DNA of 64,000 nt from Flavivirga algicola. Lineage in GTDB: Bacteria > Bacteroidota > Bacteroidia > Flavobacteriales > Flavobacteriaceae. The translations under genes were made by a program, and so were the position numbers. Under the pieces are notes generated by a model, which ran no database searches, was not told where the DNA came from, and saw only the letters and a program-made list of their open reading frames with translations. This document shows positions 1 through 64,000 of the stretch, piece after piece (positions within the stretch are counted from its first letter, which is position 1; each line of letters opens with the position of its first letter). The DNA lies in NCBI RefSeq assembly GCF_012910715.1, contig NZ_JABBHF010000002.1:563001-627000 (forward strand), read 5' to 3'.

Positions 1-2694
1 CCCTAAAGCGGCGTACCAATTCATCGATAAATCAAAGCCTTTATAGTCAGCGTTTAAGTTAAATCCTATCTCATATTCTGGCAAACCACTTCCAGAGTAT
101 ACTCTGTCTGCGTTAGTTATAGCTCCATCACCATTATTGTCTACAAATCTCACATCACCTAATTGAGGCTCTATATCAGTATCCAATAAACTATATTCAT
201 CTAATTCTTCTTGAGTCTTTATAATCCCATCTGTGGTATGCATAAAAAATGCGCCAGCTTCATACCCCTCAGCTAATACGGTTATTGGTGTACCTCTTAA
301 ACCAAAATCAATATTATAAATAGGCTCTTTATTTCCTTCAATTCTTGTGATTTTATTCTCATTAGTTGTAAACGTACCACCTAAAGTCATTTTTAATTTC
401 CCTAAATTGGGTCTATATCGGGCTGCAAACTCAAATCCTTTATTCGTCATATTACCAATATTCAAAACAACTGTTGCATTACGAAGACCGCTTGCAGAAG
501 GTGTTATCCCTATAGGAAATAACATATCTTCATTCGTTTTATCATAATACTCAGCTGCTAATGTTAATCTATTTTTAAAGAGCCCAATATCTACCCCTAT
601 GTTTTTTTGAATAGACGTTTCCCACTTTACATTTGGATTTGCAAAACCTGTTTGAATGGCACCATTAGCCAAATCACCTGTGCCTGATCCAAATACATAA
701 TCTATATTTGGTGTGATAGAAGCATCAAACGCATAATCTCCAAAACTTTCGTTACCTACTTCTCCATAACTTAACCTAAATTTTAAGCTGTTAATAACAT
801 TTTTGGTATGACTCCAAAACTTCTCATCAGACACATTCCAAGCAAAAGCTGCCGAAGGAAAAATATTTGATCTATTGTTTTTTCCAAATCTGGAAGAAGC
901 GTCTCTTCTAACACTAGAACTTAAAAGGTACCTACCTTTATACCCATATTGTATTCTAGCAATGACACCTAAAATTGTATGTTCTCTATCACGACCCGAA
1001 CCTACTTGGGGGTTTTCACTAGTACCATTAAGTGTTTTAATACTATTGTTAAGTACACCATCTCTTTGAGCAAAGAAGCGTTCCGTATGGTAATCCTCCC
1101 ATGTCATACCAGCTGTAAAGGTAAAATCATGAATATCTTCAATATTAAACTTATAGGTGCCGTAGAGGTCAAAACTTTGGTTTTTGGTTCTCGCTGCATC
1201 GTTTCTTACGTTACTGCTTGAAGGTGGACTCCAGTCAACATTACCACCATTAATTTGTAATACTTGTCGAAATGGATTAAATCTACGCTCAAATAAATTA
1301 TTAGTTGATAAACCATACCTTCCTGTTAAACGCATACCTTCAAAAATATCATAATTAATATTTATGTTTGTCTGTGTCCTAACGACATCTTGATGTCTTT
1401 CGTTTTCAAAAGAATTTAATACAAAATTTGCTCTATTACCATTTTCACCGCCAAGATTTACTACGACCTCATCTGGTTCTAGTGTCGTTAAATCTTGATT
1501 GTAAGGCCTATATCTTATCAGTTGGTTTATTAAACCTCCAGGTGTAAATTCTCTACGCTCAGAATTTAAAGATATATTGGCTCTAATATCCCATTTACCA
1601 TGCTTATAATTTGTATTAGCTCTTATATTAAACCTATCGAAACTAGCCCCTACCTGTGATCCTTTTTCTTGAAAAAAACCAGTACTCACACTATATGTAA
1701 TATCTTTGGATCCTCCAGAAATAGAAACGAAATGGTTTTGCGTGGGTTGATCGTCTATAACAACATTATTAAATAAATTTGTGTTTAGCTGTAATCTGGA
1801 TGCTCCCCCCAAACCAATGATATCTATTTCATCGTCTCCAAGGCCACCACTTACATTTCTCCTTGCTATAAGATCAAAATAGGTTTGCTGGTTAGCATTC
1901 ATCAATCTTACTGCGGTTCTATCTAAACGCTTAATCCCGTAATTTGAATTAGCACGAACAGATAAGCTTCCTGCCTGACCTTGCTTTGTTGTGATTAAAA
2001 TAACTCCTGCAGCTCCACGGGTACCATATATAGCTGTAGAGGCTGCATCTTTTAAAACATCTATAGACTGAATTTCATTTGGACTGATTAAAGGGTTACC
2101 TTCTTGAATTAAACCATCTACAACATATAATGGTTCACTATCTCCAGCAACTGATGTAATACCTCTAATTAAAATTTGAGAGGGTGCTCCTGGTTCTGGA
2201 GAAGATATGACGTTAACTCCAGGCATTTGCCCTTGTAATGCAATACCTAAATCTGAAGTTACTATTTGCTCTATATCTTCTGCTTTTACACTTGACACAG
2301 CTCCAGTCACCTCCTTTTTCTTTACAGTTCCATAACCAATAACAACAACTTCCTCTAAGTCTTCCAAACTAGGAGATAAGCTAATATTCATCTCTGTTCC
2401 TGTCACCTCCACGGTTTTTGATTCCATCCCTAAATAAGATACATAGAGTTGGTCTCCTAATTTAGTCCTAATGGAGAAGAGACCGTCAAAATCTGTAACG
2501 GCTCCATTAGAAGTTCCTTTAACAATAACAGCAACGCCTGGTATAGGCAACCCATCTTCTGAATTAGTTACCGTACCACTTACATTTATTTGTTGAGATT
2601 GGGCTTGGATACTAAAACTTAGTGAAAAGATAAAAGCAAATAGCAATAGTTTGCTCCATCCTTTCCTTCTCTGATTTTTTTTGTTCAATTTCAT
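1..2694 (-). CDS. SusC-like TonB-dependent outer-membrane receptor (C-terminus beyond the left edge)
   Basis: Outer-membrane TonB-dependent transporter of the SusC/RagA type, which imports oligosaccharides together with a SusD lipoprotein. Reading the minus strand from the ATG at 2694 gives 898 open codons to the window edge. Visible in order are a signal peptide ending near SIQAQSQ, a carboxypeptidase-regulatory-like domain (residues about 25-105, with GLPIPGVAVIVKGT), the TonB box/plug (EEVVVIGYGTVKKKEVTGAV, then GAAGVILITTKQG) and the start of the barrel. Unlike the other two SusC proteins here it has no STN domain, so it should not be driven by a sigma/FecR pair. Its SusD partner would lie past the left edge. 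Family assignment is firm; the ligand is inferred from context to be a galactan oligosaccharide. Confidence 0.95.
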   Translation of the reverse strand, partial: MKLNKKNQRRKGWSKLLLFAFIFSLSFSIQAQSQQINVSGTVTNSEDGLPIPGVAVIVKGTSNGAVTDFDGLFSIRTKLGDQLYVSYLGMESKTVEVTGTEMNISLSPSLEDLEEVVVIGYGTVKKKEVTGAVSSVKAEDIEQIVTSDLGIALQGQMPGVNVISSPEPGAPSQILIRGITSVAGDSEPLYVVDGLIQEGNPLISPNEIQSIDVLKDAASTAIYGTRGAAGVILITTKQGQAGSLSVRANSNYGIKRLDRTAVRLMNANQQTYFDLIARRNVSGGLGDDEIDIIGLGGASRLQLNTNLFNNVVIDDQPTQNHFVSISGGSKDITYSVSTGFFQEKGSQVGASFDRFNIRANTNYKHGKWDIRANISLNSERREFTPGGLINQLIRYRPYNQDLTTLEPDEVVVNLGGENGNRANFVLNSFENERHQDVVRTQTNININYDIFEGMRLTGRYGLSTNNLFERRFNPFRQVLQINGGNVDWSPPSSSNVRNDAARTKNQSFDLYGTYKFNIEDIHDFTFTAGMTWEDYHTERFFAQRDGVLNNSIKTLNGTSENPQVGSGRDREHTILGVIARIQYGYKGRYLLSSSVRRDASSRFGKNNRSNIFPSAAFAWNVSDEKFWSHTKNVINSLKFRLSYGEVGNESFGDYAFDASITPNIDYVFGSGTGDLANGAIQTGFANPNVKWETSIQKNIGVDIGLFKNRLTLAAEYYDKTNEDMLFPIGITPSASGLRNATVVLNIGNMTNKGFEFAARYRPNLGKLKMTLGGTFTTNENKITRIEGNKEPIYNIDFGLRGTPITVLAEGYEAGAFFMHTTDGIIKTQEELDEYSLLDTDIEPQLGDVRFVDNNGDGAITNADRVYSGSGLPEYEIGFNLNADYKGFDLSMNWYAALG

Positions 2695-2799
2695 TTAGTT
2701 TAGTTTTCTACGTTAGTTTATAATTTGGTTTATTATGCTTTACTTAAAATCATTTTTTAAATAGTTATTCAATTCATATATATTATTTTTTTGTTAGAC

Positions 2800-4707
2800 T
2801 TATTTAAATGCTATACTATTTGCCGCAGCATCTGTTTCCAATATGTTCGTTGCTTTACCAGAATAAGTATTGTTTTCAAAAATTATATTCTTGGATGATT
2901 TAACCTTTACAGCTGAGTTTTCTGGAAATAATTGAGGAAATGTTCCAGAATTTGTAATGGTATTATTAGTAAACTTTAAGCCTTCAGCATTTGCAATCTC
3001 GAGAATTAAATTATCAAAATGATTGAAGGTATTATTATCAATTTCAATATTTCTAAATGCGATGTTTTGGTTATCATCATCTGTCACAAATCTTATAACT
3101 CCTCTATTAAATCCGCTGTGTTGACTGTCTTGAAACACATTGTTTCTAATAGTCACATTAGCAGCATTTCCAGACTCAAACCAATAACTACTTTCAACAG
3201 GAATTAATATAGCCTCCATTTCAGTATTGAAAAAGTTATCTTCAATGACAGTATTCACCGGATTTGAAATCAACAACCCTCTTGCCCTATTTTTACTGAT
3301 GTTACAATTCTTAACCAACAAATCTGGATAGCCGCTTAGATTTTCAATTAAATCTCCCGATTTTATCTCTTTTGGCAAAGCTTTGTTAAATGTTACTATT
3401 TGATATCTGCTATTGAGGTATTCTATTTTTTTAACTGTGTTTTTTTCATATGGGAAAAACGAATTATCTAGTCTTACAAATCCAATAGTGTCATTAGGTT
3501 GCGCTATCACAAAACCTTTTTGTTGATGATGCATCATTCGTACTCCAATTTTATTATCACCTAACACATCTACTATTTTTTGATAAGTTCCATGTACATT
3601 GGTTGCATCATCTAATTGGTTATTAAAAGTGCAATTCTTAAGTACAACCTTACCTCTACACCCTACAAAATGGGTTGCATCTGCAGTGGTGGATACCATA
3701 CGTCCGTTGGATGGCGTAATATTAAAACTATCTAATATTAAATCTGCTGAATTCTCTGCAATGATCCCCATACCTCCTGCATGATGTATATTAATATTTG
3801 TTCCATTGAATCCATTAGTGTGAGTGACTCTAAATGCAGGTGACACACGATTAAATCCTTGCTCCCCTTTCATAGTTAAAATCATCCCTACTGGAGGCAG
3901 CTTCTTTTTGTGATTGTGGATACGTACCAACCCTGGTTTTAACTGTTCAACGTGTATTCTTGCTTCTAACCCTATATCCTTATATTCCGGAGCTCGTTCA
4001 TCATTTATATATTTGTATTTGATATTTTCTATACCATTATATGTGGTTGTTCGTTTTTTGACTGTAATTCCTGTATAAGTTTCTGTATTAAATGCAATTG
4101 CCGAACGATTTGGATCATATAAAATTGACTGTCCTAAACTATGCTCATAATAGGGCTTGATGAAATAAATTTGACCATTTCTAATTTCATAAGGGTATTC
4201 ATCTGAAATTTCCATATCAAATGTTTTGTTTTTATCATCGTTAGCAACAATAAGTCCTTCGCTATGAAATGGCTCTGCCCAATCTATGGTTAAATTTTTT
4301 ATTGATATGTTCTCACTTTCTTCGACTAAAAAAGGAATCATAACTCCATGAAAAATAAATGTAGACCCTTGGCCATCTATTGTTAAATTTTTGAAGTTTT
4401 TAATAGGAAATGGCGTACTTACCATTAAATCACAATGGTTAGATATGTAAACAAATTTTTCATAACCTTTATCAGGATAAAAATGATAAGTACCTTTTTC
4501 AAACTTTATTTCCGATATAGGGTTATTTTCTTTAGTATCTAAGAAGCGCTGTAAAACCTTTGGTGTTGCATCTTCTGAAATACTTAAATCAAATACTATG
4601 GTTTCTCCTTTTTTAGAGGTTGAAAAGCAACTCATTATCACAAAAACAAGTGTACATGTAAGAATAATCGAGAGTTTAAAAGTCTGATTATTGGGTCTAG
4701 ATTTCAT
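2800..4707 (-). CDS. GH110 family alpha-1,3-galactosidase, lipoprotein
   Basis: Predicted exo-acting alpha-1,3-galactosidase with a right-handed parallel beta-helix fold. The 635-residue protein starts with a lipoprotein signal (IMSC, Cys27). It then shows the GH110 pattern I recall from Bacteroides enzymes: an YISNH segment near residue 85, DGQGSTFIFHG near 111-121, ENISIKNLTIDWAEP near 131-145, and repeated short N-rich coils typical of a beta-helix to the end. In lambda-carrageenan, alpha-galactose is linked 1,3 to beta-galactose, which suits this activity once sulfates are removed. It is the last enzyme before the edge SusC and has its own upstream 21-bp-repeat element at 4855-4883. Family is likely; substrate is inferred. 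Confidence 0.8.
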   Translation of the reverse strand: MKSRPNNQTFKLSIILTCTLVFVIMSCFSTSKKGETIVFDLSISEDATPKVLQRFLDTKENNPISEIKFEKGTYHFYPDKGYEKFVYISNHCDLMVSTPFPIKNFKNLTIDGQGSTFIFHGVMIPFLVEESENISIKNLTIDWAEPFHSEGLIVANDDKNKTFDMEISDEYPYEIRNGQIYFIKPYYEHSLGQSILYDPNRSAIAFNTETYTGITVKKRTTTYNGIENIKYKYINDERAPEYKDIGLEARIHVEQLKPGLVRIHNHKKKLPPVGMILTMKGEQGFNRVSPAFRVTHTNGFNGTNINIHHAGGMGIIAENSADLILDSFNITPSNGRMVSTTADATHFVGCRGKVVLKNCTFNNQLDDATNVHGTYQKIVDVLGDNKIGVRMMHHQQKGFVIAQPNDTIGFVRLDNSFFPYEKNTVKKIEYLNSRYQIVTFNKALPKEIKSGDLIENLSGYPDLLVKNCNISKNRARGLLISNPVNTVIEDNFFNTEMEAILIPVESSYWFESGNAANVTIRNNVFQDSQHSGFNRGVIRFVTDDDNQNIAFRNIEIDNNTFNHFDNLILEIANAEGLKFTNNTITNSGTFPQLFPENSAVKVKSSKNIIFENNTYSGKATNILETDAAANSIAFK

Positions 4708-4854
4708 ATAATTATATTAAAGTTTGAAATGTAAATTTTAGTTTTTTTTTACCGCATCCTGTCAATTTTAGTAAATATGATGTCGTTTTTTGTAAAAACC
4801 TGATATTTAAAGGGCTCAGCATGAATCATTACAATATTCATAAAATAGATATTG

Positions 4855-4883
4855 GTTAATTTCCCTTCTCTATTCGCGAATAC
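4855..4883 (-). promoter_or_regulatory. Putative activator site A (21-bp direct repeat, central AGAGA)
   Basis: In the sense of the GH110 gene the element reads ATTCGC, 15 bp including AATAGAGAAG, then ATTAAC; the two hexamers begin exactly 21 bp apart. It lies 148 bp before the GH110 start. It is one of seven similar elements (see 16759, 27553, 31413, 33845, 40104, 45959). Found by eye; no motif search was possible. Confidence 0.5.
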
Positions 4884-4957
4884 TTATAAGTTGAATTGCT
4901 CTACTAAGGAAATTGCTCACTGCAAGCATAATTTAAAAGCTACAAGGAGATTGATTC

Positions 4958-6121
4958 TTAGTCTTTTAAATTCGAGTCATCGAAGATCTTTTTAAAAAAC
5001 ATTAAAGCTCTATGAGCAGTTTTTGTGTTCATATAAAACACATGGCCTTTATTTTCTAAGAATTCCAATTCGCAGGATACGTTGTTTTCTGTAAATCTAT
5101 CACACAAATCTTTTGCATCTAATGGAGATACCAGTTTATCATTATCCCCATGTAACAATAATACAGGTGCATCGTCTGGTGAAATAAATCTATATGGTGA
5201 AATTTGGTCGTACCAATCAGGTTTTTCTCCTTTTGTCCACGGCCAAGAATAGCGAACACCAGTAAGTGCTGGCGTCGCAAAACCAGCAGCTGCTTGAATT
5301 TTACTTGAAAAACTCTGGTTTCCTCCATATCCTTCAAATACTTTTTCACTATTTGTTGTTGCCAAAATAACACTTAACATGGCCCCTGCAGAACCCCCGC
5401 TAGCACCAATTTGATCTGGGTTAATTCCGTAACGCTTAGCATTTGCACGTACCCATCTTACAGCAGCTTTGGTATCCCTTACACAGTCTACTGCATTATC
5501 AACAGCATTTAACATACGATAATCAATAGTTGCTGCTGCCACCCCATTACTAGCAAAGTATTGTGCATGGCCTTCCATCCAAGCACGCTTATGAACTGCT
5601 AAACCTCCTCCATGTATAAAAATAACACACGGAACAGATTCCCCACTTGTATTAAGTGGCATAAACAAGTCTAGTTTTTGACTGTACCTATCGACTGTAG
5701 AATAAGTCAAATTTCGATACGATCTAAAACTATTGCCATTAACTGTAAATGTTGGTGCATCACTAATTAATTCAAAACCTAGAATATTAGCTGACTTATA
5801 GAATTCCTTATGATTTTTTGATAAAAGATTGTTCCTTAGGCAGCTTTCAGTAAACTTTTTTAAAGCCTTTTCTGGTTTCGGAACTTTAGGGTTATCATAA
5901 TAGAGGTATCTAATATAGCTCCATCTAATTTGATAATATGCATCATTTAAGTCTTTGATATATTTTTTTTCATTCTTTAAAAAGTTTGAATAGGGCTCTA
6001 TTTCTTGTACTCTGGAAATGGCTTTCCTATATAACTTTTTATCATCTTCTGGTTGCCATTTTATACTACTGCATGAAGCAAAAAAAACTGAAATGATGAT
6101 CAAGAAAAAAGCCCTTTTCAT
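4958..6121 (-). CDS. Alpha/beta-hydrolase esterase of the BD-FAE/carboxylesterase type, lipoprotein
   Basis: Probable carbohydrate esterase that removes acyl groups. The 387-residue protein has a lipoprotein signal (FASCSS, Cys17). From about residue 160 it has an alpha/beta-hydrolase domain: oxyanion motif FIHGGG near 168-173, nucleophile motif GASGGSAG near 240-247, an acid region LLHGDND near 323-329 and the catalytic His in ENKGHVFY near the C-terminus. The first ~150 residues are helical, charged and not recognised. It is 33 bp downstream of the GH2 gene, so probably in the same operon. The acyl substrate cannot be read from sequence; acetylation or another ester on the galactan is an inference. 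Confidence 0.8.
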   Translation of the reverse strand: MKRAFFLIIISVFFASCSSIKWQPEDDKKLYRKAISRVQEIEPYSNFLKNEKKYIKDLNDAYYQIRWSYIRYLYYDNPKVPKPEKALKKFTESCLRNNLLSKNHKEFYKSANILGFELISDAPTFTVNGNSFRSYRNLTYSTVDRYSQKLDLFMPLNTSGESVPCVIFIHGGGLAVHKRAWMEGHAQYFASNGVAAATIDYRMLNAVDNAVDCVRDTKAAVRWVRANAKRYGINPDQIGASGGSAGAMLSVILATTNSEKVFEGYGGNQSFSSKIQAAAGFATPALTGVRYSWPWTKGEKPDWYDQISPYRFISPDDAPVLLLHGDNDKLVSPLDAKDLCDRFTENNVSCELEFLENKGHVFYMNTKTAHRALMFFKKIFDDSNLKD

Positions 6122-6154
6122 ATGAATTTAAATTTAAAAAAATTACAACGGCAT

Positions 6155-7951
6155 CTATTTTATAGTATCGTAATATGCTTTCATAACATACCAAGCTTTT
6201 TTTCTATAACCTTGCTCTGAAAGCAAACCTTTTCTATTCCAATAATCTTGATATATGGGGTGCAAACGTAAGGGTGACCTAAAATCAATAAGTGTCCAAG
6301 GGCACGTACCACTTAAAAAAGGAATGTTTTTTTGCATGGTTATTTGTTTACGATAGAATGTTTCTTGAAATTCTTCCGACCATGATGAAGTATCATCATT
6401 TGATCCATGATGACCATATAACGCCTCTGCTCCAAACTCAGATATTATCAATGGCTTATTGTATTCGCTTTTCCAAACGATGTCTTCTGGAGAAACTGTC
6501 CACCCATTATACCATCCAAGATACTGATTCATGCCAATAACATCTAAGGCTTCTATCAAATCGTCTTTGATAGTAAATACGTTTCCTTTTTTCTCATATT
6601 TATTTAAAGCTGTACTCACAAGACGTGTATTGTCAATAACCCTACACGAGTCTACTAAAGATTTTAATACAGATGTACGCGTATGATTTGGGTACGTTTC
6701 ATTGGACACACTCCAAATAATGACTGCACAGCGGTTTTTATCCCTTCTCAACATTTCTGTTAACTGCTTATTTGCTAATGTAACCGTTTTTTTATTCCCA
6801 AAACTTATCCCTTGAAAAACAGGTATTTCTTCCCAAAGCATAAACCCCATTTCTTCAGCAAGACGAACCACATATTCATTTTGAGGATAATGTGCCGTTC
6901 TAATAAAGTTACAACCTAATTCTTGAGCCATATTTAGATGCTTTTTTGCATCTTCTTTAGTGTAAGCTCTAGATGCTCTTTCAGAAGCTTCTTCATGAAA
7001 ATTTACACCTTTCAAAAAAATAGGTTGGCCATTCAATATAATTTCAGTGCCGTTGGTACTGATACTTCTAAAACCTATATGCTCTTCAATACTATCTGTT
7101 TCAGATTGAATGATAACTCTATAAAGCTTCGGATTAGAAGGACTCCATAACTCTAGTTTTTTATCAATACTAATTTTAGCATTTCCTTTATGGTCTGTAG
7201 TAGCCGTATGATTGATTTTAGCTTCTGGTATTTTAATACTAATTTTCTGTAAAAGCTTAGAACCGTTTAGTTGAATATACCCTTCTATTCTTTTACCAGA
7301 GCCTTTCTTAAGCTGCACAAAATAATCTTCAATAAATGTTTCATTGGTTTCAACAAGTCTTACATCCCTTGTAATACCTCCATAATTTACCCAATCATAG
7401 CCCAAAGCAGGAACTCCTTCCTTTTGTCTGCGATTATTAACTCTTATAATAATTGCGTTTTCACCATCTTTAACCTTATTGGTAATTTCAAATTGAAAAG
7501 GCGTGAAACCTCCTTCGTGGCTGCCTAGTTTTTCTGAATTTAAAAAAACATCCGACACGTAATTGACAGCATCAAAGTACAAGAATAAACGTTTACCTTT
7601 TTTTTTCTTAACGTTTATTACCTTTTTATACCAAACGGTAGATTCATAAAATTTCAACTCGGGTCTTTGCGAATTAAAATCACCAGGTACATTTAGCGTA
7701 TTACTTGAAATAAAAGCATATTCTGTTCTGTGATCTTTATTATTCGGAACATCTTTATATAAAGATTTCCATTTCTTAATACCAACATCTACTGGGTCTA
7801 TAATACATTCCCATTTACCATTAAGACTGATTTGTGATCGATTTGGTATATTAACCATAAAATCTTGAGCCTTTAGGCCTGTAATCGCAGCAAAAAAGCA
7901 CATGGTTATTAGGCAAAACCGCTTTAAAGCTTTTACCAATCTCATATCCAT
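6155..7951 (-). CDS. GH2 beta-glucuronidase-like glycoside hydrolase
   Basis: Retaining exo-glycosidase with a Sec signal ending near ITGLKAQ. Domain order is the GH2 jelly roll (about 35-200), immunoglobulin-like sandwich (200-295) and TIM barrel (300-598). The acid/base is Glu418 in IIWSVSNETY and the nucleophile is Glu505 in PLIISEFGAEA. At 598 residues it has the length of beta-glucuronidases, and WNRKG (571-575) carries the Asn-x-Lys-Gly motif that binds the carboxylate in that subgroup (from memory of E. coli GusA). I therefore favour a uronidase over a beta-galactosidase. It is in an operon with the DUF5703 gene (30 bp gap) and the esterase. Confidence 0.85.
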   Translation of the reverse strand: MDMRLVKALKRFCLITMCFFAAITGLKAQDFMVNIPNRSQISLNGKWECIIDPVDVGIKKWKSLYKDVPNNKDHRTEYAFISSNTLNVPGDFNSQRPELKFYESTVWYKKVINVKKKKGKRLFLYFDAVNYVSDVFLNSEKLGSHEGGFTPFQFEITNKVKDGENAIIIRVNNRRQKEGVPALGYDWVNYGGITRDVRLVETNETFIEDYFVQLKKGSGKRIEGYIQLNGSKLLQKISIKIPEAKINHTATTDHKGNAKISIDKKLELWSPSNPKLYRVIIQSETDSIEEHIGFRSISTNGTEIILNGQPIFLKGVNFHEEASERASRAYTKEDAKKHLNMAQELGCNFIRTAHYPQNEYVVRLAEEMGFMLWEEIPVFQGISFGNKKTVTLANKQLTEMLRRDKNRCAVIIWSVSNETYPNHTRTSVLKSLVDSCRVIDNTRLVSTALNKYEKKGNVFTIKDDLIEALDVIGMNQYLGWYNGWTVSPEDIVWKSEYNKPLIISEFGAEALYGHHGSNDDTSSWSEEFQETFYRKQITMQKNIPFLSGTCPWTLIDFRSPLRLHPIYQDYWNRKGLLSEQGYRKKAWYVMKAYYDTIK

Positions 7952-7981
7952 CTTTTCTAATTATGTTTCGTATTAAAAAGA

Positions 7982-10387
7982 CTAATTAATAATAACATCT
8001 TTCTTTCTCTCCTTTGGAAGCACCTCAAGATCTTTTATTTCTCCATTAACCACTTTGCCCGTAATAGTTGTTTGTTTTGGAGCGATCACTTTAAAGTTAC
8101 AATTCCAATCATCAGGCCACGTGGGCGTTAACACTATTTTATCATCAAGTGTTTGTACAAGCATTTCTTGCAATCCAACAGCACCTGTACCACCCCAGTT
8201 ATGGTCTGGTACCCAGTCATTCCCAGGCCCCCAGAAAGATGGAAAGCGAAATGGTCCATCAGCCAATGTTTTATAGGTTAAGTCTGCTGCTTTATCTACA
8301 ACTCCCATACGGGCAAAGGCCACATTTCCGTTGTTCCAGCTATGTACTACCTCCCAGGCATCTGGGGTTTGCCATGTATCCCAATGTTTATAAGTATTAA
8401 ATACATAATCCATTTCTTTATCTCCCTTTTCGATTTGATTGAATGGAAACATAGGATAGTTAATATATAATTCTGTTTTTTTCCACCAAGAATATGCAAC
8501 ACTACGTCCTGGGGGTATGACAACATCTCCATCAATGTCATCTAAGTGAAAATCTGGTATCGTTTTTTCAAAGTTTTTTATCTTATTTATACCTCCAAAA
8601 AACTTATCAACCCAGTCTTGGGGTAGTTTTTGTACACCTTTTGCAACTGCTTTTAGACCAGCCAAATCTGGAACAGGATTGCTAACGTAATAGTGCGATT
8701 CACAAGCCGCTGCAGGGAAAATTATAAGTTTCCCATCTGGATCAAGTTCCTGCCAATTCGCATTATATTTGGCTTTATGACGGTAATAATTATCAAAGAA
8801 ATCAATGGTTCCTTTTACAATGGGCAGCCATTTAGAAATATCTCGCCCTGAATAGCGATGGTATTCAAGAATCATATATGAAAATTCCAACATGGCTGTA
8901 TGATGATGAATGGTACACCAATTTGTAGACAACCCCTGTTCTATCCAATCTGGTCGTTTTCTTTGTTCATCATAAACCTCTTTAAAACCGTAATGCATTG
9001 GCATTGGTAATCCGTACACTGTCCCTACTTCCTCAAACACCCAACCTTCAAATCCGTAGTTCTCCGATACTCTTAGTTTTCCAACTTCCAAAGTTCTTTC
9101 GAAAAAATCGAATTGGGATTCCATATGTTCAAAATCTCCCCATTTCAACATAGGCCAGTATACCCAACGTTGGTTTTGCAGGGTGTAATTACCCCCACTC
9201 CAACAACGCCAATCTGGATGGAACGGAAATCTTTTGGTTACTAAACTGGGGTCGAAACTTATTAAACCACCATTAAACATCGTAGGGTTCTCTCCGTAAG
9301 CATTTAGGGCCGTCATGTACCTAAATAAATTATAATTTCTTCCCATCCGCCAAATGGAATCGTTTTCGTCTTTCTTGGGGTTTAAAACCATATAACTTTT
9401 TTCCCAAAACGCTTTCCACCATTTTGTATTTGATTTCCAGGCTTCTGCCATACTTACTTTATCCTCCTTAATGTCCTCAATTTCATCTAACCATTTAGAG
9501 GCCGTACTACAATGACTATTATGAAAAACAAGTTCTATATGTTGCTTCTTTGTTGGTTTTTTAGACTTATAACGCCATCCCGTAAAATTGGTTAATGTGT
9601 ACTTACCCTCTACTTTCTGATCATAAATTAAGTTATCAGCTCCCATCCAGCCTCCCCAGACCAAATCTTTTAAGGGATCGTAATATTTTCCATAATGCTC
9701 CCCCAAACCTGTTATTTCATAAGCCAATTTACTGGTCAATTTTTCTTCTGGGTTTATATGATAAAATGAAAAACCTGTATCCTCTTGCTTAAAATTATCT
9801 GGCTCTAGAATCACATCATGTGCCCAGCCACCTGTGTCCCACCAGCCCCAACGATCTTTTATCTTTTTATCCATATTTAGTTTACGAGGTTTGGTACGCC
9901 ATGATTCAAACTGAGAATAGTATGTGATTGCTTTGGAAGATTTACACTCTACATGAATTTTTGGTCGATTTACCTCAGACCAAATTTTAAATGTCACCAT
10001 ACCATGTTGCGGATGATTTGCAGAAACCTCAACATAACTTTCACTTAATTTTAATTCTTGACGGAAAGTTGCGGCGCCATCAAAAATGTTTGGTTCTGTC
10101 CAAATCCTTACTCTACCTAGCTTTGGAAAACCATTATATTCATCATGTACCCCACTACGCTGCATGTAAAACAACAGTTCATTTCCTTCTACCCATACAT
10201 TCATTCCAATATCGCCTCCACCAACGGGCATCGAACCTGCGGCATCTTTACTCTGACTATCCCATACGACATTATACATATCGGGATAGTCTACTTTTTT
10301 TTGTGCTTCTATATTTGGTACTATGGTTATAAAAAGCAAAAGAAAGAGGTATCTTTTGGTTAATGATCGCTTAGCTTTAATTCTCAT
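7982..10387 (-). CDS. DUF5703 protein with six-hairpin (alpha/alpha)6 glycosidase-like domain, copy 1
   Basis: Secreted 801-residue protein of uncharacterised specificity. After a signal peptide ending near NIEAQKK there is an N-terminal beta-sandwich of the DUF5703 type with SMPVGGGDIGMNVWVEG (52-68), which resembles the MPVGNG start of GH95 enzymes. A Trp-rich helical region follows, including RAWG/CWSGGNYTLQNQRWVYWP-type segments, and near the C-terminus the motif GPGNDWVPDHNWGG. These features point to a clan of alpha-fucosidase/galactosidase-like six-hairpin enzymes, but no catalytic residue can be assigned with confidence. A paralog with the same motifs lies at 28111-30525. It sits between two GH2 genes in one operon, so it probably acts on the same oligosaccharide. 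Confidence 0.7.
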   Translation of the reverse strand: MRIKAKRSLTKRYLFLLLFITIVPNIEAQKKVDYPDMYNVVWDSQSKDAAGSMPVGGGDIGMNVWVEGNELLFYMQRSGVHDEYNGFPKLGRVRIWTEPNIFDGAATFRQELKLSESYVEVSANHPQHGMVTFKIWSEVNRPKIHVECKSSKAITYYSQFESWRTKPRKLNMDKKIKDRWGWWDTGGWAHDVILEPDNFKQEDTGFSFYHINPEEKLTSKLAYEITGLGEHYGKYYDPLKDLVWGGWMGADNLIYDQKVEGKYTLTNFTGWRYKSKKPTKKQHIELVFHNSHCSTASKWLDEIEDIKEDKVSMAEAWKSNTKWWKAFWEKSYMVLNPKKDENDSIWRMGRNYNLFRYMTALNAYGENPTMFNGGLISFDPSLVTKRFPFHPDWRCWSGGNYTLQNQRWVYWPMLKWGDFEHMESQFDFFERTLEVGKLRVSENYGFEGWVFEEVGTVYGLPMPMHYGFKEVYDEQRKRPDWIEQGLSTNWCTIHHHTAMLEFSYMILEYHRYSGRDISKWLPIVKGTIDFFDNYYRHKAKYNANWQELDPDGKLIIFPAAACESHYYVSNPVPDLAGLKAVAKGVQKLPQDWVDKFFGGINKIKNFEKTIPDFHLDDIDGDVVIPPGRSVAYSWWKKTELYINYPMFPFNQIEKGDKEMDYVFNTYKHWDTWQTPDAWEVVHSWNNGNVAFARMGVVDKAADLTYKTLADGPFRFPSFWGPGNDWVPDHNWGGTGAVGLQEMLVQTLDDKIVLTPTWPDDWNCNFKVIAPKQTTITGKVVNGEIKDLEVLPKERKKDVIIN

Positions 10388-10430
10388 TTTTATATTTTTT
10401 AGTTATGATTTATATTTTTTAAACTCAAAT

Positions 10431-13409
10431 CTATCCTTCATCAGGTAAACCTTGCATGCTTTCAGCATTTTCAGGGTTAGATTGATCAAATAAAGCTGTT
10501 ATTTGGGACACACTAATTTCAGTTTCTGGATTAAAAGTTTTTGATGTTATATACTTAACCAAGGAACGTCTAAATTGCTTTGCTACGGGCCTTTCTTCCA
10601 AATTATTTTCTAGATCTATTGAACAAATTAGAAGCTTGCCTTTACCCATTTTCGCCTCTACTACAAGTCCTAATTTTCTATTCAATTTCCAAGAATCTAT
10701 GGGTTGAATGATGGGTTTATAATCTATCGGCCAAGGCTTTTTCTCATTAAAAGCATCCAAAATCATAGGCTGGCATTGTGTCAACAAATCCCACCAATTC
10801 CAATTGGTATGCGAGTCTGTCTTAAATTCATTAAATAATGGATGGTTAGGGTTCATAGTAATACCGTTAGCAGAAGATTGCCCACCTTTCTCTCCAAAAC
10901 TTGTCCAATAAAATGTTGTGAAACAACCTGGCAAGTTACCTTTTAAGGTTCCTATTTTAGGTAACAATAAAACTGTTTTTCCAGATTTCAATAATTTTAA
11001 CGTGTTTGCATCCCAAGTATTAGTTACTTTAACTGATGATGGAAATTTTTCTATTTGACTGTTTGGATAAATCCAAAAATCCCAATTGTTACTCAAACCA
11101 TTCTTTTTAGACTCCAATTGTAAATTATATTTTGATGGTGCCATATTTAACAGATCCATTTGAAATTCATCAATCTTCTGCAAACCTTTATTCACAAAAG
11201 CTTTAGAAGGAAAACTTTTAGATATAATAGTACTTCCAGCTTCATCTGTAATTAACATTTTTAAATCACTTAAATCTAAATCTTGATTTCCGTAATGACT
11301 AATTTCAAACTCTGCAGAAAACACCTCAGAGGTTGTAAAAACTCTTCTTGGTAGTCGGGCTAATAATACTGATGGTCCACAAAATGCTTGCATTTCTTTA
11401 GAGTCCACATAGCTTTTATTTTCAAAAAAAGCATCTGTAAAGCCTACAGGTGCCGTGTTTTGACCTGTAAAATCATTTAATGACAACCATTGAAAACCAG
11501 CCATCTCACCAGATCGAAAGGCTGCCTCAATCTCTTCTTTAGTTAATTGAACTTGCCATTTACCAGAATCATGTATAAAGTTTGGCAATTGACCTACTAA
11601 TCCGCGTTCTTTTAACTGATCTGCTGCTATTTCTAAATACGTTGGTCTTAAATAACCTTTGTATTTTTTAATTTCATTAAACACATCTGGATACGCGCAA
11701 AATTGTGCCAGTTCATGAGATATAATGGGGTTGTTAAATTTTGAATTATACAGACTTATAGATGTATCCCAATCTATAGTTGTTTGTGGAGATTCTGCAG
11801 TAAATAGTGAATTTTCAGGTGTTGGTGGCCAAAAAGCCTGATAACGTGTACGTCCTCTACCTCTATCGAAAGATTCATCCTTAATATGGCTTACCACTTC
11901 AAAATCCATATCGCCAGGCACACCTTGATTTTTGGCAATACTTGCCTTTACCGTGTATAACCTAGAGGTATCGGTATCTTTCCACTGTTGTATTAAATCA
12001 TCAGCGATTTCCTTTTCTATACCACTCTCATTTCCTAACCCCATCATTACAAACGATGGATGGTTTGCAAAATAAGACAACATTTTATCAGATTCATCTT
12101 TAAAGAATTGATGCACTTCAGGTTTAGTAACCCATGACCATTCGTGGACTTCGGGCGCTAAATACAATCCTAATTCATCGGCTGCAATAAAGGCTTGTTT
12201 GGGTGGACACCAAGAATGATATCTTATAAAATTTAAACCAAAATCTTTATGCGTTTGCATCACGCGTTTCCACTCTTTTACAGACATGGGTGCATAACCT
12301 GTTTTAGGATATACAGCACAATCTACATTGCCACGTAGAAAGGTTTTTATACCATTGACATAGAAATGTTTTCCGTCGGTAGTGATATCTCGCATTCCAA
12401 AAGAAATCTCCTTATTATCATGATAATCTGCTTGATTCGTTTTCGTTAACAAATCAACTTTTAGTTTATATAAATTAGGTTCAAATTCGCTCCATAGCTT
12501 CATGTCTTTACCTAGCGCATAATTAATGGTTAGATTCTGAATCGTACCACCTGTTAAATTTCCTTTCTTTTCTATAACCAATGGGTCATGGTTATTCTGA
12601 GCGTTATATCCCAACGCATCTAAATTAATAATGAAGTTTCCTTTTAACCTAGATGCGTTTTCTATGCTAACTAAAATGGCTACAGACTTATTTTTTATAT
12701 CTGGTATGGTTTTTATACTAGCTATTGAGATTTTATCTTCTGCATTAATTTTAATATCGCCAACAATACCATTCCAAGTACCTTGAGTTTGATCTGAAAC
12801 ACTATGTGGCATCCTACCTATTTTATAAATCTCACTATTATCTATCCTAATAACTAACTTGTATTTACCTGGTTTTAGTTGATTTAGACTGTATTTATGT
12901 GGTGTTGCCAGTGATGTATTTGAACCTATGGGTTTACCATCAATCCAGACTTTAGATTCCCAATGACAACGCTCTAAAAAGAGCGTTTTGTTTTTGCCAT
13001 TAAAACTCTCAGGAATTTCTATTTCTTTAGAAAACCAAGCTGCTCCTATATAGTGATGACGTGGCATTAAAAATTGTATCAGCTTAAAATCATCATTTGA
13101 TTTTGCATATTTATCAAGAGAAGGGTGCCTTTCTGATATATTTAAAGGTGCCCACCATTTTGTATTGGGTCCTGGTTTTTCGCCATGGCCTTGTTCTTGC
13201 AAACAGCCAGGTAAATTTATAGTATCCACAAAATCTGTTAGAAACCAATTCTTAGAAATCCCTTCATCTTTTGGATCTAATTTAACCAACCATTCACCAG
13301 ACAAATCAATTTCGTTAGACTCTTGAACTTCTGTACAAGCAATATTACCCCATATTATTACTAAAGTGGCTAAAATGTATATTCTGTATTTAGAAAGAAA
13401 CAATTTCAT
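10431..13409 (-). CDS. GH2 glycoside hydrolase, large lipoprotein (beta-galactosidase-like)
   Basis: Predicted exo-acting retaining glycosidase anchored as a lipoprotein (GNIAC, Cys25). The 992-residue protein has a GH2 sugar-binding jelly roll (about 35-220), a sandwich domain (225-345) and a TIM barrel (345-650). Glu461 in LGNESG fits the acid/base, and Glu566 in NPIISHELAQF fits the nucleophile. About 340 further residues form beta-rich domains, including a stretch (~810-960) that resembles the glutamine-amidotransferase-like domains of some large GH2 proteins. Clan GH-A family is secure; beta-galactosidase activity is the default inference because the locus appears to target a galactan. 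It starts 11 bp after the upstream GH36-like gene. Confidence 0.85.
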   Translation of the reverse strand: MKLFLSKYRIYILATLVIIWGNIACTEVQESNEIDLSGEWLVKLDPKDEGISKNWFLTDFVDTINLPGCLQEQGHGEKPGPNTKWWAPLNISERHPSLDKYAKSNDDFKLIQFLMPRHHYIGAAWFSKEIEIPESFNGKNKTLFLERCHWESKVWIDGKPIGSNTSLATPHKYSLNQLKPGKYKLVIRIDNSEIYKIGRMPHSVSDQTQGTWNGIVGDIKINAEDKISIASIKTIPDIKNKSVAILVSIENASRLKGNFIINLDALGYNAQNNHDPLVIEKKGNLTGGTIQNLTINYALGKDMKLWSEFEPNLYKLKVDLLTKTNQADYHDNKEISFGMRDITTDGKHFYVNGIKTFLRGNVDCAVYPKTGYAPMSVKEWKRVMQTHKDFGLNFIRYHSWCPPKQAFIAADELGLYLAPEVHEWSWVTKPEVHQFFKDESDKMLSYFANHPSFVMMGLGNESGIEKEIADDLIQQWKDTDTSRLYTVKASIAKNQGVPGDMDFEVVSHIKDESFDRGRGRTRYQAFWPPTPENSLFTAESPQTTIDWDTSISLYNSKFNNPIISHELAQFCAYPDVFNEIKKYKGYLRPTYLEIAADQLKERGLVGQLPNFIHDSGKWQVQLTKEEIEAAFRSGEMAGFQWLSLNDFTGQNTAPVGFTDAFFENKSYVDSKEMQAFCGPSVLLARLPRRVFTTSEVFSAEFEISHYGNQDLDLSDLKMLITDEAGSTIISKSFPSKAFVNKGLQKIDEFQMDLLNMAPSKYNLQLESKKNGLSNNWDFWIYPNSQIEKFPSSVKVTNTWDANTLKLLKSGKTVLLLPKIGTLKGNLPGCFTTFYWTSFGEKGGQSSANGITMNPNHPLFNEFKTDSHTNWNWWDLLTQCQPMILDAFNEKKPWPIDYKPIIQPIDSWKLNRKLGLVVEAKMGKGKLLICSIDLENNLEERPVAKQFRRSLVKYITSKTFNPETEISVSQITALFDQSNPENAESMQGLPDEG

Positions 13410-13420
13410 AGTGTTTTATA

Positions 13421-14875
13421 TTATTTTGCGTAAAAATCAGAAATCACCTTTTTATTACCTTTTTCATATTCCCATAGATATTCTCCTGTTTTATCTACAC
13501 ATTGTTGTGTATAATGATGCGGTAAAACCGATACTAAAGGATACCCAGTCTTTGTTTTATACATTGCTAAATGTTTTAGATACTTATCTTCTGTAATTGC
13601 TCCTGTATCGTTTCCTCCAATATGGTCTAGGTTTATTAATCGTCCTGGAGAAGATTTCATGCTAATTTCATAATGTGTTTTTACCCTTGCTGGCCAATCA
13701 AAATTATCGTTTAACCAAATATCATTGGTTCTAATAACATCAGTATATTTAGTAAAGAAAATATCGGGCACATGAAATTCCATCTCTATTGTTGAATCTA
13801 TGGCTTTGGCTGCTTTATATAGTTCTTTATGGATATGTAACATGTCCGATTTTGTGTTATATGACATATCTATTTTGAACTTTTTAACTCCCATTTCATA
13901 GAAACGGTTGATCGTTTCGGAAGCATAATCGAAAATATCAGCTTTTGGATTTAACCATCTAATATCTTTAGCGTTCTTCTCCGCATTATTGGCTCTCCAA
14001 CTGCCCAATAAATCGGGATACTTTTTAGCAGTTAAACTTTCAGAATGTATTTTTGGAAATCCAATCCATAAACCAGGAGTGAACCCTCTTTCTTGAATCA
14101 TACCCATGGTTTTTTTAAAATCTGGGAATTTTTTAGGATCTGAAACCCACGATCCAAAACCAGAATCTATGCTGCCATCTGGAAATTGCCCCCAACCATG
14201 ATCTAAGGTCAACTTTCCCTTCGGATAACCTAATTCTATAACTTTATCTAAATAATATTTTACAAAGTCGTGGTTTAATAAGTGAAATTGTTCATAACGT
14301 TTCTTTGCAAAGAATTTTTGTTCAGACCAAGTGCAATATTCTACATCACTCCAAAAATGAGGATGGGTAACCAAAGGCTCAAAATTTAAACGCCTCATCA
14401 TTTTTGAGTTGTACGTTTTCCAAGCTTCATCGCCTGCGCCACTTTCATCTAAAAACAATTCTTGCCCTTCTGGAACCGTAACTGTTAGCGTTTCTTTTCC
14501 ATCAAAACTAAAGGTGGAGTTTTCAAATCCCATGGTTGTCATAAATCCAACGAATTTACCATTGGCATCCATAATTACAGGTGATCCCGACATACCACTA
14601 GCTGGTATAGTAAATGGGTTATGCGTAAAGGCATCACTTCTGTAATAATAACTATCGCCTCCCTTTTCATGCGGTTCGTTTATACTGTAATATGGACAGA
14701 ATAATGGTTTAATGACTTTTATTTCAACTTTATTCTGACCCAACATCGCATTTGACTCCCCATCTTGTTGTACAGTTTTAAAACTATTTGATGCTTGAAG
14801 TACCATATTTCCTGAAACGCCAGTAAGCACCAATCCTGCACTCGCCTTTTTTATAAAATCTCTTCTTTTATTCAT
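13421..14875 (-). CDS. Tat-exported GH36/clan GH-D-like TIM-barrel glycosidase
   Basis: Probable alpha-galactosidase-type enzyme. The 484-residue protein starts with a twin-arginine signal (NKRRDFIKKASAG), so it should be folded before export. Residues about 45-165 form a small beta domain; the TIM barrel follows with LDHGWGQFPDG (224-234), FTPGLWIGFPK (265-275), KKFKIDMSYN (331-340) and IRTNDIWLND (381-390). Asp336 would be the nucleophile and Asp385 the acid/base by analogy with GH36 and GH27 (KYD and RxxD motifs). Divergence is too great to fix the family by eye; GH31-like is the alternative. It lies between GH82 (127 bp gap) and GH2 (11 bp gap). Confidence 0.6.
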   Translation of the reverse strand: MNKRRDFIKKASAGLVLTGVSGNMVLQASNSFKTVQQDGESNAMLGQNKVEIKVIKPLFCPYYSINEPHEKGGDSYYYRSDAFTHNPFTIPASGMSGSPVIMDANGKFVGFMTTMGFENSTFSFDGKETLTVTVPEGQELFLDESGAGDEAWKTYNSKMMRRLNFEPLVTHPHFWSDVEYCTWSEQKFFAKKRYEQFHLLNHDFVKYYLDKVIELGYPKGKLTLDHGWGQFPDGSIDSGFGSWVSDPKKFPDFKKTMGMIQERGFTPGLWIGFPKIHSESLTAKKYPDLLGSWRANNAEKNAKDIRWLNPKADIFDYASETINRFYEMGVKKFKIDMSYNTKSDMLHIHKELYKAAKAIDSTIEMEFHVPDIFFTKYTDVIRTNDIWLNDNFDWPARVKTHYEISMKSSPGRLINLDHIGGNDTGAITEDKYLKHLAMYKTKTGYPLVSVLPHHYTQQCVDKTGEYLWEYEKGNKKVISDFYAK

Positions 14876-15002
14876 AAATATTATTATTTAACCAATTCCT
14901 GCTATAGCTTGTTATGCATTACGAGGTAATTTGTTAGTTTGAGTGAATTTCTTGATTGAAAATATTCGTGAGTTCTTTTATAAAACTCATATTTTTTGCT
15001 TA

Positions 15003-16697
15003 TTACTTTACAGTGATTTTAAAAACATCCTTACTCGAATTGATTTTCACGAAGTATAAACCTGCACTTAAACTCGAGATATTTACAGACGATGATTTCA
15101 AGTTCAACACTTGCTTAACTAATTTACCAGAAACATCATAAATTGATATATTACTATTTAAAGCATTTTGTATACTGATAAAATTTGTAGCTGGATTTGG
15201 TGTAATTTTTACTTCTGCTAATTCTGGTGTGTTACCTTCTGAGTCTAAAACTTTAGTTTTTAAAACCGACTTGTTGCTCCCATTTTGTAATGGATTAGGA
15301 GTATTCCTTAAAGCTCTAGGAACGAAAAGAACATTTTCGATGGGTGTAAAGCTACAATTTTCAAAATCATTAGCTCCTTGATCGGTGATGATATCTACAA
15401 CATCATTTCTATAATTTTTAGCAGTTAAACCGATGATTTTCACATTGTACGATCCACTACCACCGCTATTGGCAATATTGTAAATAGGTGCGATAGATGG
15501 TCCCGTATAAAATACTGTTGTACCTGGTATTTTAGTTGTACTAGTCCTATTTCTTAAAGCACATGGCATGTATCTTAATTCTTGTAATCTAACTTGAGCA
15601 GAATTACCAAAAGTAGTTGTAATGTTCCTAACTGTAGATCGATTGCTACGGAAGGAACCAATTGGAAAGTTTGATTCATCTGGTCTCCCTGGATTGCCTA
15701 TGGTTCTAAATCCTTTTGCTAAAAAGACAGCAAATTCACTGTTGGTAGCTGTAATATTTCTCATATCGAAGAATCCTTGAATATGTGTATGGGGTGAAGC
15801 AAAAACAGCACACCTACCATTAACCACTCTAACAAATCTACCCCAAATAGCATCCATTTTTGTAATTGCCCTGTTTTGAGTATTGAGTGTAGATAGCCCC
15901 TCACCTAATCCTGATTCCATTCTTATCGTGGCACCTCCATTTCCTTCCAGATTACGGAAGTATAGGTTATTTCCTGCTTGTATCTGAATAACGCCCCATC
16001 CTGGGTTGTACCCTGTACCTGTTATATTTTCTATAAATCCTCTTGTAGGCGCTGCGGCACGTTGTTGACGATTGTTAGACGGTCCTACCATTCCAAAAGT
16101 TCTACTAGGCAAGAATTCAATAGTAGGAAACTTAGTGCGATTATCGATAACATTAATGTTTGCAATCTTAAAGTTTCTAGCATTTCCAACTTTAAAGCTT
16201 CTCGAACCATCTCCAGGTCCCAATCTATTGGTTAGATTAATTGTAAATCTACTCGTATTAGAAAGCCCTGTAAAACTAAAATTTTCAATTACTCTACACC
16301 CTGTACATCCGTTTTCATCTTTACCATCTGCAATAATCATATTTCCAGGACCAAAAGGCTCTATCACCACACCATTAAAACATCTAATATGGACATGCGA
16401 TTTTAACCTCAATCCTCTCAGTCTATAGACTCCATTTTTTAAGATAAGGACACCGCCTCGAATAACGGTTCCATTTCCAAGAGTTCTTCTTAGATTAGAA
16501 AGCTTATCGATTTCTGCTTGGATTCTATTAGTGTCATTTCCAATTCCTGATGAAGGGTTTATAAATACTTTATCACTTGCTGTATTATTAATTGTGGGCG
16601 AGTAAAAGGTTGATAGTGGTGGTAAATCTTGAGCATTAACAATCAAACCAACTAATGCAATAACAAACAATAGTATATATTTTTTTAGAATTCCCAT
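15003..16697 (-). CDS. GH82-family (iota-carrageenase-like) beta-helix enzyme with T9SS sorting domain
   Basis: Predicted endo-acting carrageenase or a relative, secreted by T9SS. The 564-residue protein has a Sec signal (LIVNAQ), a right-handed beta-helix (about 40-460) and a C-terminal sorting domain (494-564, beginning ITPNPATNF). Blocks match the Alteromonas fortis iota-carrageenase as I recall it: FKVGNARNFKIANINVIDN (168-186), WGVIQIQAGNNLYFRNL (234-250), IRMES (258-262), SPHTH (301-305) and YTGPSIAPIY (397-406). Glu261 would be the proton donor and Gln238 and His303 also appear conserved, but the position of the proposed base Asp247 is Gly263. The -7 box candidate at 16720 and element at 16759 suggest its own promoter. 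Confidence 0.78.
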   Translation of the reverse strand: MGILKKYILLFVIALVGLIVNAQDLPPLSTFYSPTINNTASDKVFINPSSGIGNDTNRIQAEIDKLSNLRRTLGNGTVIRGGVLILKNGVYRLRGLRLKSHVHIRCFNGVVIEPFGPGNMIIADGKDENGCTGCRVIENFSFTGLSNTSRFTINLTNRLGPGDGSRSFKVGNARNFKIANINVIDNRTKFPTIEFLPSRTFGMVGPSNNRQQRAAAPTRGFIENITGTGYNPGWGVIQIQAGNNLYFRNLEGNGGATIRMESGLGEGLSTLNTQNRAITKMDAIWGRFVRVVNGRCAVFASPHTHIQGFFDMRNITATNSEFAVFLAKGFRTIGNPGRPDESNFPIGSFRSNRSTVRNITTTFGNSAQVRLQELRYMPCALRNRTSTTKIPGTTVFYTGPSIAPIYNIANSGGSGSYNVKIIGLTAKNYRNDVVDIITDQGANDFENCSFTPIENVLFVPRALRNTPNPLQNGSNKSVLKTKVLDSEGNTPELAEVKITPNPATNFISIQNALNSNISIYDVSGKLVKQVLNLKSSSVNISSLSAGLYFVKINSSKDVFKITVK

Positions 16698-16719
16698 AAT
16701 TAGTTTTAAGTGTTTAACA

Positions 16720-16727
16720 CAAATCTA
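16720..16727 (-). promoter_or_regulatory. Candidate Bacteroidetes -7 promoter element for the GH82 operon
   Basis: In sense orientation it reads TAGATTTG, matching the TAnnTTTG consensus of Bacteroidetes primary-sigma promoters, 23 bp before the start codon. No good TTTG -33 box lies at the usual spacing, which fits an activator-dependent promoter; the repeat element at 16759-16785 lies just upstream. Confidence 0.4.
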
Positions 16728-16758
16728 GTTATAAACCATTTCCTTCATGTTTCCCTAG

Positions 16759-16785
16759 GTACAAAAAATGTCTATTTACATAAAT
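16759..16785 (-). promoter_or_regulatory. Putative activator site E upstream of GH82
   Basis: Sense strand: ATTTATGTAAATAGACAT followed by TTTTTGTAC. It is aligned with the other elements, but the centre lacks two bases (AGAC instead of AGAGAC) and the spacing is 19-20 bp rather than 21. It lies 62 bp before the GH82 start, the expected place for an activator. Confidence 0.4.
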
Positions 16786-16905
16786 ATCAACAACCAGAAT
16801 AGTTGACTAAAAAAACTTCAACTATCAAATCCACTAGTAAAGTTTTTAATTTAGTTATTGAGTTTTCATATAGCCTCTTTTACTTAAATAGATGTATTAT
16901 GAAAA

Positions 16906-16936
16906 TGCCTTGGTAGGATTAAATCATACCAAGGCA
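16906..16936 (-). terminator. Terminator after the susC-susD-lipoprotein operon
   Basis: Perfect 10-bp stem TGCCTTGGTA / TACCAAGGCA with an 11-nt loop, followed on the minus strand by TTTTC. It lies between the lipoprotein stop (16971) and GH82, separating receptor genes from enzyme genes. Confidence 0.7.
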
Positions 16937-16970
16937 AAACTCAACTAAACTAAACTAACTCAAAAAACTA

Positions 16971-17423
16971 CTAATTGTTAAATGATACTATATTTAAAGT
17001 CCATGTTTTTTTAGTGCCATCGGCTGCTGTAACTTCATATTGCAAATTACCCGAACTAAAATCTCCAGGCGTTCCAAGTACTGGTGTGTTACCAACAGGT
17101 GCCATAGTGGCTGCCGTAGAAATATCGGCATAACCGACTATATTACTAAGACTAACTTGATTTTTAATTGCTGTGGTGAAATCTCCATCTGCATCTGGGA
17201 CAGTTAGTATACAATCTACTGATGCCCCATTTATTGTTGATTCAGTATCAATTTGGACAACCTTTAACTGTGTACTTGACTCATCAAACCATCTATATTC
17301 AAAACGGAATTGCGTTATTTCAGCTTCTTCAAAAGCTGGTAACTCATCTAAATCAGATTTTAAACAAGAAGTGAAAACAAGGCTCAGTATAATTACTGGA
17401 ATGAATTTTATTATATTTTTCAT
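16971..17423 (-). CDS. Small surface lipoprotein downstream of susD (DUF5018-like)
   Basis: A 150-residue lipoprotein (VFTSCLKSD, Cys20) with one predicted beta-sandwich: FRFEYRW, VPDADGDF and a terminal TAADGTKKTWTLNIV strand pair, similar to the small DUF5018-type domains found after susD in Bacteroidetes loci. It has no catalytic motif. By position (19 bp after susD) it probably belongs to the outer-membrane glycan-binding complex, in the place SusE/SusF-type proteins occupy. Domain assignment is tentative. Confidence 0.65.
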   Translation of the reverse strand: MKNIIKFIPVIILSLVFTSCLKSDLDELPAFEEAEITQFRFEYRWFDESSTQLKVVQIDTESTINGASVDCILTVPDADGDFTTAIKNQVSLSNIVGYADISTAATMAPVGNTPVLGTPGDFSSGNLQYEVTAADGTKKTWTLNIVSFNN

Positions 17424-17442
17424 GCTATGTCTATGTTTTTAA

Positions 17443-19173
17443 TTAATAACCTGGGTTTTGATCTAAATTTCCATTGAGCAAGATTTCTTTTTCAGGAACT
17501 GGAAAAAGATACCTTCTAGATGTGAATACCCTTTCATTTTCGGATTTATTAAGTGGTTGTTCTATTATTTCATAAGACATACCATCTTCTGATACTTCAA
17601 AAAATGTTTGACCACTATTTAATTCTGGAATAACATCAAGTCCAGCTTCTTTACCCCAGCGTAGTAAAGACCAATACCTATCGTTTTCAAAAAACAATTC
17701 TACTCTTCTCTCTATTTTATAATAATCCCAAGCTTCATCAATACTTAAACCTGTAGATAACTCTGGTAATCCACCATGAGCGACACGAGTCATATTTATG
17801 TATTCGAGGGCCTTAGCAGGATCATTTAAGCGTAGCATGACTTCGGCATAATTTAAATAAGATCTTCCCAGACGCATGATACTATGATGAAATGGCACAA
17901 AATCGTTGGCCCATAATTTCACACCTTCAAAAACAGATTTTCTAAAATAAAACCCTGATTTAGTCATCGACCAATTTCCAGCTGCATTAGAGGTCCAATG
18001 CATATTCCCTCCTTTTCGGATCGTTATTAAATTATTAAAATACTTAGACGAATCATGCGCTATGGAAGCATAGAACCTAGCGTCTCTATTTTTAAAAATG
18101 GCTTTAGACACATAGCCTCCATTCGCCATGAAATCTAAATACTGTGAGGTTTCATTCCATCTTTTAGCAGTATTATCGGCCGCATCAATGACTAAATAAT
18201 CATTAACCAATTCGTTAGATGGCCATCTACCTGCCCACCCTTCTATAGATTCTACTAATTTGGGCTGCACCCAAGGATGATTTTTAGCATCAGAACAGTT
18301 AGGAACAATTCTTTGCTGTGGTGTCCTTTTTGTTTGAGTAATATCAGCATGTCTAAAATATCCAAGAATAATCTCATTGGAATTAAGTGCAAAATTATAA
18401 TCTGAAGTCAGGGCACTATAATCGGTATCCAAACTATATCCTAGCCCGAATAAATCTTCGCTCGCCTTTTTAGACATTTGATAAAACTCATTTTTACCAC
18501 TTTCACTATAGGCAGCAGCATGAAGCGCTATTTCAGCTATAAGTGCATACGCTGCCCCTTGGGTTAAGCGTCCAGCTTCAGCTGTTGCAGGTAAATCAAT
18601 TGCTGCCTCAGCTAAATCATTCAGAATAAAATCATAAACTTCCTTAATTGTTGACGAACGTGATAATTTAAGGTCATCTTCTGGAGTAAGCACTTTGTCA
18701 ATAATAATGTATTTACCAAATAACCTTGCTCTAGAATAATAAATCATGGCCCTAAGCACTTTTCCCTGAGCTATTAAATCGCCTTTAAGAGCCTCTGTTA
18801 TTCCTTCTGAAGCTGCTACTCTATCAATAATTAGATTGGTATTTCTTATAATTTCAAAAACATCCCAACCTGCATCAAAATTCTTATCCAAAAGATCTTT
18901 TGCAACGATATTATTATTACTGATGGCTACATTATCTGTGAAATCATCACTAAAACTCCCTGGTGCATTCCATTGTCCTAATGGGTTTTTAACCATTTCT
19001 ATCATCACTTGTCCATAAGTTCTATAAATAAAACCTTGGGCTAAGTTCACATCGTTCCATACATCTTCTTCCGAAAATTTGTCAAGTGGTTTGTTTTCCA
19101 AAAAGTCTTCATCACATGAAAACATAGCGATGCATGACAAAACCAATACTATATATTTAATTTTTTTTCTCAT
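17443..19173 (-). CDS. SusD/RagB-family glycan-binding lipoprotein
   Basis: Lid protein of the SusCD importer at the cell surface. The 576-residue sequence begins with a lipoprotein signal (AMFSC, Cys20) followed by DEDFLENKPLDKFSEEDVW, a typical SusD N-terminus. TPR-like helices follow (EALKGDLIAQGKVLRAMIYY) and the C-terminus is the family hallmark RRYLFPVPEKEI...NPGY. It starts 12 bp after the susC stop, so the pair is co-transcribed. Ligand is inferred to be a sulfated galactan from the neighbouring GH82 gene. Confidence 0.95.
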   Translation of the reverse strand: MRKKIKYIVLVLSCIAMFSCDEDFLENKPLDKFSEEDVWNDVNLAQGFIYRTYGQVMIEMVKNPLGQWNAPGSFSDDFTDNVAISNNNIVAKDLLDKNFDAGWDVFEIIRNTNLIIDRVAASEGITEALKGDLIAQGKVLRAMIYYSRARLFGKYIIIDKVLTPEDDLKLSRSSTIKEVYDFILNDLAEAAIDLPATAEAGRLTQGAAYALIAEIALHAAAYSESGKNEFYQMSKKASEDLFGLGYSLDTDYSALTSDYNFALNSNEIILGYFRHADITQTKRTPQQRIVPNCSDAKNHPWVQPKLVESIEGWAGRWPSNELVNDYLVIDAADNTAKRWNETSQYLDFMANGGYVSKAIFKNRDARFYASIAHDSSKYFNNLITIRKGGNMHWTSNAAGNWSMTKSGFYFRKSVFEGVKLWANDFVPFHHSIMRLGRSYLNYAEVMLRLNDPAKALEYINMTRVAHGGLPELSTGLSIDEAWDYYKIERRVELFFENDRYWSLLRWGKEAGLDVIPELNSGQTFFEVSEDGMSYEIIEQPLNKSENERVFTSRRYLFPVPEKEILLNGNLDQNPGY

Positions 19174-19185
19174 TATTTCTTTTTT

Positions 19186-22100
19186 TTAAAATTGTACATT
19201 CACCCCTAAAGAATAGGTTCTTTGTAATGGGTAAGCGGCTCCTGTATAACCATTAACACTATTATCCTGATTGACAACATCTTCTGGGTCAAAATAATCT
19301 AACACATCTGAAATTGTAAATAGATTAACTCCACTTAAAAACAGTTTACATCCAGAAATATAATCTTGATTTTTAAATAATGTACTTTTTAAATCATAGC
19401 CTAATTGCAACGTCTTAAGACGTATATATTTTGCATTAAGCACAAAATAATCTGACTGTAATTGATTATTCCCTCCATTATATCCAGCTGTGTGAGACAC
19501 ACGTGGAAAAAAAGCGTTTGTATTCGTTGGAGACCAATAATCTTGTTGAAATGTTAATGTATGTGTTCTAGCTTGTCCATTCTGATAGCCATTTCCCATA
19601 GCGACGTAGCGATCTCCAGTTCCTTGGATAAGTCCCATTAAAGACCAAGCTTTGTAGCCTAATTTAAAATCTATACCATATATAGAACTTGGGAATGTTG
19701 GTTTACCAAACCGTCTTTGATCTTCAACATCAATTTTACCGTCTCCATTTACATCTACGTATCTAACATCTCCAGGTTGGGTTTCAACTGAAGCCACAGG
19801 TCTAGGTGCGTTTAATATGTCTTGACCATTTTGGAATAAACCATTGGAAACAAGTAGTCCTGCAGTAGAATTTGGTGTTCTTTGGAAAAAATTCGTCTCA
19901 TGGGTTACACGAATATATGGGTTCTTTAAAGTGACTTCATCCTCTGTATCTAAGCGTTCCCATAATTGGTCGAAACGAGAGTAATTAGCTCCAATTTCGT
20001 ATGAAAAATCATTAACCTTATTTTTATAGCGAAGTCCCAGCTCAAAACCTGCTCTACGTTGTATGGAGTTAGATTTTATTTGAGGAAGATCTTTACCTAA
20101 TGGAGTTATATATTGATCTAACGGACTCTGTAAGAAGCCATCCGTTTCATAATAGAAATAATCAAAACTACCGCTTAATTTATTTTTTAATGCATTAAAA
20201 TCGAATCCAAGGTTTAATGATGTTCTAGTAAACCATGTTAAGGCATTTGGATTTACTAGAGGCCCTTCTGAAAAACCATTAACTAAAACATTACCTATGT
20301 TATAAGCATTTGGATTTAAATTATAAGAAGGGATGTAGCCTAGTCTAATGGCTCCATCTGATAAACCCGTTTCACCATAAGACGCCCTTAACTTTAAATA
20401 GTTAATAATACCTTTATCTTTCAATGGTTTCATAAAACCTTCATCTGAAGCAATCCACGCAAAGGAAGTTGCTGGAAAAAGTCCCCATCTCTGATCTTTA
20501 GCAAAATTGTCGTTCCCATCATATCTAAAGCTAAACTCCAGTATGTACTTTGATGCATAATCGTATTTAAACCTTCCTACATACCCTTCATTTGCAGATT
20601 GCCACGCATAACCATCTGTAAGCTGCCCGTCTGAAGGCCCAGCAAAAATTTGATCAATAGCTCTAGAAGGAAACTCTCTTCTTGAAGCGCTAACGCCTTC
20701 TCCTTCTGCTTCAATTCTGTTATAGGCAAATGTCACATCTAAACCGTGCACACCAAAAGTTTTTGCATAGTTAATATTAGCTTCAATATCTGTTTTCTTT
20801 GTAAAACCAGATTCAATATCTAATCTGGGCTTTGAAACTGGGTATACCGAACCATCACTATTAAACTGTGGTGCTAAAACTTCCCATTTCTTCTCATAAC
20901 TATCACCATCTCTATAATTTACCATAGCACCAGCAGAAAGCCCTTCTATTCCAGGCACTTTCCAATTTAAAATCAACTGTGTATTCACAAATTTTTCTCT
21001 TTGCTTTAAGTACCCCGCATCCTTAGAATTTTGAGCTAAAGGATGGTTTACACCTTCACCAAATGTACCATCTTCATTAAATGCAGCAAGTAATGGGTCT
21101 TTTCTAAACATATTGTTCCATATCGTATATTCCCCAAGTGCAGGCGCTCTATAATTCTGTAAACTCGAATTGACATTAAAACCTATTTCTAGACCAATTT
21201 CATCAAATCTGGTCGTTAAATTACTTCTTATATTCAACCTATCGAGACCAATAGCATCAGACTTTAAAATACCGCCTTGGTCAAAATATCCCATCGACAC
21301 AAAATAATTTGTAGACTTACTACCACCAGATGCAGATATATTATGTCTGCTCTCGCTTGCAAAATCCTTAAGACTTAATGCTACCCAATCAGAATCGGGA
21401 AATAAATCTCTGTTTGTTCCCAAACGCATACCTTCAATTTCACTATCTGTAAAGAAAGGAGCAATCCCATCCATTGCTGCTGCTGCATTTTGTATGAGTG
21501 CATATTCATAAGTGCTATTACGCTCAGGCAGAACCGTAGGCTGACTCAATTGATAATTATATGAATAATTAACTTTTAGTTTTCCTTCTTTTCCTCTTTT
21601 GGTTTTCACCAATACAATACCGTTACCTGCTCTAGAACCATATACAGCAGTAGCAGATGCATCTTTTAAAAAGCTCATCGATTCTATATCGTCTGCATTA
21701 AGTGAGGTGAAAGAAAAATCGTCTTCAGGATCAATGATAACCCCATCAATAATAAATAATGGTTTACCAGCACCCCGAATCGAAATATTTGGAGCTTTAT
21801 CTAGGCCACCACCACTATTTTGTACCATAAGACCTGAAACCTGACCTTGTAAAGCCTGTGAAACATTAGCGAAAGGTGTTTCTTCTAAAGCTTCTGTATC
21901 TAAACTTGATATGGCACCTACCATTTTTCTCTTGGTTGTAGTACCGTAACCAATGACCACCACTTCATCTAATGCACTGGCATCACTTTCTAAAATAGTA
22001 TTAATGACAGTTTGGCCATTTATAGCAACTTCTTTTGTTTTAAAACCCAAATATGAAAATACAAGGGTTTCTGCTGTAGGCGGCACATCATTAAGTTGAT

Positions 22101-22635
22101 AATTACCATCAAAATCCGTGACTGCTCCAATAGAGGTTCCTTTAACAATCACATTTGCGCCTATTAATGGTAAGCCATCATCTCCAGTTACAACACCAGT
22201 AATTTTTATATTTTGAATTTTCTCTATTTCATCTTGAATATTCAAAGCTTTATCAAGGATATTTAAAGGCTTTGCCTCACTCTTTTTTAGAATGATTTGC
22301 TTTTTTCTAACCTTAAAAGAAATATTAGTATTTGCAAATAGATTGTTTAATACATCTTTTAAAGCAATTTTTTCAGCTTTCACAGATACAACTCTATTAA
22401 CGTCAATTTCATCGTGATTATAGAGAAACTTGAACTTAGTGTCTTTCTCAATTATTTCAAAAACCCTTGTTATTTTAACATTCTCTAGATTACATGTTAT
22501 TTTAGTATTCTGCGAGTAAGTATTAGCGTTTATTGAAAATATTGAAACTAGAAAAAGAAAAACCGTTAGTTTCATTGCTAAATTGAATTTAATTGGAAAA
22601 AGCGAGACACACTTATTCCTTATGATATTTTTCAT
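19186..22635 (-). CDS. SusC-like TonB-dependent receptor with STN signalling domain
   Basis: Outer-membrane importer and signal sensor, 1149 residues. Order: long N-region and signal peptide (to NTYSQ, about residue 42), STN domain (about 45-120, including FKFLYNHDEIDVNRVVSVKA), carboxypeptidase-like domain (145-220), TonB-box/plug (DEVVVIGYGTTTKRKMVGAI onward) and barrel ending in LGVNVQF. The STN domain contacts the FecR anti-sigma factor, so ligand binding should release the ECF sigma encoded at 23989. Met21 is an alternative start. Its sequence suits the neighbouring SusD; the two together form the importer for locus 1. Confidence 0.95.
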   Translation of the reverse strand: MKNIIRNKCVSLFPIKFNLAMKLTVFLFLVSIFSINANTYSQNTKITCNLENVKITRVFEIIEKDTKFKFLYNHDEIDVNRVVSVKAEKIALKDVLNNLFANTNISFKVRKKQIILKKSEAKPLNILDKALNIQDEIEKIQNIKITGVVTGDDGLPLIGANVIVKGTSIGAVTDFDGNYQLNDVPPTAETLVFSYLGFKTKEVAINGQTVINTILESDASALDEVVVIGYGTTTKRKMVGAISSLDTEALEETPFANVSQALQGQVSGLMVQNSGGGLDKAPNISIRGAGKPLFIIDGVIIDPEDDFSFTSLNADDIESMSFLKDASATAVYGSRAGNGIVLVKTKRGKEGKLKVNYSYNYQLSQPTVLPERNSTYEYALIQNAAAAMDGIAPFFTDSEIEGMRLGTNRDLFPDSDWVALSLKDFASESRHNISASGGSKSTNYFVSMGYFDQGGILKSDAIGLDRLNIRSNLTTRFDEIGLEIGFNVNSSLQNYRAPALGEYTIWNNMFRKDPLLAAFNEDGTFGEGVNHPLAQNSKDAGYLKQREKFVNTQLILNWKVPGIEGLSAGAMVNYRDGDSYEKKWEVLAPQFNSDGSVYPVSKPRLDIESGFTKKTDIEANINYAKTFGVHGLDVTFAYNRIEAEGEGVSASRREFPSRAIDQIFAGPSDGQLTDGYAWQSANEGYVGRFKYDYASKYILEFSFRYDGNDNFAKDQRWGLFPATSFAWIASDEGFMKPLKDKGIINYLKLRASYGETGLSDGAIRLGYIPSYNLNPNAYNIGNVLVNGFSEGPLVNPNALTWFTRTSLNLGFDFNALKNKLSGSFDYFYYETDGFLQSPLDQYITPLGKDLPQIKSNSIQRRAGFELGLRYKNKVNDFSYEIGANYSRFDQLWERLDTEDEVTLKNPYIRVTHETNFFQRTPNSTAGLLVSNGLFQNGQDILNAPRPVASVETQPGDVRYVDVNGDGKIDVEDQRRFGKPTFPSSIYGIDFKLGYKAWSLMGLIQGTGDRYVAMGNGYQNGQARTHTLTFQQDYWSPTNTNAFFPRVSHTAGYNGGNNQLQSDYFVLNAKYIRLKTLQLGYDLKSTLFKNQDYISGCKLFLSGVNLFTISDVLDYFDPEDVVNQDNSVNGYTGAAYPLQRTYSLGVNVQF

Positions 22636-22683
22636 ATTTTTGTTTAGTTTTTAGAATGGTTAATTTTTTAATCATTTTTTCTG

Positions 22684-22713
22684 AATCGGAAAATGTGGCT
22701 GCATTTTCCGATT
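22684..22713 (-). other. fecR-susC intergenic stem-loop, locus 1
   Basis: Perfect 12-bp stem AATCGGAAAATG / CATTTTCCGATT with a 6-nt loop, 49 nt before the susC start in the sense direction. In the fecR-susC transcript it is followed by CAGAAAAAATG rather than a U-run, so it is not a normal terminator in that sense. A near-identical hairpin lies at 57707-57738 in the same place of locus 2. A role in RNA processing or leader control is inferred. Confidence 0.65.
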
Positions 22714-22749
22714 TTTTTAGTCTTTTTTGTTACATAGGCAAACTGTTTA

Positions 22750-23898
22750 TTAAGTTTTAGTTATTGTTATTGTTTTATTGTTTATGTTAAAAACAAATGG
22801 TTTATTATCTGCAAAAGAATTGAGTACCTCTTCAATAGTCTCAATATCAAATGATGCAGTAAACACTTGATTATTCAATGCTTCATAATTATTAATGATT
22901 TCAACATTATAATGGCGTTCTAATTTTTTTACGATGTTTTTAAATGGTAAATTTTTAAGAACCAACCTACCGTTAATCCAACTTGTATAAATATCAGTAT
23001 CTACTCGTTTGATTTGGGTTTCACTATTTGTTATATCCCATTCTGCTTTATAGTTAGGTTTCAGTTCTAATACTTTATCACCAGAAATACTCGATAAATT
23101 AACCGCACCTTCTACTAATACAGTACTAATTGTTTTATCTTCAGGAAAAGCAGAAACATTAAACCTAGTTCCCAATACCCTAACATCCATATTCGAAGTA
23201 TTCACAATAAAAGGATGTTCCTTATCCTTACTTACGTCAAAAAAAGCTTCTCCTTCTAAATAAACTTTTCGTTTTTTTCCGTTTAAAAACTTAACTGGAT
23301 ATTTTAATGATGAACCTGCATTTAAATGTACCAAAGTACCGTCAGATAGTGCAATCTCAAACCTTTTGCCGTAGGGTATCACTAAAGTATTATAAATCAG
23401 CTTTTCCTCTACTCCTGTATCCTTATAATTCAGTTTGCTTCCTTCTTTTAGTCCCAGTATGTTCCCTTTATTATCTGTTATACTTTCTGTATCATTAGAG
23501 TTTATAACGATAACCTTCCCATCATCCAATTGTAATGTTATGGCTGTAGGGTCTATCTCTTTATTCTGAGAACCGATAAAAATATACCTATAGGAACCGT
23601 AACTTATGGTAACCAAAGCTAAAAATACTGCTGCATACCTTAACATAGGTCGTATAACATTAGCACTTTTAGACTTATTAATCCTTCTAGATTCATAACT
23701 TTTTAATACTTGATCCCAAGCAGTATTGGCATCTAGATTAATTAAAACAGAAATGTCCTCTCCACTAGCTTTAAGTTCTTTCAACCGAACATACAGTTCT
23801 TTATTCTCTTGGTGTTTGTACCAATTGTTAAAAACGATCGCTTCCTTAACCGAAAGTTTGTTGTTTAACTTTTTAAAAATAAGTTTATTTATATCCAT
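22750..23898 (-). CDS. FecR-family anti-sigma factor
   Basis: Inner-membrane anti-sigma factor that holds the ECF sigma at 23989 and listens to the STN domain of the SusC. The 382-residue protein has a cytoplasmic N-terminal part (1-85), one membrane helix (about 86-107, RYAAVFLALVTISYGSYRYI) and a periplasmic FecR domain with the conserved YGKRFEIALSDGTLVHLNAG and YLEGEAFFDV segments. A C-terminal DUF4974 domain (about 310-382) contains LKNLPFKNIVKKLERHYNVE. Gene order sigma-FecR-SusC on one strand is the usual arrangement. Confidence 0.95.
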   Translation of the reverse strand: MDINKLIFKKLNNKLSVKEAIVFNNWYKHQENKELYVRLKELKASGEDISVLINLDANTAWDQVLKSYESRRINKSKSANVIRPMLRYAAVFLALVTISYGSYRYIFIGSQNKEIDPTAITLQLDDGKVIVINSNDTESITDNKGNILGLKEGSKLNYKDTGVEEKLIYNTLVIPYGKRFEIALSDGTLVHLNAGSSLKYPVKFLNGKKRKVYLEGEAFFDVSKDKEHPFIVNTSNMDVRVLGTRFNVSAFPEDKTISTVLVEGAVNLSSISGDKVLELKPNYKAEWDITNSETQIKRVDTDIYTSWINGRLVLKNLPFKNIVKKLERHYNVEIINNYEALNNQVFTASFDIETIEEVLNSFADNKPFVFNINNKTITITKT

Positions 23899-23988
23899 AA
23901 AATAGTAATGAGATCCCTGTCTTTAACTTTTAGACAAACGAACTATCAAACAGGGTAGTCAAAAAATGATAAAAATTTAAAAACTGGC

Positions 23989-24519
23989 TTAAAAAAATAA
24001 GAATTCAGCAAAAATCAAGAGCCAAAAATAAGATTCTAATGTAGCCATCCGAAGTTGTTTATAGGCGTTTTTAACGTGGTATTTCACTGTATTTACAGAT
24101 ATGCCCATAGTTTGTGCTACGTTCTTATATTTTTGCCCTTCTACAACACAAAGAATGAATACCTTTTTACAGGGTTCAGGTAAAGACTCTAGTGCGTTGA
24201 TTAAATATTGTTTATCTTCTTTTTTAATTAAATCTTCTTCAAAGGAAGGTGCTAACTGTATGTTAGCTTCTGAAAGCGATTCCGTTTTTTTTAGCTGCTT
24301 CAACCTATTAATGCTCCTTTTACGTATCGACGAACCTATATAAGCTTTAAGGTTTAAAATATCTGATTCATTTTCTCTTAAAAGAATATTGACACAAACA
24401 TCTTGAACGACTTCTTCTGCCTCTGAAATATTTTTAACATAGGAGTAAGAGAGCATGCACCATTCATTATAATGATTTAGAAACAGTTCCTCTAGTTTTA
24501 TTTGCACCTTTTTACTCAT
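23989..24519 (-). CDS. ECF RNA polymerase sigma factor, locus 1
   Basis: Sigma-70 family ECF factor of the Bacteroidetes FecI-like group, 176 residues. Region 2 lies at about 10-75 (EAEEVVQDVCVNILLR) and region 4 at about 115-165 (LPEPCKKVFILCVVEG, then a helix-turn-helix VAQTMGISVNTVKYHVKNAY). It should drive the susC operon when FecR is signalled. It is the first gene of the minus-strand sigma-fecR-susC-susD series, 90 bp before fecR. Confidence 0.93.
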   Translation of the reverse strand: MSKKVQIKLEELFLNHYNEWCMLSYSYVKNISEAEEVVQDVCVNILLRENESDILNLKAYIGSSIRKRSINRLKQLKKTESLSEANIQLAPSFEEDLIKKEDKQYLINALESLPEPCKKVFILCVVEGQKYKNVAQTMGISVNTVKYHVKNAYKQLRMATLESYFWLLIFAEFLFF

Positions 24520-24846
24520 AAAAGTATTAGAATAGTAGGCTTAATAAAATAGAAATAGGGATTATACATGTCTAATTTAGCAATTATTTTACAAATGACC
24601 AGCCTAAAGAACTATAGCCCTAGAGTATTATTCCTTTTTGCTGAAATCTTCTTACATTTTTATTACAACAACTCTTAAAATCATTTGATTTCCATAGGTT
24701 TACTTAAATATATACTCTCTGTAAAAATCCATGGTTATTTGCTTTTCTCCAATCCATAAAGTAATCTTTTCATTTTAATGCTTGGGGCACTAATTATAAA
24801 TTCTTTGCCATGTTTACATTCTCAAATAAAAAATGATACTTTTATA
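24520..24846. other. 327-bp intergenic region between ECF sigma and GH2 genes
   Basis: AT-rich, no ORF that looks coding. It must hold the sigma gene promoter (right to left). A weak match to the regulatory element (TACATGTCTAATTTAG near 24566-24581) is present but lacks the full core, so I do not call it a site. No clear terminator for the GH2 gene was expected here, because that gene reads away. Confidence 0.5.
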
Positions 24847-27204
24847 TTATTCGGTTTCAAATTCAAAACTTCCTGAAAGACTAGCTGATTGCGCTGAAAA
24901 GCTTATCTTATCTTTCTTGTTTCCAATTCTAATCAAAGCGGTTGCAACACCAGCTTCAGCTGTAATTGGATCTATATTCATAATTTTACAATCTCCAGTC
25001 GAGCTTAGTTTTACTTCTTCTGAAAAATCTGGATTAACTGTACCATTATCGTCTACTGCTTCGATATAAAGAAACAACACATCGTTTACTCCAGATTGCG
25101 CAACCTTACCACTCTCATCTAACCTTATCTTAAATTTTGTTGGTTTTTGTGGTGTTTTAACCACATCTTCAACAGCTTCTTTACCATTAATAAAACCTAC
25201 CGCTTTTAACGTACCTGGTTTAAAAGATGACATTTTAAAGGTGAATGGCGGATGGTTTAAATGTGCTGAAATTTCATTCTTATCAGGCTTTTGAGTGGCG
25301 ATTAGGTTATCATCCAAAAACAGTTTAACCTCATCACAGTTACTAAACACTTTTACGTTTAGTGGTGATTTTTCATTCCAATAACTTCCTATTTTTATAA
25401 TAGTATCTTCTTGAGTATCACGCTGACTCTGATAAAAATAATAGGCTAATTTTGGCAATCTAAAAATATCCATCACGCCACATCTTGCAATCCAGGTATC
25501 ATAGCCTCTATTATAATCATACATTACCCAATAACTATCCGAATATGCTGGTGTGGTTAAATTATCGTTATGAGCTTCTTGTACATTTTTAACTTGTCTC
25601 AACATACGTTCTTCTCCAAAACCTCTGGCCTGCCTGCTACTCATTTCATCTCGCAAATCATTTGGCAATTTATCTTGATTTAGTCCAGCATTTTTAGAGT
25701 AGTATTCCCAATCGCCATATTCTGAAACCGAATAGGGCTTGTCTTTCAGCTCATGAGGCCTTAAAATACGATGCTGGCGCGCTTGTAGATAAATATCATA
25801 AACATCATCCATCCACCCACAAGAATACACATTTTCACCTGGATATTCTTGGTGCACTATTTTATCCAGTTCTTCCATAAAGAAAATCGGCATTGTAGTT
25901 TCGTTAAGTGATACTTCCCAGGCCATAACACAAGGATGATTTCTATCTCTTCGTATTAAGTTTGTAGCGCTACTATAGCAATATGCCCTAAAAGCATCAT
26001 TGTCTAAATAGTATTGCCATCCCGATATGGCATCTATAACCACCAAACCTAATTCATCACAGGCATCCATAAATGCTGGTGAATGCGGGTAATGTGACAA
26101 TCTTATATAATCAAAACCTGCTTCTTTTATTTTTTTAGCATCACGATATTGAGCATTGTCTGAAAGCGCATAGCCGATAAAAGGATATTCTTGATGACGA
26201 TTTACTCCTCTTAAAAAAGTTTTATTCCCATTTATATAAAGTTGATTATTTTTAAACGTAAATTCTCTAATTCCAAATCGAGTCAAATCTTGATCTACCA
26301 CACTTCCATTAACTAAAATTTTCGTTTCTAACTTATACAAATTTGGTGCTTTAGGAGACCACAATTGGGGCTGTATTAAAGAATAACGTTCAATTACATT
26401 CTGTTCGCTTTCAGGTTCGAGCACAATTTTATCTGATTTATGCTCTTTTACAAGTGTATTTTTATAAAAAATGGATTGTACAATCTGTATCGATTTTGCC
26501 TCCTTACTCTCGTTAACAATATGAGTTTTAACTCTCACCAAAGATTTTTCATCAGAAACTTTTGGTGTGGTAACAAATACACCTCCACCAGCAACTTTAT
26601 CTGCTAAAATTGGGTGCGAAATATATACGTTTTCCTTTATTGATAACCAAGCATTTCGGTAAAGTCCACCATACATATTATAATCTAAAACCTTAAGAGG
26701 TTTTGGCCCTGTAATTGGGTTATCAGTATTGTTTAGTCGTACCGCAATAACATTCTTTTTGCCTCCTTCAACGTAATCAGTAATATCAACTACAACTGGA
26801 AGGTAGCCTCCCTGGTGCACTGCGACCTCTTCACCATTTATCCAAATCATGGAATGGTTCATTGCTGCTTCAAGTTCTATAATCACTTTTTTGCTACTAC
26901 TTAGTTTTGGCAATGTAAAAGATTTACGATACCAACATATACCTTGCCATTGGTTATTAACAACTAAAGGTTCTATATTTGATGTGTGCGGAAGGCTTAC
27001 CTCTTCCCAATTAGAATCGTCAAACTCCAAATCAATATATTTTTTATCTGAATCTAATGATTTATCAGATCTATAAAATTTCCAATCTGAATTAAAGTTT
27101 ATTTTAGCATTAATAGTATCTTCTCCATTACAAGATTGAGCGTTAAATGTCAATATGCCCCCCAATAAGCAAATTGCCAACTTTTTAAAAAAAGTAAACT
27201 TCAT
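24847..27204 (-). CDS. GH2 beta-galactosidase-like glycoside hydrolase
   Basis: Retaining exo-glycosidase, 785 residues, with a signal peptide ending near LTFNAQSC; Cys25 could be a lipidation site. Domains: jelly roll (35-190, with GGYLPVVVDITDYV), sandwich (195-310), TIM barrel (315-610; RGVNRHQEYPFIGYALSD) and a C-terminal DUF4982-like/invasin-type sandwich (615-785). Catalytic residues are Glu435 in VSLNETT (acid/base) and Glu495 in YSVSEYGDW (nucleophile). It is monocistronic with element B (27553) far upstream. Beta-galactosidase is the best guess; the exact linkage is not readable. Confidence 0.87.
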   Translation of the reverse strand: MKFTFFKKLAICLLGGILTFNAQSCNGEDTINAKINFNSDWKFYRSDKSLDSDKKYIDLEFDDSNWEEVSLPHTSNIEPLVVNNQWQGICWYRKSFTLPKLSSSKKVIIELEAAMNHSMIWINGEEVAVHQGGYLPVVVDITDYVEGGKKNVIAVRLNNTDNPITGPKPLKVLDYNMYGGLYRNAWLSIKENVYISHPILADKVAGGGVFVTTPKVSDEKSLVRVKTHIVNESKEAKSIQIVQSIFYKNTLVKEHKSDKIVLEPESEQNVIERYSLIQPQLWSPKAPNLYKLETKILVNGSVVDQDLTRFGIREFTFKNNQLYINGNKTFLRGVNRHQEYPFIGYALSDNAQYRDAKKIKEAGFDYIRLSHYPHSPAFMDACDELGLVVIDAISGWQYYLDNDAFRAYCYSSATNLIRRDRNHPCVMAWEVSLNETTMPIFFMEELDKIVHQEYPGENVYSCGWMDDVYDIYLQARQHRILRPHELKDKPYSVSEYGDWEYYSKNAGLNQDKLPNDLRDEMSSRQARGFGEERMLRQVKNVQEAHNDNLTTPAYSDSYWVMYDYNRGYDTWIARCGVMDIFRLPKLAYYFYQSQRDTQEDTIIKIGSYWNEKSPLNVKVFSNCDEVKLFLDDNLIATQKPDKNEISAHLNHPPFTFKMSSFKPGTLKAVGFINGKEAVEDVVKTPQKPTKFKIRLDESGKVAQSGVNDVLFLYIEAVDDNGTVNPDFSEEVKLSSTGDCKIMNIDPITAEAGVATALIRIGNKKDKISFSAQSASLSGSFEFETE

Positions 27205-27658
27205 AGTGTTTTTGGTTATTATTTTTTTATGTTGTCCCTATATATTAGTATTATTCTATTGCTAATGGCCTTGCTATTTAATCTGGAAAATATGCACCTT
27301 CTAATTAATACCATGCCTCCAAAAAATTTTGACCTTTTATTATTTTTTATCTATTAAATAACCACTTAGTACCTTATTCTTTACAAAGCATTATTACACT
27401 TGATAAGTGATATTAAAATTAATGCCTTTAAGAACTGTACAAATTTTGTTTAAAAATGAAATTTTGTACAGCAGGATAGTTTGTTATTTATACGCTCTCT
27501 TTGAAATTAAACCTAAAAATAAAATGAATCTCCCTCACTTGAGTCCATTTAAGTTAATTAGATGTCTCTATGGGTAATATTAATGGGTTGCATGACATAC
27601 CCGTAAAGTCTACAAACCACATTTAAAGTAAATTAAAAAAAGTTTAAACCACTTCTAT
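27205..27658. other. 454-bp intergenic region with element B and a hairpin
   Basis: No coding ORF seen. It holds the repeat element at 27553-27581 and an inverted repeat CTGTACAAA (27435-27443) / TTTGTACAG (27463-27471) with a 19-nt loop. The hairpin could end the DoxX-gene transcript or be an operator; the sequence does not decide. Confidence 0.5.
27553..27581 (-). promoter_or_regulatory. Putative activator site B
   Basis: Sense strand: TATTAC and ATTAAC begin 21 bp apart around CATAGAGACAT. It lies between the DoxX stop and the GH2 start, 349 bp before the GH2 ATG, pointing the same way. The long distance implies a long leader or a second promoter. Confidence 0.5.
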
Positions 27659-28024
27659 TTATAAGTTAGCTGAATTAAATATTTTATGTAGATATATATT
27701 TGAAGTAATCAATAGCCCCATAAAGACAAGGTTTATAATAGTAATAATAAACGAGTCTTTATGAACTATATGTGCTACTATCGCTGTAATAAAAAACAAT
27801 CCTATTCCTGTATAGGCCCATTCTTTTATCTGAATTGGAAATTGCGGTATTAATAATATAAATATTGCTATTATTTTTAATACAGCAAGTTGAATTCTGA
27901 AATGATCGGGAAAACCTAATTCTTTTACGCCTTCTATCGTCGGTTTACTATAAAGATATGTCCAAGCACTCCATAAAAGAAAGATGGATAGTAAAATTGT
28001 AGTTGTCCAATATATTGTTTTCAT
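27659..28024 (-). CDS. DoxX-like family membrane protein
   Basis: A 121-residue integral membrane protein with four predicted helices (about 4-24, 44-64, 71-88, 92-113). It has the DoxX-like (PF13564-type) features SAWTYLYSKP in the first loop and KELGFPDHFRIQLAVLKIIA before helix two. Function in this family is unclear. It lies 86 bp after the DUF5703 gene on the same strand; a role in galactan use is not apparent, so it may be a passenger. Confidence 0.75.
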   Translation of the reverse strand: MKTIYWTTTILLSIFLLWSAWTYLYSKPTIEGVKELGFPDHFRIQLAVLKIIAIFILLIPQFPIQIKEWAYTGIGLFFITAIVAHIVHKDSFIITIINLVFMGLLITSNIYLHKIFNSANL

Positions 28025-28110
28025 ATAGCCAGAAATCTATTCAAATACACTGCAAAGATAATATTACCATCCATTCTTTCTTAAGAAGAAAAATTATCGG
28101 TTCAAATCAG

Positions 28111-30525
28111 TTATAAAGTGTTTTTAAAATTACATATTATAAGATCTTTTTCCCGGGTTTTAGGAGTAATCTTTAATTTTTGTATTTCGCCGTTAACCAA
28201 CTCCCCTTCTACAATAGTGTTTTGTGGCGCATGCAGTTTAAAGTCAACATTCCAATCTTTAGGCCACGCAGGAAACAACAAGATTCTATCACCGTTTGTC
28301 TGCATAAGCATTTCATGTAGACCAATCATACCCGAACCTCCCCAGTTGTGGTCTGGTACCCAATCATGTCCTGGCCCCCAAAAGGTAGGGAATCGTTGAC
28401 CACTATCTTTTAATTTTTCGGTATTATACCATTTGGCTTTTTCAGTCATACCCATACGAGCATAAAAAATGCCATCTTGATGCCAGCTCCAAATATACTT
28501 TTTGGGAAACTCCCCGTGTTTCCATGTATTTTTAAAAATTTGAATCTGTTCATCATCCTGATGCATTTCAAAAAGGTTAAAGGGAAAAAGAGGATAGAAT
28601 TGAGGACATTCAACATTTTTATATTCTGTCCAGGATTTTGCTGGATTTATAATTTTATCTTCATCTATAATATCATAATAAAAGTCTGGTAAACGTTTTT
28701 GCAATTGTTTAAAATACTGTTTATCTAACTCGTTGATATATTTCTCTGGAAGCTCTAGAATGCTTTTCACACAAGCTTTTAACCCTGCTGTAGCATCAAT
28801 AGGGTTCACTGCTCCTTTATAACTTTCGCAAGCTGTTGAAGGTGTAATAACCAGTTTACCATTTTTATCTAAAGGATTCCCTGTTAACTGGGTTTGACGC
28901 ATTTGATAATGTTCATCATAAAATCGAATGGACGCTTTTATAAAATCCATATACTTTGAAATATCCCTACCTGTAAAGCGATGATACTCCAATATCATAA
29001 ATGAAAATTCTAATTGGCTTTCATAATGATATTTTATTGCTCCATTTACCATAACTCCATGTGGTGTATCTTCATGCCTACGCCTTTGCGTTGCATTCGG
29101 TTGTGTCCAGCCCCAACCTGCCGCTATGGGTAAACCAAAGTTTTCCATTTGTTCTGTAAAGCAGCAACCTTCATGCCCCCAATACTCTTTTACACGTGCT
29201 TTAGCCGCGGGTAATGCTCTATTGTAAAAATCAAACTGAGGAAGCATCCCTTCAAAATCTCCTGTTTTTAAAAGAGGCCAATATACCAAACGTTGGTTTT
29301 GGGCTGTAAAACTACCGCCTCCCCAAGCGCGCCAGTCTGGTGTCTTTCCTGGGTAAAAGGAAGGTTTTTTTCTAGGGTTTCCATTTTTTAAAACCACACT
29401 TGGATCGAATGTAAAATTCCCTCCATTAAATTTTGTTGGGTACTCTCCATAAAAATTACAGCCTAACTGATATCTGAAAATTTGATAATTCCTTGCAATT
29501 TCCCATGCTAAAGTGTCTTTTTCTTTATTATTAGGGTTGATTTTAATCCAACTTCTATTCCAAAAATCTTCCCACCATTTTAGAGTTTTTTTCTTAGCGT
29601 TTTTATCTGATATATTTTCTTCAACTAATTTATTTAAGTTCTGTTCCCATTCTTGATGGCTTTCTGTTTGACTGATATGCGTGTAAATTTTAACTGCATG
29701 CCTTTTCTTTGGTGATTCTGATTCTATGGACCATGATTTATAATCTGCCTCGAGGTATTTTCCTGATGCTATTTCTGTAGGAATGAAACCTTCTCCAACC
29801 ATCAATCCCCCAAAAGCCCTCCCTTTTTGGGTATTAATTATTTTATTTTCTACATCTTGTAACCCTTGTTGTTCAATCATATAATCTATCAAGAGTTTAT
29901 CATCTCTATTACGATGATAAAACAGAACACCATTGTCTTTGTAGGCTATTTCATCATGATATCTATAAATTGAATCTGGATAACACATCCAACTAAAAGA
30001 GCCGAAAGCCTCCCCGTAATTTTGTTTTGTATTGTAATATTTAGTTTTATACCGCCAATTTTCATAACTAACTTTTGCTTTAATTTTTTCTTCACTATCA
30101 ATATCCAAATGTATTACCGGACGTTTAGTTTCAACCCAAAGATTTATTTTCACTTTTGAATTATTAATCCCACCTTTTATTTCAACATACCCTTCTTTTA
30201 ATTTAAGTTCTTGATGAAAATTTTCATTATCGATAAAAGGATTTGGAGAAAGCCTTAAACGGAAACGCCCCAGTTTATGATATTCATTATTTTCTGTAAA
30301 GCTTCCACTTCGCTGGGCATAGAACAAAATATCGCCATCTTCTACCCATACATTACAACCTATACTATGTCCGCCTACTGGCATAGACTCAGAAACATTA
30401 GCACTTTGGGTTTTCCAAGTAATATTATAATCGTTTAGTATATTTTGCGCATGATTTTTTTCTACACCCAACATTAGAAAAACTAAACCAATGAAAAATA
30501 ATTGTTTTAATTCTGTAGTATTCAT
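28111..30525 (-). CDS. DUF5703 protein with six-hairpin glycosidase-like domain, copy 2
   Basis: Secreted 804-residue paralog of the protein at 7982-10387. A signal peptide ends near KNHAQ; the DUF5703 beta-sandwich has SMPVGGHSIGCNVWVE (about 47-62). The helical catalytic-type region shares FNGGNFTFDPSV, GGSFTAQNQRLVYWPLLKTG and the C-terminal GPGHDWVPDHNWGGSG with copy 1. The two copies are divergent along the full length, which suggests different substrates rather than recent duplication. The only gene between it and its regulatory region is the frameshifted T9SS gene, separated by a strong terminator. Confidence 0.7.
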   Translation of the reverse strand: MNTTELKQLFFIGLVFLMLGVEKNHAQNILNDYNITWKTQSANVSESMPVGGHSIGCNVWVEDGDILFYAQRSGSFTENNEYHKLGRFRLRLSPNPFIDNENFHQELKLKEGYVEIKGGINNSKVKINLWVETKRPVIHLDIDSEEKIKAKVSYENWRYKTKYYNTKQNYGEAFGSFSWMCYPDSIYRYHDEIAYKDNGVLFYHRNRDDKLLIDYMIEQQGLQDVENKIINTQKGRAFGGLMVGEGFIPTEIASGKYLEADYKSWSIESESPKKRHAVKIYTHISQTESHQEWEQNLNKLVEENISDKNAKKKTLKWWEDFWNRSWIKINPNNKEKDTLAWEIARNYQIFRYQLGCNFYGEYPTKFNGGNFTFDPSVVLKNGNPRKKPSFYPGKTPDWRAWGGGSFTAQNQRLVYWPLLKTGDFEGMLPQFDFYNRALPAAKARVKEYWGHEGCCFTEQMENFGLPIAAGWGWTQPNATQRRRHEDTPHGVMVNGAIKYHYESQLEFSFMILEYHRFTGRDISKYMDFIKASIRFYDEHYQMRQTQLTGNPLDKNGKLVITPSTACESYKGAVNPIDATAGLKACVKSILELPEKYINELDKQYFKQLQKRLPDFYYDIIDEDKIINPAKSWTEYKNVECPQFYPLFPFNLFEMHQDDEQIQIFKNTWKHGEFPKKYIWSWHQDGIFYARMGMTEKAKWYNTEKLKDSGQRFPTFWGPGHDWVPDHNWGGSGMIGLHEMLMQTNGDRILLFPAWPKDWNVDFKLHAPQNTIVEGELVNGEIQKLKITPKTREKDLIICNFKNTL

Positions 30526-30560
30526 TTATACTCTTATTTTATTGAAAGATACATTTAAAT

Positions 30561-30592
30561 AAATAGCCACACTAATTATAGTGTGGCTATTT
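30561..30592 (-). terminator. Strong stem-loop terminator after the T9SS pseudogene
   Basis: Perfect 14-bp stem AAATAGCCACACTA / TAGTGTGGCTATTT with a 4-nt ATTA loop, T-rich on both sides, so it could act in both directions. It sits between the frameshifted T9SS gene and the DUF5703 gene. Confidence 0.85.
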
Positions 30593-30620
30593 ATAAAAAA
30601 GAAATACGATTTTAATATTC

Positions 30621-31338
30621 TTAGAAAGCAACTTTAACCGTTGCAACCTTATCATCTTTCGATATTCTAACTAAATATACACCACTAGAAAGATTGGTAG
30701 CCGCCACTTTTTGCCCTGTTAAAGCATAAACGCTTTCTAAATTAGCACCTTTCACAGTAATATTCCCGTCATTAGCCAAAACAACTGCTCCTTCAATAAC
30801 ATTAGATTTTGTAGATAATGTAGGATCTGGGCCTACAAAAAACTCGGTATACCTTAATACATCAAATGTACTTGCATCTGCTTCGTTTGAAAAACTAATT
30901 GTTAGATCAGACATTGTAGCTCCGTCTGTAAAACCAGGAGTTATTTTTAAATCTTGAATAGTTGTAATCGTATTATCAAGAGCTAAAGTATGCGATTCTA
31001 CTGCCCCCCCCATTCTGTCTATAAGAAAATATAACTTTAGTAATATCGTTAGCACTAGCAGTTGCATCTATATGCCTAATTTTAAAACTAATGACATCTG
31101 TAGATAATAAAGTTCTCGCGTACGCACCTGTATAAGAAGCCACTCCTAGGATGCTACTAGTCTTAGTTTGAATTTTACCATCAGTTGCGCTTGTTTCTGG
31201 TTCAAATTGGTTAAAATCAGCACCTGTCCATTCTGCTTTTGCCTCATTAGCAGTACTACCAAAAACGGTAGAAACCACTTGGGCTTGCATTTGTAATACC
31301 GCAAAACAAAGGGTAAATAAAAAAGTAATTTTTTTCAT
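30621..31338 (-). pseudogene. Secreted T9SS-sorted protein interrupted by a +1 frameshift in a C8/G8 tract
   Basis: The first frame (31338 to about 30976) encodes a signal peptide (LQMQAQ) and about 110 residues of a beta-rich domain ending SYRQNGGG. The second frame (to 30621) continues AVESHTLALDNTITT and ends in a T9SS sorting domain (VYALTGQKVAATNLSSGVY...KVAF). The frames meet at eight C residues at 31004-31011. Removing one base gives the smooth join RQNGGAVES and a protein of about 238 residues. The cause may be a real mutation, phase variation, or a base-calling error. Function unknown; it has element F upstream (31413), so it belongs to the regulon. Confidence 0.75.
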
Positions 31339-31412
31339 AACTTATAAATTTTGATTATTTAATTAATGTCCGATAAAGCTATGATATATCAAGTCTAGAA
31401 GTGTTTCAATAT

Positions 31413-31440
31413 GTAAACAATATGTCTCTATTTATAAAAT
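31413..31440 (-). promoter_or_regulatory. Putative activator site F
   Basis: Sense strand: TTTTAT and GTTTAC begin 21 bp apart around AAATAGAGACAT. It lies 75 bp before the start of the frameshifted T9SS gene. One of the clearest copies. Confidence 0.55.
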
Positions 31441-31488
31441 AAAGCATTTAAAATCTGTAGGTTACCTAAAAAAGTCTTGAATGAGGAC

Positions 31489-33786
31489 TTACTTATAAAC
31501 AATCTCAACAAAAAATACTTCAAGAGGTTTTAATTTAGGGTTAGTGCTTACTTCTATACCATTAATGATATCCTTACATATAAATCTCTTTTTACGTTTC
31601 GATAATACAGATATCTCAGCATTTGATTTGCCAATATTTACTACAGACAAAACATCATTTCCGTCTTTATTTTTCACAACTCTCCATACACATCCTTTTT
31701 TATCCATAGCACTTTTTTCTTCAACCACTATGCCTGAGGTTAATCCTTTTTCCTCTATCAAGCTTAATGCCTTATCTTTTATATCATTATGTGAATCAAT
31801 TATTATCAAGTTCTTTTTTTCAGATTTTAAAGTTTTAGCAAATGGAATTCCATATTCGTTGTACTTTAGACTCTCCGAATCTATAATTACCATTCCGCCT
31901 CTATCGATATATTTTTGGATTTCACCAAACTCTTCTTGAGTAACAAAAGGTGTTTTATATATTATTAACACATCCCAATTATCATGATCTTGCTTTTGTA
32001 AAATACTTTTAGTAGCGAAACCTAAAGGCACTCCTTCAAAATGCATGGATTCATATAAATGATATATATTGTCCATATGTTCTTTTTTATTAATTGCTGA
32101 TGCTTTAGAATAATATATGCGGATTGGTTTTCTTTGGCGTTGCATGGCCATAATCACATCTGCATTGGCATTTAAATCTATCATTGTAGTGGCTACCTCA
32201 TTAGTTACTCGTGGTTGTTGACTATTTGAGGCCGCATATCCTTTACCCGTATAGCGTATTGATCCATCCTCCTGTCTGGGCCAAAACCATATCTGACTTG
32301 CTGTCATTCCATAAATATGAGCCAACCAAAAGGTGGCTCTGGCATATTGTGGGTCTAGATATAAATTTCTCGAACTTCCTGTAGACAAATAATGTAACTC
32401 AGAATTAAAATTAATTTTTTTGGGACTCACAGATTTCATGAAATCAAACCCCATACATAATTCCCGCCACTCAAATGCATAATGTTCTTCCCATTCTTTC
32501 GGAGCCCCCCACATTCTTGAATGTGTAGCTCCAGAATCGTTTCCAACTATACCACTTAATTCTGTAAGGGCTTCTAAATCTATACCGTGTACTCTTTGGT
32601 TCTCTGTCCAAAGATTAGGCATTATCTTCAGGTGTACTTTTGCCTCTTCATCGTGTTTTAAAATTTCAGATTTTAAAAATTGATACCATGCTGTCACACG
32701 ATCCATATTAAATACAGACCAATCATACCACATAGGCGTTCCCATATTCTTGGTATCTATCGGAATTTCAATTTTTACGCTTTTAAAATCTGAAAAATCG
32801 GTGCTCCATAACTTGTTTAGTTTTTCAATATCTTGATGCTTTTCCTTTAACCAATCTCTAAATTTAGCTTTTGTATATTCTGTTACAGGTCCTGATGCCC
32901 AAGCCAATTTATCTCCTGTTTTTTGAGTATAGAAATGCGGTTCATTACATAACATATATCCCAATTCAGAAAACTTTTTGTTTGCTGTATATGGTACTGT
33001 TGCTTTGATTAATTTTTTTTGAAAAGCTTTTGCTCCAGGGTTATCAATATCATAAACTGTATATCTATCGGTTGGTAAAACCAGTGAATCTCCATATTCA
33101 TCAAGAGCCCATTTAGGCACCGATTTATGATTCATAAATACAAAACCTACAGATTTGTCTTCTTTGTTAATTAACTTATTATGAATTTTAGGTATTAAAT
33201 TTCCGTTTTCTTCAACATATGAGGGGGTCATAAAAAACCCATCTAAATTACCATGATATTCTGTTAGCTTTTTTGTGTTAGGTTTCCAAACATAACCAGC
33301 TAAAAAAACAGGTTTACCCTCAAACATCAACTGGTCATCAACTAAAGAAACATCCCCCCAATCAACCATAGGTGCATATTGCCTAAATACTTTTTCATCT
33401 ATTACTAACTGTAAATGTTTTATCGCTTCTTCCAGCATTATAAAAACATCTTTACGCTCAAATTCTGGAAGGTGTTTTGCCATTTTTAAAGCCTCCTTTT
33501 TATATATAGGTGCTTTTTCAAAAAAACTCACATTTTTATCAATATGCTTCTCATCCCAATCTGCATAGGTTAAAAATATTTCTGCAGTTCTTATAGTAGT
33601 TTTTTCTTTTAAAACATTAATTCTCTTTTTCTCTGCTACTTTAATTAGTTTTTCAAGAGTTTTGATTTTTTCTTTTGCCTGTTTCCCTAATGACTGAGCG
33701 TTAATCATAGTAACTGATAGTAAAAAAACGAAAAGCAGTCTTTTTTTTAATGTTTTAGCTAGCATTATTTTATAGTTAAATTCCAT
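31489..33786 (-). CDS. GH42-like clan GH-A glycosidase, copy 1
   Basis: Secreted 765-residue enzyme related to GH42 beta-galactosidases and agarase-like GH-A families. Met8 (33765) gives a cleaner signal peptide ending INAQ than Met1. A helical, Lys/Glu-rich N-terminal domain (about 32-135) precedes the TIM barrel (150-500). Candidate acid/base is Glu282 in LGYMLCNEPHF and nucleophile Glu463 in INFNSELHYL. A Rossmann-like trimerization-type domain (about 560-690, YRIYYSKAS and IDRGGMVIIDSE) and a small beta domain follow. The 1004-residue paralog at 42755 shares the whole layout. Beta-galactosidase or endo-galactanase activity is inferred. Confidence 0.75.
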   Translation of the reverse strand: MEFNYKIMLAKTLKKRLLFVFLLSVTMINAQSLGKQAKEKIKTLEKLIKVAEKKRINVLKEKTTIRTAEIFLTYADWDEKHIDKNVSFFEKAPIYKKEALKMAKHLPEFERKDVFIMLEEAIKHLQLVIDEKVFRQYAPMVDWGDVSLVDDQLMFEGKPVFLAGYVWKPNTKKLTEYHGNLDGFFMTPSYVEENGNLIPKIHNKLINKEDKSVGFVFMNHKSVPKWALDEYGDSLVLPTDRYTVYDIDNPGAKAFQKKLIKATVPYTANKKFSELGYMLCNEPHFYTQKTGDKLAWASGPVTEYTKAKFRDWLKEKHQDIEKLNKLWSTDFSDFKSVKIEIPIDTKNMGTPMWYDWSVFNMDRVTAWYQFLKSEILKHDEEAKVHLKIMPNLWTENQRVHGIDLEALTELSGIVGNDSGATHSRMWGAPKEWEEHYAFEWRELCMGFDFMKSVSPKKINFNSELHYLSTGSSRNLYLDPQYARATFWLAHIYGMTASQIWFWPRQEDGSIRYTGKGYAASNSQQPRVTNEVATTMIDLNANADVIMAMQRQRKPIRIYYSKASAINKKEHMDNIYHLYESMHFEGVPLGFATKSILQKQDHDNWDVLIIYKTPFVTQEEFGEIQKYIDRGGMVIIDSESLKYNEYGIPFAKTLKSEKKNLIIIDSHNDIKDKALSLIEEKGLTSGIVVEEKSAMDKKGCVWRVVKNKDGNDVLSVVNIGKSNAEISVLSKRKKRFICKDIINGIEVSTNPKLKPLEVFFVEIVYK

Positions 33787-33844
33787 AATTTATAGTGTAT
33801 TTGATCAAAATAACTATATAGCAAGCAGCTTTATGTATCTTCTA

Positions 33845-33874
33845 GTTAACTATATGTTTCTCATAGTATATTAT
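33845..33874 (-). promoter_or_regulatory. Putative activator site C
   Basis: Sense strand for the GH42-like gene: ATATAC and GTTAAC begin 21 bp apart around TATGAGAAACAT, a degenerate core. It lies 59 bp before the 33786 start (80 bp before Met8) in the divergent region shared with the PhoD-like gene. Confidence 0.45.
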
Positions 33875-33965
33875 ATTGATTTAAACCGTTTAAAGCAGAG
33901 ATTTAATCAACTTTTTTAACTAATATTACGTTAACCATTACAACTAAAATCAAATATTCAGCCTT

Positions 33966-35603
33966 ATGAAACATCTCTCATACTTTTTTATGACTGCCCT
34001 AATTTTTTGTACATACTTTAGTTGCAAAAAAGAATCTGATGGTAATAAAGAATTATCACAAATTAAACCTGTTGTTGCTCCATTTAATGGAATTGATACG
34101 ATTGCAACAAACGATTGGTGGAACAGAAAACCTAATAAGATAATAGATGTAAACGTAGACCGAGAAAACGTGATAGCTTTTGCTTTATATACTGTTCAAG
34201 ATAAAACGCTAAAATTATCAGCTCAACTTTTTCCGCTTTATCCAAAAGAGACTAGAGAAGTACGATTAGAAATTAAAAACGGTAATGGATGGGAATTAAT
34301 CCAAAAAAGAAAAGTTAATGATTTGGGTTGGTCAGCTTTATTTAGAGTAGAAAATTGGGATGATTCTAAAAATGTTTCTTATAGGGTTTTGTATGGTGAA
34401 AAAGCATCTTTTGAAGGATTGATTAGAAAAGACCCAAAACACAAAGAAGAGATTGTAATGGCAGCTTTATCCTGTAACAGTAATAAGGATAGAGGTGATA
34501 GAAATAAATATGTAAAGAATATTAATCATCAGAATCCTGATATTATATTTTTTGCTGGAGATCAATCCTATGATCATTCAGAACATACCGCTGCATGGTT
34601 AAAATTTGGAATGCAATTTAGAGAGGTATTTAGGAACAGGCCATGCATCACCATTCCTGATGATCATGACATAGGACAAGGAAATCTTTGGGGAGAGTAC
34701 GGAAAAAAAGCGTCTAGTATTGCTGGAGATGATGGTGGTTACTTCTACCATCCTGAATATGTAAAAATGGTTGAAAGATGCCAAACCGCTCATTTACCTG
34801 ACCCTTATGATGCTACACCTATCCAACAAGGCATAGGTGTTTACTATACTAATCTGACATTAGGAGATATTGATTTTTCCATCATAGAAGACAGAAAATT
34901 CAAATCTGGCCCAAAAGGAAAAATTCCTCAAATAGGTCCTAGACCTGACCATATTCGAGATCCCAATTACGCCCCTTCTAGTGTGGATTTAGACGGACTT
35001 GAATTATTAGGAAAAAGGCAGCTGGATTTTTTAAACCAGTGGGGAACAGAAAATAACGATCATATAAAAGTAGTTTTATCCCAAACTGGATTTTGTGGCG
35101 GAGCCCATATTCATGGAAAAAAAGACAATCGCCTTCACGCCGATATGGATTCCAATGGTTGGCCACAAAAAGGACGAAATAGAGCACTTAAAGCCATTAA
35201 AAATGCAAATGCTATCCATATTGCTGGAGATCAACATTTAGCGACCTTGATTCAGCATGGTATTGATGAATTTGATGATGGACCCTGGGCATTTGTTGTT
35301 CCTGCAATCGTTAATAATTATTACAGCAGATGGTGGTGGCCTGAGGATGAAAAACCAGGCGCAAATTCAAATGGGCGTTTACCATGGAACGGACAATTTT
35401 TAGACGGCTTCAATAATAAAATCACCATGCATGCGTATGTGAACCCAGATAATCCATCTAATGGTGCTGGTTATGGATTAATTAGATTTAACAAGAAAGA
35501 TAGCGAAGTAACTTTTGAATGCTGGCCTAGAGACGTAGATGTTACTACTAAAGAAGCAAAGCAATTTAACGGATTTCCTTATACAATAAAGCTTGACAAC
35601 TAA
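33966..35603 (+). CDS. PhoD-like metallophosphatase/phosphoesterase-superfamily lipoprotein
   Basis: Calcineurin-like metallo-hydrolase with a lipoprotein signal (TYFSC, Cys20). The 545-residue protein has an N-terminal sandwich (50-150) and a metallophosphatase core. Metal-binding motifs are visible: FFAGDQSYDH (195-204), PDDHDIGQGN (231-240), a Cys-containing SQTGFCGGAHIHG and the GDQH motif (421-424). This matches PhoD-type enzymes, which use binuclear metal centres on phosphodiesters or phosphomonoesters. It begins the plus-strand pair with the lambda-carrageenase-like gene, whose ATG is 7 bp beyond its stop. That context suggests action on the polysaccharide, possibly on sulfate esters, but sulfatase activity is only a hypothesis. 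Confidence 0.75.
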   Translation: MKHLSYFFMTALIFCTYFSCKKESDGNKELSQIKPVVAPFNGIDTIATNDWWNRKPNKIIDVNVDRENVIAFALYTVQDKTLKLSAQLFPLYPKETREVRLEIKNGNGWELIQKRKVNDLGWSALFRVENWDDSKNVSYRVLYGEKASFEGLIRKDPKHKEEIVMAALSCNSNKDRGDRNKYVKNINHQNPDIIFFAGDQSYDHSEHTAAWLKFGMQFREVFRNRPCITIPDDHDIGQGNLWGEYGKKASSIAGDDGGYFYHPEYVKMVERCQTAHLPDPYDATPIQQGIGVYYTNLTLGDIDFSIIEDRKFKSGPKGKIPQIGPRPDHIRDPNYAPSSVDLDGLELLGKRQLDFLNQWGTENNDHIKVVLSQTGFCGGAHIHGKKDNRLHADMDSNGWPQKGRNRALKAIKNANAIHIAGDQHLATLIQHGIDEFDDGPWAFVVPAIVNNYYSRWWWPEDEKPGANSNGRLPWNGQFLDGFNNKITMHAYVNPDNPSNGAGYGLIRFNKKDSEVTFECWPRDVDVTTKEAKQFNGFPYTIKLDN

Positions 35604-35609
35604 GCATTC

Positions 35610-38483
35610 ATGAACAAATCATCGTTAGTAACACTATTTCTCACCTGCTTCATATATTTTTCACAAATATCAAAACTATATAGTTTTGAAAGCCCTGTTA
35701 AGAATTTAACCATTATAGATTCGAATGACTCTAATACAAAAAACACTTCTGCTATAAACAATAAAGGTCTATACAGTATTGAAACTGGGTATACTATTCA
35801 AAAAGTAAGAACTTGTCAATTTGAAGGAAAAACCAATATAATAGGAGGGTCTTATGAAGGAACAGTAATGGCAATATCATTTGATGGTTCAATACTATGG
35901 AAAAACAAACTTTCAGGGTATATGATTCATGATATATGGTGCGCAGACATTACTGGTAATGGTAACGAAGAAGTCTTGGTGGCTAATGCCGATGGCAACA
36001 TCTACTGTTTGAATCAACATGGCAAAACACTTTGGGAGTACACTAAAAATGAAGCACCAATGTATTCGGTTTGTGTCGTTAAAAAAAATGGTATCCCTTA
36101 CATTGTAGCAGGTAGTTTAGACCTTAACGTGTATTACCTTTCTGCTACTGGTAAGCTCGTAAAAGAATTAAAATCTGCAAGTTACTCTCAAGAAAAAACA
36201 TGGGGCACTACCTCTGCAAAAAGTTATATGCATTACTCCAATTTCTTAAGAAATATAAAAAAAGATGCGAACAACGATGTTTTGGTGATGCATGCTAGCA
36301 ATAATAATATACAAGACAGAGGCGCTATTTACCTATTTGAAGCTTTAGCAGAGCAACCTTACCTTAGAGTTGAAACCAAAAGCAGAGGCCCCATAGGAGA
36401 ATTAAAGATTTCAGACTATAACAAGGATGGCTTCCCTGAAATCTTACAAGGTGTTTCAAACCATCAAAATAATTGCGGTGTTTCACGTCTAAATTTAAAA
36501 GATAACACTACAAACCAATACCATATAAAACGATTAGGTTTTGGATATTCTGTAACTCAACCTGAACTAATTTTAGATGAGGGAGAGCAAAAATACTTGT
36601 TTCTAGTGGGTAACCATATTGTACTAGTAAACACAGATTTAAATCCTAAAAGTGAAAAGAAATTAGTTTCAAAATACGCTTACTATGATATGAGGAAAGT
36701 GTCAGGAACTAATAAAATTATATTGGCAAGTTGTCAAAGTGGAGGAAGTCAAATACATATCATTGATACTGGCAACCCAAAATGGAAAGAAGAGTATGTA
36801 AATCTTAAACCTAAAGGGAAACTCCAAAAAATTATTGAAAATACCGAAAGAATTAGAAAAAAATTAAAGTCTTACAAAGCACCAAAAGAACAGAGGTCTC
36901 AATATCCCATATATTTTATGACAGAGAACACCAATTCTGGTAGTGCTAAAACCCTAGCTAATACTATAAGAGCCAATTATGATTCTCCGCTTTTTCTAGG
37001 AGGAGGTTTTATGCGACAAGTTGAAAATTGGGATAGATCTGTAATGAAAAATAACGTTTACAAAAAAAGAAGAGATCGGAGAAAAAAATACAGTTTAACG
37101 CAACAGCAAGCGCAAGATTTTATAACGAAGTGGTATGATGAAAAACCCGACGGTGACACTGGTATAGCTTATTGGGGAGGACATGGTAACGACCCCTATA
37201 TGTTTCAGTTAAGCACAACAAAACAAGTGCTAAACAAGGCTAATGGGAAAAAAACGGTGTTGATATATCCAGAGTTAGAAGACCATTCCGATGATTTTGC
37301 CTGGGTCATGAAAGATTTATTTCTGCCATTAGCAGAATATGCTAAATCCAGAAATGCTAATATTTATGTGAGAACCAAGCATAATTTTTGGCAAGCCAAT
37401 GCGTATATGCCTATGTGGAAACCTTTGGCATCAGGTGAGTATTCCAATGTTTTTGTTCCTTCCATGGAAGAAACATCAGACAAGGCCATGGATATTAGTA
37501 TTGCCAGTAGAGTTGGTATTTGGGCCAGTGGTGCGGTGAACAACTGGGGAACGCGCACCGTACCAGACAACCCAAGTTTTGATAGATCTAGACAATTTAG
37601 CCATCAAAGATTACCAAATCACTTTCTAAGACACTTAATATACCATATGGCTAATGGCGCCAGCTATTTAAACAACTTTCCTATAGACCCAGATTATATG
37701 AGTTTAGTTTGGGAATTAACCGCCAAAGGCGTATTGTTTGTTCCTAAGCCAAATGAAATTGTAAGTTTTTCGCCTGTGCATCTAAGTATGCTTGAACCAG
37801 ATAAGGCTTTTCTTGAAGAAGGTAGTAGCTTAAAATGGTCTACACATTATGATGAAGATTTTCTTAATAACAATGCATTTGTTTTTAGCAGACAAAATGC
37901 TAATTGGTTAGGAGCAAAAGTTAATAAATGGGACTTTTCAAGCTATACTTCAAAAACCAAAGATAGAAGGCAAAACTATTTACCTAATTACTCTAATGGA
38001 CTTGTTTTAATAACACCTCCACAATTAGGTTTTGGTGCCGATCTTTCTGCACCAAGAGGGAAGCTACAAGATCACTTACATCCTTTGTATAAAGATATTT
38101 TAAAAGAGTATTACTCTGATGGGAGATACTATTATTCAGCAGATGGAACTAAAAAATATGATGCCAGTACTTATTATATGAATATAGAAAAAGACATCGA
38201 AGAACGTTCTAAACTAATTCCACTAACCGTCACTGGTAAGGTAGCTTGGGTAGTGTCTCAAATTTCCCCAATCAGATTACGATTGACAGTCATTGATGGA
38301 GGTTACTTAAATCAAAATGACAGAGAGGCAATAATATCTTTTAATACCGTCTATCCTTTAAAAATGACTGATATTTTAGATGGTAAATCTTTTGATCTAT
38401 CTGATAAAAAAAAGATAAAAGTAGACGTACCGTGTGGCACATTTAGGTTTATTGATATTATATTGAAAACACCTTTACAATAA
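35610..38483 (+). CDS. Beta-propeller protein resembling GH150 lambda-carrageenase
   Basis: Secreted 957-residue protein. After a signal peptide (to about 27) comes a PQQ/FG-GAP-type beta-propeller (about 60-390), with repeats such as IIGGSYEGTVMAISFDGSIL and ADITGNGNEEVLVANADGN. A C-terminal region of about 550 residues has WGGHGNDPYMFQLS, LIYPELEDHSDDFAWVM, VPSMEETSDKAMD and ASGAVNNWGTRTVPDNPSF. Length and two-part plan match the Pseudoalteromonas carrageenovora lambda-carrageenase (942 residues, N-terminal propeller, family GH150) as I recall it. I cannot align the C-terminal part from memory, so the family is likely but not certain. If correct, it makes the endo-cut in lambda-carrageenan. 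Paired with the PhoD-like gene and facing a sulfatase. Confidence 0.62.
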   Translation: MNKSSLVTLFLTCFIYFSQISKLYSFESPVKNLTIIDSNDSNTKNTSAINNKGLYSIETGYTIQKVRTCQFEGKTNIIGGSYEGTVMAISFDGSILWKNKLSGYMIHDIWCADITGNGNEEVLVANADGNIYCLNQHGKTLWEYTKNEAPMYSVCVVKKNGIPYIVAGSLDLNVYYLSATGKLVKELKSASYSQEKTWGTTSAKSYMHYSNFLRNIKKDANNDVLVMHASNNNIQDRGAIYLFEALAEQPYLRVETKSRGPIGELKISDYNKDGFPEILQGVSNHQNNCGVSRLNLKDNTTNQYHIKRLGFGYSVTQPELILDEGEQKYLFLVGNHIVLVNTDLNPKSEKKLVSKYAYYDMRKVSGTNKIILASCQSGGSQIHIIDTGNPKWKEEYVNLKPKGKLQKIIENTERIRKKLKSYKAPKEQRSQYPIYFMTENTNSGSAKTLANTIRANYDSPLFLGGGFMRQVENWDRSVMKNNVYKKRRDRRKKYSLTQQQAQDFITKWYDEKPDGDTGIAYWGGHGNDPYMFQLSTTKQVLNKANGKKTVLIYPELEDHSDDFAWVMKDLFLPLAEYAKSRNANIYVRTKHNFWQANAYMPMWKPLASGEYSNVFVPSMEETSDKAMDISIASRVGIWASGAVNNWGTRTVPDNPSFDRSRQFSHQRLPNHFLRHLIYHMANGASYLNNFPIDPDYMSLVWELTAKGVLFVPKPNEIVSFSPVHLSMLEPDKAFLEEGSSLKWSTHYDEDFLNNNAFVFSRQNANWLGAKVNKWDFSSYTSKTKDRRQNYLPNYSNGLVLITPPQLGFGADLSAPRGKLQDHLHPLYKDILKEYYSDGRYYYSADGTKKYDASTYYMNIEKDIEERSKLIPLTVTGKVAWVVSQISPIRLRLTVIDGGYLNQNDREAIISFNTVYPLKMTDILDGKSFDLSDKKKIKVDVPCGTFRFIDIILKTPLQ

Positions 38484-38500
38484 TTTTTTTGTCATTAAAA

Positions 38501-39961
38501 TCATAAATTAACTCCAGATCCCTGCAAAGAAGTATCATGATCCCACATAATCAACCAAGGGTCTTTAGTATTAATTTGAAAGGTCTTTAACTTCAATTTT
38601 AGAGATTCTAAAATAGCTTTATATTCATTTTGATGGGTTAAATTATTTGTTTCTGAAGGGTCTTTTGATACATTATACAATTCAAATTCTGGTCTTTGCA
38701 TATAATCTGCTACAGTACGTTTTCCAAAATATTTCTCATCATTTCTATAAATAGCCTGCCACGTTGAAGCTGCCCATAAATCTGAAGCAAAGGGATAATC
38801 TAATGGATACGCTATATTCCATATCAATTTATAATCACCGTCAATTATCACACGCATTGGGTAATACATTGTTATTTCATGAAAGGTATGTGATGCATAA
38901 ATAGTCTGCCATTCACTCGCTTCTTCTTGGTGTAATATTCCTTTGAATGATTTACCATGAAAATCCTTTGTATCATAATCTACATCCGCCATATCTAAAA
39001 TTGTAGGAGCGAGATCTACCCAAGAAATCCTTGACTGGTTCACGATTCCCTTTTTTGAAGATTTTGGGTCTTTAATTATGCATGGCAATTTAATTCCTGG
39101 TTCATAAACAGTAGTCTTAGCTCCTGGAAAAGCCATACCATTATCTGAAATATAGAATATAATGGTGTTGTCCATTTTTCCAGAGCTCTTTAAATGGCTC
39201 ATTAACTTCCCAAAACCTTGATCTATTCTAGATACACTTTGATAATACTGTGCAATTTCTTCTCTCGTTTGTTTCGTATCTGGTAAAAATTCTGGCACTA
39301 AAACATCATCAGGAGCATATATAACCTGATTAACATCATCATAACCTTGAGCTTTATTTCCAAAGGAATTTGGCGTATCCCAAGGTTCTGGACTAAAAGG
39401 TTGACCACGATGAGGATCATCTGTACAGAAGTATAGAAAGAATGGTTTATCTGAATTTAAAATACCCGAGCTGACATTAGCCATTTCAACCGTATTTCTT
39501 GGGTTAGCCTTTAAAACCTCATCAAATTTATAAACACTTTCTGGTGCTACATGATACTTACCAATTCTTGCTGTCACATAACCAGCTTCTGAAAGTCTGT
39601 TTGAAAGCGATTTTACTTCATTATAAGTACTAAAATGATGGTAATCATGTACATGACCATAAGAGCCTGTGGCATGGCCATAGAGTCCTGAAAGGATTAC
39701 AGATCTACTGGCTGCACAACTTGCGCTGGTACAATACGCATTGGTAAATCTAACACCGTTCGAAGCTAATTTGTCTAAATTGGGTGTTTTAATTATGGGA
39801 TTCCCATACGAACCCAAAGCATCTGTACCATGGTCGTCTGCTACAAATAATATGATATTGGGTGGAATTGAAGTATCTTGTACAATAACAACGCTATTAC
39901 TTTTATTTACATCTGAACAGCTAAGAAACAAGAGAAAAAAAAACGAAATATATTTTACCAT
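38501..39961 (-). CDS. S1-family formylglycine sulfatase with CAASR motif, lipoprotein
   Basis: Secreted or outer-membrane sulfatase that removes ester sulfate. The 486-residue protein has lipobox FLSC (Cys15), metal ligands Asp42-Asp43 in ADDHGTDALGSYG, and the maturation motif CAASR (82-86) instead of the usual C-x-P-S-R. Further motifs are GKYHVAP near 145, DDPHRGQ near 195 and FYISDNGMAFPG near 285. Its 3' end meets the GH150-like gene tail to tail (17 bp). The Ala at the Pro position occurs in some S1 subfamilies; the formylglycine-generating enzyme is not in this window. Position-specific activity on galactose sulfate cannot be stated. Confidence 0.88.
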   Translation of the reverse strand: MVKYISFFFLLFLSCSDVNKSNSVVIVQDTSIPPNIILFVADDHGTDALGSYGNPIIKTPNLDKLASNGVRFTNAYCTSASCAASRSVILSGLYGHATGSYGHVHDYHHFSTYNEVKSLSNRLSEAGYVTARIGKYHVAPESVYKFDEVLKANPRNTVEMANVSSGILNSDKPFFLYFCTDDPHRGQPFSPEPWDTPNSFGNKAQGYDDVNQVIYAPDDVLVPEFLPDTKQTREEIAQYYQSVSRIDQGFGKLMSHLKSSGKMDNTIIFYISDNGMAFPGAKTTVYEPGIKLPCIIKDPKSSKKGIVNQSRISWVDLAPTILDMADVDYDTKDFHGKSFKGILHQEEASEWQTIYASHTFHEITMYYPMRVIIDGDYKLIWNIAYPLDYPFASDLWAASTWQAIYRNDEKYFGKRTVADYMQRPEFELYNVSKDPSETNNLTHQNEYKAILESLKLKLKTFQINTKDPWLIMWDHDTSLQGSGVNL

Positions 39962-40344
39962 GCTTAGTTGATTATCAAATCTGAAACTTTATTTTTAATA
40001 TTGACATTATATTTAATACACTTAGATATAAACGATTTATCTAAAATATAAGGATTTTAGATCACCAAATTATCAAAACAAAATCTCTCCATTGTCTGTG
40101 CTAATAAATAATAAGTCTCTTAAAGTAATTTAGATTTTATTAAACCATCCTATCACTTTAATAAATGTTAAATTTATAAAAACAGGAGCTACTTTATTAA
40201 ATTTTAATTGTTTACTAAAAACTAGAAGTAATCTAGTGAAACCAGGTAGGTATAATTGAAAATGATTCCTATAGGGTGTTATCCTTAATTATTACTGTTT
40301 TTTAAGTAGAAAGTTGTAAACTTTTAAACCTATACAAGAAAACC
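39962..40344. other. Divergent promoter region between two sulfatase genes
   Basis: 383 bp without a coding ORF. It carries element D (40104-40130) in minus orientation for the CAASR sulfatase and a weaker plus-oriented match (CCTATAGGGTGTTAT near 40268-40282) for the second sulfatase. An inverted repeat ACTAGAAG/CTAGTGAA near 40219-40240 was noted but is short. Confidence 0.5.
40104..40130 (-). promoter_or_regulatory. Putative activator site D
   Basis: Sense strand: AATTAC and ATTTAT begin 21 bp apart around TTAAGAGACTTA. It lies 143 bp before the minus-strand sulfatase start. Confidence 0.5.
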
Positions 40345-41949
40345 ATGAAAAGATTATTACTGATTTTAGTTTTAATATTTGTATCAAGCAACCACATAAT
40401 TTCTCAATCTATATCAAAAAAGAGAAAGCTACCAAATATTATCTACATACTTGCTGACGACATGAGCTATTTTGATTTAAGTGGCCTTGGTCAAAAGCAT
40501 TTTGACACACCTAATTTAGACAGCCTTATGAATCAAGGTATGTTTTTTAGTCAAGCTTATTCTGGCTCATCAGAATGTGCTCCATCTCGAGCAAGTCTTC
40601 TCACGGGTATGCACATGGGACACTGCCGTATAAGGAGGAACGAATCTTATCGTGGTCAAGAATATCTTGAAAAAGATGATATAACCATAGCAGAAATGTT
40701 AAAAAAAGCAGGATACACGACTGGCATGTTTGGTAAATGGGGGATTGGCTTACCAGGAACTCCAGGAACTCCCGACAAACAAGGATTCGATTATTCATTT
40801 GGTTATTATGACCAAACAAGAGCTCATGGATATTTCCCAAATTACTTAATGGAGAATGGAAATGTTGTTCCACTAACACAGAATTATGGATTTGATATGA
40901 CCAACACATATGCTCATCGGTTTTATAATGGGCAAGGTGAAAAAGGCATCCATATATATGATAAATACGGTAAACTTAAACCCAAAAGAGACAATAATAA
41001 AACGCTGCCAAACGCGACCTACTCTCAAGATCTTATTCAAGAGAAAGTGCTATCTTTTATTCAAGAGAACAAATCAAAACCGTTCTTTCTTTATTACCCA
41101 ACACAGCTACCCCATGGTCCACTAATTATTCCGGACATTTCAAAATTCAAAGATAAAAACTGGAGTATACAGCAAAAAGAATGGGCAGCAATGGTAGAAC
41201 TTCTAGACAAACACGTTGGACAGATAGTCAAATATTTAGAAGAAAACAACATAAGAGATAATACATTAATTATGTTTAGTACAGACAATGGCTATTCTCA
41301 ACATGGGTACACAGGAAGAGCCCAATACACTGATGATAAATTATTTAAGCACAAAGGGCCTTGGGACAGAGGTAAATCTACAGCTTCCGATGGAGGTTCT
41401 AGAATACAGTTTTTTGCTAATTGGCCAGATGAGATAGAACCTGGAACTAAAAGCAATGAAATAATAGCATTATATGATATTTTTGCTACTTATTGTGACA
41501 TTGCCAATATCAGGCCTCCAAAAACTGATGGAAAAAGTTTTTTACCTATTCTTAAAGGAAAGAATAGAACCATCCACAAATACCTTTATTGGGAAAATGG
41601 ATCTTCGTCCCGAGAAATGCAATCTACAAGAATAGGTGATATTTTTGCCTATAGAGAAGGTTATGATAAACCTGTTAAAATTTATGATCTATCAAAAGAT
41701 ATCGGCTGTTCTATAAATATTGCTCATTTTAAACCTGAAATGGTAAAAAAGGCTCTCAAAATATTCAAAAAAGAACATGTGGCTTCAAAATGGTATCGCA
41801 ATCCCGAAGATTCTGAGGAGGACATTTTAAAAAAGATAAAAAAGGCAAAAGATAGTGAGGTAATACTTGTATCTATAAAAGCAAATAAGATTAAACCTCA
41901 AACTAGGCAAGAACTCTATGAATCGTTAAAAAAACTTAACAAAAGATAA
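40345..41949 (+). CDS. S1-family formylglycine sulfatase (S1_19-like)
   Basis: Secreted sulfatase of 534 residues with a Sec signal ending near HIISQ. Metal ligands Asp38-Asp39 (YILADDMSYFDLSGLGQ), maturation motif CAPSR (78-82) in SSECAPSRASLLTGMHMGH, then MFGKWGIGLPGTPG near 130, QLPHGPL near 250 and FSTDNGYSQHG near 310. The CAPSRASLLTG...GH...IRRN pattern resembles S1_19 sulfatases, a group with carrageenan-active members, but subfamily assignment by eye is tentative. The C-terminus is long and Lys-rich. A plus-strand gene transcribed toward the Fn3 lipoprotein, with which it shares a terminator. Confidence 0.88.
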   Translation: MKRLLLILVLIFVSSNHIISQSISKKRKLPNIIYILADDMSYFDLSGLGQKHFDTPNLDSLMNQGMFFSQAYSGSSECAPSRASLLTGMHMGHCRIRRNESYRGQEYLEKDDITIAEMLKKAGYTTGMFGKWGIGLPGTPGTPDKQGFDYSFGYYDQTRAHGYFPNYLMENGNVVPLTQNYGFDMTNTYAHRFYNGQGEKGIHIYDKYGKLKPKRDNNKTLPNATYSQDLIQEKVLSFIQENKSKPFFLYYPTQLPHGPLIIPDISKFKDKNWSIQQKEWAAMVELLDKHVGQIVKYLEENNIRDNTLIMFSTDNGYSQHGYTGRAQYTDDKLFKHKGPWDRGKSTASDGGSRIQFFANWPDEIEPGTKSNEIIALYDIFATYCDIANIRPPKTDGKSFLPILKGKNRTIHKYLYWENGSSSREMQSTRIGDIFAYREGYDKPVKIYDLSKDIGCSINIAHFKPEMVKKALKIFKKEHVASKWYRNPEDSEEDILKKIKKAKDSEVILVSIKANKIKPQTRQELYESLKKLNKR

Positions 41950-41979
41950 TCTGCAATATTTACTGCTTTGTTAATTAAA

Positions 41980-42003
41980 ATAGGTGCTTAAAAAAGCACC
42001 TAT
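41980..42003. terminator. Convergent terminator, sulfatase / Fn3 lipoprotein
   Basis: Perfect 10-bp stem ATAGGTGCTT / AAGCACCTAT with an AAAA loop between converging genes. On the minus strand it is followed by TTTTAATTAAC, so it best ends the lipoprotein operon and may act for the sulfatase as well. Confidence 0.8.
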
Positions 42004-42042
42004 CTTACTGCAACTACTAAATAATTAACAAAATACTACTAA

Positions 42043-42753
42043 TCAATCGGTATTAAAACTCCATATTTGTCCTATGGATTCACCTCCTTTTCCATCTTTT
42101 GCGACAACTTTCCAATAATATGTAGTTGACGCACTTAGGGAAACATTTTTTTTGTTATCAGATTGATTATCTCCCACTTTAGAAACTGGTGGATTTGCAG
42201 TGTCGAAATACACGTCAAATGTTAAATCATCATCATCTACATCTGTTGCTTTCCACTCTAAATCTATTGAAGCCACTGATACACCAGACCCTTTCGCTGG
42301 CGCTACCAATACTGGCGAAAAAGGCAAGTGATTCTCCTCTGCATCACCTTCTGTATAAAATTGATAAACCTCTGAGTAATCACTTTTAAAGTTTTTACTA
42401 TCTCTAGCCAATACACGCCAAAAATAAGCTCTGCCCCTTTCAAGCGTTACGGATTTTATTGTTTCCTCTTTAAGCGTAAATGTCTCTGCATCTGAAAAAT
42501 CATTCTTTGTGGCTATCTCTAGTACATAAAATACAACATCTCCATTTGGATCGGTAGATGCACCCCACTCAAATTCAATGGTATTATCTATGCACAGTAA
42601 GTTATTGGTTGGGTAAGTTAACGTTGTTACCTTTCCTGGTGCCTGATCGTCTTGTGATGCATCATCTCCTCCTCCGCTACATGAAAATATAAGTGCTACG
42701 GTAAATATTAATGCTACGGTTTTTATTATGCTTATCTTTTTCATCTTTGTCAA
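42043..42753 (-). CDS. Lipoprotein with two fibronectin type III-like domains
   Basis: A 236-residue surface lipoprotein (FSCSGGGDD, Cys25). Two tandem Fn3-like sandwiches are visible: about 45-130 (TIEFEWGAS...AYFWRVLARDS) and 140-235 (IDLEWKATD...TYYWKVVAKDG), each ending with the typical WRV/WKV-A-D strand. No catalytic motif. The gene is one base from the stop of the T9SS GH42-like gene, so the two are translationally linked. It may tether or present the enzyme or bind glycan; both are inference. Confidence 0.75.
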   Translation of the reverse strand: MTKMKKISIIKTVALIFTVALIFSCSGGGDDASQDDQAPGKVTTLTYPTNNLLCIDNTIEFEWGASTDPNGDVVFYVLEIATKNDFSDAETFTLKEETIKSVTLERGRAYFWRVLARDSKNFKSDYSEVYQFYTEGDAEENHLPFSPVLVAPAKGSGVSVASIDLEWKATDVDDDDLTFDVYFDTANPPVSKVGDNQSDNKKNVSLSASTTYYWKVVAKDGKGGESIGQIWSFNTD

Positions 42754-42754
42754 T

Positions 42755-45700
42755 TTATTTTTTTACAATTTTTACATTAACAGGTCTATCCAGTAGTAAT
42801 TCTGCAAAGTAAATACCATCTGGTTTGTCTTCTAAATTTATTTGTACCTTTCCTGAAACTACAGGATATACCTGAGACGAAATAATCTGGGATTGCAACC
42901 CATAAATATTTATTGAAACACTTTCTACCAATACGGGTATATCTAACTCGATAACTCCTGTTGTTGGATTAGGGTATGCTTTTATATTATCTAGAAAGTC
43001 TACACGTTTTAGCATAAGCCCCTCGCATTCTACGTCTGTTTTTATTTGTACTTCGTCACCTTGGCTTACCTGCACACTAAATGATGTTGCACTGGTTTGG
43101 TAAGCAACCGCATCGTTTATTAAAACTGTGTAAGGTGCCGTACCTTCCTCTACTTCAACAGACATGGTTCCAGACTTATTATCAACTTTTGAAGTACCCG
43201 ATACAGATGTAGCGGCTTTTATCTCTAAATTATAACATTTAATAACTGCAGACCCTTCTACCTTGATGCATAATTCGTATGTCCCTGGTTGTATCCCTTC
43301 TAGAGCAATATCTTTTGTAAAACTTGTATCTGTGCCATCAAAGGTTACTACGTAATCCTGCTCTATATCTGCAACTATATTTATCTTACCATTATCTTGA
43401 TCTGGACAGGTTTCACCTGCTGTGGTAATAGTAAATCGATTGTCCTCTACCGTGCGCTCTCTTACTGAAAACAAGTAGACCACTTCTGGTTGCATGGTGA
43501 AATTATCATCCAATTTCTCCCCTGTTAATAAGTTAGTACAGATCAAAGTATTACTATTTCCTTTTAAACCTAATTCTAATGTAGCTTCTGTTTTTCCTAT
43601 GTTAATAATATTTATAATGTTTTCGCCTTCATTACTAACATAACTTCTCCATACACACCCTTTTTTGCCAATATCATTGGTTTCTGCCAATGTAAAAATT
43701 GGTGAATGTCCCTTATCATTTACTAAGTTTAATGTTTTTGTTGTAAAATCTTCCGTTGACGATGCAGAGAGTAAAACACCTCCATTGTTTGTATTTAGGG
43801 TCTTAGTCAAACTCCTTCCGTATTCGTCCTTTTTTAAACTTATGGCATCTATAATTACTGTACCTCCATTATCCAAATACAATTGTAATGCATCGAGTTC
43901 TGTTTCGGTAACATATTCTGTTTGGAATACAGCAATCACATCCCAATTTGAATTTGGTTGTTTTTTAATAATGTTCTCTGTAGCAAATCCTATAGATTGT
44001 CCTTCAAAATATAAGGACTCATAAAGTTCGAACAAACCACTCATATGATCGGACTTATTTATAGCCGAGGTTTCTGAGTAAAATAAGCGAATGTGTTGTT
44101 TTATATGTTGTAAGGCTGATATATGCTCTGAATTTGCATTGAGATCCATAAATGTTGAATGCAATTCAAAGACGGCTCTTGGTTGCTGAACTATAGAACC
44201 TGCCACTTCAAATTCATTGCTATTATACCCACCATCTGTGGTTCTTGGCCAGTACCATGTTTTAGCTGAATTCATACCTTGAAGTATAGCATGCCAATTT
44301 ACAGAGCGCACATATGACGGGTCTAAAAACAGGTCTGTAAAACCTCCTGACTGTATAAAATGACTTTCAGAGTTATAATTAACTTTGTTAGGGGATACGG
44401 ATCTAAAGAAGTCATAAGACATTGCAAAATCACTCCATGAATAATGATAACGATCTTGCCAAGGCTTTGGCGCTCCCCATCTTAATGAATTTTTGGCACC
44501 AGCATCATTACCAATATTTACAGTCATATCTGTCAATGCCTCAAAATCTAAACCATTGTGTCTACCATTTCCAGACCACATACCAGGTATTAGCTTAATA
44601 TGTGTTTTTGCATCTGGGTCATGTTTTAATACTTCATTATTAAAAAATTTGAACCAACTTGTAACTCTATCTTGGTTAAATTTCATGATATCGTACCAGA
44701 TGGGCTTTCCTCTTTCGCTGGTTGGCATTGGAAAATCATCTATTTCTACAGCATCAAAACTTGCGAAGTTTTTGCCCCATAATGTATTTAGGTTAGCAAT
44801 ATCTGTATGTTTATTTTCTAACCAATTCCTCAAACTATCTTTAGCATGTTCTGAAAATTCAACCACTTGCCAAGTACCAGATAAATTCCAATGTGGCTCG
44901 TTAGTTAACATATAACCTTGCTTGGTGTAATTTTTACCTTTTGTAAGAGGCACAATGCCCGCGCAAAGTTTTCCTACAACTTCTCTTGCTCCTGGATGGC
45001 TTATATCATAAGCAGTATAATATGCACGTCCTGTTTCTATCTCTGGATATTTTTGAAGCAACCAATCTGGCGTTCTTCTATGACCAAAAAAGAAAGTTCC
45101 AAAATTACCGCTTGGCTTGGTTGTTAGTTCGTTTCTTAACCATGGTACAATGGTTCCGTCTTCTTTTGAGACATGTCTAGGGTCTACGTAATCTCCTCCG
45201 TAAGATCCAAAAAAATCTGTAAGTTTATGTGGTCCTGCTGTCCCTTGCTTTCCACTATAATCAGCCAGATAAATAGGTTTACCATCAAATATCATTTGAT
45301 TTCCATTATAAGATATTTGTGACCAATCGATATTAGGAATAGGGTTTCTGACTATATCTCCATTAATAATACCAGTTAACGTAGCAATCGATTCATCTAA
45401 AACTGTGATTACTGCACTTCTCTCATAAGTTGCTAAATTCTCGGCTAACTTTTCTGGAGTCGTTTCATGAAAGTTATGTAAACCATCAAACATTGATACT
45501 AATGAAGATTTGTTATCTTCATCCCATTTGGCATAAAAGAGGAATACCTCTGCTAAACTTATTGCCATTTTTTCCTTAGTAGCATCAAACCCTTCATTCT
45601 CTGCTTGGGTTATTAGTTCTTGTAAGGTTGCCATCTTTTCCATGGCTTGTTCTTCGGTACCTGTAAAATCTTCTATGTCAATTTTTGGTATCCTAACTTG

Positions 45701-45769
45701 GCCCATACTTAATTGGCTTGCCAAAAAAAGCAATAAAATTCCAAGTATTAGCGTAATTCTTTTTCTCAT
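42755..45769 (-). CDS. GH42-like clan GH-A glycosidase with T9SS sorting domain, copy 2
   Basis: Secreted 1004-residue relative of the protein at 31489. Signal peptide to about 23 (QLSMGQ), helical N-terminal domain (30-140), TIM barrel (155-510) with acid/base Glu291 in GYMLTNEPHW and nucleophile Glu468 in VNYNSESHF, then a trimerization-type domain (560-690). Extra sandwiches (about 770-920) follow and a T9SS type A domain (about 930-1004, IKAYPNPTTGVIELD...VKIVKK). The sorting domain means it is exported to or through the surface, while copy 1 probably stays periplasmic: an outside/inside pair. Element G lies upstream. Confidence 0.77.
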   Translation of the reverse strand: MRKRITLILGILLLFLASQLSMGQVRIPKIDIEDFTGTEEQAMEKMATLQELITQAENEGFDATKEKMAISLAEVFLFYAKWDEDNKSSLVSMFDGLHNFHETTPEKLAENLATYERSAVITVLDESIATLTGIINGDIVRNPIPNIDWSQISYNGNQMIFDGKPIYLADYSGKQGTAGPHKLTDFFGSYGGDYVDPRHVSKEDGTIVPWLRNELTTKPSGNFGTFFFGHRRTPDWLLQKYPEIETGRAYYTAYDISHPGAREVVGKLCAGIVPLTKGKNYTKQGYMLTNEPHWNLSGTWQVVEFSEHAKDSLRNWLENKHTDIANLNTLWGKNFASFDAVEIDDFPMPTSERGKPIWYDIMKFNQDRVTSWFKFFNNEVLKHDPDAKTHIKLIPGMWSGNGRHNGLDFEALTDMTVNIGNDAGAKNSLRWGAPKPWQDRYHYSWSDFAMSYDFFRSVSPNKVNYNSESHFIQSGGFTDLFLDPSYVRSVNWHAILQGMNSAKTWYWPRTTDGGYNSNEFEVAGSIVQQPRAVFELHSTFMDLNANSEHISALQHIKQHIRLFYSETSAINKSDHMSGLFELYESLYFEGQSIGFATENIIKKQPNSNWDVIAVFQTEYVTETELDALQLYLDNGGTVIIDAISLKKDEYGRSLTKTLNTNNGGVLLSASSTEDFTTKTLNLVNDKGHSPIFTLAETNDIGKKGCVWRSYVSNEGENIINIINIGKTEATLELGLKGNSNTLICTNLLTGEKLDDNFTMQPEVVYLFSVRERTVEDNRFTITTAGETCPDQDNGKINIVADIEQDYVVTFDGTDTSFTKDIALEGIQPGTYELCIKVEGSAVIKCYNLEIKAATSVSGTSKVDNKSGTMSVEVEEGTAPYTVLINDAVAYQTSATSFSVQVSQGDEVQIKTDVECEGLMLKRVDFLDNIKAYPNPTTGVIELDIPVLVESVSINIYGLQSQIISSQVYPVVSGKVQINLEDKPDGIYFAELLLDRPVNVKIVKK

Positions 45770-46183
45770 AAAATTCTTTTTTCTATAATTAACGCTTCAA
45801 TTTATAAGCTGATATTTGTCTATATATTATTAAAAAGCATGTTAATTTTTGTTCTAAAATTCCGATAAACAAATCTTAATATTCATTTTAAATTAAAAAT
45901 TGAAGCTTAAAGTTTGATGGCAAGTAAATGATTATTAAAAAAAAAGGTGTTTTGTTTTGTAAATTTTAAGTCTCTATTTGTAAATACTCGTTAACTACAA
46001 GCAGTGCAAATACTATTTGTAATAGCTACAAAATCGATAATACGACTTAATAAAGATTAGCACATTGGAGTTCTTCCTTATTAAAATAAATTCGTTGTCT
46101 TTAATTTAGCTTCAGTGGTTTAAACCAAAGCTCATTTTTTCTAAAAATGCGGAAAAAGCACAAGAATCTACTTCTTGATTTCC
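45770..46183. other. 414-bp intergenic region between locus 1 and the cofactor operon
   Basis: AT-rich with no coding ORF. It contains element G (45959-45987) for the GH42-like gene. CAAATCTT at 45870-45877 is a partial -7 box in sense orientation. No clear terminator for the CobW-type gene was found. Confidence 0.5.
45959..45987 (-). promoter_or_regulatory. Putative activator site G
   Basis: Sense strand: two identical ATTTAC hexamers begin exactly 21 bp apart around AAATAGAGACTT. The best copy of the element. It lies 190 bp before the T9SS GH42-like start. Confidence 0.6.
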
Positions 46184-47080
46184 TTATACTAAACTTACTT
46201 TTATAGCCTTTTTAAGTATAAAAGGTGTACTTCCTGGACCAATGGTTAAAAGTTTTGCACCAGTTACAGGAATACCATTGAATGGCCTAATATGTATTTC
46301 TCCATCAGGCTTTCGTTCAAAATAAGTATAATTTTCATCGTGCCCAATTTTGGTACAACCTTTAACTCGAAGTATACTTTTTGGTAGCGAAGCACAAATT
46401 TTATAAATACTGTCTCTATGAGGTAGATTGGGTAAATCTGTTGAACAAGAAGCCCAATGTGCTTTTAAATGTTCGAATTCTTTAGCGGTATTGGTAGATG
46501 GTAAAAGCTTAGGAAGCAGCTCTACTTCGATGTCATCTATTTCAATGATTTTAGATGTTGGATTGAGTACTTTAAGTTCTTGAATAACTTTAGATTTCCT
46601 ATCTAATGGTATATTTTCTAGATGCGTTAAAACAATAAGTGATGATACTTGAATTTGATTAGATTCAAGTTCGTTATGCTTTCCACGTTGTTGCCAATTT
46701 TTTACATCAACTACAGATATTTGAATAGGAGGAAGAAACCTATCGTTAAGACCAACACCAAGAAATTCAATAAGTGAGCACGCATCAAAGGTACCATTGG
46801 CTTCAATAAGGGTGATGCCTTTTTTTCGTTCAGGAATTCTATTCACTATATTTCTAAGCTCCATAATGCCACTACAACAAATACAACTACCACTTAAGGC
46901 CTTAATAGTCTTTTGCTCAATTTGTTTGGTAAACTGTTGCGTATCCATATTGGCATTTTCATAATCATTGAGAATAATAAATGGATGCCAACCTTTATCA
47001 CTAAAATCATCAATTAAGTACTTTAAAAGTGTCGTTTTTCCAGCTCCTAAAAAACCTACAATGGTAATGATTGCTTCCAT
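46184..47080 (-). CDS. CobW/COG0523-family G3E GTPase, putative metal chaperone
   Basis: A 298-residue SIMIBI-class GTPase. The P-loop is GFLGAGKTTL (9-18) at the extreme N-terminus, the metal-binding CxCC motif is SCICCSG (65-71), and EANG near 94-97 and LTHLEN (NKxD-like, degenerate) complete the fold. COG0523 proteins deliver zinc or other metals to client enzymes; many are Zur-controlled and lie beside folE copies, as here. The C-terminal domain is a short CobW_C type. Last gene of the minus-strand operon. Confidence 0.88.
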   Translation of the reverse strand: MEAIITIVGFLGAGKTTLLKYLIDDFSDKGWHPFIILNDYENANMDTQQFTKQIEQKTIKALSGSCICCSGIMELRNIVNRIPERKKGITLIEANGTFDACSLIEFLGVGLNDRFLPPIQISVVDVKNWQQRGKHNELESNQIQVSSLIVLTHLENIPLDRKSKVIQELKVLNPTSKIIEIDDIEVELLPKLLPSTNTAKEFEHLKAHWASCSTDLPNLPHRDSIYKICASLPKSILRVKGCTKIGHDENYTYFERKPDGEIHIRPFNGIPVTGAKLLTIGPGSTPFILKKAIKVSLV

Positions 47081-47098
47081 AATTTTGGTTTGGGTCTT

Positions 47099-47632
47099 TT
47101 ATTTTTTCTTTGGTCTAAATGGCTTTATGACGTTTTCATCGCATTTTAGAAATGGCCCATCCATAAGGTCAATGCAATAAGGAACAGCAGGAAAAACAGC
47201 ATCTAAACATTCTCTAATTGACTTTGGTTTTCCTGGTAAATTGATAATTAGACTACTTCCTCTTAGTCCAGCGGTTTGTCTAGATAGAATAGCCGTAGGT
47301 ACGTACTTTAAAGATTCAACTCTCATAAGCTCACCAAACCCTGGTATCATGCGATCGCATACAGCTTCGGTAGCCTCTGGTGTCACACCTCTTTTTGCAG
47401 GTCCAGTGCCTCCTGTTGTAACTATCAAGCAACATTTTTCATTATCGGCCATATTGATAATCGCCTTTTCAATAATGTCTTGTTCATCAGGAACTATTTT
47501 ATAAACATCGTCCCAATCTGAAATCAAATAATCGTTTAACGTATTTATGATGGCTTTTCCGCTTACATCTTCGTAAACCCCGGCACTTGCTCTATCGCTT
47601 ACGGTAATGATTCCTATTTTTATTGTTGACAT
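47099..47632 (-). CDS. mogA: Molybdopterin adenylyltransferase MogA-like
   Basis: Molybdenum-cofactor enzyme that adenylates molybdopterin before metal insertion. The 177-residue protein covers a complete MoCF-binding domain: IGIITVSDRASAGVYEDVSG (6-25), the MPT/ATP loop TTGGTGPAKRGVTPEAT (70-86), EAVCDRMIPGFGELMR and RQTAGLRGSSLIINLPGKP. Length and motifs match MogA rather than MoeA. No other moa/moe gene is in the window, so its presence beside a metal chaperone and FolE is notable. Confidence 0.88.
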   Translation of the reverse strand: MSTIKIGIITVSDRASAGVYEDVSGKAIINTLNDYLISDWDDVYKIVPDEQDIIEKAIINMADNEKCCLIVTTGGTGPAKRGVTPEATEAVCDRMIPGFGELMRVESLKYVPTAILSRQTAGLRGSSLIINLPGKPKSIRECLDAVFPAVPYCIDLMDGPFLKCDENVIKPFRPKKK

Positions 47633-47650
47633 AATTATTTGTCTTTACTT

Positions 47651-47848
47651 TTATTTTAGTTTATTGTTTTCCTTACCTGAGCATTCAAGTTTAAACGATA
47701 TAGCTCCTTCTTTAAAAGCATAAAGTTTATCTAAAAATACATTGGTGAATACTTCACATTCTAACCTAGTTTCTTTAAGTGAACCAATTTTAACAACGCC
47801 TTCTCCTCAAGTAATTTGGGCATCTATTACCTGTTTTTTTGTTATCAT
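47651..47848 (-). pseudogene. Small NTF2-like ORF with an in-frame TGA (broken)
   Basis: Reading from ATG at 47848 (2 bp after the folE stop) gives 13 codons (MITKKQVIDAQIT), a TGA at 47809-47807, then 51 open codons to TAA at 47651: GEGVVKIGSLKETR, CEVFTNVFLDKLYAFKEGAI. The pattern AQ-x-x-W-GEGVVKIG...FLDxLYAF resembles a family of short NTF2-fold proteins I recall with a conserved Trp before GEG, so TGG to TGA is the simplest explanation. The 3' part also looks shorter than that family. Selenocysteine was considered and found unlikely. It lies inside the operon between folE and mogA. Confidence 0.55.
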
Positions 47849-47850
47849 TA

Positions 47851-48513
47851 TTATAGTGTTTGATTATTAATAACATTTAAAAATTCATCACGATATACTT
47901 TGTTTTCAAAGCAACCTCCATATTCTACAGTGGTAGTAAAGCTATCTTTGTCTTTTATACCTCTTGAAGACACACATAAGTGTTTTGCTGAAATCATGAC
48001 CATCACATCTTTAGTTTCTAAAACATTTTGAAGGTCTCTTAAGATTTGTAATGATAAGCGTTCCTGAACTTGAGGACGATGCGCATAATAATCTACCAAC
48101 CTGTTTATTTTTGAAAGTCCCACAACTTTGTCTTTAGGTAAATAAGCAATGTGAGCATGACCAGTTATTGGTAAAAAATGATGTTCGCAAGCAGAGTCTA
48201 TGGTTATATTTTGTTCCACCAACATCTTATTATAACCATATTTGTTTTCAAAAGTTGATAGTTTGGGTTTATTTTTAGGATCTAAGCCATAGAATAATTC
48301 CTTAACATACATTTTGGCTACTCTATAAGGTGTGCCTGATAAACTATCATCTGTTAAATCAAGGCCCAACTCTTTCATTATTATTTCAAAATGATGTTCA
48401 ATATTTTTAATTTTTTCATTATCAGATTTATCAAAAGCGTCTAAGCGTAAAGGCGTTTCAACACTCGAAGCCATATGATTATTGCCTATTATTTCTATGT
48501 GTTCTTTATCCAT
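47851..48513 (-). CDS. folE: GTP cyclohydrolase I (FolE type)
   Basis: Converts GTP to dihydroneopterin triphosphate, the first step of folate/pterin synthesis. The 220-residue protein has all hallmarks: TPYRVAKMYVKELFYGL, the zinc ligands Cys109 and His112 in DSACEHHFLPITG, and Cys180 in AKHLCVSSRGIKD, with SFTTTVEYGGCF near the end. Numbering is one off from E. coli FolE. It overlaps the MerC-like gene by 8 bp, so the two are co-translated. In this operon, with a COG0523 GTPase, it may be a paralog used under metal limitation rather than the housekeeping copy. Confidence 0.95.
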   Translation of the reverse strand: MDKEHIEIIGNNHMASSVETPLRLDAFDKSDNEKIKNIEHHFEIIMKELGLDLTDDSLSGTPYRVAKMYVKELFYGLDPKNKPKLSTFENKYGYNKMLVEQNITIDSACEHHFLPITGHAHIAYLPKDKVVGLSKINRLVDYYAHRPQVQERLSLQILRDLQNVLETKDVMVMISAKHLCVSSRGIKDKDSFTTTVEYGGCFENKVYRDEFLNVINNQTL

Positions 48514-48910
48514 GATTTATACAACAATTTTCTGTTTTACATTGACAATACTTCAAGTTGTACAAATGCAGAGCTACTAATGCTAGTGCAGGTGTATATG
48601 TAAGACCCTCTGGTACGTGATAAATGCCTAACATTTCATTTAAAATAACTAGAAATAAAGCACTCCAGCTCAACCACAATAAAGGTTTCATAAAGTTTTT
48701 AGAGGTGGTTTTGGTAGATCTATATACTGCAAAGAAAGAAATGAATAAGAAAAAATAATCTAAACTTTTCCACCAAGTAGGAGTTGTAGAGCAACCATGT
48801 TCGGCACAAGTATGTGCTATAAATAGTAATGGGGTGGCTATACAATGTACCATACATAAAGTACTTGCTATTGCTCCTAAGGTATCGGGTTTTTTAGTAA
48901 TTAATCTCAT
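48506..48910 (-). CDS. MerC-domain membrane protein
   Basis: Integral membrane protein of the MerC family with four helices and the Cys pattern TLCMVHCIATPLLF near residues 17-30, plus CAEHGC in the next loop and a Cys-rich tail (YCQCKTENCC). I chose Met at 48910 (MRLITKKPDTLG) over 48955 because the longer start would place codons across the palindromic operator at 48926-48938. MerC proteins move mercury in resistance operons, but in Flavobacteria solitary copies near Zur-type sites may handle zinc or another thiophilic metal. First gene of the operon. Confidence 0.8.
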   Translation of the reverse strand: MRLITKKPDTLGAIASTLCMVHCIATPLLFIAHTCAEHGCSTTPTWWKSLDYFFLFISFFAVYRSTKTTSKNFMKPLLWLSWSALFLVILNEMLGIYHVPEGLTYTPALALVALHLYNLKYCQCKTENCCINHG

Positions 48911-48925
48911 TAAATGCTTTTTAAC

Positions 48926-48979
48926 GCAACTTAGTTGCAAATATAAATATAACATTTGTTATTGCAACAAAGTTGTAAT
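48926..48979 (-). promoter_or_regulatory. Tandem palindromic operators (Zur/Fur-like) before the merC-folE operon
   Basis: Two dyads: GCAAC-TTA-GTTGC at 48926-48938 (perfect, 5-3-5) and TTGCAAC-AAA-GTTGTAA at 48962-48978 (7-3-7 with one mismatch), centres 38 bp apart. Both share the GCAAC/GTTGC core, so one dimeric regulator probably binds both. The genes downstream (metal transporter, folE, COG0523) make a zinc-responsive Fur-family repressor the best guess. It lies 16-69 bp upstream of the chosen merC start. Confidence 0.6.
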
Positions 48980-49416
48980 AAATTTGTTCTATGGGTATTA
49001 TTAGGAAAATACAAGCTGTTGAAGCATTACTTTCTGAACTTGTGGAGAAGTTGAACACTTACCCATAAACACCTCTTTATCACCTATTAATGGCTATAAA
49101 GTTGAATCTATAAATTTACTACTGGTGGGTGAGTGTTACAAGTGCTCATGATTATTACGCTCAAGATCAAACCGTATCTTTACCTAATTAGAAAATGAGT
49201 GTTTTTTTCTAAAAGCAAAATGTACAAATCGTGTTTTAAAAAACTATTGTTTGACATCAAACAAAATGACATGAATAAATATTAAAAAAACTGACAATCA
49301 AATAATTATCGAAATTTTTATTTTACCTGATTTAGACGGGGTGACAGAACTAAATCTATAGCCCGTCATCTAATATTATTAGTGATAATTACATAATAAT
49401 CATTTTGATTGTTCTC
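48980..49416. other. 437-bp region without an assigned gene
   Basis: A 25-codon plus-strand ORF at 48991-49068 (MGIIRKIQAVEALLSELVEK...) has no stop-free continuation and is not recognised. The stretch 49120-49190 reads WVSVTSAHDYYAQDQ in one frame, possibly a decayed gene. Nothing else was seen. Confidence 0.4.
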
Positions 49417-51051
49417 TTATTTGTACACAAACCAATCAAAATAAGCTTTATTTTTTGACAGTTTATTTGAGCTAGTTGCATACATTCCAATATATAAACC
49501 ATTAAACCTTACTCCTATTTCATCAGCTAGGTTTGAAAGGTCTTGGGATTCTCCTACCTGCTCAAATTTCAAACCATCTTCACTAAAACTAAATGTAGCT
49601 AGGTTAGGTTTATACGCTTCTATTTTAAGGATAACACGTGTACTTTTAAATTTTATTTTAGCAATAGTCTTTTTTCCTTCAATTGTATTTTTTATTAATA
49701 CTATGGAATCTTTTTGCTTTAAAAACTGGAAGTTAGAATTTGCATTTCTGTACAACACAATTCCAGCTTTTTCATGTTTATTTTTGGGCTTAAACTTCAT
49801 TGTTGTTTTTGCAATAAATTCATGATTAGTAACACGTTTAGCTATGAAACTTGGATTAGATAAACGCTCTATTTTTTTGGGTCGAACATCTAAAACTAAT
49901 TCGTCTTCCTTGAAACTATACCATTTATATTGGGGCGTTCTTAAAAAGTTCCATTCAGAATTTAACTCATTAGATTGAAAATTATCAATAGTGTTATTTA
50001 ATTTATTCGGAGACCATGGTAAATCAGGGCACATATTTTTACTTTCTAAAATGCCGATTTCTGGATTGAATAAAGGGGTTTGCTCTTGAAAAGTAACTGA
50101 TACCAAATAAGTTTCTCTTGCTAAAATAGAATACCCATCAACTCTATGTTTAGCATGTAACACCGCCCACCAATCTCCTTTTTGAGTTTGCACCAAATCT
50201 GTATGACCTACAGCCCAAAGAGGGTAGTTTTTTCCTAAATGTCGATGTGTAAACACAGGGTTTGCTTGATCTGCTATGTATGGCCCCCATAAATTATCGC
50301 TATGAAAAACTGTAGTAGCATGATTATGTGAAGATCCTCCTTCTGCAACCATAAGCAAATATTTACCATTGATTTTGTATAAGTGTGGTGCCTCTGTCCA
50401 ACGTGCATTTATAGCGTGACCATAGGTTAGTGTTTTTCTTTCTCCAATAAGTTTCCCTTTTTCCAAATCAATTTCTTGCATCCAAATGAATGATTCTCCA
50501 ATCCATCTTCTGGTATTCTCACTTACGTTTTCATTTCCTATGTAATAACATTGTCCATCATCATCCCAAAAAAGAGAAGGGTCTATCCCAGGTGCTTCTT
50601 CTAACCAAATTGGATGAGACCAAGGTCCTGTTGGAGATTTAGAGGTGATATAAAAATTACCACCACATTCTACACAAGTAGAAATAATATAGAAAATTCC
50701 TGAATGATATCGAATTGTTGGGGCATAAATACCTCGAGAATTATTGACGTTAGAATGAATATTTATCTGGGTTTTATTTGTGAGACCATGACCAATTAGT
50801 TTCCAATTTACCAAATCTTTACTATGGTGAATTGGAATGGCTGGAAACCACTCAAAAGAAGAATTTACCATATAGTAGTCATCTCCAACTCTGCAAATAC
50901 TGGGGTCTGGATAAAACCCTGATAATATTGGGTTTTGATAGTATTTGGGGACACTTTGAGAATAGCTATCATTGCAAAATAATCCAAATACACTTATTAT
51001 AAGAAGGAAAATACCCTGTAAACATTTCATATAATTATCCGCTAATTTCAT
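49417..51051 (-). CDS. GH43-family glycoside hydrolase with C-terminal beta-sandwich (xylosidase/arabinofuranosidase type)
   Basis: Inverting five-bladed beta-propeller enzyme, 544 residues, signal peptide ending near DSYSQ (Met8 is an alternative start). Catalytic triad: Asp49 in SGFYPDPSICRVG (general base), Asp157 in PGIDPSLFWDDDG (pKa modulator), Glu220 in RWTEAPHLYKING (acid). After the propeller (35-335) a concanavalin-like GH43_C2-type domain (about 350-544, starting DNFQSNELNSEWNFLRTP) is typical of beta-xylosidases. It is the last gene of locus 2, after the sulfatase (122 bp, weak hairpin at 51080-51113). Xylose or arabinose branches on the target are inferred. Confidence 0.87.
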   Translation of the reverse strand: MKLADNYMKCLQGIFLLIISVFGLFCNDSYSQSVPKYYQNPILSGFYPDPSICRVGDDYYMVNSSFEWFPAIPIHHSKDLVNWKLIGHGLTNKTQINIHSNVNNSRGIYAPTIRYHSGIFYIISTCVECGGNFYITSKSPTGPWSHPIWLEEAPGIDPSLFWDDDGQCYYIGNENVSENTRRWIGESFIWMQEIDLEKGKLIGERKTLTYGHAINARWTEAPHLYKINGKYLLMVAEGGSSHNHATTVFHSDNLWGPYIADQANPVFTHRHLGKNYPLWAVGHTDLVQTQKGDWWAVLHAKHRVDGYSILARETYLVSVTFQEQTPLFNPEIGILESKNMCPDLPWSPNKLNNTIDNFQSNELNSEWNFLRTPQYKWYSFKEDELVLDVRPKKIERLSNPSFIAKRVTNHEFIAKTTMKFKPKNKHEKAGIVLYRNANSNFQFLKQKDSIVLIKNTIEGKKTIAKIKFKSTRVILKIEAYKPNLATFSFSEDGLKFEQVGESQDLSNLADEIGVRFNGLYIGMYATSSNKLSKNKAYFDWFVYK

Positions 51052-51079
51052 GATTGTTCTTGGCTAAGTATTTTAAGGT

Positions 51080-51113
51080 AAGGGTAGCCAAAACTCCTAT
51101 AATGACTACCCTT
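51080..51113 (-). terminator. Weak hairpin between sulfatase and GH43 genes
   Basis: 8-bp stem AAGGGTAG / CTACCCTT with an 18-nt loop; no strong U-run on the minus strand. Could be a terminator or a processing site. Confidence 0.35.
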
Positions 51114-51172
51114 TCCTGTTAAACTAAAATTAAACTAACTACTTAAATGGTTATATAAACTTCTCAAAGAGC

Positions 51173-52624
51173 TTATTTTACACTATTTTCTTTTGGTGAT
51201 TTTGTTTTCATTCTCTTATTGAAAGTCTCCAATTTTTGTTTCAACTCTTCTAGTTTCATAGGATATTGATTAATTAGATTATTACTTTCAGAAATATCTT
51301 CCTTTACATTATAAAGTTCACAGGTATTCGTTTCAAAAAAATAAATGAGTTTCCAATCTCCTTTTTTTATGGCCTGACCTGGTGTCCAACCACTAGAATG
51401 GTAATGAGGATAATCCCAAAACAGCGCATCATGTATATCAAAATCTTCGTCCCCCATGATAACATTTAAATTTAAACCGTCTATATGCAAATCTGGGCGT
51501 TGTGGTAGCTCTAAAACATCCAAAATTGTCGGGAATAAGTCCATACTTATCACATCACTTTCTATTTTTTTCATCTCTGTTTTTCCTGGTTTTTTAATAA
51601 TTAGCGGGACTTTTATACCTCCTTCATATACCCAACCTTTTCCTGCCCTTAAAGGACGTACACTCGTTGGGGGATTATAATTTTTCTCCGTAGTTGTTAA
51701 TCCTCCATTATCAGATGTAAATACAATTAACGTATTATCCATTAAATCTAAATCTTCCAACTTTTTAATAAGTTTTCCAACATTAACATCTAAAGCATAT
51801 ATCATTGAAGCATACTCTGCATTATATTGATTCATAATGGTTTTACTAGGCCCTTCTTTTTGTTTGATGATAAGCGTGTCCTTTAAGTTTTTTCTTTTGT
51901 CCTCAAACTTTTTAAGATATTTTTTATTGGCTTCTATAGGTGTGTGAACAGTATAATATGCCAAATAGACTAAAAATGGGTTATCCTTATTAGTATCTAT
52001 AAAAGACATTGCTTCAATGGTTAATCTATCTGTAAGATATTCTCCTTCAGGACCATCAGTTAGTTTTGGGTTATTATATGGTGAATAATAACCCCCTGAG
52101 GGATGCCCCATGTGATGACCTCCTTTATTAATATCAAAACCTTGATCTTCTGGAAAAAAGCCAACATCACCCAAATGCCATTTCCCTGCAAAAAAGGTTT
52201 TATATTCTGCTTCTTTTAATACTTCTGCAAATGTTACTTCTTCTAAAGGTAATTGGTTTAGGTCTTGCGGACCTAATAAAGGTTTATCCTTAGGATCATG
52301 ACCAGGAAGCCAATCTGTAATACCAACTCGCGAAGGATATTTACCTGTCATAATAGCAGCTCGTGTTGGCGAACACACTGGATTTGGAGTATATGCATTT
52401 ACAAAAACGGCACTTTTTGATGCTAATTTATCTATATTCGGTGTTTCATAAAATGTACTGCCATAGCAACCCAAATCTTTCCACCCTAAATCATCTACCA
52501 AAATGAAAACGACATTTGTTTTTCCTTGAGATGGAATAACATGAGTCTCTTTTTCCTTTTCTTTATGTTTACATCCCCATATGAAGAGGCATAAAAATAT
52601 AATACTTCGTGTTGTCCTATTCAT
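51173..52624 (-). CDS. S1-family formylglycine sulfatase, lipoprotein, locus 2
   Basis: Exported sulfatase. Numbering from the longer in-frame ATG at 52684, the maturation motif is CSPTR (104-108) in PNPVCSPTRAAIMTGKYPSR, with metal ligands in ILVDDLGWKDLGCYG and GKWHLGDVG downstream. I start at Met21 (52624) because MNRTTRSIIFLCLFIWGC then gives a proper lipobox. Motifs VGITDWLPGHDPKDKP and YTVHTPIEANKKY suggest the S1_16-type group, which I assign with low certainty. It follows susD in the same direction across a hairpin (52715-52752), so it is part of locus 2. Confidence 0.88.
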   Translation of the reverse strand: MNRTTRSIIFLCLFIWGCKHKEKEKETHVIPSQGKTNVVFILVDDLGWKDLGCYGSTFYETPNIDKLASKSAVFVNAYTPNPVCSPTRAAIMTGKYPSRVGITDWLPGHDPKDKPLLGPQDLNQLPLEEVTFAEVLKEAEYKTFFAGKWHLGDVGFFPEDQGFDINKGGHHMGHPSGGYYSPYNNPKLTDGPEGEYLTDRLTIEAMSFIDTNKDNPFLVYLAYYTVHTPIEANKKYLKKFEDKRKNLKDTLIIKQKEGPSKTIMNQYNAEYASMIYALDVNVGKLIKKLEDLDLMDNTLIVFTSDNGGLTTTEKNYNPPTSVRPLRAGKGWVYEGGIKVPLIIKKPGKTEMKKIESDVISMDLFPTILDVLELPQRPDLHIDGLNLNVIMGDEDFDIHDALFWDYPHYHSSGWTPGQAIKKGDWKLIYFFETNTCELYNVKEDISESNNLINQYPMKLEELKQKLETFNKRMKTKSPKENSVK

Positions 52625-52714
52625 TTTATCTAGATTTTGATGAATTGCAAATGCATTCGTGATATCATTTAAGTGTGCTTCCATGCACGGTTATGTGAAA
52701 ATCATTACGTGAAT

Positions 52715-52752
52715 AGAATATTGGAGCATAATTTTCAATACTCCAATATTCT
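52715..52752 (-). terminator. Hairpin after susD, locus 2
   Basis: Perfect 12-bp stem AGAATATTGGAG / CTCCAATATTCT with a 14-nt loop. No U-run follows on the minus strand, so partial attenuation or 3'-end protection of the susCD mRNA is as likely as full termination. It plays the same positional role as the terminator at 16906. Confidence 0.6.
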
Positions 52753-52799
52753 TTCTCACTTGATTGGATGTAGTTTTATTTTAAGTACTACCATTTATA

Positions 52800-54263
52800 C
52801 TAATATCCTGGGTTCTGTTCCAAATTTGGGTTGTTGTCAACCTGAGCTTGTGAAAAAGGATAAAGCACATGAAAAGCCTGAGCTGGTTTCCCTCTTGCAA
52901 TTGCTCTTTCTATAAACTTTCCATGACGTATCAAATCTTGTCTTCGCAAACTTTCAGTAAAGAATTCTCTACCCCGTTCAGCAAGTATAAAATCACGCAA
53001 AGCCTCTTTGTCTGCAAAATCGGTTAAAAGAACCTCATTGGCCTGAGCACGATTACGAATCTCATTAATTAAATCAATACTTTCTTGGGTCGGTCCATCC
53101 AGCTCATTCAATGCCTCAGCCCTAGAGAGTATAATATCAGCCAATCGAACAAAAGGAACATCATTCCCATTCCAAAGACCTGCTGCATTGGGGTCTGGTA
53201 CATATTTAAAACTCCTAACGTCATCTAGGGCATTACCATTGGTGTCTCTATCTAAAGGAGTTAGTACTCCTGTAGTAGTTGGTGTATACTCACGTATAAA
53301 ACTATTTCTTCTAACATCATTTAAATCAAAAGTCTCATAAAATGCTGTATAAGTTCGTGCTTGTGCTCCAAAATTTGCCCAATTACTCTGAATCGGATAA
53401 TTAGGAGGAAAGGCCAACGGCATATACGGATGCTGTTGATTTGACCCAACCAAATTTTCGAAACGGTATATGTACTCATTATTACCTTCTCCTGCAACCG
53501 AGAAAAGATTTACAAAATCATCATAAAGTTCATAGCCTCCTCCTTGAATCACTAATTGCGCATTAGTTGCAGCTTCAGTCCATTGTTTATTGTTTAAGTA
53601 GAATTTCGTTAATACAGCAAGCGCACTTCCTCGATTTGCTCTACTTGAAACGCCTCCAAATTCCAAATTTTCGGCGGCAAACATTAAGTCTCCTTGTACA
53701 TAAGTACGATATTGCTCTTCAGTTGCCTTTGGTGTTTCTTTACCAATGGCTTCAATTTCATCTAAGCTAGCTCCCTCTGGCACTTCAATAATTGGTGTTG
53801 GGCCAAAAAAATCATGAAGTATGTAATATGATGTTCCCCTTATAAATCTGGCTTCGGCTTCTATTTGACGTGTTGTTGCATCATCGAGATTATCAAGCCC
53901 TTTTATAACCGAAAGAACATTATTAGAAGCAGCGATAGCTTCATAAAATTTCACATACTGCCATTCGAAATAAGGTTGATTGGGATCCCAAGTGAATTCT
54001 ATCAAAGGGAATAATACCCTGTTGATACCTCCACCAGTCTCCCATGTAATATCTGTGTTTACTTCTTGTAACCAGAAATAATCATTACCTGGAAAATTAG
54101 TAAGTACAAATTTGCTATATGCTCCTGTTAAGAGTGCATCTACCCCCTCTTTATTTGTTAAGAAAACAGAAGGATCATTTTCTGTAAAAACCTCTTCTTC
54201 CAGAAAGTCTTCACAATTAAAAAACAGAAAAATTGTTAGTGTTATTATTATATATTTTTTCAT
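52800..54263 (-). CDS. SusD/RagB-family glycan-binding lipoprotein, locus 2
   Basis: Surface lid of the second importer, 487 residues, lipobox FFNC (Cys17) followed by EDFLEEEVFTENDPSVFLTN. TPR helices (IEAEARFIRGTSYYILHDFFG, VLTKFYLNNKQWTEAATNAQ), a typical RLADIILSRAEALNEL segment and the conserved C-terminal FLLYPFSQ-like ending HVLYPFSQAQVDNNPNLEQNPGY pattern (shortened here). It lies 11 bp after susC. Sequence differs enough from the locus-1 SusD to imply another ligand. Confidence 0.95.
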   Translation of the reverse strand: MKKYIIITLTIFLFFNCEDFLEEEVFTENDPSVFLTNKEGVDALLTGAYSKFVLTNFPGNDYFWLQEVNTDITWETGGGINRVLFPLIEFTWDPNQPYFEWQYVKFYEAIAASNNVLSVIKGLDNLDDATTRQIEAEARFIRGTSYYILHDFFGPTPIIEVPEGASLDEIEAIGKETPKATEEQYRTYVQGDLMFAAENLEFGGVSSRANRGSALAVLTKFYLNNKQWTEAATNAQLVIQGGGYELYDDFVNLFSVAGEGNNEYIYRFENLVGSNQQHPYMPLAFPPNYPIQSNWANFGAQARTYTAFYETFDLNDVRRNSFIREYTPTTTGVLTPLDRDTNGNALDDVRSFKYVPDPNAAGLWNGNDVPFVRLADIILSRAEALNELDGPTQESIDLINEIRNRAQANEVLLTDFADKEALRDFILAERGREFFTESLRRQDLIRHGKFIERAIARGKPAQAFHVLYPFSQAQVDNNPNLEQNPGY

Positions 54264-54274
54264 TGCTATTTCTT

Positions 54275-57200
54275 TTAAAATTTAATATCAAAACCTAGAC
54301 GAATTGTTCTTGCCAATGGATAGCTGTTAAATGAAGCTCGGGCAACAGCAAAAGTTCCTCCACCAGAACCCTCATTGGGGTCTAAACCTTCAGAACTTGC
54401 ATCGGGATCATACCCATCAAAATCAGTAATAGTAAATAAGTTATCGGCAGCAATAAATAGCCCCAGTGATGAAATTCCCCATGTATCTTTTACAGGCACA
54501 TTATATCCTAGAGTAATGTTTTTTAGCCTTATAAAGGAAGCATCTACTATGGTTAGGGAATTAATAGCCCTTGCTCCTCCGTACAAACTTGGGTTTTCTC
54601 CAGAAGGGAATGTATTTGATGGATTAGAAGCTGTCCAGCGTTCTGTATAATATTTAGAAATTGAGTTTCTAAAATCGTTGGTAGGGTATAATGCTTCTGT
54701 AACGTTTGCATCTAAGGTCTCAATACCTTGAACTCCTTGTAGAAATATTTCTAATGAAAAGTTTTTATATTTAAATGAATTGTTGAATCCAAACGTAAAA
54801 TCAGGGAAAGGGTCTCCTAAGACTACACGATCATCTCCATCTACATCACCATCACCATCTTGATCTACAAAACGAGGCATCCCAGGAGAAAAAGTAGGTG
54901 TAGCCGACCCTGCTATGTCATCGCCTGTTTGAAAAATTCCGTCAATCTCATAACCGTAGAACGATTGTAAAGCCTCTCCTTCTCGTACCAAAGAATACTG
55001 GCTAATAAAAGTTCCTATTCTACCTCCTACGATCTCTTGGGTGAAATCAGGTAATTCAGTAACTTCGTTCTTTAAGAAGGATAATGTAAGGTTTGAGTTC
55101 CATTTAAAATCTTCCTTATCAATATTGTAAGTTCTTAAACTAAAATCAATCCCTGTGTTACGCACTTCTCCAATATTAGTACGAACTTCACTAAAACCAA
55201 CTACTGCTGGTAGCGGTTTAATAAAAAGTTGATCTGAGGTCTTTCTGTTGAAATAATCTATTGAACCAGAAATTCTATTGTTCACTAGAGCATAATCGAT
55301 ACCCACGTTTATCTCTTTCGTAGTTTCCCACTTCAAATCGGGATTTGGTAAACGTGCTGCAACAACCCCTTGGGCTACTGCGCCTCCAAAAACAGAATTA
55401 CTGCCAGAGGACACCAGCGTTTGTCGTGTTTCAAAATTATTGATTCCCTGATTTCCTAATTCACCATAGCCAATACGCAGTTTTAAATCATTTATAACTT
55501 TGTTGTCTTCTAGAAAACTTTCCTTACTCAATCTCCAACCAATAGCGCCAGAAGGGAAAAAGGCATATTTATTATCGGGTGCAAATCTTGAAGAACCATC
55601 TACTCTAAATGAGGCTGTTAAAAAATATTTTCCCTCATAGTCATAGGTCGCTCTGGCAATAAAACCGTTAAGTTGATTTTTAAATTTACTACTAAACACA
55701 TTATCATTTAGTTCGCCATTACCAGCTTGTAACAGATTAGTTCCTGTACCATCGGTAAGAAAACCTCCAGCCTCCGCTCGTAAACCTCGTGTTAAAAACT
55801 CCTCTAAAGTAATACCTCCTAAAATTGAAAAATTATGTTTATCATTCCATGTATTACTATACTTTAACAAAGCTTCTACCAGCCAATGTGTGTACTCATT
55901 AGTGCTTACTTCTGCTGAGCCTCCATTACCAAGACCTTCTATGGTTAATCGGTTTTTATATAAATCTGTTCGTGCTGAGTTAGATTCACCTCCTAAACGA
56001 AGTGTTGCTGTAACGTTATCAACAACTTCATAATCTACATTTAATGAAGCATAAAATCTACTGAAAACCGTTTGATTATCTATTCCATTAATTAATGCCA
56101 AAGGGTTATCTAAAGCAATGGCTGGGTTTAAAAAGTACTTACCGTTTTCATCTAAACCTGAAGATAGAGTCGGGTCAAATTGAATGGCGGAATTGATAGG
56201 GCCTGCTCCCTCATTGGCTCCATTGGAAAAAAGAATATCGTTGTTTGTTTGCCTTGTAAAATTTGCATTGACAGAAAGTAAGAGTTTATCAACGGGTCTT
56301 GATTGTAGGTTAAGGCGTATATTATATTTTTTACTCGAAGAACTTTTTACAATACCTCCTTGATCGAAATAATTTAGACCTAAGTAGTAATTCCCTTTTT
56401 CACTCCCCCCTGATAATGAGATTTGATGATTCTGTACTGTAGCATTTTGAAAGATTTGATCTTGCCAATTAGTACCTTGCCCAAACCCTGCAATCTGTTC
56501 TGCTGTATAGGTGCCTGGTGCTCTAAAATTGACCAAATCGGCATAGTCTTGGGCTCTTAAGACGTCCAAATCTTTTGCAACGGACTGAAAACCTGTATAT
56601 ACACTATAAGTTAAAGAGGTTTTTCCTGCCTTCCCTTTTTTGGTAGTAATCAAAACAACCCCATTAGCTGCCCTTGTTCCATAAATTGCTGCAGAAGATG
56701 CATCTTTTAAGATATCTATTGATTCTATGTCTCCTGGACTCAAAGATTGAGGATCTACTCCTGGCAAGCCATCAACTACAAAGAGTACTGAATTATCACT
56801 ATTTATTGAACCAGCACCACGCACTTGTATCTTTAAAGCGGCTCCAGGTGCAGAACTTACTTGACTTACATTTACACCAGAAGCGGCTCCGTTTAATAAC
56901 TGTGAAGCATCGTAATTGGCTCCTTGGGTGAAATCTTCAGCTTTTACTGATGTTATAGCTCCCGTAAGATCTGATTTTCTCTGCACCCCATAACCTATCA
57001 CTACGACTTCACTTAAAGAGGATGCATCTTCTTCCATCACTACATTAATAATGGATTGGTTGTCCACTAACACCTCTTGACTTTTATAGCCTAGGTAACT
57101 AAATACTAGCACACCATCTGGTTTTACACCTTCAATATCGTATTTTCCATCAAAGTCTGTTGATGTTCCATTAGCTGTTCCTTTTTCTAGAATACTTGCT

Positions 57201-57658
57201 CCAGGAAGAGGAACACCTGCTGCATCTGTAACAGTACCAGATACCGAAGATTGAAGTATTATAGCCTCGTTAGATACATTAGGCAGTTCCTTAGCTATAT
57301 CTCTTTTTAGTATAATCTGTTCTTTGAAAACTTCAAAGCTTGTGCTTGTTTCAAAAAAAAGAGTCTTCAGTATTTTTGAGATTCTTTTTTTCTTTACTTT
57401 AACTGAAACAACTCTATTTAAGTCAATTTCTCTTCGATTATATAAAAATTTAAACTTAGACAATGATTCTATTTCTCTAATAACATCATTTACAGTAACT
57501 TCATTCATATCCAGCGTTAATTTAGTATTCTGAGAATACGAATTATTTGCACTTAATTGGAATAGAGAGCATACCAATAAAAACAATGTTAGTTTCATTT
57601 TAAGATCAAATTTCAGAACAGGATTATCTATACTCCATGAGTTAAAGATTTTTTTCAT
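54275..57658 (-). CDS. SusC-like TonB-dependent receptor with STN domain, locus 2
   Basis: 1127-residue outer-membrane importer/sensor. Signal peptide to about 43 (NNSYSQ), STN domain (45-120, FKFLYNRREIDLNRVVSVKV), carboxypeptidase-like domain (138-215, PLPGASILEKGTANGTSTDF), plug with EVVVIGYGVQRKSDLTGAI and AAIYGTRAANGVVLITTKKG, and a full barrel ending RLGFDIKF. The STN domain pairs with the FecR encoded just upstream. Same architecture as the 19186 protein. Confidence 0.95.
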   Translation of the reverse strand: MKKIFNSWSIDNPVLKFDLKMKLTLFLLVCSLFQLSANNSYSQNTKLTLDMNEVTVNDVIREIESLSKFKFLYNRREIDLNRVVSVKVKKKRISKILKTLFFETSTSFEVFKEQIILKRDIAKELPNVSNEAIILQSSVSGTVTDAAGVPLPGASILEKGTANGTSTDFDGKYDIEGVKPDGVLVFSYLGYKSQEVLVDNQSIINVVMEEDASSLSEVVVIGYGVQRKSDLTGAITSVKAEDFTQGANYDASQLLNGAASGVNVSQVSSAPGAALKIQVRGAGSINSDNSVLFVVDGLPGVDPQSLSPGDIESIDILKDASSAAIYGTRAANGVVLITTKKGKAGKTSLTYSVYTGFQSVAKDLDVLRAQDYADLVNFRAPGTYTAEQIAGFGQGTNWQDQIFQNATVQNHQISLSGGSEKGNYYLGLNYFDQGGIVKSSSSKKYNIRLNLQSRPVDKLLLSVNANFTRQTNNDILFSNGANEGAGPINSAIQFDPTLSSGLDENGKYFLNPAIALDNPLALINGIDNQTVFSRFYASLNVDYEVVDNVTATLRLGGESNSARTDLYKNRLTIEGLGNGGSAEVSTNEYTHWLVEALLKYSNTWNDKHNFSILGGITLEEFLTRGLRAEAGGFLTDGTGTNLLQAGNGELNDNVFSSKFKNQLNGFIARATYDYEGKYFLTASFRVDGSSRFAPDNKYAFFPSGAIGWRLSKESFLEDNKVINDLKLRIGYGELGNQGINNFETRQTLVSSGSNSVFGGAVAQGVVAARLPNPDLKWETTKEINVGIDYALVNNRISGSIDYFNRKTSDQLFIKPLPAVVGFSEVRTNIGEVRNTGIDFSLRTYNIDKEDFKWNSNLTLSFLKNEVTELPDFTQEIVGGRIGTFISQYSLVREGEALQSFYGYEIDGIFQTGDDIAGSATPTFSPGMPRFVDQDGDGDVDGDDRVVLGDPFPDFTFGFNNSFKYKNFSLEIFLQGVQGIETLDANVTEALYPTNDFRNSISKYYTERWTASNPSNTFPSGENPSLYGGARAINSLTIVDASFIRLKNITLGYNVPVKDTWGISSLGLFIAADNLFTITDFDGYDPDASSEGLDPNEGSGGGTFAVARASFNSYPLARTIRLGFDIKF

Positions 57659-57706
57659 AATTTAGTTTTGTATTTGGTTTAAAATTCGTTTTAAATCACT
57701 TTTTAT

Positions 57707-57738
57707 AAATCGGGAAATGGGCCAACATTTTCCGATTT
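57707..57738 (-). other. fecR-susC intergenic stem-loop, locus 2
   Basis: 13-bp stem AAATCGGGAAATG / CATTTTCCGATTT with one G-T wobble and a 6-nt loop, 49 nt before the susC start. Sequence and position match the hairpin at 22684-22713 closely, including the same distance to the start codon. Confidence 0.65.
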
Positions 57739-57809
57739 TCTTTTAAAAGCAAATCAATTGTGGTTAATTTTTTAGTTAGTTTTTTTCATATACTTCTCGT
57801 TTTTATTAG

Positions 57810-58988
57810 TTAGTGAATCAAGACTTCATTATTAACAATTTCGTATTGAATAGCATAGCTTCTACTGAAGGTTTCTATTATTTCATTAATATTTTCCACA
57901 TCAAAAGTGGCATCAAATAATTGTACTTCTAATTCTTTATTGCTATTTTTAATTACAACATTGTATTGTCTTTCTAAAGTCTGCCTTATTTGTTTAAATG
58001 TGGTATTTCTAAATATCAACTTACCGTCTATCCAAGCGGTATAAATTCTTGTGTCTACATTCTCAATGGATATATCATTACTGGATTTATCCCATTCTGC
58101 TTTATAGCCAGGCTTTAGCATAGTTGAGTTATTTGTTTTCTCATTGTCTTCACCTTTATTATAAAGTTCAACTGAGCCTTCAACCAAAACTGTGTTGCTA
58201 TTATTATTTTCTGCATAATGTGAGATATTGAACTTCGTACCTAAAACTCTTACATTTATATCATCTGCATGAACAATGAAAGGATGCTCTTTATCTTTAG
58301 TAACATCAAAATAGGCTTCTCCTCTTATGAAAACTTCTCTATTAAGACCTTTAAGAAATTTTACTGGATATCTTATAGAAGTTCCAGAATTTAAGTAAAC
58401 ATTTGTTCCATCTGATAAAATAAGATTAAACTTCTTTCCATAAGGTATGTTTAGAGTATTATAAACTAATTTTTCAGGGTTAGAAGTTTCCAAATAACTA
58501 AGTTCTGTTTGGCTTTGATTTCCAATTAGATTCCCATTTTTATCTTTTATCTGCTTAACTTCTTTTGGGTTTATTACTTTTAAAGTTCCATCATCTAGTT
58601 TTATAGTAATTGACGCTTCTTTTGAAATCAAAATATTTGAGGTTGGAATTTCATTTTCATTAGTATTTATAGTGTTACTCCATTTATACCAATAGCCAAC
58701 ACTTAAAAGAACAGCAACTAAAGCTGCGTATTTAAGAACAGATTTGTTTTTATATTTATGAAATGGATTTTTATCTTTTTTTATCTTTTTAGACAAATTC
58801 TTCTTTATAGTTTCAATATCTGGTTCATTCATAGCTACCCTTAATTGATAATGTGTTTTGACATATGACTCGAAATATTTTTCATTTTTTGAATCCGAAA
58901 TCCAATCAGATAGATCATCCAAATCATTTGAATCTGCCTCATTAGTAAGGTATTTTACTATGATTTTTTCTATGTCTTTGGGTTTCAT
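57810..58988 (-). CDS. FecR-family anti-sigma factor, locus 2
   Basis: Inner-membrane anti-sigma factor for the ECF sigma at 59107. I start at 58988 (MKPKDIEKIIVKYLTNEA) rather than 59021, because the extra MLCLLKKEKRL is unlike the family. Cytoplasmic helices (1-85), one membrane helix (YAALVAVLLSVGYWYKW, about 92-108), FecR domain (YGKKFNLILSDGTNVYLNSG, FIRGEAYFDVTKDKEHPF) and DUF4974 at the end (FRNTTFKQIRQTLERQYNVV). Divergent from its sigma gene, unlike in locus 1. Confidence 0.93.
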   Translation of the reverse strand: MKPKDIEKIIVKYLTNEADSNDLDDLSDWISDSKNEKYFESYVKTHYQLRVAMNEPDIETIKKNLSKKIKKDKNPFHKYKNKSVLKYAALVAVLLSVGYWYKWSNTINTNENEIPTSNILISKEASITIKLDDGTLKVINPKEVKQIKDKNGNLIGNQSQTELSYLETSNPEKLVYNTLNIPYGKKFNLILSDGTNVYLNSGTSIRYPVKFLKGLNREVFIRGEAYFDVTKDKEHPFIVHADDINVRVLGTKFNISHYAENNNSNTVLVEGSVELYNKGEDNEKTNNSTMLKPGYKAEWDKSSNDISIENVDTRIYTAWIDGKLIFRNTTFKQIRQTLERQYNVVIKNSNKELEVQLFDATFDVENINEIIETFSRSYAIQYEIVNNEVLIH

Positions 58989-59106
58989 TAATCGTTTTTC
59001 TTTTTTTAATAGACAAAGCAATTTTAAAATACCCTAAGTTTTTAACTATTTTTTTTTGATATTTGCATTATAATCTCTCAATTTTAAGAATATATCAAAA
59101 ATACTC

Positions 59107-59703
59107 ATGAATTATTCTGATAATAAAACATTAATCCATTCACTTAAAAAAGGAGAAGAAAAAGCTTTTATTTATTTAGTTGATAAATTCAGTCAAAGGT
59201 TATTTGCTTATGCTCTTACTCTAACAAACGACAAAGACATTTCTCAAGACATCCTTCAAAATGTATTTTTAAAAACTTGGGAAAAGAGGAACAAAATCAA
59301 TATTTCAACTTCGTTACAAAATTATTTGTTTAGGTCAATTTACAACGAGTTTGTAAATCAATACAATAAAAAAAGGGCAACAATGCGCTTAGAGCATTCC
59401 TATTTTAAAGCCTTAGATAATGCAATTGAAATTAAGGATGAAAATTCATTTGCAAAAATCATAGAACATATTACTGAGGAAATTCAGAGGTTGCCTCCTA
59501 AATGCAGAGAAGTTTTTATTTTAAGTAGAAAAGAAGGCCTTACTAATATTGAAATTTCTAATTATTTAAACTTGTCTATTAAAAGTGTAGAAGCTCATAT
59601 CACAAAGGCTTTTTCTACACTTCGTAAAAATTTAGGAGAAAGAGTTGATATCTCCTTATTTATGTTATTTGGGATTTATGACAATACTTTAAACCGAGAT
59701 TGA
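59107..59703 (+). CDS. ECF RNA polymerase sigma factor, locus 2
   Basis: 198-residue FecI-like ECF sigma. Region 2 (about 20-90: EKAFIYLVDKFSQRLFAYAL, DISQDILQNVFLKTWEKRN) and region 4 (125-180: IQRLPPKCREVFILSRKEGL with the helix-turn-helix NIEISNYLNLSIKSVEAHIT). It is transcribed away from fecR across a 118-bp shared promoter region. TTGATATTTGC near 59057-59067 is a partial -7 box. It should activate the susC operon at 57658. Confidence 0.93.
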   Translation: MNYSDNKTLIHSLKKGEEKAFIYLVDKFSQRLFAYALTLTNDKDISQDILQNVFLKTWEKRNKINISTSLQNYLFRSIYNEFVNQYNKKRATMRLEHSYFKALDNAIEIKDENSFAKIIEHITEEIQRLPPKCREVFILSRKEGLTNIEISNYLNLSIKSVEAHITKAFSTLRKNLGERVDISLFMLFGIYDNTLNRD

Positions 59704-60238
59704 CCATAAGATTTTAAAATAACCATTTGATTAAATCTTATTTCGTTTGAATGACAGGATTTATAAGTGTTAAAACCTTTTAATTTTTATGGAGTTGGAC
59801 TTTATTAATCTATAAAAATTGATACAATGAAAACACCAACAGAAAAGTTTTGAAGATAGCTTTACCCGTTAAAAAAAGACCTTGGATGGACGGATTATTT
59901 AGGCAAATCAAAAATCTAAGTCCGCCTTTTGTATATTCTAATACATAATCCAGGGTAAACTTTAGGTGCTTCTTTAAATTATAAATCGTTGCTGCTATAT
60001 AATCAAAATCATGATAAATAACCTAGCTAATTTCACTGAAAACAGTGTAATGAAAGTATTAGAGATTACTTTACTTTGTCAGGTAGATTAAATGTAATAA
60101 ACAATTAAATTTAATAGAATAAAGAATCTTTTAACCAGAAAACAATGGTTAACACAAAAAGATGAAGCATTAAAACGGCTTTTTATTTCAAGTGTTAGCA
60201 AACCATTGAAAACATAACTTTAATTATAAACAATAAAT
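59704..60238. other. 535-bp intergenic region
   Basis: No coding ORF. A bulged hairpin GGACGGATT...AAGTCCGCCTTTT (about 59888-59931) could terminate the sigma transcript. The rest is AT-rich without a recognised element. Confidence 0.4.
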
Positions 60239-61363
60239 ATGATAACCATAAATAATATGACGAAAATTAAAGCAATTATTTTATTAATTTTTAGTTTTGG
60301 GAGTGCATACGGACAAACACTTCCACCAAAACAGGCCTATCCTCTCGATGTTAAACAGATACATAGCGGGCATAGTTTAACCGATCCTTTGTTTGGACCT
60401 TGGCCTGGCCAATACGTGGAGCTAATAAGTGAATTGAGGAGTACTTGGGCTGGTGATGAAATTGTAAAAGCTACGATTCCTGGATCAGGTATGTTTTGGC
60501 GCTGGGATCATGAAAATGACCTTTCTCCTTCTGCAAGATATAATATCGATGACTTTGAATTACTAGTCATTACAGAAGCAGTTCCTCTTACACAAATTAC
60601 AAATTCAAACGAACACCTTTCTCTATATGTGAATAACGCATGGAATAATGGCAATAATGGTAATGGAGCCGCCACTCTTTTATGGACAACCTGGACCAAT
60701 ATTGACGATAGCGATGGACCGTGGAGACAAACGCTTGATGATTATGAATCACTTTGGGAAGAAATGCAGGATTATGCAAATGCAAACAGACCAAATGGAT
60801 CGACTCCCGTTTATTTAATTCCTGGTCATAGAATGATGGCTCGTATTTACGATGATATTCAGCTCAATTTAGTTCCTGGGATTACTAACATCAACCAATT
60901 ATTTAGTGATAATATACATCCAAACTCATTGGGAGCCTATGCTATTACTATGATTCATTATGCTTGTGTTTATAATCAAAGCCCTGTTGGCTTACCTAAC
61001 GATTTGATGGCCAACCCTCCTTCAGGTTTTCAAACGCCATCTCCTGAACTTTCAGCTTATTTACAAAATATAATTTGGGAAATTGTAACTAACTATTCAA
61101 GAACAGGAATTACTGATACATCACTAAGTATTTCTGAAACCGAAGCAATATTGAATGACACTAGTATCTATCCAAATCCTACGAAAGATATAATTTACAT
61201 AAAAAACGAAGATTTGAATAACAATTTAGAAAAGACAATATATGATATTAAGGGGAATATATTATATAATGGTAGTGATAATAAGATAAATATAGGTCAT
61301 TTTTCAAGCGGAATTTATATTTTAAAAATCGGAAATCGTAATATTAAACTCGTTAAGCACTAA
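60239..61363 (+). CDS. SGNH-like secreted esterase with T9SS sorting domain
   Basis: 374-residue secreted protein (signal to AYGQ, about residue 26; Met7 is an alternative start). The block HSGHSLTDP places a candidate nucleophile Ser46 where GDSL/SGNH enzymes have GDS, and DNIHPNSLGAYA gives the Asp224-x-x-His227 of block V; blocks II and III are weak (ITEAVPL). A C-terminal sorting domain (about 300-374, IYPNPTKDIIYIK...VKH) directs T9SS export. Its stop codon lies inside the palindrome arm at 61355-61380. An acyl-esterase on the target glycan is inferred. Confidence 0.6.
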   Translation: MITINNMTKIKAIILLIFSFGSAYGQTLPPKQAYPLDVKQIHSGHSLTDPLFGPWPGQYVELISELRSTWAGDEIVKATIPGSGMFWRWDHENDLSPSARYNIDDFELLVITEAVPLTQITNSNEHLSLYVNNAWNNGNNGNGAATLLWTTWTNIDDSDGPWRQTLDDYESLWEEMQDYANANRPNGSTPVYLIPGHRMMARIYDDIQLNLVPGITNINQLFSDNIHPNSLGAYAITMIHYACVYNQSPVGLPNDLMANPPSGFQTPSPELSAYLQNIIWEIVTNYSRTGITDTSLSISETEAILNDTSIYPNPTKDIIYIKNEDLNNNLEKTIYDIKGNILYNGSDNKINIGHFSSGIYILKIGNRNIKLVKH

Positions 61364-61835
61364 AGCAACAACATTTGCAAATACGCCATATAACTAATAG
61401 CAAAATGGTGTTAAATTAAGTTTTTCTGCTCTGCATCAAAATTTGTAATATTTGATAAGGATGAAATCTTAAAACCGCCTACTATTAATAAACATTAAAG
61501 AAAATTGGAGTTGAAAAAAATGAAAAGAATAAATCATTGAACATCAATTCGGAACTTTAAAGCGACAATGATATTTTAATTATACCTTAGTCAATACCAA
61601 CAATATAAAACATCGTTGCATCATTGGACTCCTCATATGCTAAGCCATTCCTTTGCAACTCATCTTTTATAAAATGGGGCAGATCTAAGATATATACAAA
61701 ATCTTCTAGGACAGAAATATACACGCAAGTTACCGTAAATAATTTTAAGTTAATACGAAATCCCCTAGATTTGTAAATAAACATACATGGAATATAAAGG
61801 ACATATATCCTTTATATTATTGTTGTGCTTAATGC
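61355..61835. repeat. Cassette-boundary palindrome 1 (integron attC-like)
   Basis: Left arm AAGCACTAAAGCAACAACA (61355-61373) pairs imperfectly with the right arm TATTGTTGTGCTTAATGC (61818-61835). The same arms flank 63650-63862. The left arm contains the stop codon of the upstream gene. The ~440-bp loop holds a decayed tyrosine recombinase, so this copy has probably been invaded. Confidence 0.5.
61608..61738 (+). pseudogene. Tyrosine recombinase (Xer-like integrase) C-terminal fragment
   Basis: Translation from about 61613 reads [19 protein letters not shown], a stop at 61670-61672, then NGADLRYIQNLLGQKYT to a stop at 61736. This is the box II region of tyrosine recombinases ([27 protein letters not shown]), with the catalytic Arg changed to Ser and the Glu codon to TAA. 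The catalytic Tyr is lost. No start or N-terminal part found; clearly inactive. Confidence 0.65.
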
Positions 61836-61850
61836 AAAAAAAGAACTGAA

Positions 61851-62606
61851 TTGATATTTAAACCTCTGAAATACGAAAAATACGCTGACAAAATTTGTCG
61901 AAAATTAACTGAATTTCAAGACGGCTTCAAGAAAGAATATGATATTGACAATTATGCCAATTGGTTCTACAATCAATCGAGTGAAACATTAAGACTTTAC
62001 TCGGACGATAAAGAGGTTTATTTCAAATACATTCCTGTCGGCACATTTTCGCAAAAGACAAATACTTGGATGTGGGCTTGGGCTAATAAAGATTCTGTTG
62101 AACCGAGAAAATTTCGAACTTTAAAAGTCAAGGAATTCGGAGAAAAAAAGAAATACGACAATCTGACTAATGCACATTTTGACGGAGACAAATACACAGG
62201 TTGGGAATTAACTTCTATTGCATTTGACATAATTGGTGGAATTGGAACTTATCGAGTAATTTCTGAACATTTGGAAAAATATTTTCTTTTAACTGAACAG
62301 ATAACAAAAGAAGAAGCCGAAAAAATTGAGAGCGAATTAATTGAATGTAGCATTCACGGAAAAATAAGAAAAGCTTTTATCTGTCAACACTTGAATACAG
62401 AATCCAAAACTGGATTTGAAGAAGCTTTCGAAACATATCGTGGAATGGAATTGGATGAAGATGACGATTTTCAAGCTTGGTGTTCTGAATGCGAAAAAGA
62501 AAGACTTAAAACTGATGGTTGGAATGATTATTCTATGGAGTTTGCTCAAATTAAGTTAGTCTGTGAAAGATGTTACTTTGGTATTAAAGAATTGAATTCG
62601 AAATAA
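61851..62606 (+). CDS. DUF6882-like protein with C-terminal zinc-ribbon-like cysteines
   Basis: 251-residue cytoplasmic protein; the frame has no ATG near its start, so TTG at 61851 is used (open from 61833). Residues about 50-135 hold VGTFSQKTNTWMWAWANKD and LTSIAFDIIGGIGTYRV, the pattern of DUF6882 domains as I recall it. The C-terminal part has Cys pairs (CSECEK and CERC, with ECSIHG and ICQH), which could bind zinc. Function unknown. It is 8 bp before the next gene; both lie between two boundary palindromes. Confidence 0.55.
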   Translation: MIFKPLKYEKYADKICRKLTEFQDGFKKEYDIDNYANWFYNQSSETLRLYSDDKEVYFKYIPVGTFSQKTNTWMWAWANKDSVEPRKFRTLKVKEFGEKKKYDNLTNAHFDGDKYTGWELTSIAFDIIGGIGTYRVISEHLEKYFLLTEQITKEEAEKIESELIECSIHGKIRKAFICQHLNTESKTGFEEAFETYRGMELDEDDDFQAWCSECEKERLKTDGWNDYSMEFAQIKLVCERCYFGIKELNSK

Positions 62607-62614
62607 AAAACAGA

Positions 62615-63658
62615 ATGCCAGAAATTGAGAATATAAAATATTTCGCGCTTTTAGAGGAATTTGAAACCTCTGACAAGCTTATTAAATTAGGTTTTGGCGA
62701 ACTACAAAATATAAATCTCAATAACGATTTTTACTTTCTCCCTTTTCAACTTTTGTCACAAGGATTTGAGAGATTTATGAAAGCCTACATTTGTACAGCT
62801 CATTTTCATAAACACGGAAAACTTCCAAACTTCAAATACCTAAGAAAACTTGGGCACGATTTAGAAAAATTACTTAACGAAATAATTCAAAATTATTATA
62901 CAAATTTTAATAGACCACAATTTGATTTAGATAACGATTTTATTCAATCTGACTCGGATTTAAAGAGACTACTCTTTATTCTTTCAGAGTTTGGTAAATT
63001 ATCAAGATATCACAACTTTGATTTAATTACTGACAATACCAAAATTGGAGTTGACACTAAAAAACTTTGGGAGGAGTTTGAAAACACAATTCTCAACAAA
63101 AACGATTATGAAAAATTAATGGACTTCGATTTAAGTCACGAAGTTTATCAAAAAATAAGTCATCAAATTATTATTGTTTTTGAAAAGTTTATCTCCGCAT
63201 TATCAAGACAGTTTATTTTTAAATGTTTAGGTCAAAAAGGTTTGCAATTATCAGCAACAACTGCTTATGATTTTGGTATGCTTTACGAAAAGGATTTTGG
63301 AAAAAAAGACTACAGAAATCAAACAACAAAATATCAAGAAACGCCTAAGAAAGTACATAAACGAACAATAATTGATGAAGTTCAACGAAATGTAAATCCA
63401 GATTTTAAATCAAAAAAAATAAAGAAATCGGAATATGATGGAGGATGGCCTTTTTACGCTGACGAAATAATTATTGAATGTAGACAAAAACATTGGTGCA
63501 TAGTAACAATTGATGGATTTGATTACGCTCTGAATGGTTCTGCTAAAGGAAGATATAAATTAGAAAATCCACACGATGCTGGAATGGCTATTTTAGGAAA
63601 AAGCATTTCTGATTTTATAAAAATGGCATTAGATTTAAACATTGTAGAAAAGCACTAA
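62615..63658 (+). CDS. HEPN-like hypothetical protein
   Basis: 347-residue cytoplasmic protein, no signal or membrane helix. The first third has LLSQGFERFMKAYICTAHF (about 48-66) and LRKLGHDLEKLLNE (about 76-89), a pattern seen in HEPN-type helical domains (membership by eye only). The C-terminal part (ECRQKHWCIVTIDGFDYAL) is beta-rich and not recognised. Its last codons KH-stop lie in the arm of palindrome 2. HEPN proteins often act in defence or RNA-cleaving systems; no such role is shown here. Confidence 0.45.
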   Translation: MPEIENIKYFALLEEFETSDKLIKLGFGELQNINLNNDFYFLPFQLLSQGFERFMKAYICTAHFHKHGKLPNFKYLRKLGHDLEKLLNEIIQNYYTNFNRPQFDLDNDFIQSDSDLKRLLFILSEFGKLSRYHNFDLITDNTKIGVDTKKLWEEFENTILNKNDYEKLMDFDLSHEVYQKISHQIIIVFEKFISALSRQFIFKCLGQKGLQLSATTAYDFGMLYEKDFGKKDYRNQTTKYQETPKKVHKRTIIDEVQRNVNPDFKSKKIKKSEYDGGWPFYADEIIIECRQKHWCIVTIDGFDYALNGSAKGRYKLENPHDAGMAILGKSISDFIKMALDLNIVEKH

Positions 63659-63862
63659 AGCACAACAATGTATAAAAAACATAGGGCGTTTGTGCTAAAC
63701 CGAAAGGTCTGTGTATATTAATGAAGTCCGCTAAATATAAAATTTGGCGTTTATAGTAGAAAAGATAAAAGCAAAATATTTATATTTAGCTAAGTAATAA
63801 AACGAAACGAAAGTGCTTATCACCTGCCCTACATTTCTTATACTTAACGTTGTGGTTAATGC
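63650..63862. repeat. Cassette-boundary palindrome 2 (integron attC-like)
   Basis: Left arm AAGCACTAAAGCACAACAAT (63650-63669) pairs with ACGTTGTGGTTAATGC (63847-63862). Inner segments ACATAGGGCG and CTGCCCTACATTT extend the pairing. Left arm overlaps the stop of the HEPN-like gene; right arm is 20 bp before the next start codon. Arms match palindrome 1. Confidence 0.55.
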
Positions 63863-63881
63863 GAAAAACCAACAAAATTGA

Positions 63882-64000
63882 ATGAACAAAACGATATTTG
63901 AAATTACCAAAATGGATTGTCCTTCCGAGGAAAACCTAATCCGAATGAAATTGGACGGAATTTCAAGTATCGCGAATTTGGACTTCGACATTCAGAACCG
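63882..64000 (+). CDS. Heavy-metal-associated (HMA) domain protein, partial
   Basis: Open from ATG at 63882 to the right edge, 39 codons: MNKTIFEITKMDCPSEENLI, then RMKLDGISSIANLDFDIQN. The MDCPSEE segment with its start-near Met-x-Cys and the following RMKLDG helix match the HMA-type metal-binding fold of small cation-binding proteins in Flavobacteria. Only one Cys is visible. Remainder is beyond the window. Confidence 0.6.
   Translation, partial: MNKTIFEITKMDCPSEENLIRMKLDGISSIANLDFDIQN

Follow-up and report, generated by a model that had tools for sequence, protein, structure and literature searches.

Locus 1 and its substrate

Which DNA signal, read by which regulator, controls the operons of locus 1 in Flavivirga algicola? 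The locus lies in a stretch of 64,000 nucleotides (contig NZ_JABBHF010000002.1, positions 563,001 to 627,000; hereafter the window), for which a first-pass annotation had proposed that seven operons share a 21-bp direct repeat suited to an AraC-type or hybrid two-component (HTCS) activator. Plain positions refer to the window, prefixed ones (C12, for example) to contigs of the same genome. Locus 1 encodes a lambda-carrageenase, GH110, GH2 and GH42-like enzymes and sulfatases, and the lambda-carrageenase (CGLA) identifies lambda-carrageenan as its substrate. The following genes frame the analysis:

1..2694, minus strand: SusC-like TonB receptor of locus 1, named from its translation and running off the left window edge
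22750..24519, minus strand: FecR anti-sigma and ECF sigma genes beside the second SusC/SusD pair, with no element in front
35610..38483, plus strand: lambda-carrageenase (CGLA, GH150-type; Pfam CGLA_M, E = 2.1e-188)

Anatomy of the repeat element

The repeat unit is a 16-bp half-site, WTTTAC...AnAGAC, with a second copy starting at +21 as a direct repeat. A half-site-1 matrix was built from eight window sites, the copy reported at 4855 included, and C12:554686. Its means over these nine were 16.0 bits at offset 0 and 6.5 bits at +21, and at none of the 59 other offsets tested from -20 to +40 did the mean exceed -4.4 bits. The 'central AGAGAC', first listed as a separate feature, forms the 3' end of half-site 1; half-site 2 carries a weaker GAnAC of its own, past the end of the element as first described. 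Columns 15-16 of half-site 2 read AC in eight of the nine sites, the 4855 copy being the exception, and columns 8-16 of this half-site had played no part in picking any site. All seven reported stretches lie on the minus strand before minus-strand genes, in the orientation first described, and the two identical ATTTAC hexamers noted for one copy are present in the box at 45919..45986. The two sites, about 21 bp apart and in direct orientation, agree with what is expected of an HTCS box. Exact matches to ATTTAC-N15-ATTTAC numbered 11 in the Flavivirga genome against 17 for a reversed-pattern control, so that the bare hexamer pair is uninformative.

De novo motif discovery in related genomes

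To avoid circularity, the Flavivirga genome was excluded from motif discovery, which used 185 upstream regions. These came from eight related genomes, at ten loci where HTCS and lambda-carrageenase homologs co-locate. EM from random seeds, with the width set to 37, returned the motif TATTTACTcatAAAtACATTTtATtTACttttAaAtA from the relatives only, with an LLR of 462.8 against 105.7-143.8 in 15 dinucleotide-shuffled sets. The same 21-bp direct repeat thus emerged de novo, with clear support over shuffled sequence. At least 12 bits were reached by 56 of the 185 regions, and by 11 of the 185 in an antisense control; 48 sites of at least 17 bits entered a relatives-only model (R2) and the count of -7 boxes described below, and 8 were dropped. 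With the 37-column relatives' matrix, all seven sites of the corrected window set (listed below) ranked among the 12 best matches in 150 kb, both strands included. C12:547813, C12:541313 and window position 54423, also in this top 12 at 13.0-14.5 bits, were not accepted as elements; their 37-column scores overlap the range of the true sites (12.1-23.6).

A phased -7 box downstream of the element

Twenty bp downstream of the element lies a degenerate sigma-A -7-like box, TAnnTTTG by majority, in columns past the 37-mer that had no role in motif discovery. The available text of PMC9723704 gives TAnnTTTG as the flavobacterial sigma-A -7 box. Among the relatives' sites (n = 48, at least 17 bits), T occupied +26 in 48/48, +27 in 47/48 and +28 in 36/48, flanked by weaker columns (+22 T, 26/48; +23 A, 32/48; +29 G, 24/48). 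Strict TAnnTTT occurred at +22 in 13 of 55 sites and at any other offset in at most 3. Start codons lay 42-74 bp from the box in 42 of the 56 relatives' regions of at least 12 bits. TT at the two strongest columns was found in the seven window sites, in the GH2 and HTCS2-side sites and in a near copy of the 45919 site at C6:85905-85972 (19.5 bits), and was absent from the 4855 copy and from C12:541282. With this spacing the proximal half-site would fall at about -33, where an activator contacting RNA polymerase would sit.

Sites in the window

A 68-column matrix, again from relatives only, was run over both strands of C12:483001-633157. Its top nine matches, all of at least 18.0 bits, were the seven window sites, the GH2 promoter adjoining the HTCS gene (C12:554657, 30.9 bits) and the GH110 promoter adjoining an HTCS paralog (C12:515800, 27.7 bits). 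The tenth-ranked match reached only 14.4 bits, and the maximum in 30 first-order Markov surrogates of the scanned stretch was 15.1 bits. All seven reported copies are present in the DNA where they had been placed, and this ranking, together with the surrogate maximum, confirms six of them; the 4855 copy fails. The boxes, as predicted, and the rejected copy are:

4731..4798, minus strand: HTCS box and phased -7-like box; 22.6 bits; TTT in phase
4815..4882, minus strand: copy reported at 4855; -11.2 bits; no -7 box
16719..16786, minus strand: HTCS box and -7 box TAGATTTG; 33.2 bits; E = 2.1e-5 in the Flavivirga genome under the relatives-only model
27513..27580, minus strand: HTCS box and TATTTTTA; 28.9 bits; E = 9.6e-4; promoter of the GH2 gene 24847-27204
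31373..31440, minus strand: HTCS box and TAGCTTTA; 18.2 bits; promoter of 30621-31338
33805..33872, minus strand: HTCS box and TTATTTTG; 32.9 bits; E = 1.4e-5; promoter of the GH42-like gene 31489-33786
40064..40131, minus strand: HTCS box and TAATTTG; 28.1 bits; E = 7.4e-4; promoter of the sulfatase gene 38501-39961
45919..45986, minus strand: HTCS box (two identical ATTTAC) and TTACTTG; 18.0 bits; promoter of 42755-45769 and 42043-42753

The 4855 copy was rejected as a full element on its score, on a half-site 2 without the conserved AC and on the missing -7 box, and is at most a degenerate auxiliary site. The site at 4731-4798, 84 bp downstream, supersedes it: this is the promoter of the GH110-SusC-SusD operon, and its box ends 52 bp ahead of the GH110 start codon (4707). 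The corrected window set is therefore 4731, 16719, 27513, 31373, 33805, 40064 and 45919. The 16719 box is the promoter of 15003-16697 and probably also serves the genes that follow (one melibiase-like on a weak match, and GH2, DUF5703, GH2 and esterase), as the 31373 promoter probably does for the DUF5703 and DoxX genes behind 30621-31338. The GH2 gene 24847-27204 has a long leader, with 337 bp between box and start codon.

The sites stand before SusC/SusD and enzyme operons, but two locus-1 operons and the SusC/SusD pair linked to the ECF gene lack one. No sense-strand element was found for the plus-strand PhoD-CGLA and second sulfatase operons; in several relatives, CGLA is preceded by the element. 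The 33805 box is located in the divergent region common to the GH42-like gene and PhoD-CGLA. The 33805 and 40064 boxes lie in divergent intergenic regions that also belong to the two plus-strand operons, which may thus be activated from a shared box. No element preceded the ECF/FecR-linked genes, the best score being below 0 both before 24519 and before 22635, and the second SusC/SusD pair is probably under ECF control.

Scans of the whole genome

Model R2, applied to the 5.02-Mb Flavivirga genome, gave 10 sites at E <= 0.02 among the best 150 of 9424 candidates scored. Nine of the ten fell within a carrageenan super-locus (C12:447-609 kb) in which gene sets are duplicated and two HTCS paralogs occur, an enrichment of binomial probability 3.7e-13 with cut-off and locus bounds chosen after seeing the list. 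The element is accordingly less common at unrelated genes than here; equal frequency would have spoken against the original proposal. The next matches, C36:107916 (E = 0.022) and C12:298295 (0.026), both lay outside the super-locus. Four of the seven window sites belong to the nine; 4731, 31373 and 45919 were absent among the R2 matches listed from the best 150 of 9424 candidates scored, so their support comes from the 150-kb scan, the -7 box and an own-site model (R1) that is circular for these three. R1 was trained on nine sites, eight in the window (the later-rejected 4855 copy included) plus C12:554686, and is circular for all of them; outside its training it recovered C12:447710 (E = 0.012), C12:541322 (0.40) and, in part, the C6 copy (0.46).

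The tenth R2 site, C32:195478, precedes an unlinked DUF4249/TonB-receptor pair, and its ortholog in a genome of the same genus keeps the element though the intergenic DNA no longer aligns. C12:541282, by a transposase-like ORF, has the half-sites and no -7 box and was set aside; C9:36136 lies within an ORF and was treated as chance. The absence of the element near locus 2 and the cofactor operon, noted at first reading, was borne out: nothing comparable occurred there, and the best locus-2 matches (13.8 with the own-site matrix, 13.0 with the 37-column relatives' matrix) were both intragenic.

The candidate regulator

No AraC gene turned up among the 36 window ORFs scanned, in agreement with the earlier statement that the window holds no such regulator. 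A look beside the locus revealed a full HTCS gene 4.1 kb left of the window edge, and the genome also encodes a paralog:

C12:554776-558897, minus strand: HTCS gene; 1373 aa, with Reg_prop, Y_Y_Y, HisKA, HATPase_c, receiver and HTH_18/AraC domains in one polypeptide
C12:516092-520225: HTCS paralog

Locus 1 thus has, just outside the window, the linked one-polypeptide sensor, kinase, receiver and AraC regulator typical of an HTCS-controlled PUL. The gene comes after the locus-1 SusC and SusD genes and a further gene in lipoprotein position, all on the same strand, and the lambda-carrageenase gene is about 40 kb away. Its motifs ISHEIKTP and ISDIQMP look intact, and a SHIP receiver motif is present, which the available text of PMC11253607 ties to phosphorylation-controlled DNA binding.

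The closest HTCS proteins of 12 other CGLA genomes share 44-59% identity with the C12:554776-558897 protein. In eight of the 12, which are the training genomes, the gene lies within about 10 kb of CGLA; elsewhere it is not beside CGLA, being on another contig in G036, G180 and G388 and about 50 kb off in G334. The sequence NRTHF(Y/F)QKVK in the first recognition region was found in 15 of 18 aligned HTCS of at least 44% identity and in 0 of 8 aligned HTCS below 44%. Within the Flavivirga genome, the two paralogs would share one box, so that either may act at a given site.

The elements are very probably binding sites (HTCS boxes) of the C12:554776-558897 regulator, possibly also of its paralog C12:516092-520225. 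The earlier suggestion of an AraC-type or HTCS activator gains from an HTCS gene that adjoins locus 1 and from a clade that co-occurs with the element across genera; from this pattern we infer binding. In the proposed mechanism, the periplasmic propeller would sense a carrageenan oligosaccharide, upon which the receiver would be phosphorylated and two AraC-type DNA-binding domains would each occupy a half-site, both on one face of the helix. With the proximal half-site at about -33, the regulator would replace the -33 element in recruiting sigma-A RNA polymerase, and lambda-carrageenan breakdown would be switched on.

Distribution across the family

At E <= 5e-4, the element occurred in 14 of 14 family genomes with CGLA (397 genomes in all), G246 being counted on a weak CGLA match, against 7 of 383 without, in a scan whose stricter filters lose weak matches and score 12 candidates per genome, which makes absences less certain. 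Without the eight training genomes the contrast was 6 of 6 against 7 of 383 (Fisher 3.7e-10). Six of the seven CGLA-negative genomes with the element (G019, G001, G129, G184, G236 and G289) encode an HTCS of the clade at 48-54% identity; the other, G346, gave no HTCS match at E <= 1e-140. The element accompanied the HTCS clade in 19 of 19 genomes and was present in 2 of 10 lacking it (G246 and G346, one site each); these 29 genomes had been selected on CGLA or element matches, plus hand-picked controls, so the relation is an association. G248, of the same genus and without HTCS clade or CGLA, had no element below E = 0.08; it does have DUF4249 homologs at 49-50%.

In four CGLA genomes outside the training set, 25 of 31 matches at E <= 0.05 lay within 50 kb of CGLA or an HTCS-clade gene (G036 5/5, G334 7/8, G388 7/8 and G180 6/10, counted by reading coordinates). 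A CGLA search of genome contigs yielded one locus, in a Flavicella MAG, with an HTCS, CGLA and four elements of at least 30 bits. The sites before SusC/SusD and enzyme operons are thus conserved together with an orthologous HTCS.

Weighing alternative explanations

AraC-family sites can share the geometry described here, and a stand-alone AraC-family regulator of the CgrA type, encoded elsewhere in the genome, might bind the box. For Zobellia, the available text of PMC5698469 describes the stand-alone AraC protein ZGAL_3159 as needed for normal growth on kappa/iota-carrageenan. We consider binding of the box by such a regulator improbable, given that the element accompanies the HTCS clade in 19 of 19 genomes, that the HTCS gene adjoins the sites in Flavivirga as in the eight training genomes and that the 36 window ORFs scanned include no AraC gene. 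The ECF sigma gene (23989-24519) and its FecR partner lie inside locus 1, and the element might instead be part of a promoter that this sigma factor reads; no element precedes the ECF gene or the second SusC, and to our knowledge ECF promoters are not built as 21-bp direct repeats of 16-bp half-sites. The phased box, moreover, resembles the sigma-A TAnnTTTG (PMC9723704, available text), and we hold the ECF reading to be very unlikely.

The failure of one of the seven reported copies, and a bare hexamer pair no commoner than its reversed control, would suit a chance likeness of AT-rich sequence chosen by eye. Shuffled sets, surrogates, held-out genomes and the family-wide comparison all speak against chance, which is refuted by de novo discovery without the Flavivirga genome and to which we give almost no credence. 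Binding by the HTCS remains the preferred reading, and a stronger form of it has, in our estimate, about even odds: HTCS box and sigma-A -7 box would form a rigid 68-bp Flavobacteriaceae cassette, the proximal half-site replacing the -33 element at an invariant distance. The cassette would be common to two HTCS paralogs and its regulon would extend to the unlinked DUF4249/TonB-receptor pair and a lone lectin/propeller protein, so that it would move between loci as a unit.

If correct, the boxes provide a DNA code by which a lambda-carrageenan regulon can be sought in other flavobacterial genomes, and link that code to a single clade of regulators. Their constant distance to the -7 box gives HTCS activation a geometric rule open to testing and aids prediction of promoters and operon starts without RNA data, and a box common to two HTCS paralogs makes cross-talk directly testable.

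Comparison with known systems

Pseudoalteromonas is a gammaproteobacterium. Its lambda-carrageenan locus contains GH150, GH110, GH2 and sulfatases, as locus 1 does, and the enzyme set was shown to degrade lambda-carrageenan (PMC12549532); the available text of that paper contains neither 'regulator' nor 'Bacteroidota'. In Zobellia galactanivorans, as here a marine flavobacterium, the carrageenan degradation genes are dispersed and co-regulated, but the system is of the kappa/iota type and its regulator, CgrA, is a stand-alone AraC protein (PMC5698469, in whose available text 'two-component' does not occur).

The closest parallels in layout come from Bacteroides thetaiotaomicron. For the arabinan HTCS BT0366, an HTCS fragment shifts target promoters, and in a supplementary figure of that 2016 study, according to its legend, these promoters carry both predicted HTCS sites and predicted -7 boxes; substrate and family differ from the system here, and no spacing rule from HTCS site to -7 box was seen in the available text (PMC5061871). 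Ravcheev et al. (2013) predicted HTCS boxes for this species as direct repeats with an average of 21 bp, and its HTCS_Man boxes, two 16-bp sites with a 5-bp spacer, have the layout found here (PMC3878776, available text). The available text of that paper lacks 'TAnnTTTG', 'transcription start' and 'carrageenan', and gives no -7-box distance in those words. 'Direct repeat' is likewise absent from the available text of a Bacteroides paper on HTCS, start sites and PULs (PMC11501099). A search of partial literature coverage found nothing joining HTCS, TAnnTTTG and 'promoter', and in one for carrageenan and 'hybrid two-component' the matches listed had neither term in title or abstract. As far as these searches reach, with their partial coverage, novelty may lie in the constant distance from box to -7 box and in the assignment to lambda-carrageenan.

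Like the B. thetaiotaomicron systems in the available text of PMC3878776, the one described here has repeated sites two helical turns apart, has its regulator beside SusC/SusD and includes some distant regulon members; unlike them, it serves another substrate in marine Flavobacteriaceae, and the likeness described concerns layout. The kind of box is already known from Bacteroides, and the lambda-carrageenan set of boxes may be new.

Copies of the element outside locus 1

The element, a putative HTCS box with a phased −7 box, or a site like it, was found at these places in the same genome:

C32:195478-195545 (L125:9478-9545), plus strand, element, 38.7 bits
C6:85905-85972 (L012:19905-19972), minus strand, element resembling the window's 45919 promoter
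C12:438001-458000 (L123) and C12:503001-523000 (L076), paralogous sets of carrageenan genes, likewise carrying the element
C12:540206-541349 (L010), transposase-like ORF with adjoining element-like site

At 38.7 bits the C32 element outscored all window sites; under the relatives-only model it ranked second among the own-genome matches listed. It lies upstream of a DUF4249 and TonB-receptor gene pair unlinked to locus 1, the lambda-carrageenan gene set, and its ortholog in the related genome G019 retains an element within diverged intergenic DNA. The paralogous C12 sets are accompanied by a second HTCS, 53-54% identical to the first and 35 kb from it. Compared by eye, the C6 promoter and the 45919 promoter are alike across ~100 bp; the protein behind the C6 site (Sortilin-Vps10, ricin-B lectin and Por secretion tail) differs in domains from that of the 45919 gene, and this promoter was perhaps copied onto another gene. 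The site beside the ORF called transposase-like from its translation alone lacks a −7 box.

Genes within locus 1

Behind the 31373 element, window ORFs 30621-31067 and 30976-31338 (minus strand) overlap each other; a Pfam search of the pair gave no match. A single ORF of 246-248 aa replaces them in two counterparts:

C12:449853-450599, own-genome paralog
G019:C1:498833-499573, relative

Judged against these sequences, the window copy (30621-31338) appears to have an interrupted reading frame.

Inside this HTCS-linked locus sits another gene group:

window 17443-24519, minus strand, second SusC/D pair with FecR/ECF sigma

No element was found upstream of these genes; HTCS and FecR/ECF sigma are probably two interleaved regulatory systems in locus 1.
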